NCBI GenBank assembly: GCA_963930775.1
Contig: OZ005690.1
Span: forward strand, 9,098,225-9,162,224
Direction of reading: 5' to 3'
Length of the DNA: 64,000 nucleotides
Source of the DNA: Cliona cf. orientalis
Lineage: Eukaryota > Porifera > Demospongiae > Clionaida > Clionaidae
How positions within the stretch are numbered: position 1 is the first letter of the stretch; the number at the start of each line of letters is the position of its first letter. A program made the position numbers and the translations under genes. Under the pieces are notes generated by a model. The model was not told the DNA's origin. It did no database searches and saw only the letters and a program-made list of their open reading frames with translations. Shown here piece after piece: positions 1 to 64,000 of this stretch.

Positions 1-1
1 T

Positions 2-1262
2 GTTGCTGAACAAGAGTCTGCTGATGTTGGTCGTAGTTTCTCTATGAGTTGCACCTTTGCTGGAATCAATGATTCTGATAGCCTTTCAATAGCACATCAG
101 TGGTACAAGGATGAACACCCAGTTCAAGGAGCAGCACTCCCTACTCTTCACTTCAGTTCACTAAAACTCTCTGATATTGGAAGCTATGTATGCGAGGTAT
201 CCATCAGATTGAGTTCACAGAGGCACGGGATAATTAGGTCAAGTCTTCCATACATTTTAAACATTTCAAGTAAGTAGCACGTACACTACTGTAGCTAACA
301 GCTAACTATGAGATACTATTGCATGGCTAAGGTAGCAACTGTAACAACATATCCTTATTTTTCATGAATATTGATAGGTAGTCTCTTCCAAATACGGCTG
401 TATAGTGTTCAAAACTGTATTCAGTGGACATCATCGGATGTGATAAATCGAATAGAAGACATAGAAAATATCATTGTCTCTTCCTTACGAAAGCATTGCC
501 AATGTGACTTCTCAGAGAGTGATATCACAGATGAAGGATTCCAGTGCTTTGCTGGCTCAAAGAGTCATGTGACCTTTCGTGCTAGGGTTCGACAAACGAA
601 TCAAAGGAGTTCTCTGGAACTAATGACGTACTTGAAAGACATAATTGCCAATGCTCGCCACTGGCTCGTACATGGACAATATCTCAGGCTCAATATTAGC
701 TGCAGTTTGGTCATAACTGATATTCACAATCCAGAGTGTTCCCAGTTTGAAAATTCATTCACTACCAGTCCACCTATCACCGTTAATACAGCTACAGCTG
801 AACAAGGAATATTATTGTGCAATGTTGGTTACCTAACGTGGGCTTTAAGTTCTACCCTCTTATTGCTGATATTAATGACCATTTTTGGTGTTTTATTGTC
901 AGTAAAAGCATTGAGAAGCAAGTCAAAACTACGCTTATATAGGTAAGTGTTTCTTCCACAGTCACTAAGCTACAATACAAATATTGATCGCGTTAGCTAT
1001 TGATTTATCAAGTTATATAGTGCTTGATATACAGTGACCAAGCTATAAAATTTTAATAATGGTCGTTTTCTGTAGCCACCACAATAGTCCGACGGGAGTA
1101 AGGTGCAACACTCGTGAGATTAACACAGGTGCCAATTATGCTTACGGCAAGGAGGAGGTATACCAGGAAATGAAAGAGTGTAGTGGCGTGAACGACCACT
1201 ACCCTGAAGATGATTATGAAGAAATATGCAATATTGGTCAAAAAGCCAATACTTTCAACTAG
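2..1262 (+). CDS. Ig-domain single-pass membrane protein, 3' part
   Basis: Three exons fit: 2-269 (open at the left edge), 378-942 and 1076-1262, joined in phase 1 and phase 2 at GTAAGT donors. Exon one holds the end of an Ig fold: a Cys in SMSCTF, a Trp in HQWYKD, then the D-x-G-x-Y-x-C strand-F motif (DIGSYVCEV). Next come about 140 extracellular residues with several Cys (HCQCD, QCFAG, SCSLV, ECSQ) that I cannot assign; a SEA-like module is possible. One hydrophobic segment follows (YLTWALSSTLLLLILM) and then a basic stop-transfer. The last exon is a cytoplasmic tail with several Tyr, including EVYQEM (a YxxM motif of the kind bound by PI3-kinase SH2 domains) and DDYEEI. The family is inferred from these motifs only. 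The 5' part lies outside the window. Confidence 0.7.
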
Positions 1263-1591
1263 TACTGTATTATTATCTAGATAAGAGGTGTTAGCTTTTC
1301 TGTGTGTGCATTGTTAGCATAAAGGTGTGTGGCACTGAACTGTAGCTAGCTAGCTTGTACAATATTATATTTTTATAGTTAGTATAGCTAGTTTGCATCT
1401 CCTTATGAGCTTTGTATTAATTTTTGTAGTTACTGATCAGCAATAACAGCAGATCACGAGGTATGATGCAAAAGCCCTATACGCAGCGCGTATAGGAGGG
1501 AGGGGCTGGTACATGTACAATACCGGAAGTAAACAATGGGATGCGCGACCTCTGACCTTCCCATACTTGAATTGAGCCACATGGCTTGATG
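1263..1591. other. Intergenic, probable DARS2 promoter region
   Basis: Between the Ig gene stop and the DARS2 start. It contains an imperfect palindrome at 1476-1496 (stem CCTATACGC / GCGTATAGG). No TATA box is obvious. An out-of-frame ATG at 1581 is followed by a stop after two codons, just before the ATG at 1592. Confidence 0.4.
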
Positions 1592-2583
1592 ATGACTCTA
1601 CCTTTGTCTAAGGCTATTGGAAGAGCGCTGCTTCAGGCTGGCAGGCTCTCAAGGTGGAGTCTAACCAACAAATGTAAGCTTTTAATATACAGTGAGTATG
1701 TTTGGTGTGAGTTGCTATAATTTGTTTATCATAAACTGTGTTAACTTTCAATAAGTGGTGCTCCTTACACCTCCTATTGTCATCAATTTGCTTATTCCTA
1801 GCTCAACTGACGACTACTGAAAGCTTATAAGCTGAGAGCCAGAACTAGCTGTTTATTCTAGTGGGCTCTGCTTTCTAATAAGGTTATCATATTCACCTCT
1901 ATATGCAATATCATGCCCCACATAGGGTGGGGATTCAACAGTTTTGGTAGTTGTTTGTTGACATCTCAGGCTGCATGAGCTATATATTATATATTATGAG
2001 TCAAACCTTGTTTAAGCACTGTGTGATCCAAGCCATTAGAGTTACACATCATGACACATTATTTATCACTAACGATTGGATTACCTTAGTGTCCACAAAT
2101 TAACCTTTTAGCGAATTTAGCGACTGGAATCATATTCGCTAAATTAACATGAGGCTAAGATTTCTTCGCGACGACATAATTTGTAAAATTAATTGAAAAC
2201 AAGTGATGCTATACATACTATAATATACACTTGCTCGAGTCTGAGCTGTAGATCGTGCATGCCTCCATGTCCTCTAGTATCTATAGATTGAGTAGTTACC
2301 TCAGCAGTATCTGGAATGATTTACTTTGAGACAGAAAGAGTTTGAATTTAAAATTTACTCATGTAATGAAATATTATTAGCTACCAAATTAAGTTGTATA
2401 CTCTCTTTAAATACTGTCAATAAGAACACTAAGAATTATTATCGTTTCTTTAGTGTATTTTCCTCGGTACTACCCCAAAAGAGATTCTAGTAGTTACACA
2501 TATCGTACTCATACTTGCGGAGAACTGACGGAGAAGGATGTCGGTAAAACTGTCACCCTCTGCGGATGGACTAAGAAGAAAAG
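1592..2583 (+). CDS. DARS2: Mitochondrial aspartyl-tRNA synthetase, exons 1-2
   Basis: Exon 1 (1592-1673) encodes a Met followed by Leu, Ala, Arg, Lys, Ser and Trp with no acidic residue (MTLPLSKAIGRALLQ...), typical of a mitochondrial presequence. Exon 2 (2454-2583) joins in phase 1 and reads YRTHTCGELTEKDVG then VTLCGWTKKK, the start of the OB-fold anticodon-binding domain of bacterial-type/mitochondrial AspRS (human DARS2 has RTNTCGEL and VTLCGW at this point). It ends in phase 2 at AAG|GTGAG. The next exon that continues the domain and restores phase is at 39101, so intron 2 runs from 2584 to 39100. The remainder of the gene is described under 39101-42648. Confidence 0.9.
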
Positions 2584-3260
2584 GTGAGATACCATAAAAT
2601 CCTGCCCATACACTCCCTCCCTCTCCTGTACATTATTATTATAGTGCTGATATTTGAATGTTAACGACTAACATTAATCCCTAAGATCTAAAAATTGCTC
2701 CGGAGTACTATATTAGACTAAGTTAACAGGGACTCTCACTAGCACTGAGTTAAAGAAACGTAACAATATCTTCTAAAAACCTTCACGGAAGCCTCCATTT
2801 TGCCAAAGGTCAAGGGTTGTCTACCTCACACATGCTCTCATCTTAATTGTATTCAGAAGATAATAATATGTTGTTGTATATTCACATAATAATATTATAC
2901 AAAAAATTAATACAAATATCACTGCGTTAAAATTATTGTTTGTCAGTATTGCAGATAATCACGTAATACATAGAACTGATGGTATCTATGCTGCAAGTGG
3001 TACTATTAATGTTAATTTCTGTATTCCTCAACTGTAAGTCTTCAGTTAACTACGTTACGCCTAAAATATAGTTTTCTCATATTCTATGCGGTATATATAA
3101 TAATAATAATAAGTAATCAATTATTCAGATCAGTAATAATCACTCACTGTTTTGTTAGCTGTTACCATTGAACACATCTCGACCATGAAGCTAATATTGC
3201 ACCTGCTCCATTCTTGATTCCAATACTAAAATTAATTATAGATACATACATGCATCATAC
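2584..3260. other. Start of DARS2 intron 2, no gene seen
   Basis: AT-rich intronic sequence. I see no exon or repeat that I can name. It could hold a second exon for the minus-strand gene at 3261-3671, but the family RCP motif was not found here. Confidence 0.3.
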
Positions 3261-3671
3261 CTAGTTATTAATTTTAACCCATACCAATTGTAATTCTTCA
3301 AACTGTTGCTGTATATCTGCCACTTGATCACCAACTGCATTTGACCTTATTGCAATGATTATCAGTGACACAGTCACTAATACCATCAATGAAGATAAAG
3401 CGATTGCCACGATGATGCTATAGATGCAGAATGACCTTCTTATCTGTTGTTTTATATATTTTTTCTCTGAGTTCTTAGTCTCTTGTAAGTTTTCGTCATC
3501 CACTTGAGGTCGTTGGCTAGTGCCTGATTCTCCTCGATCAAAATTTACTGGCTCATAATCATGTCTGCTTTTTCGATTATCAAGAAATGATTCTGTCCTG
3601 GAATCTCGGTTTTCTTCTGTCTCTTGGGTGTAACTGCGAGGAATCTTGTAAATATGTATGTAGTCTTCCAT
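3261..3671 (-). CDS. Short type II membrane protein, array relative
   Basis: A 136-residue frame starting MEDYIHIYKI. The hydrophilic N-terminal tail (about 85 residues) has several Tyr motifs (YIHI, YKIP, YEPV). One hydrophobic segment follows (YSIIVAIALSSLMVLVTVSL), then a short stalk-like stretch. The layout (Asp/Tyr-rich N-terminus, internal membrane segment, no signal peptide) matches exon 1 of the tandem family further right, but the eight-Cys ectodomain is absent. A possible donor (CAATTG|GTATGG) lies near the 3' end, so the frame may be only exon 1, with the annotated stop inside an intron. It may be a truncated member or a tail-only partner; the relation is inferred from layout. Confidence 0.5.
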   Translation of the reverse strand: MEDYIHIYKIPRSYTQETEENRDSRTESFLDNRKSRHDYEPVNFDRGESGTSQRPQVDDENLQETKNSEKKYIKQQIRRSFCIYSIIVAIALSSLMVLVTVSLIIIAIRSNAVGDQVADIQQQFEELQLVWVKINN

Positions 3672-4393
3672 GCTTTTCTTTTGTGACAGTTAATGACTAC
3701 ATTAATGAAATCTGATGCCTTTAAATCTGTCATAATCGCATGCATTCCTTGTTGCGTGTGTTAGTCATTGTACCAAGAATAATAAAGATATTCAACTTAT
3801 GGTAGGTGTCTGTTTTGTTGGGCTCTGTGTAAGCATAAACATTTTGTTATCTTTCATTATGAGTGTGATTATTTTTCTACATGTTTAGCACTATTAATGA
3901 AATATTCCCTATAAATCCCTGTTGTACCATCATGGATGTACTGGCACTAAAGATAAGGGTAGCGTAAACGATCAATTATCGGCACCTATACTTCCCCGAT
4001 TTACAGCCCCGCCTAGGAACGCTTCCTGGAAACCGAACTTGTACTGCTAGGGTTGCCTTGATGACCTCTACAATCGTACTTACTTTCGAAGAGACTTTCG
4101 TTTTGTCCCGATCGGCGCGACTGCTACGACCATCCTGGCACGGAGATCAATTATCGGCAGCATGTACGCATTATCGGCAGTACGTTGACCTTAGAACATC
4201 GATTATCGGCAGTCGCGGAAAAAACTTGTTGCGCTGACGACCCTGAACCTCACAAAAATCTATCAAAAATCATGAAGATGCCCCAGCACCTCCCTGTCTT
4301 TGTTGCATAAAATTATTTTGAAAATACCATTTCGTTCTTGAGATATGAATTTTTTAAGGGCTAATACAAGTTACGTTATACACAATAATAACA

Positions 4394-7183
4394 TTAAACT
4401 GCACAAAAAGGACAAAATAGCTCTCTACCTTGATCATCTACATCAGATTCTATATCACATATGCACTCTTCATGTAGCCACCTCCCACAAACACATTGCA
4501 CCCATTCCAGTCCATTTCCCTCCAGCTGATCTTCCTCGAATGTGCGATAGCAAACACAGCATACATTGGAGTTAATAGTTGTATCGTCCTCACTTGTGCC
4601 AGAGTGTGCTGCTGCCGCCGATGAGCGTGAGGAATTCCTAGACCTTGTGCTTGTAGAAGTACCAGGATCAGAGGAGCTTGTTGAGGCACGTGGATCAGTT
4701 GTAGCCGAAGTACCTGCCGCTGCTGCTGACTCTTTTCGCTTCTTTGCTTGGCTACTGGCAGCTGATGCCGGCATTGTTCTCTTCTTAGCTCTACTTTCCC
4801 GTTTTTTAGCAGCCTCTTCGGCCTTTCTAGCTCGTTCTTCAGCTTTCTTCTTTGCAGCATCTTCCTTTTCTTTTTTCTTCTGTTCCCTCTCCACTTTTCG
4901 CTTCTCCTTTTCTTCTATCTCTTTCTTCTTCTTTTGCTCCCGTTCCTCTAAGATGGCAGCACATTTCGCACTGGTAAGCACCCTAGCTCCAGATACCCGT
5001 TTAGCAGTTGAAGCACTGCTTTTGGGAGTAGCATTTGATATAACTTGCACTAGATACTTTGATATATACCTTAGTTCAGAGTCAGATTCGCCAGAACTTG
5101 TTCCCACAGATGAGGGTACAGATCCAGGAGTCGTTACGGGTGTCTTGGTGCATGAACTGAGAGTGGGAGAATTATTAGGAGGAGTCTTAATGGACTCCTT
5201 AGTTGATGTACGAGGGGTGGACTCAAGTGTGGGAGGAGTTTTAACTGATTCTGTAGTTGATGCACGAGGGGTGGACTCAAGAGTGGGAGGAGTTTTAAGT
5301 GATTCTGTAGTTGATGCACGAGGGGTGGACTCAAGAGTGGGAGGAGTTTTAAGTGACTCTGTAGTTGATGCACGAGGGGTGGACTCAAGAGTGGGAGGAG
5401 TTTTAAGTGACTCTGTAGTTGATGCACGAGGGGTGGACTCAAGAGTGGGAGGAGTTTTAACCGACTCTGTAGTTGATGCACGAGGGGTGGACTCAAGAGT
5501 GGGAGGAGTTTTAACCGACTCTGTAGTTGATCCATGAGAAGGATTAGTAACACCTGGTTTTGTAGCTGACGATGCATGGAGGGTAGAAGAGTCAATGGAG
5601 GGAGAGTTGGAGGGTGTGGCACATTCAGTTGTAGGAATTGGTGACGACGGCTGCACAAAGGAGAATACATCGGTCAGAGTAGGATTGTCTTCACTGACAT
5701 CTGCAGATGACTCGGGAGCAAGGACAAGCATGTGTCTGTCGGCTGGAATGCTATCGGGATGATTAATCTCAAGCCAGCGAAGATACTCCGGATCTATGAG
5801 ATCATATCCTTCTTCAAACCTTTCCCGGAAACGCTCCTCTTGTTCAACTGAAAATTCTGTGACTGTGTTTTCGTCTCCATTCTCCATGAGGTCATTCTCT
5901 TTTTCAGGTTGCTGGTCACTGGGTCGTGTTAGAGTAGCTTCCGGATTGTCAGTGCTGATGCTACAATCAATGGCTTGTGGATTAAATGGATACACACCAC
6001 ATCGTCTGAAACTGGCACAGATGACTGTTGGTGTCATGGTCTTGTCCCACGCTTTGTGTAAGAGCTTAGAGAATTGATATTTTGTAACAGCTTTACCAGG
6101 ATGGGTTTGAACATAATCATGGCAGGCATCCTGCCAGTTCTGCTTTAATGGCTTGAAAACACTGGCGTCAAGAGGCTGACTCTCATGGGTTGTGTGGGGA
6201 GGAAGGCAAAACAAAATGATGTCATGCTCCCTTGCAAAGCGTATCAGGTCGGGCTGGAAATGGGAGCTGTGGCCATCCAGTAGGACTAGTAGTGGTCGAA
6301 CACCAACTGCATGCTCAAGGAAATGGTCAGTAAGCCAGCTTCTGAATAATTCCGTATCCACCCAACCCTTATTGCTTAAGCCATAGGAAGTACCGGGAAC
6401 TTCACCCTCTCTCCACTCCATATTAAGACTCTTGGAATCAAATATCACAAAAGGAGGAATGGCATGGCCCGTGGCACTCACACAGCCAATTACTGTTATC
6501 TGGCTTTTGTTACCCGATGTTCTGTACCTGACTTTCTTGTGTCCTCTGCCAGTTACGATCTTCGGTGCACTATGGTTTAATGGCATTCCAGTTTCGTCGA
6601 CATTATAGATTCGGTTGGGAGACTCCATCAGATCATTCTCGATCAGTGTGTCTTTCAGCAAATCAAAGTACTTGTCCATTGTCTCTTTAGTCAGGCAGTC
6701 CATTCTCACATTGGCCGTTGGATCTCCTTTGCGCAAGGAGAGCTGTGGCTGCCTTTTCATAAATCTCCTGAACCACCCATCAGAAATCTTCTTCTTTCCT
6801 GTCATTCGCCCCTTATCACGTGCAACAGATTCCGCCAAACCCATAATCTGTTTCCTAGTCTTCCCATAGCCAGCTTTAGCAACGTCTACTAAAAAGCTCG
6901 ACAATTCCTTCTCTTCTACAGTTGTTAGAAAAGGTTTTGGTCCTGGGTTCGTGCCATGAATAACTTTACCATTCACTCGATCACCAAGAGTCTGTCGTGG
7001 TACACCGTATTGTTTAGCAGCACGAAGAACACCCATGGTGCCGTCTTTCACGGCATCAATAGCGGCTATCATCGACTCCTCAGACCACTGCTTACGTTTC
7101 TTGACTTTCTTGGGGCTTCTAAGTAGGGCAGGTGCTGATCGAGAACGAGGCCTTCCTCTCTTTCTCGCTCGAGGTGGCATCAC
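4394..7183 (-). CDS. pogo/Tigger-like transposase with C-terminal PHD-like finger
   Basis: 929 residues. An N-terminal Psq-type helix-turn-helix covers about residues 30-75 (KQWSEESMIAAIDAV, GVPRQTLGDRV). A CENP-B/Tc5-type second DNA-binding segment follows at about 105-152 (YGKTRKQIMG, WFRRFMKR). The DDE_1 catalytic core has D196 (NVDETG), D303 (LLDGHSSH) and D339 (SQPLDASVF), giving a DD35D spacing typical of pogo relatives. Residues of about 540-670 are a Thr/Pro/Ser-rich linker made of 18-residue repeats; 740-830 is a strongly charged Lys/Glu helix. The last 50 residues hold a Cys/His set (CCVC, CVCGRWLHEEC, CPFC) like a PHD finger, a fusion known among Tigger-like transposases. No break is visible, so the protein could be active; transposition is not shown. 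Confidence 0.92.
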   Translation of the reverse strand: MMPPRARKRGRPRSRSAPALLRSPKKVKKRKQWSEESMIAAIDAVKDGTMGVLRAAKQYGVPRQTLGDRVNGKVIHGTNPGPKPFLTTVEEKELSSFLVDVAKAGYGKTRKQIMGLAESVARDKGRMTGKKKISDGWFRRFMKRQPQLSLRKGDPTANVRMDCLTKETMDKYFDLLKDTLIENDLMESPNRIYNVDETGMPLNHSAPKIVTGRGHKKVRYRTSGNKSQITVIGCVSATGHAIPPFVIFDSKSLNMEWREGEVPGTSYGLSNKGWVDTELFRSWLTDHFLEHAVGVRPLLVLLDGHSSHFQPDLIRFAREHDIILFCLPPHTTHESQPLDASVFKPLKQNWQDACHDYVQTHPGKAVTKYQFSKLLHKAWDKTMTPTVICASFRRCGVYPFNPQAIDCSISTDNPEATLTRPSDQQPEKENDLMENGDENTVTEFSVEQEERFRERFEEGYDLIDPEYLRWLEINHPDSIPADRHMLVLAPESSADVSEDNPTLTDVFSFVQPSSPIPTTECATPSNSPSIDSSTLHASSATKPGVTNPSHGSTTESVKTPPTLESTPRASTTESVKTPPTLESTPRASTTESLKTPPTLESTPRASTTESLKTPPTLESTPRASTTESLKTPPTLESTPRASTTESVKTPPTLESTPRTSTKESIKTPPNNSPTLSSCTKTPVTTPGSVPSSVGTSSGESDSELRYISKYLVQVISNATPKSSASTAKRVSGARVLTSAKCAAILEEREQKKKKEIEEKEKRKVEREQKKKEKEDAAKKKAEERARKAEEAAKKRESRAKKRTMPASAASSQAKKRKESAAAAGTSATTDPRASTSSSDPGTSTSTRSRNSSRSSAAAAHSGTSEDDTTINSNVCCVCYRTFEEDQLEGNGLEWVQCVCGRWLHEECICDIESDVDDQGRELFCPFCAV
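5161..5532 (-). repeat. 54-bp coding minisatellite inside the transposase
   Basis: A 54-bp unit is repeated about seven times in frame. The common GTGGACTCAAG start recurs at 5217, 5271, 5325, 5379, 5433 and 5487. It encodes the 18-residue unit TESVKTPPTLESTPRAST with few differences. The near-identity of neighbouring units implies recent slippage or unequal exchange. Length polymorphism between element copies is likely. Confidence 0.9.
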
Positions 7184-7464
7184 ACTCTAAACGACACGAA
7201 TCGTTACCTGTTAGCATCAAAATAGGTAAAATGAATAACTTTAATGTATATTTTTGTTGTTTATACCACGGCTAACCTTTAAGAAGTCCGATAGAAAGAG
7301 AAACAAAAGTCAATCTCTCAACCAGTGAAGAAGCGTGGCTGTAGCGCGCGAAGGTTCCGTGGACTTACGTAGATTCTCCGTTTTATCGTCCGTTCACGGA
7401 GGTGCCGATAATCGAAAAGTGCCGTGCCGATAATTGGTATATGCCGATAATCGGTCGTTTACGC

Positions 7465-8735
7465 TATAAAGCAGGATATTGTTCCCCGCTTTTGTTGCTA
7501 TCGAACCATTGATGACCATCATTCCTTATAGCTACATAGTGTTGAGGTGTCCTGCACATGTAACATTATACTAAGATTATAGTTGTCTGTGCGTGCGTAC
7601 GTACGAGCGGGAGGTGACCGGAAGCGATTTGACCCGAGCTAAAAAATGTTCTTTCTCGGCGTCACTGGACTTGGGACACTACATCAGAGAGCCCACTGAC
7701 ACGGCTGGCTATGGCCCCAGCAGCCACTAAAGTGAGCTGCTTCAAAAAAACGGCAGGGCAGAATTAGACTGAACTGTATACTTACATATGATGGCCTGGA
7801 AAATGTGAAAGAGTGACGTTCTGGAGTCGATGTTGCCCATAGGTGCTTTCCAGAGGGAGGCGATTCTATTCTAAGCGTCTTCTCTCGGGACCCCTTGCGA
7901 GCGAAGCTATATACAGCACAAGTAACGAATTCTTCAGCTAGCTGATTGACAAAGTCACATGATTAGACAGGATATGCACGTGGGCTAGCTTGGTTTCCAC
8001 GCATGCGCACAAATACATAGGTAAAGGTTGTCGACCTCACATGCACAATAATAACACAGCGGATAAAGGAGTGAGCGAGCAAAGCGAGCTCACTCCTTGT
8101 AATAATAATTATTATAGTCATACTTATGCTTATTCCAGCTCATGCACTTTACCTGATTTGGTGTTTATAACTCTGGCTCCTGTCCATTAATTTAATAATT
8201 TTATGGACAGATGTAATTTGAATTGGGTTGATTACACCATTTAAGTGTACCTTATTACGTAGCGGGAGCTATAGGAGTGCAGTGTCATTAAGTTATAGTG
8301 CATACCTGCTTCCACATAAGTACATATTAAAAATGATTAGACCTCATTCGTTAAGCATGCATGTGTGCAAATCAGGTTCTCAATAGTATATGGCTATAAT
8401 TACCAGCAGGGTGGTTCCTAATAATATATATTGTATAATAATCCTTTAGATCATTTGCGGGTATGTATTGTCAGCCAAAGCATGATATTATGTCATGCAT
8501 GTTCTATTGCATTCGTAATATAATAACGTTGGACTGACAAATACTTCTATATAAAGAGAAGGCTGTGAACCGCAAGGACAGCAGTATAGCAAAGTAACTC
8601 TGTGGCAGTCTAATAATCTACCCATGTACTTTTGGTGCCGTCAAGAAGACCAGGTGTAGCTACTTACTATAGTGATTCTGAGTCAGTATTGAACTAACGA
8701 TAACTATCACAGTGGTTTATCGTCGTTGAGTTGGA
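7465..8735. other. Intronic spacer with a hairpin
   Basis: No gene seen. There is a perfect hairpin at about 8068-8096 (stem GGAGTGAGC / GCTCACTCC) and otherwise AT-rich sequence. The last 190 bases are the probable promoter and leader of the gene at 8736. Confidence 0.35.
8548..8556 (+). promoter_or_regulatory. TATA-like box for the gene at 8736
   Basis: TATATAAAG lies about 180 bases upstream of the ATG at 8736, on the same strand. This fits an independent promoter for a gene nested in DARS2 intron 2. Confidence 0.45.
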
Positions 8736-9968
8736 ATGCCTGCAGGAGGTGGTGGAGCAGGAGGAGGAGGAGGTGGCTGTGGCGGTGGAGGAGGGGGATT
8801 CTCTAGCTTCAGTAGTGGTTACTCTACCAGGTGCTCTCCTAGCTATAGTAGTTACGCAGGGATATCCGTAGCCAGAAATCATAATATTTCTTCTAATCAA
8901 AGCCGTCCTTCAGGCAGCAATGGACAAAATGCTGATAAGTCACGGAATAAGGACAGGACCACATACCAGTCAAGTACACATACAAGTGTTGATCAGCCGA
9001 AAGCTGGGGAAACTGATCAGACTAACAGCCAAAAAGATACAAAAAAGCAAAAATCATTGAATGAAATGATCTATCAGCATATCGAATACTGTCTGGTGAT
9101 TACTTGTGGATGTTGCGGTGTTACAGTTTGCATTGCAGGACCTATAGTCTTGTTTGTTTTGATTGCTCTGCTGATTCCCTCCTCCACTGATATTGCGACA
9201 AATTTCTTTTCACCGGGTGATAGTCGTTTGATGCAATTTTCATCCTTCTTTTGTGAAGGGGTGGACGTTAAAGTTGATTCTGCTGCAACGGGTGCAACTC
9301 TTTTTCTTGTTGATACCCCACCACCTTTATCTGACGCAAATAACTTCACTATTGCTGATTCAAGAACACTTGGCGAACATGAATTTCGATTTTGGCAGTA
9401 TTATCTTTACTTAGACTCGAATATCTCAGTAAGTGTGTGTATTGACAATAAAGTTCGATTGGATATCTATATTGTGAAGGGAAACTCTAATGCTAACAGC
9501 TGGGCGAGATCACCTGGAAGTAAGCATGCGAAGCTATTCCAAAGGGTGACTAAGAAATGCCCACAACAACATAGCTTTAGCTACACTGTACAGGAAGAAG
9601 ATCAATACTACATCATTTTTCACAATTCTCTCTCAAGAGAAATGGTTAGCTACAACATGGAGCTATCTATTCAACGATTCGAGTATGGTATTGAATCTGG
9701 TAACTATTCCGAAATATGTTATGCTCCATCTGGGGCACAGTGTTCTGTCGATATTCCCTATGGTACTGGCTCACAGTTGGCACTCGTAGTCACCAGTATT
9801 CCAGTGGATGTTGACTGGGAGGAGAATGTTGATGTAGTGACCAGCTGCAGTCGACGACATTGGGCATATGTTGTTGTTATCCTAACCACTCTTCTTGCAT
9901 TTACTGCTATTGTGGTGCCTATAGTTACGTATCTAATTTACTACCGCAAATATTGTGTAAGATTGTAA
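8736..9968 (+). CDS. Intronless two-pass membrane protein, Gly-rich N-terminus
   Basis: 410 residues. The first ~30 residues are almost pure Gly with two Cys. A Ser/Asn/Lys-rich segment follows, then a hydrophobic segment at about 130-155 (CIAGPIVLFVLIALLI). Next is a roughly 200-residue lumenal or extracellular domain with paired Cys and Asn glycosylation sites (NFTI, NISV, NYSE), beginning SRLMQFSSFFCEG. A second membrane segment lies near the C-terminus (WAYVVVILTTLLAFTAIVV), ending in a short basic tail. The two-pass layout and the SRLMQFS start remind me of the membrane half of plant APD-type proteins, but I do not claim homology. It lies in DARS2 intron 2 on the same strand as DARS2 and differs from the minus-strand array around it. 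Confidence 0.75.
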   Translation: MPAGGGGAGGGGGGCGGGGGGFSSFSSGYSTRCSPSYSSYAGISVARNHNISSNQSRPSGSNGQNADKSRNKDRTTYQSSTHTSVDQPKAGETDQTNSQKDTKKQKSLNEMIYQHIEYCLVITCGCCGVTVCIAGPIVLFVLIALLIPSSTDIATNFFSPGDSRLMQFSSFFCEGVDVKVDSAATGATLFLVDTPPPLSDANNFTIADSRTLGEHEFRFWQYYLYLDSNISVSVCIDNKVRLDIYIVKGNSNANSWARSPGSKHAKLFQRVTKKCPQQHSFSYTVQEEDQYYIIFHNSLSREMVSYNMELSIQRFEYGIESGNYSEICYAPSGAQCSVDIPYGTGSQLALVVTSIPVDVDWEENVDVVTSCSRRHWAYVVVILTTLLAFTAIVVPIVTYLIYYRKYCVRL

Positions 9969-10517
9969 TCATAGCAAGTAGATATTCTTAACCTTGCACA
10001 CACATTGGACATTATATTATACATGTATTGTACTGAAGCCCAAATATAGATCGAAGTCATGTTTATATGCATGATTGTTTTTATAATGTATTGAATTTCC
10101 CACTCTTTCTCTCCGTTAACTTCCGTGTTAGTGTAACTTTTTCCCTAAAATCATCTGTTTCATGAAATGATATTTAATTTTGTTTTTGTGTGTGATAATT
10201 TAATGTGAAAGTGTTTCTCATCGTATCTATACTCCTGTTGTAATTATAGTGCGGTATATAGGCGTTAATTGTCTTTGAACAAAGGGAGTTGAAGTTAATA
10301 TAGCTGACTTATGGAAGAAAAATACAAATGTTGTGGAAGTAGACTTAACGAAATAGCGACCACCTTGTATCTATAGCACACTATAATAATATAAAGCTAG
10401 CGATGATCAAGATCGAGTTGCTAACATGATCACGATTGTACGTTGAATGCACCCAGAGGCACTTATACCCAGGACACTACGGTACATCTCAACCATGATA
10501 ATATTATAGACATTTTT
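9969..10517. other. Downstream region of the 410-residue gene
   Basis: AT-rich, with an AATAAA-poor 3' flank. No gene or clear repeat seen before the inverted-repeat element at 10518. Confidence 0.3.
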
Positions 10518-10833
10518 AACCTGGTACCCAGGCCTGGACGGAGGAGGAAAGAGGGCCTGGTACCTATTGCGCATGCATGCGCCAACTAGCTACCCCTAGA
10601 AAACCTGGGATGCCGCAAGCGACTGTACGCTTTTTTGCCTTCCTCCCACAGCCTAGGATATGGGGCTGCACTGATATGACATTGCCTCATACCCTAGGCG
10701 CGAGAGGAGAGCGAAAAAGCGTACAGTCGTTCATGGCACCCCATGCAGGTTATCTTGGGGTAGTTGGCGCATGCGCGTGCAATAGGTATATACCAGGCCC
10801 TTTCTCCTCCCCCTCAAAGGTTCTGGGTACGAG
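10518..10833. mobile_element. Inverted-repeat element (MITE-like), ~316 bp
   Basis: Two long complementary arms, about 10518-10627 and 10716-10833. The left arm begins AACCTGGTACCCAGGC and includes GCGCATGCATGCGCCAAC; the right arm carries the reverse complement (GTTGGCGCATGCGC, then CTGGGTACGAG). Both arms contain GCGACTGTACGC-type sequence flanking a short centre. No coding capacity. Probably a non-autonomous foldback or MITE; the family is unknown. Confidence 0.7.
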
Positions 10834-11187
10834 TTTAAGGCTTTTGTGTTAAATTTTAAGGAATTATAGTGTTTGTGTCTATAGCACAATGAAAACAAGT
10901 GAATCACATTAAAGTGCCACACCCTTCCTGTCCCATCTCTATTATTTGTAATAAGCTATTATAATACTATAGTAGAATGTAATGAATTCTCAAATTCAAC
11001 ACTACTATTTCCACGTGGAGACAAGAAGCTTGCACATATCAAAATTAGCACCTTAATTGTAACAGTTATTATAGCAAATTGACCTCTGTATAAACTGTAG
11101 TTGTCATGTGTATACCGGTCATGTTTTACACATAATTACACTTATGAGATAAGTGTATTACGAAATTATATAACACATACAGATTCA

Positions 11188-12958
11188 TTAATTTTGGGGA
11201 ATTACTGTTTGAGACAGTGGGCACCTTAACATGACTAGAGTACATGTAGCAGTTTGTAGCGGTTCTGCTAACATGACGTGGCCATCAGCAGTTGGATGGA
11301 CCATGCTGCACTGGCAGAAGATCTTGAGCCCTTCGGGAGTTTCTTGCTTCAGTAGACCTGGAACTTCCATAGTGTTGAGGAAGCCAACCCCAAATTCACA
11401 CCTCACGTCAAGGGTGTAGTAATTCTGTGTCGACAGAAATTGAACAATCGTTAATTTTATGGCTTAAATTGAGCGGTATATTGAACACATTCAATGTCAT
11501 ACTTAGCTACTGATCATAAGTGACTTGTATAATATTATAGTGACATCCTTCTGCCTATGTATGTACCCGTGCAAATTATAGTAATATTGTATCCCACCTA
11601 TGACGTAGATCAAAGCTACCGCCATGCAGGGCAGTATACTGGATATTGCCCTGTGGCTTGGGCAATATCATGATATTGCCCTGTTGTACAGCTGACTACT
11701 ACAGGTACCTGTCCCAGTGGTCAGACTCAGACACCATACTTGTAGTGCTACTACAGCAGTGGAGATACAAACCAATTATTTAACACACCCCTACTGGTGC
11801 TGTATGGAATAATGCACTCATGCGTAACCACAATAATGATAATATTATAACATAGCATTATCTCCAGGCCTCCTATCCTTTCACGGTATGATACATGGGA
11901 GGGCATGCATGGGAACAGGGGTGACAAGAACATGCGGTTGTGATGTTTTCAGGTCTTAAAATGAAAACTCATGTTTCATGTATGTACTAAATCTCCCTGT
12001 GACTCACCTCAATATCTTTCAGGATGGCCATAGTGCTACAGAACAGTCTGGTGTCCCTGAAAGTTGTTATATTACAAACACTAGTGTCTTGTCGACAGTT
12101 TTGGTAGAGGTTTACTGGACTTTCAAGTCTACTATTAACATTATTCATTGATGTTTGTAGCCCGCTTGCTTGTCCTTGAACTGTGGTTACATCATTTCGT
12201 ATTGTGCCTAGCTGACCATCTATTCGTGAAACGTGATCGTTCAAAGTTGCTGTCTCACTCTGCACTGTATTGATTTGGGAATCAACTGTGGATATGTTAC
12301 GTTTTGTAATTTCAGAGAGTTGACGGAGTTGATCACTTAGTGCGGCAATTGCTTCGACTGTTGCAAAGTTGCTGTTAACAGTCGCTTGTAGTTCACCAAA
12401 TTGAGCGATTAGGGCATTGATCTCAAGAGTAGACACATTTGTAATCTCCTGTAAGTGTGCAACTTCATTGTGTAATTCATCGACTTGTATTGTATAACCC
12501 ATTAGCTGTTGTGGAGTAACTGCCGATTGCTGCAGTGAAGATGAGGAAAGCTGTACAAAGCCTATCCAGAATATGTATACCACCAGTGCACTTGAGGCCA
12601 GCAGAAGAACCAGCATTATTAGCATTATAGTAAGTAATCCAGCTACAACGTAGATTAGTGTTCTCTTCTTTATCTTTGGTTTGTCGTCTAAAGATATGTT
12701 ACTATCACTCATACCTCCATTTAGTCTATATGACCTTTGCATCTGTTGCAGCATTTCTCTACTTACGTGGGCCTGTTGGTAGGAATCGAGCCTCGGTCGA
12801 TGTCGGCTTGATCTCTCTCTTCCCTCGCTTGTTTCAGATTCGGAGAGGTCTGTTTCAGAGACATCTAGTATTCTTTGTCGTGGATCGGTGTAGTATTCTT
12901 CACGATTGCTTCTATCGTACATTTGATGACCATTCTCCATGTTTGCAACAGAGGACAC
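11188..12958 (-). CDS. Type II receptor-like protein B1, long coiled-coil stalk
   Basis: Two exons: 12008-12958 (317 codons, phase-0 donor GAG|GTGAGT) and 11188-11424 (acceptor CACAG, 78 codons plus stop), giving 395 residues. Residues 1-98 form a charged cytoplasmic tail. The membrane segment is about 100-132 (YVVAGLLTIMLIMLVLLL). A long heptad-like stalk rich in Gln, Ser and Thr runs from about 140 to 285. The head starts YQNCRQDTSVC and LFCST in exon 1 and continues in exon 2 with YYTLDVRCEF, FCQCSMV, TCTLVMLRCP. It therefore has all eight family Cys. No signal peptide is seen, so the C-terminus is predicted extracellular. It is the leftmost complete array member and nearest in stalk type to B2. 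Confidence 0.8.
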
Positions 12959-13806
12959 TTTTCTCTATAACACTTTTTTGTTCAAAATTATAGCTATTAG
13001 GTGGATTTTGACTGTCTCAAAGAAAGATATCACTGCTTGCCAATAAGAAGTGAAAAAGTCCCTGTTTTGCAGTGCCACACATGTATGTTATGCTAGTCAT
13101 TTTTACCTCTGAAAACTTTGCAGAGGAGGTTATCACAGTATGTCAAGTATCCGCTGCCAGTGCAGACAATTAAGTATGAATAATGTGTGGGAGGCCTGGT
13201 GCTATAATAATTATGTATTGATGACATGTGGATATAGCTATGAATATCATCAGTTTATGATGATGTGTATGCATTAGGTCAAGGAAGGTAAGGTGAATGC
13301 ATGGCTTTATATGTGTAGTTGCTAAAATTAATGAATAAATACCATAATGTTGCAACAGAAGGCCCACTATGAATTATCCGCCCACCCCCCCAGTTCTGCC
13401 TCAATATCCTGGTAAGATTCATCACTTTTTTGAAAGAATACCTGCCTATGTGCCCGGGCCTCCACCACCCACCTCCCTCCCCCTCCCTCCCCCCTCCCTC
13501 CCACAAAGTTTGAACTTACTGTAAAGTGCACCAACCATGGGCCCTTTTTTGTGAGGTTGTGGTACATTTGATTGCCTCTGACATGATGCCCACACTTTAT
13601 CATGCTTATATGACATTAGTAGAGTAGATAGCCCATGGCAGGTCTCCTGAGACTACATCCCTCAGTGTTTCAAAAGATGTGGTGGTGGAACCTCGTAAAT
13701 GGATCCATGATTGCATGTACTAGTCATAATGTGTATTAAATTTATACACAGTAGAATGGTTACGTATACAGAACATTTCTGCATGCACTAATAATGTAGT
13801 ACGGTA
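12959..13806. other. Spacer between B1 and B2
   Basis: No gene seen. It includes a purine/pyrimidine-biased C-rich stretch (about 13380-13505, with repeated CCCTCC) and AT-rich sequence. Short frames here are compositional. Confidence 0.3.
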
Positions 13807-13960
13807 CCATAGTGTCCCGGGCAAGCACCCACTGTACCGCATTTCAAGCGACCACTGTAGCAGCTTCTTTACAAACATATGGAATATTTTGATCCCGCAT
13901 ACGGCCCAAAATCGCAAGTTATGTTTAAGGGCCCATGGGTGCTTACCCGGGATACTATGG
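13807..13960. mobile_element. MITE, TAGTGTCCC family, complete copy
   Basis: The termini are inverted: CCATAGTGTCCCGGGCAAG at the left and CTTACCCGGGATACTATGG at the right. The inside contains the family signature (GCATTTCAAG, TTTACAAACATATGGAAT, ATGTTTAAGGGCCCATGGG). Related copies lie at 20065, 32394, 34545, 35028, 37335 and around 42660. Non-coding. Confidence 0.8.
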
Positions 13961-14484
13961 TGTAACATATATTCTACTCAGTGAGGATATATTATACGTT
14001 AATGTATCGTGCTTCTATTGTGTTAGTTATCATTCGTGAGCATTGAATAAAATGTAGCAGCCTATAAAGGCATCACATCCACCTATATATGGCTGACCAT
14101 CATCATCCCACACATTCCAAAGATGTCACCTTGAAATGTCACATGATCACGTATAGTATTGTCCAGCAATGTAACATTAGCTTATTAAGTACATGGTTAT
14201 ACTGTAACAATAAGATATGTTGGAAATAGCAACTGTTCCATCAGTTTGTATGAACACTCATACACTAAAGTAACGATAAACAAATACCAATGCAATAAAA
14301 TTAATAATAATCAAAACTTATGGGTTTTCCACAGTATGCAAATTGTTAGTACTGTATAAACTCTCAGCACAGTAATTATTGATGAGAACTTGTCATCCAT
14401 AAAATTAATTATAGTAATATGCAGCAAAACATTAATTAGTTACAATGTATGGTGGTATAAATGTACATTGTAAAGTGAATTGTG

Positions 14485-15979
14485 TTAAGTAATTGTCTGA
14501 GAGAGTGGGCACCTGGTCACAACGAGAGTGCAATTACCAGGGGATGAGGGTATTGAGAGTGTAGCAAAACGTCCGGTAGATGATGGAACTACAATACTGC
14601 ACTGACAGTAATAGTTGCCTGATGGATTCTTTTGCAAGCTTGGTGCTTCTAAGCCTGCAGTAGGTCCACTATATTCACATCTCATATCAAGTGTATAAAA
14701 TCCCTACAACATTATTTAATACATTTTACGGTTAGTATTAATTCCCTAGTCTATAATTATAATCAATTGCCAAAAATTAATCATTGATGGTATTGATTGT
14801 ACATCCTTACAATATATATCGTTAGCTTACCGTTACGTTGGCATTCAAATCGCCAGTGTCGCAAAGAATTCGTCTATTGCTGTTTGCTGAATTGGACACG
14901 GAACAAGAAGCTGTATCTTGGTGACAATTTTGATAAAAATCTATCGTCGAGCTGAGATGGTTATTCAGTGATGTTTGTAGGCTTGATGCTTGATTCCTGA
15001 CTGCTGCAATATTAGTTTGAGTAGTGCTCAGTTGTTGACTGATGACATTTGTTTGTCCGTTTAATGAGGTTATATTGACTGTGGTGGTTATCAGCTGATC
15101 TTGTACTGCTCTAACTCTGTCATCCACTGCCCTAACTTCTTGCTGATTCGTACCGAGCTGATTCTGTACCATGCTGATTTGATAACGTACTTGAGTCAAA
15201 TTATTTCGGGTTGCATTGAAGTTCTTTTGGAGATTACTTTGCATCAGTAGCAAATCATCGATTTGACCTTCTGCTTCCGTGATCTTACTCTGCATCTCTC
15301 GTGACCCATCTTGAAGAATGATAACTTGATTAATCAGAGATGTTGCATTGGAGTGGTCAGTTATTTGTTGTGTCAGATGCTGCAACTGATTGGAATTTTG
15401 GCGTATTTGAGCCATTAAATCTCCCTGCTCACTAATTAGCCACCTGACGGTAGCATTTACTGTATTTTGAAACTTTTGAAGTTCCAATGTTAAGTCTGAT
15501 ATCATTTGCCGAGTACCTTGATTGGAAGAATCTCCTGGTCCTGGAGCAACTACTGCTTGTGGTCCATCAGATCCCAACTGATTTTCTGTTGAGGTACGTT
15601 GTGGAATGGTCACTGCCAAAGCTACTGCTATCAGTGAAATGACTAACAGCACCACCACGAATAGTGACAAAATTATCATGGATACTTTCGTTTTCCTCAG
15701 ATCTTGCTTGATCTTGACTATTTCTCTGTCATCAATGACAGGAGTATTCTCTTTTTCCTTCACTTTTAAATCATCCTTTCCATCTGGTTTACGTTGCAGA
15801 GTATCCCGTTCAGCAGTTGGCAGCTGCTCGTAAATATTATCAAACTGTGTTTGTACTTCTGTAAGAGTCTCATAATTCTCTTCGTCAATACAGCTGTTTC
15901 TTACGGCACATGGATTGATGTATGACACTGGCCTTGGTTGACTGTCGACACCTTCGTACGTCTGATTCAAATACTCCAT
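14485..15979 (-). CDS. Type II receptor-like protein B2, longest stalk
   Basis: Two exons: 14831-15979 (383 codons, donor ACG|GTAAGC) and 14485-14703 (acceptor TTGTAG, 72 codons plus stop), phase 0, 455 residues. The tail (1-96) has several Tyr motifs: YEGV, YETL, YEQL. The membrane segment is about 98-125 (MIILSLFVVVLLVISLIAVALAV). The stalk of roughly 200 residues is Asn/Gln/Thr-rich with repeated coiled-coil blocks and many N-glycosylation sequons. The head has FYQNCHQDTASC, RILCDT, then FYTLDMRCEY, YYCQCSIV, NCTLVVTRCP: eight Cys in family order. The repeated blocks ('QVRYQISMVQNQLG', 'VRAVQDQL') suggest the stalk grew by internal duplication. Function unknown; a surface receptor or adhesion molecule is inferred. 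Confidence 0.8.
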
Positions 15980-16538
15980 ATCGCTCTCTCGTTTAGAATT
16001 ACAGTCAGAAATTTTTCAGGAGTATGCTTTAGATATAGCTGTTTATTTGACAGCGTCTTTGTTTGTGCAGGGTATTTTTGTACTTCCTTCATGTAGATTT
16101 TTTGGCTCATTTAACATTGCTCACTCCTCTTCAGTCAATTAGCTGTGTATGGTGATGTTCGTAAACCGTGCTTAATCATGCATGATTAATGCACGTTCCC
16201 AGTTTTATGTGCATGATAGGTGACGACATAATTTAAACATCGTGGTCAATTCCCATAATTAATGTGAATGCAGGGATTCCCCCAGAACAGAATCCAATCC
16301 AGGTGCTTAATGATATTCATAGGGTTTTAATTAAGTTTTGGCATTAAATTTCACCCATTTCTTTGATGTTCATATAAAGTCAAACCGGGTGGCCCACCCT
16401 GATTCAGGTATGCTGGAGGAAATACTGTGAATGTATAAACAGCATCATTTACCTTTAAGTAGCCTGTATACTGCAAGGAGTGCCCCTCTACATGCAAGCG
16501 GCAATCCTCAATCACATAGTCATACATGTATCATTATT
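15980..16538. other. 5' flank of B2
   Basis: No gene seen. It ends in sequence (from about 16490) that is paralogous to 23220-23260 upstream of the C units, so it belongs to the C-type duplicated spacer. Confidence 0.35.
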
Positions 16539-16945
16539 AAGATCTTGAGGTTCTTGGTTGGGTAAATAGATACTAATCCGCATAGCAAGTGCGCTCGTTC
16601 TTGTTACACCAACACTGGAAGAATTGAATAATAATATTCTTGCCTACAGTTTCGACTGCTATACTGCAGTCTTCTTCAGGGCAATAATGATACAATCAAT
16701 GTACTACACTAGCTATATTTACAGTTCAGTTGTGGGTGTGGCTTGTCCGCGTCCGCGGTAGCCATGATGGTAGACGTCACAACGTCATCTAGAGTCTGAG
16801 TTCTGGGAGTATGGCTGCCCGGTAGGTGGATCTCACGGTGGCCTCTAGCTCCTCTCTCTTCTTCCATTGCTCGACTTGAAGTTGACGGTTTCCAGAAGTA
16901 CTAAGATCTTGAGGTTCTTGGTTGGGTAAATAGATACGGATTAGT
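16539..16945. mobile_element. Inserted 407-bp repeat with terminal direct repeats
   Basis: Flanked by a 13-bp target duplication ATGTATCATTATT (16526-16538 and 16946-16958). The paralogous spacer near 23250 has that sequence once and no insert, which is a direct empty-site proof of insertion. Each end has the same ~35-bp direct repeat (AAGATCTTGAGGTTCTTG...; 16539 and 16903). The left copy is followed by TAATCCG and the right by GGATTAGT. On the minus strand it carries CTGAAGAAGACTGCAG...GCAGTCGAAA, a stem-like motif. Direct terminal repeats with a 13-bp duplication would suit a truncated Penelope-like retroelement, but the family is not established. Confidence 0.7.
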
Positions 16946-16958
16946 ATGTATCATTATT

Positions 16959-17637
16959 GTACAGCTCTCCCATATCGAGGAACAAAGGAGCAACTCATAG
17001 CCTTTTATGTATTATAGTGATATATAATACCTAATGGACCATGATGCCCCCAGCCATAGCAGTATGCACACTGCAAAATAATAATAGATTAAGAGTCAAG
17101 CCATTACTGTAACAGTGCCATTACACTATGATAATAATAATTATAGTTGCAAGTATATACAGTACTGTTAATGTATTATTATTAATGTGACCACAGTCCC
17201 TTTAAATTACTCCCAATTTGATTCTTTATGCAATTAGTGTTGCATAATATGTACAGTAACTATTGAATCAGATGTTGTATGCGTAATATTGTTTGGGCTG
17301 AATATAGAGTTTCTGGAGCTTTACAAAAACCCATTAAGTGTTGCACTATATACTGATGAGGCCCAGCTGTCTGCAGTTTTACATTGACCACCTTTCATTT
17401 GAAATTAAATTTCATCTATTGATATCTAGTATTACAGATTTTACACGCATGTATATGATTACAATATATGCTGTATACAAGTGTTGTATTGACTAGAGAA
17501 TAATACTGAAATTAAAATCTCACTCATGAGGCACTCTTTATTGAGTAAACTAACACATTAAATATTGTCTCTAACAAGTACTAAAGGTGATAATGTGTTA
17601 ATATTATTAATTTTGTCTGTCTTTCATAAGATTTTCC
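16959..17637. other. Duplicated spacer 3' of C1
   Basis: A block that recurs 5' of exon 2 in the C units (compare 23260-24125, 21270-21580 and 27180-27557). It includes the shared runs GTTGTATTGACTAGAGAATA and GAGGCACTC. No gene. Confidence 0.5.
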
Positions 17638-18894
17638 TCAAAACACTGGGCATCGTGTAATGACCAGAATACAGTTGGGTGTGACGTTTGGCAATGGTAG
17701 TGTGCTGTGACCAATGATTGTTGGCTGTACCATGCTGCAACGACAAAAGACCTCTGAGTTGTCGCTCAAAGTTACTATGCTGGAGGAGAGTACCGAGTTT
17801 TGAATGGGGTCAAAGTTGTGGTTGCATCGTACATCCAAAGTGTAGTAATTCTGATAATTAAGATGATGTAGCACAATAATACAATAGGAAAATTGATGTT
17901 CCATAAGTATATATATGCATCATTAAGTTGTAAATGTCAAGAGGTTCCCTACAAACATGCCAATTTACCTATTGCTATCATTTTCTTCACTATCATAATA
18001 TTTAATATCCCATGGATTGAGGAATAAACATTATTATTGGCTTATCTATATGTAATGTTGTCTGTCATTTATTATTAATTAAATTTTTGTTTAAAAATTA
18101 CTAGCCTAAGGTCTCAACCAAAGCGACTAAGGATAATGAATCTGCTGTTAATATCAACAGTAAATGGCTTCAGTGCAAGATTGGTCAAAGCTTCTCTATT
18201 TGCTTATAATTAATGGTTTTGCATGCAATAGTATCAATCTTACCCTTTTGTTTATTTGAAGATTTGGAGTATTACAGTATAACCAGGTGCGTGAATCCAT
18301 TGAAGAGTAATTGTAGTATGTGAAGTTGCAGGCCGTAGTCTCTTGCGAACAATTTTGAAAATTTCCTTGGAATCCAGGAGCACGATTCGCTTCACTTAGG
18401 ACATCAATCTGCTCTGTCAAGTTTCTTTGCACGTGTTCAATCTGTTCCATCAATGTTCTCTGCACATGATTAATTTGTTCAGTTAGGTTTCCTTGGTCAT
18501 TTTCAGGGTGTTTTGTGTTTGAGTTTCCATGCATGACATTGTTATCCATTTCCTTGATTTGCATATGTGCAAGATTTCTTCCAAACCTGATCCACATCCC
18601 AGCAAAGATACAAATCGTTATGATCAGTATCATAAACATTACCACTCCTCCAATTAAGAAAGTCATTTTCAAATGCCGCGAGTTTTGTTTTAACTTTTGA
18701 ATTTCTGTAGCTGTTTCTGAGTATGCCGGGTAACGTACATAACTAGTATCTGACTGCGGAAGTTGATACTCTTCTTCTGCACTGTTAGCATCTTTGAGTA
18801 ATCTTTCGTAAGCACTGTTTTTAGCTATACCATTTGGATTATCCTTATTGGCATGATCGACTACTTCATAAAGCGGTAGATAGTCATCTTCCAT
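17638..18894 (-). CDS. Type II receptor-like protein C1
   Basis: Exons 18244-18894 (217 codons, donor AGG|GTAAGA) and 17638-17850 (acceptor TATCAG, 70 codons plus stop), 287 residues. The tail has DDYLPLYEVVD, EEYQLPQ and SYVRYPAYSE Tyr motifs. The membrane segment (MTFLIGGVVMFMILIITICI) is followed by GMWIRFGRNLAH. The stalk contains three imperfect heptad-like repeats (LTEQINHVQR, LMEQIEHVQR, LTEQIDVLSE). The head has NCSQETTAC, WLYCNTP, then YYTLDVRCNH, FCRCSMV, NCILVITRCP: eight Cys. It is the reference member of the C subgroup (C1, C2, C3, C4, C5). Units repeat with shared 5' and 3' flanks. Confidence 0.8.
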
Positions 18895-20064
18895 GCCTCC
18901 TGCTATTTTGTACTATTCCTATGAGCCAGACTCTGCCAACACTGAATACACAGAGGATTAACTGTTTCTGTGTTTCAGTTTGTGTGATAAGGCACAACAA
19001 TACTATGTTGTGAAACAATAAATAATACAACCACTTTACCACTGGAACGTGTAGGTACAAGTCCATGGACTATAAATGGCTCATACATGCATGGATAACT
19101 CATACTGGGTGTGGAGTTTTGGGATTTAGTGACTTTGTTGTCCCCAACTTCCTTAACTGTCCCACCTAATTTTGCACTGAACTGCACTGACCACCCCTGG
19201 CCCAGTTTGGCTGAAACAGCTGTTTGCAGTTGTGTACCTAACGGATAGTCATAGTACGAGTTTGTCTAGACCTAGACGTAAATGAATACCATTTCAGAGA
19301 AATTAGCCAGAGACGTGAGTGCATGTATTATATAAGTACATGCACATTATTTCGTATAGCTATTTTGAGCCAGAGAAAATTGTGAACGCTACAGCACTGC
19401 AATTCTGACCAATCGTGGGCCTTCTGAACTTGTAGTATAGAGCGCATATTCTGTGCCCTCCAGGTTAGGACACGGACTATATATAATAAGAAAATTGTCA
19501 CTCTTAAAAATATTTTCATTGTATATATTTATAGTGCAATAGATTCAAGTGTAGAATTTTGTACAATCTAATATACTAAGTATTCTAAACCAATATCCAC
19601 GTGATGTTTACCGCTATTCTGTTACTGATAATTATGCTTTCATAAACTACACAAGATATTCCCTTTGGGAAAGCTGTGTTTATGCATGTACAAGTTGAGT
19701 GCATCAAAAATTAAATATCATTGACACTTAATATGCATATACACATGCAATATCTGAATTAAGATTTCCTCTCTTGATTGCAAATTATTTATACAGTTTA
19801 TCATTAAGTTAATAAATAACTACTCACAATAGAGATGCTTTGTGATATAATAGGTGGTGGCAAGTTTAATTTACATGGATTGAAGTTGTAGTGAATGAGA
19901 TAAGGAGGTACCGGGTGCATTTTACATTGCATAGCTCTTTTTACAATTAATCCTGAAAGTAAAGGAAACAAGATACATTTATTATCGTATCGGTGTGCAG
20001 TATTACTTACAAAATCTTAGTCATAAGAATGGGCATCTCATAATAATATAGTGCTTGCATATTA
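18895..20064. other. 5' flank of C1 fused to D-type 3' flank
   Basis: 18900-19500 is the C-type 5' flank, with paralogues at 22740-23180 and 25200-25680. From about 19586 the sequence (CCAATATCCACGTGATGTTT) matches the flank downstream of gene D near 29400. No gene seen. Confidence 0.5.
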
Positions 20065-20255
20065 CCATAGTACCCCGGGTAAGTGCCCATAGGCGTTTTA
20101 ACATAAATCGTGATTTGGGCCTACATGCATGGGTGCTTATACCCGGGATATAATTTCCGTACGTTTGTATAGAAGCTGCTATACATTGATCCCTTGAAAT
20201 GAGGTACATGGGTGCCGCTTATACCTGGGAGTGGGCGCTTGCCTGGGATACTACA
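20065..20255. mobile_element. MITE, TAGTGTCCC family, expanded copy
   Basis: It starts CCATAGTACCCCGGGTAAG and ends GCCTGGGATACTACAG, with internal GTATAGAAGCTGC and family-like segments. It is about 35 bp longer than the 13807 copy and appears to contain a second internal end (CCCGGGATATAATTTCC), so it may be composite. Confidence 0.6.
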
Positions 20256-20539
20256 GTATATGGTAATCAATATTCTTAAAGGGTGGCAGATGTGAAGAGA
20301 TGGAATGAAACTGATAGTCACGTATATGATCCGAAGTCTCAGCCCGCTTGCATGATTAGTTGCATTACGAGCGACTCACTCTAGCTGTGCTTTTAGCTAG
20401 CAGGAGCATACACTAGTATGTAGCATTGTGAGGTGTGGCTTAATTGTGTTCATGCACTAATAAAATCTTGTTCGTAGTGAATTTAATATTATAATAGTGC
20501 AATTATACTTTGATTAGCTATGATAGTTGGAACCCAATG

Positions 20540-21088
20540 TTAAAATGGTGTCTGAGTAGTGTTTCCTATTGTATACGCTATCCTCATCTTCTTGTCAAGT
20601 TTCTTTGCACATGTTCAATCTCTTCCATCAAGGTTCTCTGCACATGATTAATTCGTTCAGTTAGGTTTCGTTGATCATTTACAGGGTGCATGCTTGGTGT
20701 TTGAGTTTCTATGCATGACATTGCTATCCATTTCCTTGATTAAGCTGTTTTGCACATGTGCAAGATTTCTTCCAAACCTGATCCACATCCCAGCAAAGAT
20801 ACAAAGTATGATCATCAGTATCATAAGTATTACCACTCCTCCGATTAAGAAAATCACTTCCAAATGCCGCGAGTTTCGTTTTAGCGTTTGAATTTCTGTT
20901 ATTATTTCCGAGTAAGCAGGGTAATGTACATAACTAGTGTCTGACCGTAAAAGTTAATACTCTTCTTGAATGCTGTTAACATCATTGATTAATCTTTCAT
21001 ATCCATCACTCTCAGTAATTTTTTTATGTGAATGGTCACTTTTGTCCTGATCAACTCCTTCATAAAGCGATAGATAATTACCTTCCAT
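20540..21088 (-). pseudogene. C2: chimeric C/D array pseudogene
   Basis: Reading from ATG 21088, the frame follows subgroup C (EGNYLSLYEGVD, SDGYERLINDV) until an in-frame TAA directly after EEY, where paralogues have Gln. Past that stop the membrane segment is still recognisable (FLIGGVVILMILMIILCIFA), followed by a partial stalk. From about 20595 leftward, the sequence switches to D-gene sequence (TACGCTATCCTCATCTTCTTG, then the D 3' end GTGTCTGAGTAGTGTTTCC). No ectodomain exon 2 follows. The head end is closest to C5. Two array genes have therefore been fused and the product is broken. Confidence 0.8.
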
Positions 21089-21580
21089 GCTTGCTGCTAT
21101 CACTATTCGAGGTGGACTCTGCCAATGGTTGAATGCACAAAGGATAAACTAGCTTCACATTTCTGCCCTTCGGTTTTAGTAATAGGGGACAACATAATAT
21201 TATTATTATTATAGTTGATGCTGTGTGCATATTATTTAGCATTTCTGGAGCTTTATAAAAACCCATAAGTAGCTAGTTTAAGTGTTACACTGTACTGATG
21301 ATGCCCAGCTATCTGCAAATTTACATTGCCTTCTGTTTGAAATTAAATTTCATGCATCTATTGATATCTAGATTTAACACGCATGTATATTATTATAATA
21401 TAATATAATATTATGCTTGCATACATGTCAAGTGTTGTATTGACTACACAATATTACTGAAATTAAATCTCACTTGTGAGGCACTCTCTATTGAGTAAAC
21501 TAATACATCAAGTATTGTCTCTAACAAGTACTAACTAGTAATGTGTTATTATTATTAGTCTGCCTTTCGTAAGATTTCCT

Positions 21581-22676
21581 TCAAAACACCGGGCATCGTG
21601 TAATTACCAGAATACAGTTGGGTGTAATGTTTGGCGGTGATAGGTTACTGTGACCATAGGTTGTTGGGCGTACCATGCTGCAACGGCAAAAGACCTCTGA
21701 GTTGTCTTTCACAGTTTCTAGGCTGGAGGAGACTAACGAGCTTTGAATGGGGTTAAAGTTGTGGTTGCATCTTACATCTAAAGTGTAGTAATCATAAAAT
21801 AATAATAAGTGGTGATGTAACACAATAAGAAATGTGTGCATCATTAATTCTTTAAGTTGTAAGTGGTAAGGGGCTCCCTACAAAATTAGCTATTGCTATA
21901 ATTTTCTTCACTATGTTTACTGGCCATTTTTATCCCATAGCAAAGGGTAAAGATAATGTCTTATCTGTTATGTTCATAGAAAATGAACAGCTGTCATCAT
22001 AGGCAAAAACTTTAGTACCAGATTTGTCAAATTTTCAGGAATCCTCGAAGCTAGTTTTCCTTGTGGTTTAAATTTGCATGCAATGATATCAACTTACCGT
22101 TTTGTGTGTTTGGAGATTTGGAGTATCACTGTACAACCAACTACGTAAGGTAGAGTGGTATGTGAAGTTGCAGGCCGTAGTCTCTTGGGAGCAATTTTGG
22201 AAACTTTCTTGGGAGCCAAGAGCATGATGTGCTTCCCTTAGGACATCAATCTGTTTAGTCAAGGTTCTTTGCAAATAATCAATCCATTCAGTTAGGTTTC
22301 CTTGATCATGCTCAGGGTGCTTGTCTCCTTTTTCTTCAATTATGCTTTTTTGCACATGTGCAAAATTTCTTCCAAATCTGATCCACATCCCAGCAAAGAT
22401 ACAAACTATGACGATCAGTATCATAAACATTATTACTCCTCCAATTAAGAAAATCACTTTCAAATGCTGCAAGTTTTGTTTAAGCTTTTGAATTTCTGTA
22501 GCTATTTCCGAGTATGCCGGATAATGTACATAACTAGTATCTAACTGTGGAAGTTCATACTCTTCTTGTACACTGTTAGCATCATTGATTAATCTTTCAT
22601 ACCCACTGTTGTTAGCTGGATTGTCCTTGTTGTCATTATCGACTACTTCATAAAGCGGTAGATAGTCGTCTACCAT
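21581..22676 (-). CDS. Type II receptor-like protein C3, acceptor site changed
   Basis: Exon 1 22098-22676 (193 codons, donor ACG|GTAAGT) and exon 2 ending at 21581. Start chosen at 22676 (MVDDYLPLYEVVD) by alignment with paralogues, though the frame is open further upstream to 22733. Tail, membrane segment (FLIGGVIMFMILIVIVCIFA) and a shortened stalk match C1. The head has NCSQETTAC but WLYSDTP, a Ser at the third family Cys. Exon 2 is intact (YYTLDVRCNH, FCRCSMV, NCILVITRCP), but the acceptor that reads TTTTAG|GAT in C4 and C5 reads TTTTATGAT here. Splicing would need another AG, or the gene is a recent pseudogene. Confidence 0.6.
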
Positions 22677-23597
22677 GCCTGCTGCTATTTTGTTCTCTTC
22701 CTTTGAGCCAGACTCTGCCAACACTGAATACACAGAGGATTAACCGTTTCTGTGTTTCAGTGTTTGTGTGATAAGGCACAACAATACTATGTTTTGAAAC
22801 AATAAATAATACAGCCACTTTTCCACTTGAACGTGTAGGTACAAGTCCATGGACTGTAAGTGACTCATGCATGCATGGATAACTGATACTGGCAGTGGAT
22901 CTTTGGGATTTGGTGACTTTGTTGTCCCAAACTTCCATCACTGGCCCACCTAATGCTGCACTGAACTGCACTGACCAGGCCCAGTTTGGCTGAAACAGCT
23001 GTCTTCAGTTGTGTACATAACGGATAGTCGTAGTGCGAATTTGTAAATGAATACCATTTCAGCGAAATTAGCCGGAAATGTGAATGCATGTATATGATGA
23101 GTACATGCACATTATTATATATAGCTATTTTGATCCAGAGAAAATTGTGAACGCTACGTATAGTAACTGAGCTATAATAGTTAAAATTTAAGAATGTGTA
23201 CATTGACAGCTAGGTCACAAGCAGCAATCCTCAATCACATAGTCTTACATGTATCATTATTGTACAGCTCTCCCATATCAAGGAACAAAGGAGCAATTCA
23301 AAGCCTTTGATGTATTGTAGCAATATAATACCTAATGTGCCGTGTTGCCCCAACCATATGGCAGCATGCACACTAATAGAGTATGATTAGTCAAGCCATT
23401 ACTGTAACAGTGCCATTACACCATGATAGTATTATATATATAGTTGCAAATATTATACAGTACTGTTAATATAATATTATTACTATTATTGTGACCACAC
23501 TCCCTTTACTCCCAATCTGATTCTTTATGCAATTAGTGTGACATAATAATATGTACAGTAACTATTGATGTTGTATGCATATTATTTGGGCTGAATA

Positions 23598-23788
23598 ATA
23601 CCGTAAATCGCGAATATTTTGATGTTAAAATATTTTCGGACAGCATGGCTTGTGCGAAAATTAAACGCACGAAATACATGCGCGATATTAACGACAATGC
23701 GGTACAGGGCCGTTGTCCGAAAATTATTTAACGCGAAAAATTATCGCATGAAATATTGTAGACACGAAATATTTGCGATTTACGGTAT
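23598..23788. mobile_element. MITE with ATACCGTAAATCGCGAA ends
   Basis: Inverted termini: ATACCGTAAATCGCGAATAT at the left and ATATTTGCGATTTACGGTAT at the right. It sits inside the duplicated C spacer: the paralogue near 17300 reads GGCTGAATATAGAGTTTC without interruption, whereas here the element splits that sequence with a TA-type duplication. Internal GCGAAAATTA-type repeats, no coding capacity. Confidence 0.8.
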
Positions 23789-24125
23789 TATAGAGTTTCT
23801 GGAGCTTTACAAATACCCATTAAGTGTTGCACACTGTATACTGATGAGGCCCAGCTGTCTGCAGTTTTGCATTGACCACCGTCCATTTGAAATTAAATTT
23901 CATGCATCTATTGACATCTAATATTACAGATTTTACACGCATGTATATGATTATAATATGTACTGCATACAAGTGTTGTATTGACTAGAGAATAATACTG
24001 AATTTAAAATCTCACTCGTGAGGCACTCTCTATTGAACAATAACATATTAAACATTGTCTCTAACATGTACTAACGATAGTAATGTGTTATTATTGTTAT
24101 TAATCTGCCTTTCGTAAGATTTTCT

Positions 24126-25166
24126 TCAAAACACTGGGCATCGTGTAATGACCAGAATACAGTTAGGTGTGACGTTTGGCCATGGTAGTGGGCTGTGACC
24201 ACTGATTGTTGGGTGTACCATGCTGCAACGGCAAAAGACCTCTGTGTTGTCTCTCACAGTTTCTAGGCTGGAGGAGAGGAACAAGCTTTGAGTGGGATTA
24301 AAATTGTGGTTGCATCTTACATCTAAAGTGTAGTAATCCTAAAATAAATAATAATTGGTGATGTAACACAATAATAATATAATAAGAAATGCTCAATAAG
24401 TGTACATTATTAATTCTTTAAGTTGTAAATGTCAAGGGGCTCCCTACAAAATTAGCTATTGCTATGAATTCCTTCACATGTTTACTGTCCTATGGAATGA
24501 GTAGCCACTTTTATCCTATAGCTGTAGGTATAAAGATATTGGCTTGTCTGTTATGTATCACGTTCATAAAACATGAACTGGTGTCATCATAGGCAAAAAC
24601 TTTAGTGCCCGATTTATCAAAACTTCAGGAATCCCTGAAGCTAGTTTTTCTTGTGCTACTTTATTAGTATGGTTTTGCACGCAATGATATCGACTTACCG
24701 TTTTGTGTATTTGGAGATTTGGAGTATCACTGTACAACCAGGTGTGTAAGGTAGAGCGGTATGTGAAGTTGCAGGCCGTAGTCTCTTGAGAGCAATTTCG
24801 GAAACTTCCTTGGGAGCCAAGAGTGCTTTTTTGCACGTGTGCAAGATTTCTTCCAAATCTGATCCACATCCCAGCAAAGATACAAATCATGATGATTAGT
24901 ATCATAAACATTACCACTCCTCCAATTAAGAAAATCATTTTCAAATGCCGCGAGTTTTGTTTTAGCTTTTGAATTTCTGTAGCTATTTCCAAGTATGCCG
25001 GGTAACGTACATAACTAGTGTCTGACTGCGGAAGTTGATACTCTTCTTGTACACCGTTAGCATCATTGACTAATCTTTCGTACGCACTGTTGTTAGCTAT
25101 ACCATTTGGATTGTCTGTTTTATCGTCATCGACTACTTCATAAAGCGGTAGATAGTCGTCTTCCAT
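24126..25166 (-). CDS. Type II receptor-like protein C4, nearly stalkless
   Basis: Exons 24699-25166 (156 codons, donor ACG|GTAAGT) and 24126-24338 (acceptor TTTTAG, 70 codons plus stop), 226 residues. The tail (MEDDYLPLYEVVD, EEYQLPQ, SYVRYPAY) and membrane segment match C1. The stalk between GRNLAHVQK and GSQGSFRNC is only a few residues, because the LTEQI repeats present in C1 are deleted. The head has NCSQETTAC, a Ser in WLYSDTP in place of the third family Cys, and an intact exon 2 (YYTLDVRCNH, FCRCSMV, NCILVITRCP). Splice sites and frame are clean, so it is probably expressible as a short-stalk form. Confidence 0.75.
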
Positions 25167-25680
25167 GCCTGCTGCTATTTCGTGCTATTCCTTTGAGCCA
25201 GACTCTGCCAACACTGAATACACAGAGGATTAACTGTTTCTGTGATGCAGTTTGTGTGATAAGGCACAACAATACTATGTTGTGAAACAATAAATAATAC
25301 AACCACTTATAAATTACCACTTGAACGTGTAGGTGCAAGTCCATGGACTATAAATGACTCATAGTACATGCATGGCTAACTCATACTGGCTGTGGAGCTT
25401 TGGGATTTGGTGACTTTGTTGTCCCCAACTTCCATAACTGGCCCACCTAATGTTGCACTGAACTGCACTGACAGGCCCAGTTTGGCTGAAGTCACTGTCT
25501 ACTGTAACATTTGTGTACCTAACGGACAGTTGTAGTATGAGTTTGTCTATAAATGTAAATGAATACCATTTCGGAGAAATTAGCCAGCATGTATATAAGT
25601 ACATGCATATTATTTTATATAGCTGTTTTGATCCAGAGAAAATTGTGAACATTACAAATTATAGTAACTGTGTTGTGAAG

Positions 25681-25917
25681 TTAAAATTTAAGAATAATAT
25701 GTACATTGACAGGTCATAATAATATTATTATTATGATCCAGTGCAAATTAACACTGTTAGTGGGCTAAAATCTGTGACAGGTTCTATATATTATAGCTAA
25801 TAGCAAGAGTGCATACCTACCAATGAAGGGAAGCTAACGGATAGCTGCATAAAAATACATACTAATTTATTCATCTGACAGCATATACTTAAATCGGCAT
25901 AGACTTCATATACTGTA
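25681..25917. other. Spacer between C4 and a MITE
   Basis: The end of the C-type 5' flank, then AT-rich unique sequence. No gene. Confidence 0.3.
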
Positions 25918-26123
25918 TAGCGGGAAATTTTTAAGGGAGAAAACTTTTGCTGATTGATAGGAAGGGAGCATTTCTTAGAGAAAACGTTTGTGGAATGTAT
26001 AATGGGTGTGGCATGCCTGAAGTTTCATGGAGAAAACTTTCGCAGGTGGCTATAAAATTCCGAAATTTGTGAATGGTTCACAAATTTTAGGATTTTACAG
26101 CCACCTGCAAACGTTTCCCGCTA
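25918..26123. mobile_element. Small inverted-repeat element (TAGCGGGAAA ends)
   Basis: TAGCGGGAAA at the left and TTTCCCGCTA at the right. Inside is a strong hairpin at about 26043-26109 (GCAGGTGGCTATAAAATTCC pairing with its complement around TGAATGGTTCA). Non-coding foldback element. Confidence 0.65.
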
Positions 26124-27557
26124 GCTACCATAGGTCGGGCTTTGAATACAAGATTACGAGTTTTTACACAAGACCCAAGCAAAACAATCGCAGAAAAAGA
26201 ATACGCAATGAATAATGTTACACGTGATCACAAGACACACGGTGAAGTATCACGGCCACCCTTGCTCTGGATTGGTAACCGTGCTTGAATAAGGCTGAAA
26301 TCAAAAGTAGCTGCTGCTACTATTCAAATTATGAAGCTAGCATGGGTAGCTTACCTGGGCGCTCTTTCGAGTATAAACGCGATACTGATACCTCGAATAT
26401 CAGCCCATCCCCCAATTTTGGCCCAATGTCAGGTACACCGTCCATGGGCCCTCTTTCGCGAGGGTACGGTATATTAATTATAATAACATCTTGGTACCTC
26501 TTACCATAATACTGTATGTCAGGTTTTGAATGCGTAGTTAAATGATTGCGAATGGTGCTGTATAAGCCAGACTGCGATTCTAATGATAGCCAAACAAGAA
26601 AGCCACACCCTCAATCTTAGCTAAAAAGGTGTGGCTTGTAAGGCTGCATGTGGGATTATAGGATACCATACTGCTTGAGTGACAGTTGCACTTGGCTTGG
26701 CAAGTTGGTAGTTGGCTTGAAGAATTGAAGAAGACTCGTTCTCGACGACCGACAGCTGTACGTACATGCATGCAAGTAGATCGAGCACGTGCGATATCAA
26801 TAATGTGTGCATGTTTGGGATCACAAGCGAGCATGCGCGCAAAAGGGGTGTAGAGTGCAGCCGTCTTCATTGGGTGTGGCTACGCCGATCATCGATCGTT
26901 AGCTGTGTATGATTATTTATTTGTGCTGAAACGTGGCATAAGGTTAGCTAGGCTTAGTTTTAGCACGTTACTTATCGCTTTTACATAATAATAATTATAT
27001 TATTCGATTTACAGTCCAGCCATTTCATGCATTTGAGCTGCGCTTTCAAGGGCAGCTACACATGGGCGCATATTCGAGTAAACACTAGATCTTAGCAGAA
27101 AATTGAGCCCAAAGTGGGGGATGGGCCAACATTCCGTAGTGGGCCCTCTTTTGCGAGGGTATGGTATTATAGTTGACGTTGTGTGCGTGCATATTATTTG
27201 GGCTGAATATAGAGTTTCTGGAGCTTTGCATAAACCTATAAGTAGCTAATTTAAGTATTACACTGAACTGATGACGCCCAGCTGTCTGCAGTTTTACATT
27301 GGACACCTTCTGTTTGAAATTAAATTTCATGCATTTAGCTATTGATATCTAAAATTTACACGCATGTATATTATTATAATACGCTTGCATTCACTGACAA
27401 GTGTTACAGTTGTATTGGCTAGAGAATAATAGTGAAATTAAATATCGCTTGTGAAGCACTTTCTATTGAACTAACACATTGAATATTGTCTCTAACAAGT
27501 ACTAAGGAATAGCAATGTGTTATTATTATTATTAATCTGCCTTTCGTAAGATTTTCT
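26124..27557. other. Spacer upstream of C5 exon 2
   Basis: 26124-27140 is unique, with two short related segments (CCATGGGCCCTCTTTCGCGAGG near 26442; TAGTGGGCCCTCTTTTGCGAGG near 27138), presumably degenerate repeat ends. From about 27180 it is the shared C-unit 3' flank. No gene. Confidence 0.35.
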
Positions 27558-28675
27558 TCAAAACATTGGGCATCGCGTAATGACCAAAATACAGTTGGGT
27601 GTAGTTTTTGGCGGTCGTAGATGAATGTGACCATTGGGTATTGGGTATACCATGCTGCAACGGCAAGAAACCTCTGAGTTGTCTCTCACTGTTTCTAGGC
27701 TGGAGGAGAGGAACGAGCTTTGAGTGTGATTAAAGTTGTGGTTGCATCTTACATCTAAAGTGTAGTAATCCTAAAATAAATAATAATTTGGTGATGTAAC
27801 ATATTAATAATAATTATGATAAGAAATGCTCAGTAAGTGTACATTATTAATTCTTTAAGTTGTAAGTGTCAAGGGGCTCCCTACAAAATTAGCTATTGCT
27901 ATGATTTTCTTCACATGTTTACTGTCGTATGGAATGAGTAGCCATTTTTATTCCATACCAAGGTATGAAGATATTGGCTTGTCTGTTATGCATCACGTTC
28001 ATGAAAAAAATGAACTGCTGTCATCATAGGCAAAAACTTTAGTGCCCAATTTATCAAAACTTGAGGAATCCCTGAATCTAGTTTATCTTGTGCTACTTAA
28101 TTAGTATGGTTTTGCACACAATGATATCAACTTACCGTTTTGTGTGTTTGGAGATTTGGAGTATCACAGTATATCCAACTACGTAATGTAGAGCGGTATG
28201 TGAAGTTGCAGGCCGTAGTCTCTTGAGAGCAATTTTGGAAACTTCCTTGGGAGCCAAGAGTGTGATACGCTTCACTTAGGACATCAATCTGTTTAGTCAA
28301 GGTTCTTTGCACATAATCAATCTGTTCATACCTTTTTTGCATGTGTGCAAGATTTCTTCCAAACCTGATCCACATCCCAGCAAAGATACAAACTATGATG
28401 ATCAGTATCATAAGCATTACCACTCCTCCGATTAAGAAAACAATTTTCAAATGCCGCGAGTTTCGTTTTAGCTTTTGAATTTCTGTAGCTGTTTTCGAGC
28501 ATGCCGGGTAACGTACATAACTGGTGTCTGACTGTAGAAGTTGATACTCTTCTTGAACGCTGTTAACATCATTCGTTAATCTTTCATATCCACCACTTTC
28601 AGCAATATTTTTATGTGAATGGTCACTTTTATCCCGATCAACTACTTCATAAAGAGGTAGATGATCATCTTCCAT
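27558..28675 (-). CDS. Type II receptor-like protein C5
   Basis: Exons 28136-28675 (180 codons, donor ACG|GTAAGT) and 27558-27770 (acceptor TTTTAG, 70 codons plus stop), 250 residues. Start at MEDDHLPLYEVVD by paralogy; the frame is open further upstream. Tail with YERL, EEYQLLQ, SYVRYPAC; membrane segment FLIGGVVMLMILIIIVCIFA; short stalk (YEQIDYVQRTLTKQIDVLSE). The head has all eight Cys: NCSQETTAC, WIYCDTP, YYTLDVRCNH, SCRCSMV, NCILVITRCP. Exon 2 has more replacements than the other C copies (NHTQSSF, IPNGHIHLRP), so it is the most diverged intact C member. Confidence 0.78.
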
Positions 28676-29959
28676 GCTTGCTGCTAGCGCTATTCGAGGT
28701 AGACTCTGCCAACGGTTGAATGCACACAAAGGATAAACTGCTATAGCTTCACGTTCCCAGTGCCTTTCAGTTTTAGTAAAAGGGGACAACATATTATGTT
28801 GTGAAACAATATACAACTACATTATCTCTGGAACTTGTGGGTCGATATAAATTATAGGAGTCTAGGACTATGGATAGCTCATAATTATTATATATTATGG
28901 GTAGCACATATGACTATGCATTTACTTATTGATTCAATATCACAGCAATCTTCTTATTAACGGCTAGTTGTTTGCTGTACTTGCACAAGCGGATGGAATA
29001 AACAATTCCATTAATCTAATCAATTAAGCCCATTCCATGCCGAATAAAGAGGATTCAGGACCTTTTACGAAATCCATAAGACTTAATTAGTGCATTATTG
29101 AGGTGGCTGGCTCTTCCAGTGCTGCACTGCACTGATGAGCCTCCAGTCAATTTATTTTTATCTCATAGTTTAAATGCCCATTTGTATCATTATAGTTTGT
29201 ATTGTACTTACTAGTTTGTACCTTTCTTACAGTCTTATAAAGTATACCCATCCTGTCAGTTTATCAAGGTTCAACCTAGTTGACAAAACAGCTGCCCTCT
29301 CAGTAGCATAATTTACCATTACAATGAGCTAATTTTATACTCACACTCAAGTGTAGTGAAAAATAAGAGAAAATCTAACAATAGTACTTAATTACTAAAC
29401 CAATATCCACGTGATGTTTTCGAAGATTTTGCTATTGATAAGGATATCGTAAACTGCACAAGATAGTATCTTAATTTGGGAAAGCTGTGTTTATGCATGT
29501 ACAAGTTGAGTTTATCAAAACATTGACACTCATCTTACACACACACATATACATGTACATGCAATGTTTGAAGTCTTCCTCTGCTCTTGATTCAAATTGT
29601 GTACTCATTTTATAATTAAAATTTGATGGCATAAGATTTTTTATCAATGATGCATTAATTTATTGTTCATTTCTCTGATATGTAGCTACAGCAAACAACA
29701 CACCCTACTCTCTACTCAGTAGCCCATATGTTACATGACTTCACCTATTATGTAATCATATCTAGATTTTTACACTCTAGCTGTGCTTTCTAGCTAAGTA
29801 TTCTAGTTTTAATATGATTATAGTAATTAATGATTCCTATAGTGAGGTGTGGCTTGTGTGGTTATCTTCATGCTAATTCATAGTGAATTTATATTTCTGA
29901 ATCAGCCATTGTAATTATTATGATGGTGATCATGATTAATTGAAACTCACTATTTAATG
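28676..29959. other. Spacer between C5 and D
   Basis: No gene. 29400-29960 is the D 3' flank, also found at 19586-20560 beside the C2 pseudogene. Confidence 0.4.
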
Positions 29960-30337
29960 TTAAAATTGTGCCTGAGTATTGTTTCCTATGAAATACTGTG
30001 TAAACTGGGCTAGGAGTTGGCCATACTTGTGCCATCCAGTCGATGATACAGCAATTCCAGCAATAGTGACAATCACAAGTAATATGACAAGTATAATAAT
30101 TACAATGACCAGTATTTTTGACGTCTGTGCTCTTCGCACTCTCTGTCGAGATACCTCCATGGATGCGTCATAGTCGTAGTAGTTGTGTTCTGGTTGTGTG
30201 TACACGCTATCCTCATCTTCTTGGATCTGTGTTTCTGGCACCAATCTAGCGTAGTTTCTTGTCCTAGCTGTGGGGCGTTTCACTTTTCCAACTGGCACTT
30301 CATAATCAACAGCATCATAGATGTAGTTATGCGACAT
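29960..30337 (-). CDS. D: short type II membrane protein without ectodomain
   Basis: 125 residues, one exon. The tail is unusually rich in Tyr (HNYIYDAVDYEVPV, NYARLVPE, SVYTQPEHNYYDYD). A basic stretch (RQRVRRAQTSK) precedes one membrane segment (ILVIVIIILVILLVIVTIAG), and about 25 residues follow, ending GNNTQAQF. It shares the N-terminal layout of the array genes but has no Cys head. It could be a signalling partner or a truncated member. Its upstream region (30340-30790) is copied at 34600 and 36905 in front of the E genes, and its 3' end is fused to C2. Confidence 0.6.
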   Translation of the reverse strand: MSHNYIYDAVDYEVPVGKVKRPTARTRNYARLVPETQIQEDEDSVYTQPEHNYYDYDASMEVSRQRVRRAQTSKILVIVIIILVILLVIVTIAGIAVSSTGWHKYGQLLAQFTQYFIGNNTQAQF

Positions 30338-32393
30338 TATTTAGTTTGACTAACAGTATCTATTAGCTATTATTGCTTCTTTCAATTAGCTATTACTGTC
30401 ACGTACGTGTACCCTACTATTGTGTACATGTCGACAGTTTAGCATACAGTGATCGAGTGGCTCTATCTGAACTGGCTATAGCTGTAGTGTACAAAATAGT
30501 ATGATGTGACATATGTAAACTGAAGATTTCAGACAAAGGATAACAACAAACGAACTGATTATAGCTACCGTATGTATTTATGTGATTCGTGTATACTTTT
30601 CTGTGGTTTACTATCTGCACATTCAGCTAAACGTAATGTTTCCTTATGAGTATACGTGTGCATGCTATCAACAACCCGTTTCTGGTGAAATTGATTCAAA
30701 AACTGCAATCCCACAAGATCTCTAACACATAAATTAAAATTAATAGTAATTGTCCACATTGCTAATATTACAAGTATAAAAAACAATTGAATAAAATTGA
30801 TAGATGAAGTAGGGATGGCAGTGCCAAATTTACACAAACAAGATATGTAGGGATAACGTATCACATCCACTATACATCCCTACGCTTGCTTTTCTCGATA
30901 ATTAATATCATACACTTCTGATTCAGTAAGGTATATATCGCTATCCATGGGTTACGGTATTGATTTTCCATTCCTGCATGTGCCCCATATATTATAATAA
31001 TATTATGTGTGTGCACGGCTACTCAAAAAGCAAGCGTAGGGATGTATAGTGGGTGTGATATGTTATCCCTACATATCTTGTTTGCGTATTTTTTGGCACT
31101 GCCATCCCTACTTCATCTATCAATTTTATTCAATTATTTTTTATAATTGTTACTTTTTTTTAGTGCCCTCGGGGTAGCTCATGATTGTCACAGTTAATGT
31201 CATCAATGCCATCTAGCTGACTAATTTCGTAGGGACAGAAGCCGGGCATGAAACTATACAATGTCTTACCATGATGACCTGATATTATGGTTTGGACCTA
31301 TTCATTGTTATTTATAAATACTTAGAACCAGCTGCAATTTTTTTTTTCTGGACCAAGCAACTGTGCTCCAACAATAATACAATACTATAGGGAAGTAGGT
31401 ACACCTGGACCACTGATTCAGCATGTCACGTTGTACGATCCTAGCCTTTGTGTCAGGCCTGAGCTATTGTACCACAACACACCGTGATTTCAAACTTGAA
31501 TATTCCTGTAAGTGCAAATCCCAGCCTTTGTCAGTCGTTTGATAGCTAGCTAGGATGTCTTCTTTTGCAACACATACTATTGAACATAATAATGGGATTC
31601 TCGAGGTAACCAGCTAAACTGACCTGCGAGTGAAGCCACGCCCCTCGTTATCTTGATCCGGTACTGGTATATCATGAAGCTCAGTAGCTGACCGATGAAC
31701 TTGAAAGAAGGCCGTTTAGAACCAAGTAGCGACGAAAGTCTTCTGTTTCGGGAGCGTATTTTGTAGGCCAGTAAGCTTACTGTTGGTAAGTAGCCACTAT
31801 AAATAATCAACAGTTCACTGAGCTGATCAGCTGAGCGCTCCTGCTCGATCCGGCGACCAGGTCCTAGTCCTAGCCTGCGCCTGGCTGCGCCGGCGCACGC
31901 GCGCCACTTACATCGGTCACATGACTTCACCATGGCAACACCAAATGAGCATGCGCATTATATGACAAAATGGCCAATTGAACACACCCACTCGCAAAAT
32001 GCGCGCTGTACACACCCACAATTAAATCGCTGTCCTGATAACACAAAACGAGCGTGCCACAGACGTGCGTGCTCTAAAATGGAGTGGATTTATACTCGAA
32101 CTAAGGTGAGCGGTCATGGTAGTCTTGAGTTAGCCCAAGAAAACAGAAAGAAAGAAAGAAAGAAAGAACGAAAGATTGAGAAAATGGCTATTTTTTGAAC
32201 ATCTGGTTCTGGCATACACAATGGAGTTGATGAATGATCTTGATCTTGTTAGATCGATAACTTGCTGTAGATTCCGATTTTGACACTTAGAACTCTCATA
32301 AAATTACCTGTTTTGAGATATTTTGATATTTGTAATGTATTACATATATGGAGTATCCGTGCCATCCCTACTTATAGAGTCTACCGACTCTAT
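30338..32393. other. D upstream region and spacer
   Basis: 30340-30790 is a duplicated promoter block (AGTTTGACTAACAGTATCTA...), with copies at about 34600-35025 and 36905-37320. 31136-32393 has no supported gene; it includes a GC-richer patch near 31840-31930 and a short AGAA repeat at 32145-32172. Confidence 0.45.
30785..31135. repeat. Large inverted repeat, ~110-bp arms
   Basis: The left arm 30785-30893 (…GAAGTAGGGATGGCAGTGCC…TACATCCCTACGCTTGC) is the reverse complement of the right arm 31026-31135, with ~130 bp between. Only a few mismatches. Could form a cruciform; either a foldback element or an inverted duplication. Confidence 0.8.
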
Positions 32394-32510
32394 GATAGTG
32401 TCCCAGGCAAGTACCCATGCATGTACTGCATTTCAAAGGGTCGAGGTAGCGGCTTCTATACAAATATATGCAATTAATATCCCATGCTGGCTAAAATCAT
32501 GAATTACATA
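32394..32510. mobile_element. MITE, TAGTGTCCC family, 3'-truncated copy
   Basis: Begins TAGTGTCCCAGGCAAGTACC and contains the internal GCATTTCAAAGGGTCGAGG and ATCCCATGCTGGC segments. The right inverted end is missing. Confidence 0.65.
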
Positions 32511-32806
32511 ATAAACACATAAACACGTGCTATTTTTGCTATGATCCTATTTGCATGTTAGTGATTGCTTGAAGTTAGTAAGTTAGTTAACTTTCCTCTT
32601 ATGTTGCTCCTTTTTTCGAAATTTCAGCACATTCACCAACTGAGCTACGTAGATACTAATTGCATTGTACACAACTCTTGTCTTATTATACACGATATAA
32701 GCTATAGTATGAGGACATTAATCTGTTCTACATGAATAGTGTTATGTATAGCTATCACACTGCTGCACATATTTCCGTTCTTTCGTAGGCTAGCTATATT
32801 TTTAAT

Positions 32807-33492
32807 TTATGCAGGACATCTGGTAAGTCCCAGTGTACAAGATAGAGGAGTGAGGGAAGTATGTCTTCCTTGTAAATGCACAATTGTTCCATTAGGCGTG
32901 ACATCTAGAAGAGTACATTGGCATTTGATAGAATTGGTACCATTACTCACCAGTGTAGAAACCTTAAGATAATCAATATCTGTACTAAATTCACATCTGA
33001 CATCGAATGTATTAAATTCCTGCATGTAATTCAATGAATTTAAAGCTACAATTGAGATAAAATTTGACTTACCTTCATATGTAAAATTAACCCCTCTGTT
33101 GTGCAATTTGACTGAATATAATAAAATGACTGAATAGTATTATAATATCGCCATTCAAGTTTGGAAAGAGTGCAACTGGTATTTTCATGCTTGCAGTTCT
33201 GAAAGTAGTTTGATTCACTTTTAGCAGTCAATTTAATCCAACCAACTGAAACTAAAGTACTGCCTACAATTATCACTAATAGAAGGAGCAGACCAAGAAG
33301 TACTATCACTGTTATCATCCTTTTCTGATTTTGCTGAATATGTTTGAGAGTTTTTCCACTTTTACTGTTTTGCTGGAGTGGCTGATAATCAGGTATTCCT
33401 ACTGATTTTTTCTCTATTGGCATGTACCTGACGCCACCGGTGTTGTCTTTAACTTGATCAGCATTGTCGTAAACTGAAAGGTAGTCGTCCAT
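32807..33492 (-). CDS. Type II receptor-like protein E1 (ITIM-like tail)
   Basis: Exons 33073-33492 (140 codons, donor AAG|GTAAGT) and 32807-33019 (acceptor ATGCAG, 70 codons plus stop), 210 residues. The tail holds YLSVYDNAD, VRYMPIEKK (fits the ITIM consensus [SIVL]-x-Y-x-x-[ILV]) and DYQPL. Membrane segment VIVLLGLLLLLVIIVGSTLV. The stalk is very short. The head has NCKHENTSC, SNCTTEG, then FNTFDVRCEF, KCQCTLL, SCTLGLTRCP: eight Cys. Exon 2 is the same length (70 residues) as in subgroup C despite low identity. First of three E copies on ~2.3-kb repeat units. Confidence 0.8.
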
Positions 33493-34544
33493 AATAGCTA
33501 ACTAGCTAGCAGATTTTAGTATTCCTTATTCAGTTGAATATCCGATTTATGAGTGTCAGTGTTTAGTGTGGGCCTGCTATAACTTGTTTCTTTGACCTTA
33601 TTTGTGTGTACAGCGTAAATTAATGATTAGTACTATCATAATTTGGCTTATAGTACTTTCAAAACAGATTTATCGGTAGCTACTGTTTTTTTCTCGGCTA
33701 CACTTGTGAGTGTCACAGCATGGTACTGTATTTTTTTTGTTATTAGGCGCATTAAGCACATATTCGTTATTAAGTGCATGCTATTTTGTTGGCCTAAACA
33801 CACGTTATTAGGCGCATTTCGCATATAAGCGCATGCTGATATTATGTGACCATTGACCTCGATATCTGCACGCTTGCTAGCTTGCCCAGGGCTCCATCAT
33901 TTTCAAGTTAGTCGAAATTACGATAGCTACTGTCGATTCTCAGGTTCTTCCAGCAATGAACGCAATTTCGACCTGGGCAACGTGAACGATCGTGCGATCG
34001 ATCGATTGGCCACGCCCCTTAAATGATACCGTGAACGTGCATGGGACATTCACTCACTGTCTCAGTCTAGTGTTGTACGCTGTTGAATCCACTAGGTACG
34101 TACTTAAGGGATCAATATTTTGCCAACTTTTGCTCAAAATCAGATTTCCCAGATACAGGTTCATAGCCTTAGCTTCTGTCACTCTCAATCTTTACTTTTG
34201 CAAACATGGCTATCACTAGTCACATTCATGAACCTTAAGATTACGGGTGACAGTTTGCATCCGAGAAAATTTTGCGAGTAACAAGCTATTTGTATCTCCA
34301 CAAGGGAAGCAGCTATGAAGCTGAAAAATTATAGCTAACATGATGATAGAGACAGCTGTCACAACATTGAAGCGACCTTCCCGTCATGAAAGTCAGGCAA
34401 TGGCCGCCATTGTCATGAACATTTTTTGCGTCAAGTTATACTTAGACAAAGGAGTCTAGTCTACTATCTACAGCTTATTTATGAAGTACTTAACTTACTC
34501 CAGTGCGGGAGTTGGTTCCCAAGTTCATATTGCTAATAATTATT
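33493..34544. other. 5' flank of E1
   Basis: 33530-34210 is shared with the flanks of E2 and E3 (TTTATCGGTAGCTACTG, GTGTTGTACGCTGTTGAAT). 34220-34500 is unique. No gene. Confidence 0.4.
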
Positions 34545-34598
34545 ATAGTGTCCCAGGCAAGCACCCATACATGTACTGCATTTCAAGGGGTCAAGGGG
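34545..34598. mobile_element. MITE fragment, TAGTGTCCC family
   Basis: Only the left ~54 bp (TAGTGTCCCAGGCAAGCACC...TTTCAAGGGGTCAAGG) remain before the sequence jumps to the D-type promoter block at 34600. This is a duplication or recombination breakpoint inside the MITE. Confidence 0.6.
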
Positions 34599-35027
34599 TT
34601 AGTTTGACTAACAGTATCTATTAGCTATTATAGCTTCTTTCAATTAGCTATTACTGTCACGTATGTTTACCCTACTATTGTGTACATGTCGACAGTTTAG
34701 CATACAGTGATCGAGTGGCTCTATCTGAACTGGCTAGCTGTAGAAAACAAAATAGTATGATGTGACATATGTAAACTGAAGATTTGAGACAAAGGCTAAC
34801 AACAAACTAACTGATTATAGCTACCGTACGTATTTATGTGATTCGTGTATACTTCTCTGTAGTTTACTATCTGCATATTCAGCTAAACCTAATGTTTCCT
34901 TATGAGTATATACGTGTGCATGCTATCAACATCCCGTTTCTACTGAAATTGATTCAGAACTGAAATCCCACAAGATCTCTAACACATAAATTAAAATTTA
35001 TAATGATTGTGCACATTGCTAATATTA

Positions 35028-35166
35028 TAGTGTCCCAGGCAAATGCTCATGCATGTACTGCATTTCAAGGGGTCAAAGTAGCAGCTTATATACAAATGTA
35101 ATATCCCATTCTGGCCAAAATCATGAGTTACATATGTATGTTTAAGTGCCCTACCTGAGACACTAC
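35028..35166. mobile_element. MITE, TAGTGTCCC family, complete copy
   Basis: Starts TAGTGTCCCAGGCAAATG and ends CTACCTGAGACACTA. It lies in the E2 repeat unit and is orthologous to the copy at 37335 in the E3 unit, so it predates the unit duplication. Confidence 0.7.
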
Positions 35167-35453
35167 ATAAATGCTTGCTGTTTTTGCTATCCTATTCGAC
35201 TGTTAGTGAATGCTTGAAGTTAGTAAGTTAGTTAACATTTCCCTTATGTTGCTTCTTTTTTCAAAAATTCAGCACATTCACCAAATGTGCTACATACTAA
35301 TTATTGCAAAATGACTACACAACTTTTGTCTTATTATACACGACATTATAATATTTATTATGATGACATTATTCTGCTCTACATGAATAGTGTTGTGTAT
35401 AGCTATCACACTGCTGCACATAATTCCGTGCTTTCGTAGGCTATATTTCTAAT

Positions 35454-36116
35454 TTATGCAGGACATCTGGTAATTGCCAGTATACAAGATGGAGAAGTAA
35501 AGGAAATATGTAGTCCTTGTAAATGCCCAATTGTTCCATTAGACATGACATCTAGAAGACTGCATTGGCATCTGATAGAATTAGTACCATGACGCACCAA
35601 TGTAGAAACTTCAAGATACTCAGTATCTGTACTAAATTCACATCTGACATCGAATGTATTAAATTCCTGCATGTAATTGAATGAACTTAAAGGTATAATT
35701 GAGATAAGATTTGACTTACCTTCATATGTAAAACTAACCCCTCTGTTGTGCAATTTGGCAGAATAAATACTAGCCAGCTGGAAAGCTTGCAACTGGTATT
35801 TTTCTTGCTTGCAGTTCTGGAAGTAGTTTGATTCTGAATCACTTTTAGCAGTCAATTTACTCCAACCAACTGAAACTAAAGTACTGCCTACAATTATCAC
35901 TACTAGAAGGAGCAGACTAAGTACTACGATCACTGTTATCACCCTTTTCTGATTTCGCTGAATACGTTTGAGAGTTTTTCCACTTTTATTGTTTTGCTGG
36001 AGTGGCTGATAATCAGGTATTCCTACTGACTTCTTCTCTATTGGCATGTACCTGACGCCACCAGTGTTGTCTTTAAGTTGATCAACATTGTCGTAATCTG
36101 AAAGGTAGTCGTCCAT
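35454..36116 (-). CDS. Type II receptor-like E2, frameshifted and open through intron
   Basis: Tail and membrane segment match E1 and E3 (MDDYLSDYDNVD, VRYMPIEKK, VVLSLLLLVVIIVGSTLV). After NCKQE, one extra base relative to E3 shifts the frame, so the second and third family Cys are replaced by unrelated residues. In the shifted frame the normal intron (donor GAAG|GTAAGT, acceptor ATGCAG) contains no stop and runs in frame into exon 2 (FNTFDVRCEF, RCQCSLL, SCILAITRCP). An unspliced message would encode 220 residues; a spliced one meets a stop (GGA ATT TAA) just after the junction. It is either a young pseudogene or a copy now relying on intron retention. Confidence 0.6.
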   Translation of the reverse strand: MDDYLSDYDNVDQLKDNTGGVRYMPIEKKSVGIPDYQPLQQNNKSGKTLKRIQRNQKRVITVIVVLSLLLLVVIIVGSTLVSVGWSKLTAKSDSESNYFQNCKQEKYQLQAFQLASIYSAKLHNRGVSFTYEGKSNLISIIPLSSFNYMQEFNTFDVRCEFSTDTEYLEVSTLVRHGTNSIRCQCSLLDVMSNGTIGHLQGLHISFTSPSCILAITRCPA

Positions 36117-36780
36117 AGTAGCTAGCAGATTTTAGTATTCCTTATTCAGTTGAATATCCGATATATGAGTGTCAATATTTAGTGTGGGCCCACTATAAAC
36201 TTGTTTCTTTGACCTTATTTGTATGTACCAATGTAAAATTAATGATTATTACTATCGTAATGCAGCTTATAGTAGCTACTTTCAAAACAGATTTATCGGT
36301 AGCTACTGTTTTTTCTGGGCTACACTTGTAGGTGTCAAGGTATGGTATCATACATCAGTACGTAGTTACACTAGCTGGAGATGCATACAGTGCCAGAGTA
36401 TTCACTCATTATCTCAGTTTAGTGTTGTACGCTGTTGAATGTTGGTATTTACTTGAGGGATCAATATTATTTTTTGTGGTTTTTTGCCAATTTTTGCTCA
36501 AAATCAGATTTCCTAGATAAAGGTTTCATAGCCTTAGCTTTTATCACTCTCAATGTTTACTTTTGCAAACATGGCTATCACTATAGTCACGTGCATGAAT
36601 CTTAAGATACCCAATATCTCAATGATCATTTCACTGTACTTATCGGATAATTGTTTCACTATTATACTATCAGTCATTTTTAATCCTCACGGGTATCATG
36701 CATGCACACCAAATTACATGTAGCCATCTGTACGGAATTTGTTGACATTAAGACTGTCCTCCATAATAATTATGATATGT

Positions 36781-36876
36781 AGGTCCTTAAGTGCCCAGCA
36801 CATGACGTTCATTCCGCTATGACCACACTGGTACCACCCAACTGACCTGTGCTGCTCATGAGTGGAGGGACATACT
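36781..36876 (+). pseudogene. Partial duplicate of DARS2 exon 3
   Basis: From the acceptor (ATATGTAG) onward the sequence matches the real exon 3 at 39101 (GTCCTTAAGTGCCCAG...), with two bases missing (CCGCTATGACC against CCGCTATATGACC). It stops matching after GAGTGGAG and runs directly into the start of a D-type gene (AGATGTAGATATGCGACAT, the minus-strand MSHIYIY start). The exon's 3' part and donor are missing. It is a by-product of tandem duplication of the E unit. Confidence 0.85.
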
Positions 36877-37334
36877 CATAGATGTAGATATGCGACATTA
36901 TTAAGTTTGACTAACAGTATCTATTAGCTATTATTGCTTCTTTCAATTAGCTATTTACTGTCACATATGTGTATACCCTACTATTGTGTACATGTCGACA
37001 GTTTAGCATACAGTGATCGAATGGCTCTATCTGAACTGGCCAGCTGTAGTGTACAAAAGAGTATGATGTGACATATGTAAACTGAAGATTTGAGACAAAG
37101 GATAACAACAAACTAACTGATTATAGCTACCGTACGTATTTATGTGATTCGTGTATACTTCTCTGTAGTTTACTATCTGCACATTCAGCTTAACTTAATG
37201 TTTCCTTATGAGTGTACGTGTGCATGCTATCTACATCCCGTTTCTGGTGAAATTGATTCAGAACTGCAATCCCACAAGATCTCTAACACATAAATTAAAA
37301 TTTATAACGATTGTGCATATTGCTAATAATTATT

Positions 37335-37483
37335 ATAGTGTCCCAGGCAAGCACCCATACATGTACTGCATTTCAAGGGGTCAAGGTAGTAGCTTCTATA
37401 CAAGTGTATGCAATTAATATCCCATGCCGGCCAAATCATGAGTTATGTATGTATGTTTTAAGTGCCCTACCTGGGACACTATA
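37335..37483. mobile_element. MITE, TAGTGTCCC family, complete copy
   Basis: Starts TAGTGTCCCAGGCAAGCACC and ends CTACCTGGGACACTATA. Located in the E3 repeat unit at the same relative place as the 35028 copy. Confidence 0.75.
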
Positions 37484-37782
37484 CATAAACACGTGCTATT
37501 TTTGCTATGATCTTATTCGCATGCTAGTGATTGCTTAAAGTTAGTAGCTAAGTCAGTTAACTTTCCCCTTATGTTGCTCCTTTTTTCAAAAGTTGGCAAA
37601 TTCACCAACTATGCTACATACTAATTGCAATAATAATTATACACAACTCTTGTCTTATTATACACGATATAAGCTATAGTATGATGACATTAATCTGATC
37701 TACATGAATAATGTTATGTATAGCTATTACACTGCTGCACATAGCTAATTCCGTTCTTTTGTAGGCAAGCTATATTTCTAAT

Positions 37783-38438
37783 CTATGCAGGACATCTGGT
37801 AAGTGCCAGTGTACAAGATGGAGGAGTGAGGGAAGTATGTAGTCCTTGTAAATGCACAATTCTTCCATCAGGCGTGACATGTAGAAAAATGCATTGGCAT
37901 CTGATAGAATTATTGATACCATTACGCACCAATGTAGAAACCTTAAGATAATCAATATCTGTACGAAATTCACATCTGATATCGAATGTATTAAATTCCT
38001 GCATGTAATTCTATGAATTTAAAGCAATCATTGAGATAAAATTTGACTTACCTTCATATATAAAACTAATCCCTCTGTTGTGCAATTTGGCAGAATGAAA
38101 TTCCAGTTGGAAAGCTTGCAACTGGTAGTTTCTTGCTTGCAGTTCTGAAAGTTGATTGATTCACTTTTAGCATTCAGTTTAGTCCAACCAACTGAAAGTA
38201 GAGTACTGCCTATAATTATCTCTAATAGAAGGAGCAGACCAAGAAGTACTATCACTGTTATCATCCATTTCTGGTTTCGCTGAATATGTTTGAGAGTTTT
38301 TCCACTTTTACTGTTTTGCTGGAGTGGCTGATAATCAGGTATTCCTACTGACCTCTTCTCTATTGGCATATACCTGACGCCACTGGTGTTGTCTTTAAGT
38401 TGATCAGCATTGTCGTAATCTGAAAGGTAGTCGTCCAT
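37783..38438 (-). CDS. Type II receptor-like protein E3 (ITIM-like tail)
   Basis: Exons 38052-38438 (129 codons, donor AAG|GTAAGT) and 37783-37998 (acceptor ATGCAG, 71 codons plus stop), 200 residues, phase 0. Tail: YLSDYDNAD, VRYMPIEKR (ITIM consensus), DYQPL. Membrane segment VIVLLGLLLLLEIIIGSTLL. Head: NCKQETTSC, LPNCTTEG, FNTFDIRCEF, RCQCIFL, SCTLALTRCP, with all eight Cys. A Glu in the membrane segment (LLLEIII), where E1 and E2 have Val, is notable, because charged residues there often pair with partner subunits. The upstream flank holds the true DARS2 exon 3. Confidence 0.8.
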
Positions 38439-39100
38439 AATAACAGATATTAGTATTCCTTATTCAATTGAGTGTCCGATTTATGAGTATCAGTATTTAG
38501 TGTGGGCCCACTATAAACTTGTTTCTTTGACCTTATTTGTATGTACAGTATAAAATTAATGATTATTACTATCATAATGCAGCTTATAGTAGCTACTTTC
38601 AAAACAGATTTATCGGTAGCTACTGTTTTTTCTGGGCTACACTTGTACATGTCACAGTATGGTATAATACATCAGTACATCAGTACGTAGTTACACTAGC
38701 TGGAGATGCATGCAGTGCCAGAGTATTCACTCATTATCTCAGTTTAGTGTTGTACACTGTTGAATATGCTAGGTATGTACTTGAGGGTCAATACTTTGTG
38801 GTTTTTTGCCAACTTCTGCTCAAAATCAGATTTCTCAGATAAATGTTTCATAGCCTTATAGCTTGATTCAGTTTCAATCTTTACTGTGATTATTTGCAAA
38901 CATGGCTATCACTTTTCATGTGCACGAATCTCAATATCTCAATGATCATTTCATTGCACTTATCAGATAATTGTTTCACTATCAGTCACAGATTTTTAAT
39001 CCTCAAGGGGTATCATGCATCCACACCAAATTAGTACATGTAGCAGTATACGGAATTTGTCAATATTAAGACTCTCCTCCATAATAAATATATTATGTAG

Positions 39101-42100
39101 GTCCTTAAGTGCCCAGTACATGACGTTCATTCCGCTATATGACCACACTGGTACCACCCAACTGACCTGTGCTGCTCATGAGTGGAGAGATGTACTCTCT
39201 TCCATGAAAACTGAAACTGTAATCAAGGCAACAGGAATGGTACAAGAAAGACCAGAAAACGATCAAAATAGAGTAAGTGAACAATATTAACAGTTTATTA
39301 CTATGGTTGAGCGGTTATTTTCAGGAAATGCTTACTGGTGCAATTGAGATCAAAATCGAGAAAATGGAGATTCTAAATGATATTCCAGATGACTTGCCAT
39401 TCCTACCATCTTCAAAGAAGTTAAATGCAAGTCTCATTATTGCTGATAACTATTCAGAAACTCTCTGACTCTCTCTGTCTCTCTCTCCTCTGTCTGTGAC
39501 CATCTTCCTCCATCTCTCTAACTCTTTCCCCCTCTCTCCATCTTTGTCCATGACATCTCTTCTCTTTTTTCTTATAGATCACTGAAGAACTTTCTCTTCG
39601 TGAAAAACAGCTAGATCTTAGAAGCCCTAAGATGCAACATAATCTAAGATTGCGATCACAAGTTGCAATGGCAATGAGAGAATTCCTCGTTCACAAACAT
39701 GGTATTGTCTTTATCTTATTGAGTGCGTTACCATGATTAGACCCCCTGCATTTCTCATGCATAGAATTTGTTGAAGTTGAAACACCAACTTTATTTCGAA
39801 GAACATCTGAAGTGAGTGTCATTAGGCTGTCGCTATGATGCCTATTGTACTGAAGTATTTCTTGGATAGGGTGCAAGAGAATTCATAGTTCCCTCAAGAA
39901 AGCCAGGAAAATTCTACTCACTTGTTCAGAGTCCTCAACAGGTATACTTACATTCTTATAGGAAAATAATTACGTGTTTCTTTTGTAGTTCAAGCAGTTA
40001 CTAATGGTTGGTGGAATTGACCGCTACTTCCAATTTTCCCGTTGTTACCGAGATGAAGATTTGAGAGCAGACAGACAACCAGAGTTCACTCAAGTAAAAA
40101 TAATACATTCTGAAAATTATACCACACTTGAATGATGAGTATAGTATTATGTAGTCGTACATACACAGCAATAGAATCTGAGAATAAAAAGAAGTTAGCT
40201 ATATAGCTATACTTTCAGGAGATGGAAACTCATTGTACAACTTTAACTTCTGAGCATAGATTTCTATAGTGGTTGGCCATCTTCATCGCAGTAGAGCCAC
40301 ACTTTTTCATGTAGCTGAGATAGATATTGCCACAGTATTCATCGCAGTAAATTGCCATCAAGTCCTTCAATGTAGTTGCAGTGCTGAACCGAAGCTGGCA
40401 GACTACTGGGTACTTTCGTGTGTACCAATGGTGATATTCCTTTTCAGTACAATCACTGAAGTAATAGTTAAAAGTTCTTGGTACTCTTCTTGTTATTAAA
40501 TCAGCTGCGAGGTTGACACTCCGTAGATCAGGGTGAAAATTGGTGTACACTAGGTTATGAGCAGAATTACTTAAACTACTGGAGCTCTTACTGGTATCAG
40601 TTAGTTGACCACTAACAGATGCACAAGTTGTGTACTTGCAAAAATAAGTAAATATTAGTAAGCAGCGAACTAAATAATGACTAGAGGTGAGTTGACTCAT
40701 TTCAGAATTATTTCTGTAAGAACCTGACAGCTATAGTATTATGTGTAGCTAGCTATACTTTTATTCACAATCCTATTGTCACATTGTCAACCACATCTTA
40801 TTGCACCTAGTTCCATTGTTTAAAGTAGGTGCTATTCAATGGATAAGTCCTCCGAGTCACTCAATGGTCTATTGAGCTAGCATGTAGCAACACGTTTTCA
40901 TCCTATCAGAATCTCATTCATAATACAATGATAAGTAGAAACTTACTGTGATAGCCATGTCCATAATATCGTGAAATGGAATTGACTCTGATTCCTTTGC
41001 ATAGCTCCATAACATTATAATACTTTGCAAGCTAATCTATGTTTCCCGTTGCTTTAAGAAGCTCAATTCAGAGTAATCACCCCGTGGATATCATTTATAA
41101 GGGATAATGTGTTAGATGAACTATCACTTTAGGTTGATCTTGAGATGTCGTTCGTCAAACCAGAAGGCATAATGAGTCTCATAGAAGACTTGCTGTCGAC
41201 AACTCTCGCTCAAACTGTACCTCATTTGAAGTTCACTGCTCCACCGTTCCCAAGGATGGAATACAAAACAGCAATTGAAACGGTATATACAATGTATATG
41301 ATAGCTTCATGCGTACTGTAAATAAATTAACGCTGTGTACATAAGATTGACACTCTACCCATGCATAGCAGCTAGGATATACATACACCCTTCTTCATGG
41401 ATCATGAGACCATAATATCATGCATGCATTGAGCATACAAATAAATTATTGTCAAATTTTGTGACACGATTTCGGGTATGATTCATGCCAAGTCACTTTT
41501 CATGTCCCTGATTGGCAAGAATGTACAGGTACCTATAGCGATTAAATTAATACTAATTCAGCAATTTCCAAGCTGCAAGGTAGAACAATCTTGTATAGCT
41601 GTAACGGAGAGAGAGCAGCAACTATTCAATAATATGCTGTTTGATGTTTCTCAATACATTCTGGACAATCAGAGAACTTCGAAGACGTAACTTGGTATGA
41701 ATCTCATTTTCATGGTGGGCCTAAACGCTCTCACCAAAAGTATGCATGCACACATAACACATATACACATGCACTCACACACATATCATTGATTATTGCT
41801 CACATGAATGGCACAATTAATGTTTACCATAGTACAACAGTGATAAGCCTGACACTCGTGAGGATCCATCTGACAACATGAAGTTGAATTTCCTTTGGGT
41901 TGTTGATTTTCCATTGTTCACCTTGAACAAAGATACTGGACAGTGTATGCAACTTTGAAATAGTATTTCGTCAATGATAATGATAGTTTTTGCTCACTAG
42001 TGGAATCATCTCATCATCCCTTCACTGCTCCTGTGCTGGAAGATGAACATCTACTGTATACGGGCAACAGCATGGATTTAGAAAAGGCACTTTCTCATAT

Positions 42101-42648
42101 TTTTGATAGCTATTCCATAACAAATTTAGCATCTGTTTTGTCACACAGGTCAGAGGTCAACATTATGACCTTGTGGTGAACGGAGTAGAGTTAGGTGGTG
42201 GTTCTATACGTATACATAAAGCTGACCAACAAGAACATGTGCTTAAGAATATTCTCAAGGTGACAATGATATTATGTTGATTGTATTGTATTAATAATTT
42301 TATTCTTGGGTTTTTATGGTATTTACGATGCTTGTTACAGGTTCCTACAGATGAATTTACTCATCTTCTCAAAGGACTGAAGTCAGGATGTCCACCTCAT
42401 GGAGGGATAGCATTAGGTATACCATCAGATGTTACAGAATTACGAAAACTATAATGATTGATTGCATACTCCCATATATAGGGTTTGATCGGCTGATGGC
42501 ACTCCTCTGTCAGTCAAGTAGCTTGAGAGATGTAATTGCATTTCCCAAATCATTTCACGGACGTGATTTGCTGACTGGAGCTCCCTCGGACATTGATGCC
42601 AAGGAACTGGCCAAGTATCACATTGCTAGTCTGTCAAAAAAATTCTAA
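39101..42648 (+). CDS. DARS2: Mitochondrial aspartyl-tRNA synthetase, exons 3-14
   Basis: Exons: 39101-39272, 39325-39426, 39578-39701, 39765-39811, 39870-39941, 39989-40093, 41133-41282, 41833-41944, 42001-42086, 42149-42259, 42341-42416 and 42482-42648. With exons 1-2 they give 1536 bases, 511 codons plus stop, and every junction keeps phase. Landmarks: [37 protein letters not shown]; class II motif 2 ([17 protein letters not shown]); [37 protein letters not shown] then [10 protein letters not shown]; motif 3 ([13 protein letters not shown]); [11 protein letters not shown]. It charges mitochondrial tRNA-Asp. It is about 130 residues shorter than human DARS2, because DKPDTR is followed after only about ten residues by [10 protein letters not shown], so the GAD insertion domain is missing. 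Introns 4 and 11 use GC donors. Confidence 0.93.
40230..40700 (-). CDS. Small secreted Cys-rich protein nested in DARS2 intron 8
   Basis: 156 residues, one exon, antisense inside the largest of the downstream DARS2 introns (40094-41132). The N-terminus has a plausible signal segment ([20 protein letters not shown]). The mature part has six Cys in the second half ([36 protein letters not shown]), suggesting three disulfides, and a basic, Tyr-rich composition. No membrane segment follows. I do not recognise the family. A DARS2 intron far longer than its neighbours and a clean frame support a real nested gene. Confidence 0.6.
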   Translation of the reverse strand: MSQLTSSHYLVRCLLIFTYFCKYTTCASVSGQLTDTSKSSSSLSNSAHNLVYTNFHPDLRSVNLAADLITRRVPRTFNYYFSDCTEKEYHHWYTRKYPVVCQLRFSTATTLKDLMAIYCDEYCGNIYLSYMKKCGSTAMKMANHYRNLCSEVKVVQ

Positions 42649-42659
42649 GGTGCTTTTAT

Positions 42660-43735
42660 ACAAACATATGGAAAGTATGTCCCGGGTAAGTACCCATGTG
42701 GGCTAAGATCACGATGCATGTTTAAGGGGGTCTCCCTGTCAGAGAATTTTCAGACGTTTTTTTCTCCAATACCATAGAGGATATGCATGGGGAAAAATGT
42801 CATATCGAAGTACTTGGAAAAATAGACATTTTGGTGCAAGTTTCACGTCCGTAGGGGGTGTAGAAGCCGAGATACTGATGTCCTAGAACACCAAAAAATC
42901 ATCAAAAAAATCGTAAAAAGTTCATTTCTTGAGTTTTCATTTATGGGGGGTACAGAAAAAAATCTGAAAATAAAAATTTACCCCACTTGTTTTGAAAATA
43001 TGTTCTTTAGAAAGAACCCATTGAGAGGATTACAATGGTATATTTTTCCCCATGCATATCCTCTATGGTATTGGAGAAAAAAAACGTCTCATATCAGGAA
43101 GTTTCTGTACAATTTGGGACATCTTAGTAGCTAGCGTTAGCTGGTGTTAAATATCAGCACACTTTGAGGGCGCTAGGTGTTGATGAAGTCTCTTGAGCTA
43201 GCTGACACTGCGGTCTATACAAAGCTATGGAGTATTATGCCCAAAACTTCTTGGCAAATTGGCGAGTAGACTACTCTACAGTTATGTCTGAAAGTTGTTC
43301 AGACTTAATGTACACTCCTAATAGAACAGCGCTCTGGGGTGCAAAATCGCTGTATGTACACGCGTTCTAATATAAATGGCATAGAATGACCACGCCTCCT
43401 CATTCCCCTATACTTGGTAATACAAATCTGGCGCCGTGCATTATGCAAAATGGCACGTAAGGCAGGGAAGATATCCAGCTTTATTTAGTATCTACTTTGA
43501 GCAGACAAGCTCACCAAGACTGCTCTGGGGTGCAAAAAGCCCTCAAGTTGTTTTGAAAGAAGATATTGAACTAAATAGATCTTTCCAATACATTTTTCCT
43601 ATACCTACATTCAGTGTGAAAGGGTGCTACCTTGTACGACAAACAAAAAAATGTCCCCCAACTTCTTCATATGTGAAAATTCTCTGACAGGGAGACCGCC
43701 TGCACCTATGGGCGCTTATCTGGGACACTACATGC
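42660..43735. mobile_element. TAGTGTCCC MITE split by a second transposon
   Basis: Outer parts match the MITE family (CTTTTATACAAACATATGGAAAG, CCCGGGTAAGTACCCATG, GCATGTTTAAGG at left; CCTATGGGCGCTTATCTGGGACACTAC at right). The middle, 42729-43697, is a different element with inverted ends GGTCTCCCTGTCAGAGAA / TTCTCTGACAGGGAGACC and further internal inverted blocks (CCAATACCATAGAGGATATG at about 42769, inverted near 43055). It has no convincing gene. It sits between the convergent 3' ends of DARS2 and the RASSF gene. Confidence 0.75.
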
Positions 43736-43846
43736 AGTATGCAACATTAATGTTAGCCAAACATTTTGACATTATATTGATATCCATACATTGTGTGGTA
43801 ACTAATAGATGTGGACTATAGTGAAATTTTGATGGTTGCATGGTGT

Positions 43847-46175
43847 CTAAATTTCAAGCTTCTTCAAGTATCCAGATATCTCTTGTTCAGTGTTTTCTAC
43901 GGCAGTAGAAAGTTCACGAATCTGTGAAATACATGTGTATTATTTGAAAGCCATCAACAGGAAAGGTACTATAGATAGTGTCACAAACCTTTGCTGATTG
44001 TAGTTGGTTAAGTTTCGTTCTGACTTTCAATTCGCTCTGTAATTTTGTGACTTCATTTTGAGCCTCTGTCAACTCTGGAGGTCCACTAGTTTCGATTACT
44101 CGATTCAGTTTGTGTTGCTCATTCAATATCTAATGACATAAGGATTCATAAGAATAATAATTTTTATTCAATATAGGGGCCAAATGGATTGGGGGATAAA
44201 TAAATTAAGGGAGGAAGAAGGAGGGGGGAAGGAGAGGGAGAGAAGGGTAGAGAGATGAGGATTGATGACTTACTCTGGCTTCTAGTGTCGAAATAGTTTG
44301 TTGTAACGTTTCAATGTCTGTTTTTTGAGATAGGATATTACTCGTTAGTTCATCCTTTCTTCGTACCAGGTCAGCATTCTCTTTGCTTTCTTCTTCATAC
44401 TCCTCCTGCAAAGCCACACACTCATCCTCCAATTCAGGAGGCAGTGTGCTCACATCAATTGGTAGTTTTACCTGTTGTAGAAATGTAGAAATGAGTTACA
44501 CTGCGCATTTTCCTCAATCAATGTATGAACAGTTAAATCCGTCTCTGTAATAGAGAAGACGGTATAGCTAGCTATTGTATATGAAATCTCTCTTAAACTT
44601 GTACTGCAAGATCATTGTTAGAGTTCCCAAAAATACTTGTACACACTGAATTAATTTTCTAATTCAATGTAGGGTCACTACATGGAAAAATTGTTGTATC
44701 ATTGTCGCCACCAGTGACTCTGAATCTGACCATACATGCAGCATGCTGTAGCTCATCATCATCAGATTCTAGATATATACCCACCTCCAATTTCTGCGGC
44801 TTGGCTGGAGTAGTCAACTTCACTATATCTTCTTGCATCTTACTCGAATTTTTTGCAAGCTGCCTAATTTCAGTCACTAGTCTTCTCTTTGACTTTTGGT
44901 CTTTGGTATGGTGTCCCTTTCTGATGGCCACATGCCCTCCGTGGTACCGTGACTTCCTTTTGTGTAGAAAAGATTAATATTAATAGACTAGCTAGAGCTC
45001 TTTTGAAGGGTCGACAACCAGAATGGCCTAACACCAAATTGAATGTGGAAAATTGTCAAACATGGACTAAAAACCAAACATCCTATTCTATACCAAATCA
45101 CCCAAATTTTCAATGAATGCATTTTAAACATGTTTTCAAGATTGGGGGGGGGGGGGGGGGGGGGGCTAATATAACATTCGTGTGTTAGGCCACTCTATTC
45201 GCATGACATTGTGATGTGATGGAGTGAGCATGTGCATACGTACGCACGGTACGTGGGCCGCACTGAAAGAAAATTCAAATTTCTATGGGGAAAATAATGC
45301 AGAGGCTCCTTTTGCTGCTTGTTTGCAAAGAACGAAGGCATAATAATTATTTTTTTTTTAATCTTTTGTGTGAATGATAATAGTATTGTTATCATAATAA
45401 TAATTATTATACTCTATCTCTTACCTTTTATCTGTTGGATGCCGAAAGTACTTTGATCGTTCTACTACTTTCAATCTCACTGGAACTTGTTCGCCTTCGA
45501 TGGGAAACCCCCACTTGTCCAACACCTTTAAGATTTTCTCATCATTTTTCAGTGGGGACACACATCCTCCCCAAACCTCTAAAAGCATGTATCTCCTTGC
45601 AGCATCAGATCTAGATTCTGGCATTGGACCATGCTTTCGTGCTAACACCCTGTATTATCAAAGTATATTATTATTCATAGGCTTAGGAAGATGATTTGGT
45701 AAACGGGTGCTTCAATGCCTGTGTGTACACTAAATCAATAACATAAAAAAACACTTCAGAGCAAAGTGTGACTTCGCGATCGTGTGTGCTCCACTCACAA
45801 ATTTTGTGGATGCATCAGTACCCAGTGTACCCATGCTTCCTATGCCAGTGCTATTCTAATACTCATCATCATGTAGCTAGCTGCACGTGCAGATAAATGT
45901 TTAATACAGCTCATTCCTAGTATACTAGAAGGTATAGCAAGCTACTTTTGTTTGCTAGCTTTACACCATAGACGGTACTAGCTATGGCTATAATTATACT
46001 GGCACACTGGATCTATGTGAAGATGTCATGTTTTTCAAGATCTGCATGCAGCTAGATTTAATACAGCCACTACATTAATGTACCTTTTGATAAACGTTTC
46101 AGCCGTGGTGTTCCACTTAACCCCCTTAACAATCTCGACTCGATCTTCAAAGGCAACGAGTACGTCCTTCTCCAT
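43847..46175 (-). CDS. N-terminal RASSF-type protein (RA domain plus coiled coil)
   Basis: Six exons: 46084-46175, 45425-45649, 44785-44956, 44274-44471, 43989-44129 and 43847-43921. All junctions keep phase, total 903 bases, 300 residues. The first ~105 residues form a Ras-association fold placed at the N-terminus (VLVAFEDRVEIVKGVKWNTT, then YMLLEVWGGCVSPLKNDEK, KVLDKWG, VPVRLKVVE), as in the RASSF7-10 group. Then comes a basic linker and a long coiled coil to the C-terminus (EIRQLAKNSSKMQEDIVKL; DIETLQQTISTLEAR; ELTEAQNEVTKLQSELK; TEQEISGYLKKLEI). No SARAH domain, again as in RASSF7-10. Likely a cytoplasmic scaffold binding Ras-family GTPases. The exact orthologue is not determined. Convergent with DARS2. 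Confidence 0.82.
45143..45166. repeat. Poly-G tract in RASSF intron
   Basis: A run of about 20 G at roughly 45146-45165, on the sense of the + strand. It sits in the intron between RASSF exons 2 and 3. Prone to length error. Confidence 0.8.
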
Positions 46176-47025
46176 TTTGGCTGCCCCACCCCTTTTCTTG
46201 CTGGAATCGAATATCTGGAATGAAACTTTAAGATGACACGCGTGAATGTGAATATTGCCAGACAGTACCTGAATAGCGCATGCGCATGCGCGATCGTGCA
46301 TGCACATGTACGTGTAAGAGTGTGCTACAATAGGAACATCGATAATATGCAGCGCATCTGTTCCTGGCCACTTGTAAGTCCATAGTTAATATTAATTTTA
46401 GTGTAAAGTAAATGGATTATTAAATTTTAATGTTTAATACCACTAATAGAATTATCAATAGATTTTGTACGTGTACTAGCTAGCTAGCTGTAGCTGTTCT
46501 TGGTGCCAGCCCTGGCACCCTGACTAGCTACTACAAGTATGGTAACGTGAGACTGAGCTGACAGTACCAGTGTCACTAGACTGATAGTAATACATAATAT
46601 GAGGACATTCCTTGATAATTAGTGAAGGAATATCCAACTTTTTCTCAGAACAAATTGGCCACAAAGGCTGTGAAAGATGAGCTAGATCATTACATACATA
46701 TCAGCGGCTCCGTTTTCCTGTAGCTACTTAGTTAAACATCTATTCTTTCAGCTATATGGCTATATATCTAGCACTGATTTACTGTTTTTCTGCCTATGAA
46801 GGTGACCTTGTACAATTAGCTAGTAGTACTGTCAAGAGTATGTATATTATGTCGCTGAATGCATGAGGTATCCATGGATGTGGTAACAGATGGACAATTA
46901 TAATAGCACAATGTCATACATAATGGTTTAGTAAAATTCTAAGGCTTAACCACATATTCAGTGCATAAGATTATATACGTAATATTTTGATAAAGACACA
47001 CGCTTAAGCTATGTTATAATACTTA
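46176..47025. other. RASSF upstream region
   Basis: Contains CGCATGCGCATGCGCG near 46276-46292 and the AT-rich spacer to F1. The block 45840-46780 is duplicated at 49415-50340. No further gene. Confidence 0.5.
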
Positions 47026-47952
47026 TTATAGTGTAACTATTGGGCACCTCATGATGGTCATTGTGCATGTTATACTGGCATAGTAATTTCTTGTGTTATG
47101 TTGATCATGTCCTGTTTCATTTGGAGTCACCATGTTGCATACGCAGCTTACATGATTTGATGCATCAGGATCTGGTCGTTTGAGAGCTGAAGTCACTAAA
47201 GCAGTAGAGGAGTAATAGATGTATGTGCTATAGTGCTGACATCTAATGTCCACTGTGAAATAGCCCTATTATAAAAACATAGCAGCAGTTATACTGGCTT
47301 AATATGGCATTGAGGGGATATAATAATAGTGTTACACTTGGACTATATTAACCAATGATGTGATTTAAATAGATTCATATAATATTATAATATACTTTGT
47401 AGTTTTTCAGCTCAAGTATAGTTCTGTATACCGATAGTATATGAATTAGCAACTTACAGTTTGGTTAACGATCAGTAGTGGAGTCTCACAACTAGGTTTA
47501 ATCTTATACTTCGGGGACAAGCTACAAGTGCTTGTGTCCTTAAAGCATTTGTTATAAGACATCCTATTTATGACTTCTTTCATACTATTCTTGAACTCCT
47601 GTAGCTCATCTGACAGTTGATCTTTCTCAGCTGATAGCTCGATGTTTTCAATTGATAGTTTAGTGATGAGTTGAAATTCGACAGAAGCCAGTACGACTGC
47701 TGCTATGGTACCCACAGTGAGTAATGTAAGTAGCATACTTGCTGCAGCGATAAATAAACCAGACCTTTTCTGGCGCTTACTACCACTCTCTCTTGCTGGT
47801 ACTTGGTACTGCTCACTGACAGTTCTTTTCTTAATCAGTGTTTCTGGGGACAGCTTGGCATACTCAACATCACTGGTGAAAGCTGATGTGGCTTGCTCTT
47901 TTCGTCCAACATTACCATACACAGGAACATAATCGGTCATTTCAGCATTCAT
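47026..47952 (-). CDS. Type II receptor-like protein F1 (ITIM-like tail)
   Basis: Exons 47458-47952 (165 codons, donor ACT|GTAAGT) and 47026-47265 (acceptor AATAG, 79 codons plus stop), 244 residues. Tail: TDYVPVYGNV, VEYAKLSPE (fits the ITIM consensus), EQYQVPA. Membrane segment FIAAASMLLTLLTVGTIAAV. Short coiled-coil stalk (IENIELSAEKDQLSDELQE). Head: YNKCFKDTSTC, KPSCETP, then YFTVDIRCQH, SCVCNMV, TCTMTIMRCP, all eight Cys, with a longer exon 2 loop than in C or E. Lies outside DARS2, upstream of the proximal RASSF exon 1. Confidence 0.8.
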
Positions 47953-49647
47953 TGATCTAGCTGTTTATGAACGTTCAAACTTGATATACGCTCTTCAAGT
48001 GTGCCTATAATCACAATTGATTCCTTATATATTTTGTAAGTCAGAAGTTGAAAGCAACTTCGATATGGTTAGTTCGTTGGGATTAGCTGCGTGTGTCTAT
48101 TTTGTGTACTTCAATTTCCATAAAAGTTTATACAAACACCAACTGCGTACTACCCGGTACACTGATCATGAGACTATAATAGTTTAATTATACTGTGAAA
48201 GTCCATGGGATATTAATTATATGAACAATGTAAACATTTGGGACTTCTCCCAGAAATAATATAAATAGTTACTCTAGGCTGACAAGCTTCAAACGGTATG
48301 TAAGCAGCTTACATTAACAGTTGAGAAGAGGGAGATCATTTTCGATTGCCAGTGAATATACACGAATGTGTTTACTCAGTATCAATCATGATACTGAAAC
48401 TATGATATCATAGTAACTATATATGGAGAGAAAAAAAGCACCCCAGCATGCACTGATATACTTTAATTCTGGCAGCTATGGGGAACCTAGTCATATCTTC
48501 TTTATGATTCACGTGAATAATTATGTCCCAACAGAGATTGTTTATGTTTGCACAAGATTACCACATCTTAGGACTTGGGATATTATGTAATGTGGCTAGA
48601 GTAGTAAATTAGCCTGTTTTGCCACAAATGTGAAAATTTGATGTTTAACACTTTTTCCCTCACATTCAATATTATGCTTCCGCTGCCTATGCATGCTCGC
48701 ATACATGCACACACACTCTTCAACATGCATGCACACAAACTCTCCCTGTTTACTATATTAGTGTCCATGTTAGGCCTTACTATTGTTGTAAACACCCTCC
48801 TCTAGAGTTGAGTTTTGTGCTTAGGTCTTACTAGTTCTGTCTCTGTTGTTGTGGATGCTATCCTACTGTCAAGAACGTTCACGGTAGCTATTCTATCATT
48901 GTGATATTGCATGCACGCAATTTAGTGGGTTTCAACCATAGCTAGCCAGTCTAGCCTCTATTAGCACTATTTGATCATCAATTATTGTCTTAGAAAGAAT
49001 GCGACTGGGATTGTTAACCTGAATTAACAGTCTAAAAGTACTTATGCATCACTATCATCAATCTCAAATAAAATTATCAATTGATCAATCTATAGAAAAC
49101 CTAGTGTGAATAACAAAAGTTTAATATCCTTGCACAGCTTACCATGTGAGCCATGAAGTTTACCAATATAAACTTATTCTGTAATCTCATTGATCCGGCA
49201 TAAGTTGCTTTCCTGCTGATTCTGATAATATCATAATCATAGGTAGTAAATTGCCTAACTCCAGTGGCATAGCTAGGAGTGTTAGTTTGGTCGAACATAC
49301 GGTATCAGGGGGGGTTGGGGGCATGCCCCCCCCCCCCCCCCCAGAGAAAATTTTAGGTGCTCTGAGATGCTTTCTGCATGGAGGCTCCTGAGGCCATCAT
49401 TGAATAATAATAGTGCAATTTTAATACTCGTCATCATGTAGCTAGCTGCATGTGCAGATAATTTTTAATACAGCTCATTTCTAGTATAGTAGAAGGTATA
49501 GTAAGCTACTTTTGTTTGTTAGCTACACCATAGATAGTACTAGCTATCCATAGCTAGCTATGGCTGTATACACACTGGATCTACGTGAAGATGTCATGTT
49601 TTTTGAGATCTGCAGCTAAATTTAACATAGCCACTATATTAATGTAC
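47953..49647. other. F1 5' flank and unit boundary
   Basis: 48120-49300 has close paralogues at 52920-54700. A C tract at about 49329-49342 follows CCAGTGGCATAGCTAGG, a terminal-like motif of a dispersed repeat. From 49394 the second copy of the RASSF upstream block begins. No gene. Confidence 0.5.
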
Positions 49648-49739
49648 CTTTTGATAAATGTTTCAGCCGTGGTGTTCCATTTAACCCCCTTAACAATCTC
49701 GACTCGATCTTCAAAGGCAACGAGTACGTCCTTCTCCAT
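49648..49739 (-). CDS. Second copy of RASSF first coding exon
   Basis: 92 bases with ATG at 49739 and donor AAAAG|GTACATT, exactly parallel to 46084-46175. Only two bases differ (ACG/ACA for Thr, AAG/AAA for Lys), both synonymous, so the peptide MEKDVLVAFEDRVEIVKG... is identical and the phase-2 donor is kept. It is upstream of the proximal exon in gene orientation and could act as an alternative first exon, spliced to 45649. That would place F1 inside the RASSF gene. It may equally be an unused by-product of duplication. Confidence 0.7.
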
Positions 49740-51811
49740 TTTGGCTGCCCCACCCCCTTTTCATGCTGGAATCGAATATCTGGAATGAAATTTCTCGATC
49801 GCGTGAATGTGATTGTTACGGCATGCGCATGCGCATTCGTGCATGCACACGTGTATATACATGCGTAAGTGTGCTGCAATAGGAACATTGATGTCATTCC
49901 CGGCCATTTACACCGTATTGGTAAGTCCATAATGAGTGCAAAGTAAATACTAGAATATATTAATATTTATTACTGCTACCAATATTAAAATATTATATCT
50001 TGTACTAGCTACTGTACATGTAGCTATTCTTGGTGCCAGCCCTGGTACCCAGGCTACCTGACCATAGATGGTCTCAGTATAGCTATGGTGAAACGTGAGA
50101 CTGATGGTGTTTTATAAGTGCTATGTATAGCTATTCGTCATAGTAATAGCTAATTATAAGGACATTACTTCATGATTAGTGAAGGAACATCTTTCATGGA
50201 ACAAGTCTCAGTGCACGTGGCCGCAAAGTCTGTAAAAGATGAGCTAGACTATTGCATGCTCATTTTTCCTATAGCTACTGCATGAGTTAAACGTCGGTTC
50301 TTTCAGTTATATGTGACTGTTCATGATGCATAATGCATTGGATATCAATCTGAGATACAGGCCAAAATAGTTACCTATGGTGATAACTATCGATTTTCAC
50401 TTTTTGGTATAGATCGATAGAGGAATCATTCCTCTACACAAAAATCTGCTTTGTAGCTTCGAATTATGGCTCAAAGAAGTCGGCCGTGTAGTAAACATTG
50501 ACCGTCCATGATACGGAGCCATTGTTATAGTTGCAGGTAGGCAAGCATGGCAGCTGCACACAAAAATGTCTCCAGCCACTTTTTTCTTTGATTCTGTATA
50601 CTAACGATCTTTAGAAACGTTCGTCTTCTTGTTCTTTTCCATCAAAACGTTGGCTGCTGCTCTAGTTTGAACATTTTGGTAGCCAGCTAGCTCATTGAAT
50701 TGGTGGATGGGGCCAAGTATTAATCATAAACGGCGAGTAAACAGATTTCCGTGTGCAACGTATGTAGCAATGTTCATTGCAATTTTTTGCAAAACTTTAG
50801 TACGGGCGATCGGGTATATTTTTGCTCATATCTCCATGACTACACGACCTATGGAGACTTCAAATTTGCTGGAGCAATAGTTCGTAGGTTGTAGTTGGTA
50901 ATGGTGGTCTAAACTCAAAAAAATTTTCAGCGCTGACCTATTTTTCTATCTATGAAGTAGTGTCGCAAGCCACACCACCCAATCCGCGAGGGTCTGGTGA
51001 ATGCACATACAGCAATTGGTTCTGTTAGAATTCAATAATTGATGATGTCAACTCTCCTTGTATTATATTACTGTCCGCTTAGTTTCTTTGTCAGCAATTT
51101 CTTTGTCACTGACATACCCGGCGGCTATACCTTTACGAGTAAAGGAGCTTAACTGATTTTAATAAGGGCTATCGGTGGCGATACTATAGCTACCATGCAT
51201 AACAATTGACGTCTTTTCGATCAATCCTGTCTGCAAATCAGAGATAAATGGCAGTAGCACGACTTGCCATATCCGGTAGGGAGAGACACACAAACACTTC
51301 GCTGCCACTAACAAACTTCATACAGAGCCTTCCTGTGCATGCTATTCCTTTAAGCAAGCATAGCCTGCAGAGGGGGTGCTCGAGCCCCCTGAGCACCCCC
51401 TACCTATGCCACTGACCATGCCCACTATAATTATTGAGACACAGTGCAATGGCTATAGTATCGAGTTTATGGTATCGGTTGTGCCATCCCTCTCTTCAGC
51501 CCCCATTTTATGCAATCAAGCTGTATTCCAGGACATTGGTACTTAAATCAGCAATCTGCATGGGGAATAGGTCAAATTCAGGAACTATCTCAGGCAAGTA
51601 GCTAGTTAGCTATGTTGTAGTGTGGATTACATTTGCTATCAGATAGATCTTATTATTATAATCCAGCAGAGCATACGTGAATCAAGGTTATATAATATTA
51701 TTATTTCTGAGCTTTACTAGCTGAAGTATTGTTACACAAATTCCTTCAATGCATAATATTATTTTGATGAAGACACACTCTTAGTCTATTAGCTATATAT
51801 AGTGTTTGTTG
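49740..51811. other. Duplicated RASSF upstream block, then an insert
   Basis: 49740-50340 copies 46176-46780. 50350-51420 is not in the first unit and ends with GTGCTCGAGCCCCCTGAGC, CCTATGCCACTG (inverted form of the CAGTGGCATAGG motif seen at 49262 and 54662). It is probably a non-autonomous DNA element with hAT-like CAGTGGC ends. No gene supported. Confidence 0.45.
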
Positions 51812-52754
51812 TTATACTAGTGTAAGTATTGGGCACCTTGTGATGATCATTGTGCATTCTATACTGGCATAGTTGGGTTCTGAGACATGTTGATCATGTC
51901 CTAATGCATTTGGAGTCACCATGGTGCATACACAACTTATGTATCGTGATTTAGGAAAGAAACGTCTAGTAGTTGGTCGTTTGAGCGTTGAAGTCACTAT
52001 AGCCGAAGAGGAGTACCCAGCGTGTGTGCTGAAGTGCTGACATCTGATATCCATTGTGAAATAGCCCTATTAAAATAAGTTATATTATTATGAGAAAAAT
52101 TGTAATATAAAAACCAGAGATAAGGAAGTACTATAATATTATGCTAACTAAGAAAACTTTGCAATTTTTTTAGTTCTAGTAAAGTGATAAAGGTTCATGC
52201 TGACCTTTTAATTTTATTCTATAGCTTTATGTAGTATTGCAACTTACCGTTTGGTTAACAAGGAATTGTGGAGTCTCGCAATATGGTTTAATATTTGACC
52301 CTGGGAACAAGTTGCATGTCCTTGTTTCCTTGAAGCATTTGTTATAAGATAACCTATTTTCGATTTCTTCTTTCATTGTAGCCATACTAGTCTTTAACTC
52401 TTGTATCTCATCTGACAGTCGATCCTTCTCAGCCGATAACTCGATGTTTTCAATTGATAGTTTAGTGATGTCTTGAAATTCAACAGAAGCCAGTACGACT
52501 GCTGCTATGGTACCCACAGCAAGTAATGTAAATAGCACACTTGCTGCGGCGATAAGTAAACCAGACCTTTTCTGGCGCTTACTACCACTCTCTCTTGCTG
52601 GTACTTGGTACTGCTCACTGACGGTCCTTTTCTTAATCAGTGTTTCTGGGGACAACTTGGCATACTCGACATCACTGGTGAAAGCTGATGTGGCTTGCTG
52701 TTTTCGTCCAACATTGCCATACACATGAACGTAGTCAGTCATTTCAGTATTCAT
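51812..52754 (-). CDS. Type II receptor-like protein F2 (ITIM-like tail)
   Basis: Exons 52248-52754 (169 codons, donor ACG|GTAAGT) and 51812-52066 (acceptor AATAG, 84 codons plus stop), 253 residues. The tail is almost identical to F1 (TDYVHVYGNV, VEYAKLSPE, EQYQVPA) and so is the membrane segment (LLIAAASVLFTLLAVGTIAA). The stalk has a few extra residues (SMATMKEEIENRL). Head: YNKCFKETRTC, KPYCETP, YFTVDIRCQH, SCVCTMV, ECTMIITRCP. Differences from F1 are concentrated in the head, while tail and membrane part are conserved, a pattern worth testing for diversifying selection. Confidence 0.8.
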
Positions 52755-55244
52755 TGATTTTATGAATGATCAAACTTGATATACGCTTTTCAAGTGTGCC
52801 TAATCACAATTGATCCTTGATATTATAGCTAATTTTGTGAGTCAGAATTTGAAAGCAACTTCGTTATTGTTAGTTCGTTGGGATTTTCTGCTTGTGTCAT
52901 TTGTGTACTTCAATTTCCATAAAAGTTTAATATTATGCAAACACCAGCTGCGTACTACCTAGTACAGTGATCATGAGACTATAGTTTGATTATACTATGA
53001 AAGTCCATGGGATGTTAATTATACGAACAACTTAAACATTTGGGACTTATCCCAGAAAATAGTATAAATAGCTACTCTAGGCTGACAAGCTTCAAACGGT
53101 ATGTAAGCAGCTTATATTAGAAGTTGAGAAGAGAGAGATAATTTTTGAATAAATACAAATGTGTTTACTAAGTATCAATTGTGATACTGAAACTATGATA
53201 TCATAGTAACTATATTATAATAAAGAGTGTAGAAAAAAGTTCTGTGTGCTAGCTGTGCAAGTAATGGCAAATAGCAGTGACTTAATTTCAATACATCAAT
53301 TCAACATTCATCGAAGCTTTTCTGTGCAAATGATGCACTTCATCAGGATGAACAAAAAAGAAATCACCACTAGCTTAAATAGAAGGAGAGGAAAAACGGA
53401 GTGAGACATAAAACTGAGAACAGAGGACAAGAAATCATGACTCCAGTACAAGGAAAACAGAGACGAAAAATATGTTGGGGCTACCTATAGTGAAGTGCAT
53501 CACTTGCACAGAAAAGCTTCGATGAATATTGAATTGATGTATTGAAATTAAGTCACTGCTATATATTTGCCATTACTTGCACAGCTAGCACACAGAACTT
53601 TTTTCTACACTAAGTTTAATATTATGCAAACACCAACTGCATACTACCTGTACACTGATCATGAGACTATTATATAGTTCACTGTACTGTGAAAGTCCAT
53701 GGGACATTAATTATACGAACAACGTAAATATTTGGGACTTATCCCAGAAATAATATAAATAGCTACTGTAGGCTGACAAGCTTCAAACAGTATGTAAGCA
53801 GCTTACATTAGAAGTTGAGAAGAGGGAGATCCTTAGCTTTTGATTGCCAGTGAATAAACACGAATGTGTTTACTCGGTATCAACTGTGATACTGAAAGTA
53901 TGATATCATAGTAACTATATATGGAGAGACAAAAAAGCACTCCATGCACTCCTGTATTGTAATTCTGGTAGTTATGGGGAACCTAGTCTTATCTTGTTTA
54001 TGATTCACGTGCATAATTATGTCCCAACAGAGATTGCTTATGTTTGCACAAGATTACCACAGCTTAGGACTTGGAATATTATGACATTGTAATAATAATA
54101 ATAATTATTATTATACAGTAGTAAATTAGCCTGTTTGTTACAAATGTGAAAATTTGATGTTTAATACTTTTTTCTTATCTTTGTCCATATTAGGCCTTAC
54201 TATTGTCATAAACACCCTCTTCTAGAGTTGAAGTTTGTTCTTAGATCTTACTCAGTAGTTTTGCTCAGTCTGTTAGTCTGTTTCTGTTGTTGTGAATGCT
54301 ATCCTAATGTCAAGAACATTGCTATTCTAGTGGGTTGCAACCATTATAGCTAGCCAGTTTAGCCTCTATTAGCACTATTTGATCATCAATTATTAGAATG
54401 CGACAGGGATTGTTAACCTGAATTAACAGTCTAAAAGTACTAGCTTATGCACCACTATCGTCAATCCGTTATTCCCAAACAAAATTATCAATTGATCACT
54501 CTATAGAAAAACTAGTGTGAATAACAAAAGTTTATCCTTGCACAGCTTACCATGTGAGCCATGAAGTTTACCAATAGCTATAAACTTATTCTGTAATCTC
54601 ATTGGTCCACAAGTTGCTTTCCTGCTGATTCTGATATCATAGGTAGTACATTGCCTAACTCCAGTGGCGTAGCTAGAAGTGTTAGTTTTGGTCAGGCACA
54701 TGCAGGGTATCGGGGGGGGGGGGGGTCTGGCTTCCCCCCCCCCCCCCCCCCCCCAGCAGAAACTTTTGAGATTTTAGGTGCTCTGAGACGCTTTGTGCAT
54801 GGAGGCTCCTAAGGCCATCATTGAATAATATTGCCAATAGTATTACCATGAAGCATATAACTGTTTAATATATATATATGCAAGAACAAGTCTATGCTTC
54901 CTATCACTAAACATTTCTCCCTATAATGTATAATATTATGCATTATGGTGATATACATACAAGATAATAATGCATACTAGATAGCGACACAATTAGATGC
55001 GGAATTGGTGTAATTGCTAAGTAAGTGCATAACGTGAGTGCATGTGACAAATTAAATACACATAAATATTATAGTATGATATAAAATATTAGGTATGATC
55101 AGAAAACAATAAATTAATATTAATACACTACATGCAGTTACTACATTTATAATAAATTCATGCTCACAATATTATAGTAGAAAATTTAGTAGGTAACTGT
55201 TACTACGACATAATAATTGTTTCTATTAGCTACTATCATAATAG
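52755..55244. other. F2 5' flank with internal duplication
   Basis: 52921-53226 and 53611-53930 are two copies of the same flank block (TTTAATATTATGCAAACACC...), separated by the MITE at 53227. 53930-54700 matches the F1 flank. 54713-54754 has adjoining G and C tracts after CCAGTGGCGTAGCTAG. 54860-55244 is AT-rich with no gene. Confidence 0.5.
53227..53610. mobile_element. MITE with ~115-bp inverted termini
   Basis: The left end GTGTAGAAAAAAGTTCTGTG and the rest of that arm (53227-53340) are repeated inverted at 53490-53610 with very few mismatches. The centre of about 140 bp has no coding capacity. The high arm identity suggests recent insertion. It lies exactly between two copies of the F flank block. 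Confidence 0.85.
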
Positions 55245-58200
55245 CTAATTATTACTGACTGGCAAATCTGGATCTTCAATTCGCTCATGAGTGATTTCGT
55301 TTTCTAAGATATGGTATGCATATGGTGAATTCTGTCTTGCACATCTGCGACTAACTCTGGAGCCAAGCTTGATCAAATTGAATACAATTAGAAGACAGAA
55401 CTGAGCGAAAACAATTCCAATTGATATTGACTGTAGTATCAATCTTGACTCAACGGATTCCCACTTGTAAAGTGTTCCAGCACTCCATACAATCAAATTC
55501 AGTAGGATGGTTCCTTCAAGAGCTCTCATAGTCATTCGCTTGTAGACATTCTTTATTGATAATCCCACTAAAAGGATTGTCATGGCTGTTAACAGAACAA
55601 GGAGATTCATCTTTGGGCTTGAGGATGAAATTGTTGTCAATATCACTAAAAGTACTCCTCGTACAAGAAGCGTTATTCCAAACCAGTATTGATGTTCATT
55701 CTTTAGAGGGGATAGGTACGCATCGTAAATGGGGGTGAACTTATTTATCCACCGAAGCGGCCTCAGATGAGATAATTTCCTCAAAGGTTGTATGAGTAAA
55801 AGCAGGAATGTGTAGGGAAGCCATAAAATCACGAAGGTGATAATGGCTGCTATGAACAGGTAAGTATGAGGAGTGTGGCAGTAACTTAGGTTACCATCAA
55901 GATACCATACTGTATAAGACGTATTTTCTGGGTATTTTTCTATTATGGCAATGGAGGTAGCATCTACTACTGTACGAAGGAGCTTCATATACGATAGAAG
56001 GAAGAGTGTGGCTAATAAAGGAACAGCTCTGCTACCAATGAGGTTAGTGAGGCGAGAGGAATAGTGGCAAATAACTGTGATAATGCCAGCTATGATCCAG
56101 ATGTAGAATGGAAAGACGAACTGTAGCCATGTCTTCCAATATGCATTCAATCCAACAATGAAGCATGATTCAATTCCAAAATCCAAGTTGAGCCAGGCAA
56201 TGAAACCGTTGAGAAACAGAACCCAATTGTTATCATAATTATTGAGTCCTTCTGTTGGAAAAAGTATTATTTTATAGGTCCATACTATGTTTGCGTAAAA
56301 GATTAGCCCATTTACGTATCCTTGAGTAACAGTGAAGTCAAGTGTAAGAATAAAAAGCACAAGGAATACACCAGCTGCAGCAAAGACTAGTAGGAGCGTC
56401 ATATTATGTCTGTTATGACATTCAATGCACCTAGAAGATCCAATCGCCAGGCTAAGATCCTCTAAGCAGGCACCACACAAGATGCCGGTTCGGTTGGATG
56501 CACACTGCCTCCTGGGATTATCTCTAATACTAATTCGTTTTTTACCTGATTTGCAGTAGTTCAGTGGGCACAAGCTGTTGTAGATTACACCATTGCCATG
56601 TCTAGTAGCATTCACCCATCCAGTATTGTTCCATTCCAGGTAGCCAGTTTTGTTTTCTACCGAACACTTGAAGCCATTGATAGCTAAGACAGTGTAGCAC
56701 TGACATTTGGTGTGATCGGGGTTTAGTGTTAGGCCTTGAGGACAGCCTGGGAGTAATGTGATATTGATGAAAATTGGAGTGCGTAAGAGTGATTCACTAA
56801 GGCATCCATCACCATTGTGTGAAGTATAGTCATCTATAAATTGATGGATCCTCCCTTTCTGTACTGATAAATTAGTTGTATTAGCTGCAGTTTCATCACT
56901 ATAAACAGGTACTGGCAAAACTGATGTTTGTAATAGTAAAATTTCTGTGTGACTAGTTGTAGACACACTATACTTTAAATTGGTACAGGCTTCACTGTTG
57001 TTTATCAACTGGTTGTACTGTGATTTTTCTAAGTGTGCTCTTGTGAAAGGATCTGAGTGTAGGAATCTTGCATATACTGTGCCAACTGTGGTACCAAAGT
57101 TGTAACCAACTACAAAAGCAGAGAGTTGAAAGATTTCTCCACGATAAACTTTGATGTTGGTAAAAATTAGCGAGAAATTAGCACACTGAGGCTTGCCGTT
57201 AACGTCACAGAGGCATACACGCCACGGAGCTGAGGATACTGGAGATAACTGATCAGGATCAAAGGAAATATTAACGTGTTTATCAGTAGTTTCATGTTGC
57301 TTCCAACAGTACGGTTTGGCTTGTTTATAATAAAATTCTAGATGTTCTTTATCACATTTTCGATTTCTTACACTAGAACCATACATGTGGTGACCGACGT
57401 TGCCGTTTGCATGATTACCCCTAAAACTAATTTCAGCAGAATAATCAGTAATCATGAATGTACATGGGATTGCGGATTGCATCTCACAGTATATGGCTCC
57501 ACCATTGTGTAGTGCTGTATTATTCATAAACTTAAGAATTGAATGGTATCCAGCTTTGATTGCGAATGATGATGGTTTGATATAGAAAGCGCCTCCTCGA
57601 AAAGCAGAGTTGTTAAGGAATAGTACTTTGGCAAAATTATCAACTACGATAGAGGAGGGCACACCTCGTTCAATGTGAATTGCACCACCTTCAACATGTG
57701 CGTTATTAGTAGTGAATTTCACTGAGCTGTTTGAGCTAATTTTCATTGTTCCAAATTCTAAGTACATGGCACCACCAACAGCACCCTTATTTTTGTGAAA
57801 GTTGATGGTATTAGTACCTATCGTATGAATTGTCGAGTTCATTAAACCGACAGCTCCACCACCAAGATTTGCAAAATTATTGCTAAAGGTCAAATTGGAG
57901 TTAAATTGTATTGTGAACTCCACATTTTTTAGTGTGATTGCTCCACCAGCATTTGCTACATTTTGCATAAAGACGACCTCTGCTTTTGCACCGATGTTTA
58001 TAAGTCCATTCTCACCATAAAACGCTCCACCATTACCTTGGCACGTTAGGTTGACGAAGTATACAGTTGCACCAGATGTGATATTAAGTGACGATCTGTA
58101 TTGTGAATTTATGGTTTTTAGAAGTATTGCTGTACCACAACATGCTGTTGAATATTCATAAGGATTGATCACTTTAATGCTGTCTGTGAAGTTAACATTT

Positions 58201-58901
58201 CCTGTTATTTTCACCACACTAGAAAATGCTGTGATAATCGAGACATTTTGATGATTGTATGATCGAAATATGCTATTGCTCACAGTTATTCTGACACCAC
58301 AGTCACTCATGATAAAACAGTTTTCTTTGAATGTACAGTTGTCCAGTAAAGCTTGTGAATATTTACCCGTAATATTGATATAGGATAAACTTTCCTTTGT
58401 GTCCATATAGCCATAAAGTTTGCAGCTCTTTATTGCAATCTGACTTTGGTTAACTATTATGGAAGGGCATACCATTGTCAGAATTGAAATGTTCACATAG
58501 CTGACATTAAAAAATTTAATAGCTGCGCAGTTTTGCTTACCAAGTTTTGCATTAAATTTATGGTCAATGATTACATTCTCGTTGGATTTTTCTGCTCCTT
58601 TCATAATGAATGTATTAACATTTTGTACTGTCAAGCTTTTTGTGTGGTTGTGGACTCCACACATGAATATTAACGTTATATTCATATCATTTTGTGAAAA
58701 AAACTTTATGCTATTCTGCGCGAAGTAGTCTAATTTGTGACAGTGCTGGTCAGGTTGACAGGTACTGTTTCTGGGACAAGAATCGAGTTGTTTTGTTGGA
58801 CTTACGTGATAGACAACGCTCTTGTTAGCCTCAGTGTGGATGCAAATCAATGTGATTATCACAATGGAGTGAAGAAATAAGGACTTCTTTCTGCATGACA
58901 T
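55245..58901 (-). CDS. Intronless beta-helix ectodomain / multi-pass membrane protein
   Basis: 1218 residues from the Met at 58901 (SCRKKSLFLHSIVIITLICI signal-like start); the frame is open upstream to 59042, but the signal peptide favours this start. The first ~550 residues read as parallel beta-helix repeats with the motif GGA (GNGGAFYGENG, NAGGAITLKN, LGGGAVGLMN, VGGAMYLEFG, EGGAIHIERG, RGGAFYIKP, NGGAIYCEM), like bacterial Pmp proteins. A Cys-rich region follows and ends in an EGF-like stretch (GILCGACLEDLSLAIGS). The C-terminal ~400 residues contain about eight or nine hydrophobic segments and a short cytoplasmic end. A surface sensor or adhesion protein is inferred. I associate this architecture with expanded families in sponges. 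Confidence 0.85.
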   Translation of the reverse strand: MSCRKKSLFLHSIVIITLICIHTEANKSVVYHVSPTKQLDSCPRNSTCQPDQHCHKLDYFAQNSIKFFSQNDMNITLIFMCGVHNHTKSLTVQNVNTFIMKGAEKSNENVIIDHKFNAKLGKQNCAAIKFFNVSYVNISILTMVCPSIIVNQSQIAIKSCKLYGYMDTKESLSYINITGKYSQALLDNCTFKENCFIMSDCGVRITVSNSIFRSYNHQNVSIITAFSSVVKITGNVNFTDSIKVINPYEYSTACCGTAILLKTINSQYRSSLNITSGATVYFVNLTCQGNGGAFYGENGLINIGAKAEVVFMQNVANAGGAITLKNVEFTIQFNSNLTFSNNFANLGGGAVGLMNSTIHTIGTNTINFHKNKGAVGGAMYLEFGTMKISSNSSVKFTTNNAHVEGGAIHIERGVPSSIVVDNFAKVLFLNNSAFRGGAFYIKPSSFAIKAGYHSILKFMNNTALHNGGAIYCEMQSAIPCTFMITDYSAEISFRGNHANGNVGHHMYGSSVRNRKCDKEHLEFYYKQAKPYCWKQHETTDKHVNISFDPDQLSPVSSAPWRVCLCDVNGKPQCANFSLIFTNIKVYRGEIFQLSAFVVGYNFGTTVGTVYARFLHSDPFTRAHLEKSQYNQLINNSEACTNLKYSVSTTSHTEILLLQTSVLPVPVYSDETAANTTNLSVQKGRIHQFIDDYTSHNGDGCLSESLLRTPIFINITLLPGCPQGLTLNPDHTKCQCYTVLAINGFKCSVENKTGYLEWNNTGWVNATRHGNGVIYNSLCPLNYCKSGKKRISIRDNPRRQCASNRTGILCGACLEDLSLAIGSSRCIECHNRHNMTLLLVFAAAGVFLVLFILTLDFTVTQGYVNGLIFYANIVWTYKIILFPTEGLNNYDNNWVLFLNGFIAWLNLDFGIESCFIVGLNAYWKTWLQFVFPFYIWIIAGIITVICHYSSRLTNLIGSRAVPLLATLFLLSYMKLLRTVVDATSIAIIEKYPENTSYTVWYLDGNLSYCHTPHTYLFIAAIITFVILWLPYTFLLLLIQPLRKLSHLRPLRWINKFTPIYDAYLSPLKNEHQYWFGITLLVRGVLLVILTTISSSSPKMNLLVLLTAMTILLVGLSIKNVYKRMTMRALEGTILLNLIVWSAGTLYKWESVESRLILQSISIGIVFAQFCLLIVFNLIKLGSRVSRRCARQNSPYAYHILENEITHERIEDPDLPVSNN

Positions 58902-59042
58902 TGTACAATTATAGTGATAAAGTATTAGCAACGACACTGCAATTATTGTTATTAATACTGCTAGAGTGTACTTTGTAATCTGAACTGATTCTATTGAGTA
59001 GCTACATCTATATTTCCTTGTAAGATAACACAAGTCAATCAC

Positions 59043-62000
59043 TTCTGAAAAAACTTAATGGCTAGTTAGAACCCGATTGCCACATAGTATATACATGTAT
59101 TGCTGCATTTAAGTTAGCAGCACTTGTAATAAACTGTAGGTATTCAGCTTGTTGACTCGGTTAGGGCTGAAAGGTATAACATATATACAATATATTATTT
59201 ATAATTAATGACCAAAACGAAAATTGAACTGCATAAATACACAGCTGAACAGATGGACTAATTAGCTACTAGCTACAAGAATGTTGTAGTGTATGATTAC
59301 TTTTCTTTCAAAAGCTACTCTCTATGCAATTTACTATTAAACAATGTCATAGTATTATGCCGGCAATGGTCCATATCAATAATGACAATAATATGTGTGT
59401 GTGGAAAACCGTATCTACTCAAAGGCAGCACTTGCATAATATAGTTCCTTACTTTAGCATATGCAATGGTAGCTACTTGTGGCTTTGCGTTTGGCTTTTC
59501 TGTTTTTACACATCCCTAGTCAATTATAATATTATTGTTTAATACTTAAAATAGATATGAACGTGAACCTTGAAACTGATTCCAGTTCAGTTTATTTTGA
59601 ATTTTCAAGTAACATATTAAATATATAATTTTTCTGTGAATAGTTAAACTATGTGGAGTGTACTCCTTGGCCCTCTAACCTCACACTACTTTTTCTTGCC
59701 ATCTGAACAAAGCTGTCAGGTATAGCTAGCCATAATCTGTCTATTTCAACCACTCCCTCTTATGCATGTGTCATAAAATTAATGTGTACCTGTACATAAA
59801 CTGGTGTGGAGGTGCTTTTCTATAGTAGCTACGAGACATCCATGAATGCCCGCTTCTCCAGTACACTTAAAAGATGCCCAACACTCCATATCACACCATT
59901 CTGAGCTCCAGAAATGTCAATCTCGACCTCATTGCCATCGAAACTTGTACAAAATTGCTGTGTCAGTGAACATAATTTGCTGACCCAGTGAAATTTGGGC
60001 CAATTAATGCTTGCACATGCAATCTTAATTATGGTATAGAGTATACAATGTATGTACATGTACATTGCAACATGCATCTATTGGAAGGAAGGTAGACAAT
60101 TAACACTTAGAAAGATAGCTATGTGATGCTATTTGCGTTCAACACCAGGGGTAGGTGTGAGCATCTTTCCACAGCGACAGAAAAAAAAGGTTACTTTGCC
60201 CCTTGCACGTGCGCACGGGGCAAGTTATGACCGTCTTCATCCACTCAGGTAGATACATTTGGAAAGCACACAGTTTTGTAACTATACTGCAGTGCGTATG
60301 GATCCTACAGTCCCATCTGTAAGGGTATGAAATGCCACAAACTTCAGTTAGCAAATTAATTTATAGCTACACACGTGACATTAATTTTCATGAAGTGAGG
60401 GTCTATCGTCATCAGCACAAAAATCGCCAGATCTGGAGATGTAGGCGTCTGAGCGACTCGTAAGTACAGCATATCAGTTGATATCATCGAAAAATTGGTT
60501 TCATTATGCTTTGAATCATTTGGCAAGGTCCATGAGCGTCGCAAATACTGCATTTTGTTGGCACGCCTACCAACACTACCCACCGCATGCTTTTTGCTCA
60601 TGTGCACAACCTGGCACAATATGTAGGTATAAAGATCATCAACAGCCTGCAGGTGGCAATAAGAGTTAGAGCATTTTCACATCAACGCTGCAGCGTGCGG
60701 GGCATGTGCTCTATAGAGCTCTAGTTTTTATGTGCAACCATTGGATTCTGCATAGACATGATGCAATTGATATAATAACCATAATGATAAGCAGAAAATG
60801 CTTCTGTTTCCTTACCATGTTTATAATCATAATTAAAAATACTGAAGTACTGTTGATTGCATAATATTATACCGTTTATGCACAAAAATTTTGCTTGGAT
60901 ATTGTCAACATTGACACTCAAAATGTAAACTTTCAGTGTTGCAGTTGTTGCAATTATATATTATAGTATGGTTTTGCTAGATATTTTGAACATAAGTCAA
61001 TGAGCTAAAACACCATAAACAGCATTGAATTATCAATTCATTCAGTGTTTCCTGTAAAGCATACACCTATATAGAAGCTTAGAATAACAACTCTATGTTT
61101 AGATACACAATTAATAGAGATAAAAATGTGAGAGTATAGCTCGTTAATGAGATAAACCACTTGGGTCATGTGGTCACCTCCTCTTCAACCTCTTTGGGAC
61201 TTTGAATGGGGGAGTTTAACAACCATGAGGGAACTTGAGAGAGTCACAGGGGTATTTCTTCTCTTTCTTAGCCTCTTGGTTTTATTATAATGTTATAGCA
61301 GAAGCTGCTATAGCTATCAGCGACTCCTGCATTTCATAGGAATCTGGATTATTCTATAGTTGGTACTACCGTAACAATGGAATATTGTAGGAACTGGTTT
61401 GCAGATAAAACGATGATTTCTAACCAATTCATGTCCACCTTGGGTCTTTTAATTAGCTGATGAGCAATGTGGTACGGAGAAAGGGATATGTAAGTGCTAA
61501 TTATTGGTACCCAGTACATATGTTTTACTCTTATGAAACTCTTCTGGGTGACCATTCTGTCACCTGTGGTGCTCGGCTGGTTGCTCTAGCATCATCAGGC
61601 CCAACTCATCAAGCAGTATAATACAGTTCCTGGTGTAGCACTTGTAGCTATAGCAATAAGTCCCAAAATTTTTATGGCCACAAACAGCTAGCACTTGTGT
61701 ACCCTTCATACTTAGGATGGACATTTAGCTTTTCTCAAGTGGTCTAAATGATACTAAAACAGCTAGCATTAATTTGGGATAAACCATCTTTATAAACTAA
61801 CATTGGTGTTAACTTCTGAATCAGATGTATCTTTCCGATAGCGCTATTCATCTCCGAAGTTGACGGCATGGGCAATAAACAATCGCAATAATGTAAGATA
61901 ATAATATTATTATAATGGCTGTTTATTGCAAACATGAATTATTGATTACTTTTGACTGTAAAAGAAATCATCAGTCATGCTTACTACCTTCGTTATTGAA

Positions 62001-62149
62001 AGGAAAACAACACGATTGTGAATGGAAGAGTGTTTTTGCTTGTGATAGTAACTACATATAGATGCACAGTGGAAAATAGCTATAAATTAAGTCACTCCGA
62101 TTTCTCGTTCACACTAGTGCTTGTTCAAAGATCATGATTTTATCATACA
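59043..62149. other. Intergenic, 3.1 kb, no gene seen
   Basis: Lies between the divergently oriented beta-helix genes, so it should hold both promoters. AT-rich; short frames only, none with recognisable motifs or splice-consistent exons. Confidence 0.4.
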
Positions 62150-64000
62150 ATGGAAAATTTACTATTGAATCAGATTATTCTTTTGTACTGTATGCTGCTA
62201 GTAAAATGTGAAATATTTCACATCAAGGAGTCTGAGGAATCATTTTGTCCTTACCTGGATACATGTTTAACGTTAGCTCAGTTCACTGATAATTCTAATG
62301 AGTACATTCAGTGGAATACAACCCTGATTTTGATGCCTGGAACTCACTATCTTGATGAAGTATTGTCAGTTACAAACATTAGCCGATTTGAAGTATTGGC
62401 ACTAGACTACTACTGTAACAATACTTCTGAACAGCAGAATGGATCTGTGCATATTATTTGTAATTCTGAAGCATTCTTTGAGTTCTTGCTTTGTGATAGT
62501 GTACATTTCACTCAAATTACGTTCATTGATAGTGGGGGCAACATAGTGAGCAATGTTGGTACGTTTTCTCTGTATAATTCAACATTGATTGGACAAAATA
62601 TCACTAAATCGGCATTCACATTTGATTATACACATCAAGTTATCATCAACAATAGTTATTTTATTTCCAATCGTGGAAGCAGTTTGCAATCATTAGTCAT
62701 TCCTGAAGATGGAGTATATTCATTTGGCCCTCTTTGTGGAGCCATTTGTGCAATATCCTCCAATGTTTTGATCGTTAAAACAGAATTCATTAAGAATATT
62801 CAAGCTATTTATGCCCAGCAAAATACAAGTGTTACAATTGATTCCAGCTATTTTGAACAAAATATGATTTTGCCTGTGCAAATCGGTTTAGCTAGTTCTT
62901 GTTTAGTAGCTGATTCTTCAACAAAAGTTACCATTCAAAAGTCTTTTTTCGTGAATAATACTGTCGGAGGAGTATTTAGAATTGTACTGAGTACATTAAT
63001 AGTGGAACATAGCAATTTCAGCAATAATGATTATAGAAACATATTTGGAGGAGGGAGTATCTTTTCGTATCAGAGTACCATATACCTTTATCAAAGCAAA
63101 TTTACTTATAACAATGCTCCCTATGGAGATATCGTTTATTCTATTTCAAGTACCCTGTATGTTAATCAGAGTAGATTTTACTACAATACTGCAGACTACT
63201 ATGGAGGAGTGTTTTATACTGGTGCTAGCAATTTATCAATCACACTTTGCATTTTTTACAAAAACAGTGCCTATTCTGCCAGTGTGTTAGCTGTGTTTGA
63301 AGGAAAGATAATAATTAACGGGACAACATTTAAAATAAATGATGCTACTGAAGTTGGAGTTATACAAGCATCCACAGCTTCACTTAAAATCACTATGGTA
63401 CGGTTTATTGCTAATGCTGCACTTGATGTAGGAGTAATATTGCTTCATCAGTGTAATTTTACATCAATTGGTGCATTGTTTTATAATAACACATCAAAGT
63501 ACAGAGGTATTTTCTATTCGGAGAAAAGCGTAGTGCTATTTCACAAGACACTATTTTTCTTTAATATTGGGAATTTTAGTGCTATATATTTGGCAGAAAC
63601 GGTTGCTACTGTCTCAAAATTTAGCTTTTCCAATAACGTTGGTTCTTTGCTAGCATTACGAAGCAAACTCTCCTTTACAACAAAGAGCACCTTTAGTTAT
63701 AATAAACCTTCAAACAACAGTCATGAAGACTTACTTCTAAGAAGAGCACAGTATCAAGGTGGTTCAATCACAGTTTTTCACAGTTCACTGACATTTCACG
63801 GAAAAACATATTTTATACGTAATAAGGCAGACAATGGTGGAGCTTTGTATGCAGTCAAGAGTACCATAAGCATTTATGACTATCTATTAGTAGCTATGAA
63901 CAAGGCTAATGGAAATGGAGGTGGAATTTATTTGTATCAGAGTGATTTTCAGTGCAATGACCTTTGCAACATATCAAACAATATTGCAACAAATGAAGGA
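62150..64000 (+). CDS. Second beta-helix ectodomain protein, 5' part
   Basis: Open from ATG 62150 (MENLLLNQIILLYCMLLVKC, signal peptide) to the window edge, 617 codons without a stop. An earlier ATG at about 62134 is in another frame. The protein has repeats with short hydrophobic strands and Asn ladders (SYFISNRG, SFFVNNTV, SNFSNNDY, SRFYYNTADYYGG, GGALYAV, NGGGIYL) typical of a parallel beta-helix, with many N-glycosylation sites. The opening CPYLDTCLTLAQF resembles the CPRNSTCQPDQHC opening of the neighbouring 1218-residue protein, so both belong to one family arranged head-to-head. The membrane part, if present, lies outside the window. Confidence 0.8.
   Translation, partial: MENLLLNQIILLYCMLLVKCEIFHIKESEESFCPYLDTCLTLAQFTDNSNEYIQWNTTLILMPGTHYLDEVLSVTNISRFEVLALDYYCNNTSEQQNGSVHIICNSEAFFEFLLCDSVHFTQITFIDSGGNIVSNVGTFSLYNSTLIGQNITKSAFTFDYTHQVIINNSYFISNRGSSLQSLVIPEDGVYSFGPLCGAICAISSNVLIVKTEFIKNIQAIYAQQNTSVTIDSSYFEQNMILPVQIGLASSCLVADSSTKVTIQKSFFVNNTVGGVFRIVLSTLIVEHSNFSNNDYRNIFGGGSIFSYQSTIYLYQSKFTYNNAPYGDIVYSISSTLYVNQSRFYYNTADYYGGVFYTGASNLSITLCIFYKNSAYSASVLAVFEGKIIINGTTFKINDATEVGVIQASTASLKITMVRFIANAALDVGVILLHQCNFTSIGALFYNNTSKYRGIFYSEKSVVLFHKTLFFFNIGNFSAIYLAETVATVSKFSFSNNVGSLLALRSKLSFTTKSTFSYNKPSNNSHEDLLLRRAQYQGGSITVFHSSLTFHGKTYFIRNKADNGGALYAVKSTISIYDYLLVAMNKANGNGGGIYLYQSDFQCNDLCNISNNIATNEG

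Follow-up and report, generated by a model that had tools for sequence, protein, structure and literature searches.

The NK-type C-type lectin-like receptors form a clustered group of type II proteins, in which a cytosolic tail with tyrosine motifs is followed by one membrane segment, a stalk, and a C-terminal head with a characteristic pattern of cysteines (PMC3322459). As outlined in that source, their genes consist of six exons, with one each for the tail, the membrane segment, and the stalk and three for the C-type lectin-like domain (CTLD), and the head contains six cysteines. Clustered recognition genes are also found in invertebrates. The fester co-receptors (FcoR) of Botryllus and the Alr proteins of Hydractinia, candidate allorecognition receptors, are described as carrying ITIM, ITAM, or hemITAM motifs, or the core Y-x-x-I/L/V, in their tails, and the FcoRs have a signal sequence and Ig and sushi domains (PMC12065747). 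Sponges, cnidarians, and ascidians, in the same account, have candidate allorecognition proteins that are not conserved, and the two systems studied converge on ITAM/ITIM signaling. For sponges, the existence of a polymorphic system is implied (PMC5450542). For the mode of evolution only, the sea urchin Sp185/333 genes offer a further comparison; they are reported to be tandem two-exon genes with mosaic paralogues for which recombination or gene conversion is proposed, with a near absence of pseudogenes (PMC5103432).

Here, we describe a tandem gene family from the sponge Cliona cf. orientalis, found in a window of 64,000 nucleotides (contig OZ005690.1, positions 9,098,225 to 9,162,224). The predicted products have the layout of the NK-type receptors, but they differ in having two coding exons in our models and eight cysteines in the head. 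Lectin_C, the C-type lectin-like domain, was not matched in a Pfam hmmscan of nine heads, which agrees with the earlier note on this DNA, where no C-type lectin motif had been seen. Since this closest layout fails on both the domain and the number of exons, the family is placed in no known one. Unlike the FcoRs, the proteins show no signal peptide layout, have the opposite membrane orientation, and gave no Pfam match to the Ig or sushi families in the nine heads. The Sp185/333 proteins are unrelated, and damaged copies, nearly absent there, are frequent here. On their sequences, the genes look like candidate lineage-specific recognition receptors.

Gene models and copies of the cluster

Eleven pairs of exons, all on the minus strand, form the tandem cluster and fall into four subgroups (B, C, E, and F). 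Each exon 2 has its own exon 1 directly upstream (11 of 11), and no unpaired exon 2 was found in the window. A six-frame search with a slightly loosened form of the C-terminal motif returned 11 matches, all on the minus strand and all within the 11 exon 2 frames, each of which carries the R-C-P end. The motif at the start of exon 2, T-[LFVM]-D-[VIM]-R-C, was matched 12 times in the same kind of search, by the 11 family members and one stray on the plus strand.

Gene models were built from the open frames and splice signals for 10 of the 11 copies; E2 was omitted because its exon 1 is frameshifted. In all 10 models, exon 1 ends exactly 8 residues past C/S-x-T, exon 2 starts exactly 3 residues ahead of T-[LFVM]-D, and the junction is in phase 0 at a GTRAG donor that is the sole in-phase one in the stretch listed. 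The AG acceptor stands at the expected place in 10 of the 11 copies, with AT in C3 as the exception, and the introns range from 53 to 583 nt. The chief reason for assigning the two halves to one gene is the constancy of this geometry across the four subgroups; splicing would join them. The two-exon plan with a phase-0 intron, proposed for 11 copies in the earlier note, largely fits these predicted models. The C-x-T end that the note assigned to exon 1 keeps its exact spacing in the 10 models, with serine in place of the cysteine in C3 and C4.

The B1 gene (11188..12940) consists of exon 1 at 12940-12008, for the tail, the membrane segment, a long stalk, and the start of the head, an intron of 583 nt at 12007-11425, and exon 2 at 11424-11188 including the stop codon, for a predicted product of 389 residues. 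In B2 (14485..15979; 455 residues), exon 1 at 15979-14831 is followed by an intron of 127 nt (14830-14704) and exon 2 at 14703-14485. The first C copy, C1 (17638..18894), has exon 1 at 18894-18244, the intron at 18243-17851, and exon 2 at 17850-17638, and would encode 287 residues. Only an exon 1 remnant, with pieces of the tail and the membrane segment in two frames, was found at C2 (20587..21088), and no exon 2. The exons of C3 (21581..22676) are at 22676-22098 and 21793-21581, around an intron at 22097-21794. For C4 (24126..25166; 226 residues) the corresponding positions are 25166-24699, 24338-24126, and 24698-24339, and for C5 (27558..28675; 250 residues) they are 28675-28136, 27770-27558, and 28135-27771. 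The E copies share a 53-nt intron: E1 (32807..33492; 210 residues) has exon 1 at 33492-33073, the intron at 33072-33020, and exon 2 at 33019-32807; E2 (35454..36116) follows the same plan with its intron at 35719-35667 and exon 2 at 35666-35454; and E3 (37783..38438; 200 residues) has exon 1 at 38438-38052, the intron at 38051-37999, and exon 2 at 37998-37783. Finally, F1 (47026..47952; 244 residues) is composed of exon 1 at 47952-47458, the intron at 47457-47266, and exon 2 at 47265-47026, and F2 (51812..52754; 253 residues) of exon 1 at 52754-52248, the intron at 52247-52067, and exon 2 at 52066-51812.

All eight head cysteines are found in one frame in eight of the 11 copies (B1, B2, C1, C5, E1, E3, F1, and F2). 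In C3 and C4 the third cysteine is replaced by serine, which leaves seven in each head, and C3, with its AT acceptor in addition, is probably damaged. The frameshift in exon 1 of E2 puts the part with NCKQE and the part with the next cysteine in different frames. E2 retains its 53-nt intron, bounded by GTAAG...CAG, and the intron and the frameshift together leave one frame (35454-36131) open from the methionine to the stop codon of exon 2. An unspliced read-through product is therefore conceivable, and it would be without two of the three exon 1 cysteines. With three of the 11 copies breaking the eight-cysteine head or its frame, the description of the cysteine pattern as structurally fixed was too strong; what stands of the 11-copy observation is the layout and the homology of exon 2, with exceptions for the C3 acceptor, the C3 and C4 cysteines, and the E2 frame.

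Homology across the subgroups was measured with leave-one-subgroup-out profiles, which were searched against the frames of the window. The held-out profiles recovered all 11 second exons with E values of 2.5e-10 to 3.1e-19, compared with 0.1 for the best non-family frame of 1995. The end of exon 1 is less well supported across subgroups. The held-out E values were 2.8e-6 to 0.0017 for C, 1.8e-4 and 2.8e-4 for B, and 7.8e-6 and 0.041 for E3 and E1, respectively; those for F (0.15 and 0.27) were no better than the best non-family frame (0.082), and F is inseparable from the background. This result for F would also fit exons that are not joined as drawn, with exon 1 giving a headless product or being spliced to the second exons of other copies, an exchange that the phase-0 junctions would permit. 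We consider such an arrangement very improbable, because all 10 models have the exact spacing and the splice consensus and every exon 2 is paired with an exon 1 of its own.

The remainder of the window contains several other features. An intact-looking frame of 930 residues for a transposase (4394-7186, minus strand) has HTH_psq, HTH_Tnp_Tc5, and DDE_1 domains, and a 54-bp tandem repeat (6.7 copies, 5178-5538) lies inside it. A frame of 412 residues (8730-9968, plus strand) matches the APD1-4 N and middle domains, which are known from plant E3 ligase proteins. On the minus strand, a frame of 1269 residues (55245-59054) has a Chlam_PMP repeat match and a C-terminal part that, by eye, contains multiple membrane segments, and a frame of 166 residues (40230-40730) looks secreted, contains cysteines, and has no Pfam match. 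Inverted repeats at 30770-31150, 42752-43089, and 53226-53611 (48-125 bp, 93-98% identity) are hairpin- or MITE-like and are located in and beside the cluster. Rfam and tRNA scans of the window returned nothing.

Topology, stalk, and tail tyrosines

A single hydrophobic segment is present in each of the 10 models, and K/R residues are more numerous on its N-terminal side than on its C-terminal side; for E3 and F2, the two windows flagged overlap and belong to a single membrane segment. N-glycosylation sequons are concentrated in the predicted ectodomains (36 in 1818 residues) relative to the tails (5 in 749 residues). The type II topology that had been proposed is supported by these observations, and the head would be located at the cell surface. 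The hydrophobic residues of the stalk recur with a period of about 3.5 in B1, B2, and C1, where 2, 1, and 4 of 1000 shuffles, respectively, were as strong, and less clearly in C3 (25 of 1000). F1 and F2, the other two of the six copies scanned, show no significant periodicity (152 and 156 of 1000). The stalk of the E copies is 18 residues long.

The motif Yxx[LIV] was counted in five tails (B1, B2, C1, E1, and F1), chosen as one per head-bearing subgroup except that both B1 and B2 were used. There are 12 occurrences, compared with 3.8 in shuffled tails (1 of 5000 shuffles as high). The ectodomains of the same five proteins are not enriched, with 6 occurrences and 6.75 expected. The B1 tail has none. 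The B2 tail carries DEENYETL, which we take to fit the hemITAM consensus and which is the only site of this kind, and YETL-x10-YEQL. By the consensus patterns, ITAM-like spaced pairs are present in B2, C5, E1, and E3, and ITIM-like sites in C1, C3, C4, E1, E3, F1, and F2. Patterns of four tyrosines were also tried; these had been devised after viewing the tails, so their shuffle rates were set aside as evidence.

The tails of three subgroups can be aligned. The C1-E1, C1-F1, and E1-F1 alignments scored better than 1000, 990, and 980 of 1000 shuffles, respectively, and the B tails did not align with those of C, E, or F in the same comparison. Because the C1, E1, and F1 tails align, the statement that the subgroups share almost nothing else went too far. 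Held-out tail profiles were weak, with best E values of 2.2e-4 for C, 0.077 for F, and 0.19 for E, and they did not find B2. Two further frames on the minus strand have a family-like beginning. The first, A (3264-3689), has an N-terminal tail with tyrosines (MEDYIHIYKIP...) and one membrane segment, and its likeness in sequence is not significant. The second, D (29963..30340), is a possible headless relative with a tyrosine-rich tail and one membrane segment, and no eight-cysteine head was found downstream. Their matches to the tail profile (2e-6 for D and 0.049 for A) leaned on the membrane segment; when this segment was excluded, D gave an E value of 1.4 and A was not found, and 16 and 18 of 2000 shuffles were as good for the D-C1 and D-F1 tail alignments. 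Because of this dependence, A was dropped as a member and D was kept as a weak one. With the A and D tails added, the count of Yxx[LIV] is 16 versus 5.6 (0 of 5000 shuffles).

The suggestion of a signaling role gains from the tail-specific excess of Yxx[LIV] and from the tyrosine layout shared by the C, E, and F tails, and it is weakened by B1, which is without the motif, and by the unaligned B tails. Yxx[LIV] is known as a signal for endocytosis as well, and because of this double use in sorting and signaling, the strongest rival is that the proteins are trimeric type II receptors of the endocytic or scavenger type, with AP-2 sorting signals in the tail and a head that captures particles or macromolecules for uptake. 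The excess of the motif fits sorting equally well, and macrophage scavenger receptor A has a comparable design: a type II protein with a coiled-coil stalk and a cysteine-rich C-terminal head. Its SRCR and collagen domains have no Pfam match among the heads and exon 1 frames scanned here (nine of the 11 heads, for SRCR), and the tails, with up to three or four motifs each and ITAM-like spacing in B2, C5, E1, and E3, carry more than one sorting signal would need. We regard the endocytic alternative as unlikely.

The preferred proposal is that the genes encode a tandem family of clustered, single-pass type II receptors that signal via the tyrosines of their tails, and we would put its chances at about even. 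The N-terminal tail, with its several Yxx[LIV] tyrosines, would reside in the cytosol and be followed by the one membrane segment, and the stalk, which by its periodicity may be a coiled coil in B1, B2, and C1, would assemble the subunits. A ligand would be bound by the C-terminal head, a presumably compact and disulfide-bonded domain of ~100 residues, predicted to be mainly beta in structure, with halves contributed by the two exons. Engagement of the heads would cluster the receptors wherever they are expressed, a cytoplasmic kinase, of the Src type or another, would phosphorylate the tail tyrosines, and the phosphorylated tails would recruit SH2 proteins, as in the clustered receptors of other animals. 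Syk is listed in a kinome classification as emerging in chordates (PMC8662651), a placement that counts against signaling by way of ITAM and Syk in an early animal.

The eight-cysteine head

The head pattern is retained in the B, C, E, and F subgroups, whose identity to B1 is 28-41%. Over nine aligned heads, the invariant positions are C10, C17, T31, T43, D45, R47, C48, C76, C78, G87, C100, R106, C107, and P108 (B1 head numbering); the third cysteine is not among them because C4 is without it. Pfam hmmscan of nine of the 11 heads (all except C3 and E2) gave no convincing family. Eight families were matched in one member each with a best E value of 0.029, and these chance-level matches include Intimin_C (0.033, in one of the nine heads) and Ephrin (0.049). 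NCBIfam gave only chance-level matches for the same nine heads (best 0.025, in one head), and a search of the PDB sequences with the head profile gave one, to PapE (0.58). GTDB genomes and IMG/VR were searched for relatives of the head, with 12, 17, 5, and 15 pattern matches, none of which was confirmed; this says little because these collections hold bacteria, archaea, and viral contigs. In the open-licence PMC literature, no such family is described in the titles and beginnings of abstracts among the matches listed, which is not proof that it is unpublished.

AlphaFold models of exon 2 alone were all-beta, with a mean pLDDT of 67 for C5 and 73 for B1 and pTM values of 0.39 and 0.44, respectively. 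The exon 2 half of the head is thus predicted, with low to moderate confidence, to be all-beta. Foldseek searches with these models, each of which is half a domain, gave best E values of 0.49 and 0.56. An NTF2-like protein (E 0.56, probability 0.77, TM 0.43) was rejected because the query model covers only half a domain. The view that no known domain can be recognized therefore stands at the level of sequence in Pfam, NCBIfam, and the PDB, and the fold comparison, for exon 2 alone, yielded no significant match. As far as these three collections go, the head is a new domain family by sequence. A diverged Ig-like fold is conceivable, the comparison of folds having covered exon 2 only.

A predominantly beta head, as predicted from exon 2, would also suit membrane-anchored ligands or adhesion molecules, in which the head signals to a receptor on a neighboring cell and the tail is secondary. 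The TNF ligands and similar proteins have the same order of type II membrane segment, stalk, and C-terminal head. The TNF homology domain has no Pfam match in the nine heads, a head of ~100 residues would be short for such a domain, and the excess of tyrosine motifs is specific to the tail, which this explanation treats as secondary. An anchored ligand is accordingly an unlikely reading, and signaling receptors remain our preferred one.

Evolution of the copies

The C copies are, by their sequences, mosaics of one another. At sites that distinguish C1 from C5, the C4 tail agrees mostly with C1 (34 sites to 14), the remainder of exon 1 and the intron agree mostly with C5 (23 to 5 and 112 to 12, respectively), and exon 2 and the 3' flank return to C1 (21 to 16 and 40 to 19). 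None of 2000 permutations gave a mosaic as strong. The count for the 5' flank (183 to 36) is inflated, since most of the C5 flank is unrelated sequence. C4 and C5 share 93% identity in the intron and 87% in exon 2, whereas the order is reversed for F1 and F2, with 65% in the intron and 85% in the coding part. No mosaic is claimed for the E copies because the strong chi-square stems from the unrelated 5' flank of E1 and the counts within the genes are small.

The dN/dS values for eight pairs were 0.34-0.61 ahead of the head and 0.56-1.27 in the head. The values for E1-E3 (1.27) and for exon 2 of the F pair (1.12) are suggestive of positive selection on the heads, which we do not claim, because none of the Fisher tests reached significance, whichever the direction (lowest p, 0.088). 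The ratios therefore establish neither constraint on the heads nor their diversification, and the latter is a suggestion only. High ratios that are not significantly below 1 would also be seen in a tandem family that is in decay, or that is recent and without a settled function, and damage is common in the cluster (the C2 remnant, the C3 acceptor, the cysteine losses in C3 and C4, and the E2 frameshift). Eight copies are nonetheless intact, none of the 10 models departs from the exact junction geometry, and the head pattern persists in B, C, E, and F at the identities given above, and we give decay little credence. For a family of signaling receptors, duplication and recombination among the copies would introduce variation in the heads and stalks and leave the cysteine frame in place.

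A bolder form of this proposal is that the cluster is a germline-diversified recognition family of an early-branching animal, with a new eight-cysteine beta head, ITAM/ITIM-like signaling that converged on the logic of NK receptors, Alr, and FcoR with an unrelated ectodomain, and stalks and heads exchanged by recombination. We regard it as speculative and rather doubtful. Even so, a cluster of genes whose products combine tyrosine motifs in the tail with a head that has no match is the kind of candidate that would make allorecognition signaling in sponges testable. If the germline-diversified reading is true, the cell-surface receptors with which sponges recognize self and nonself or microbes, long missing, would have a candidate in these proteins.
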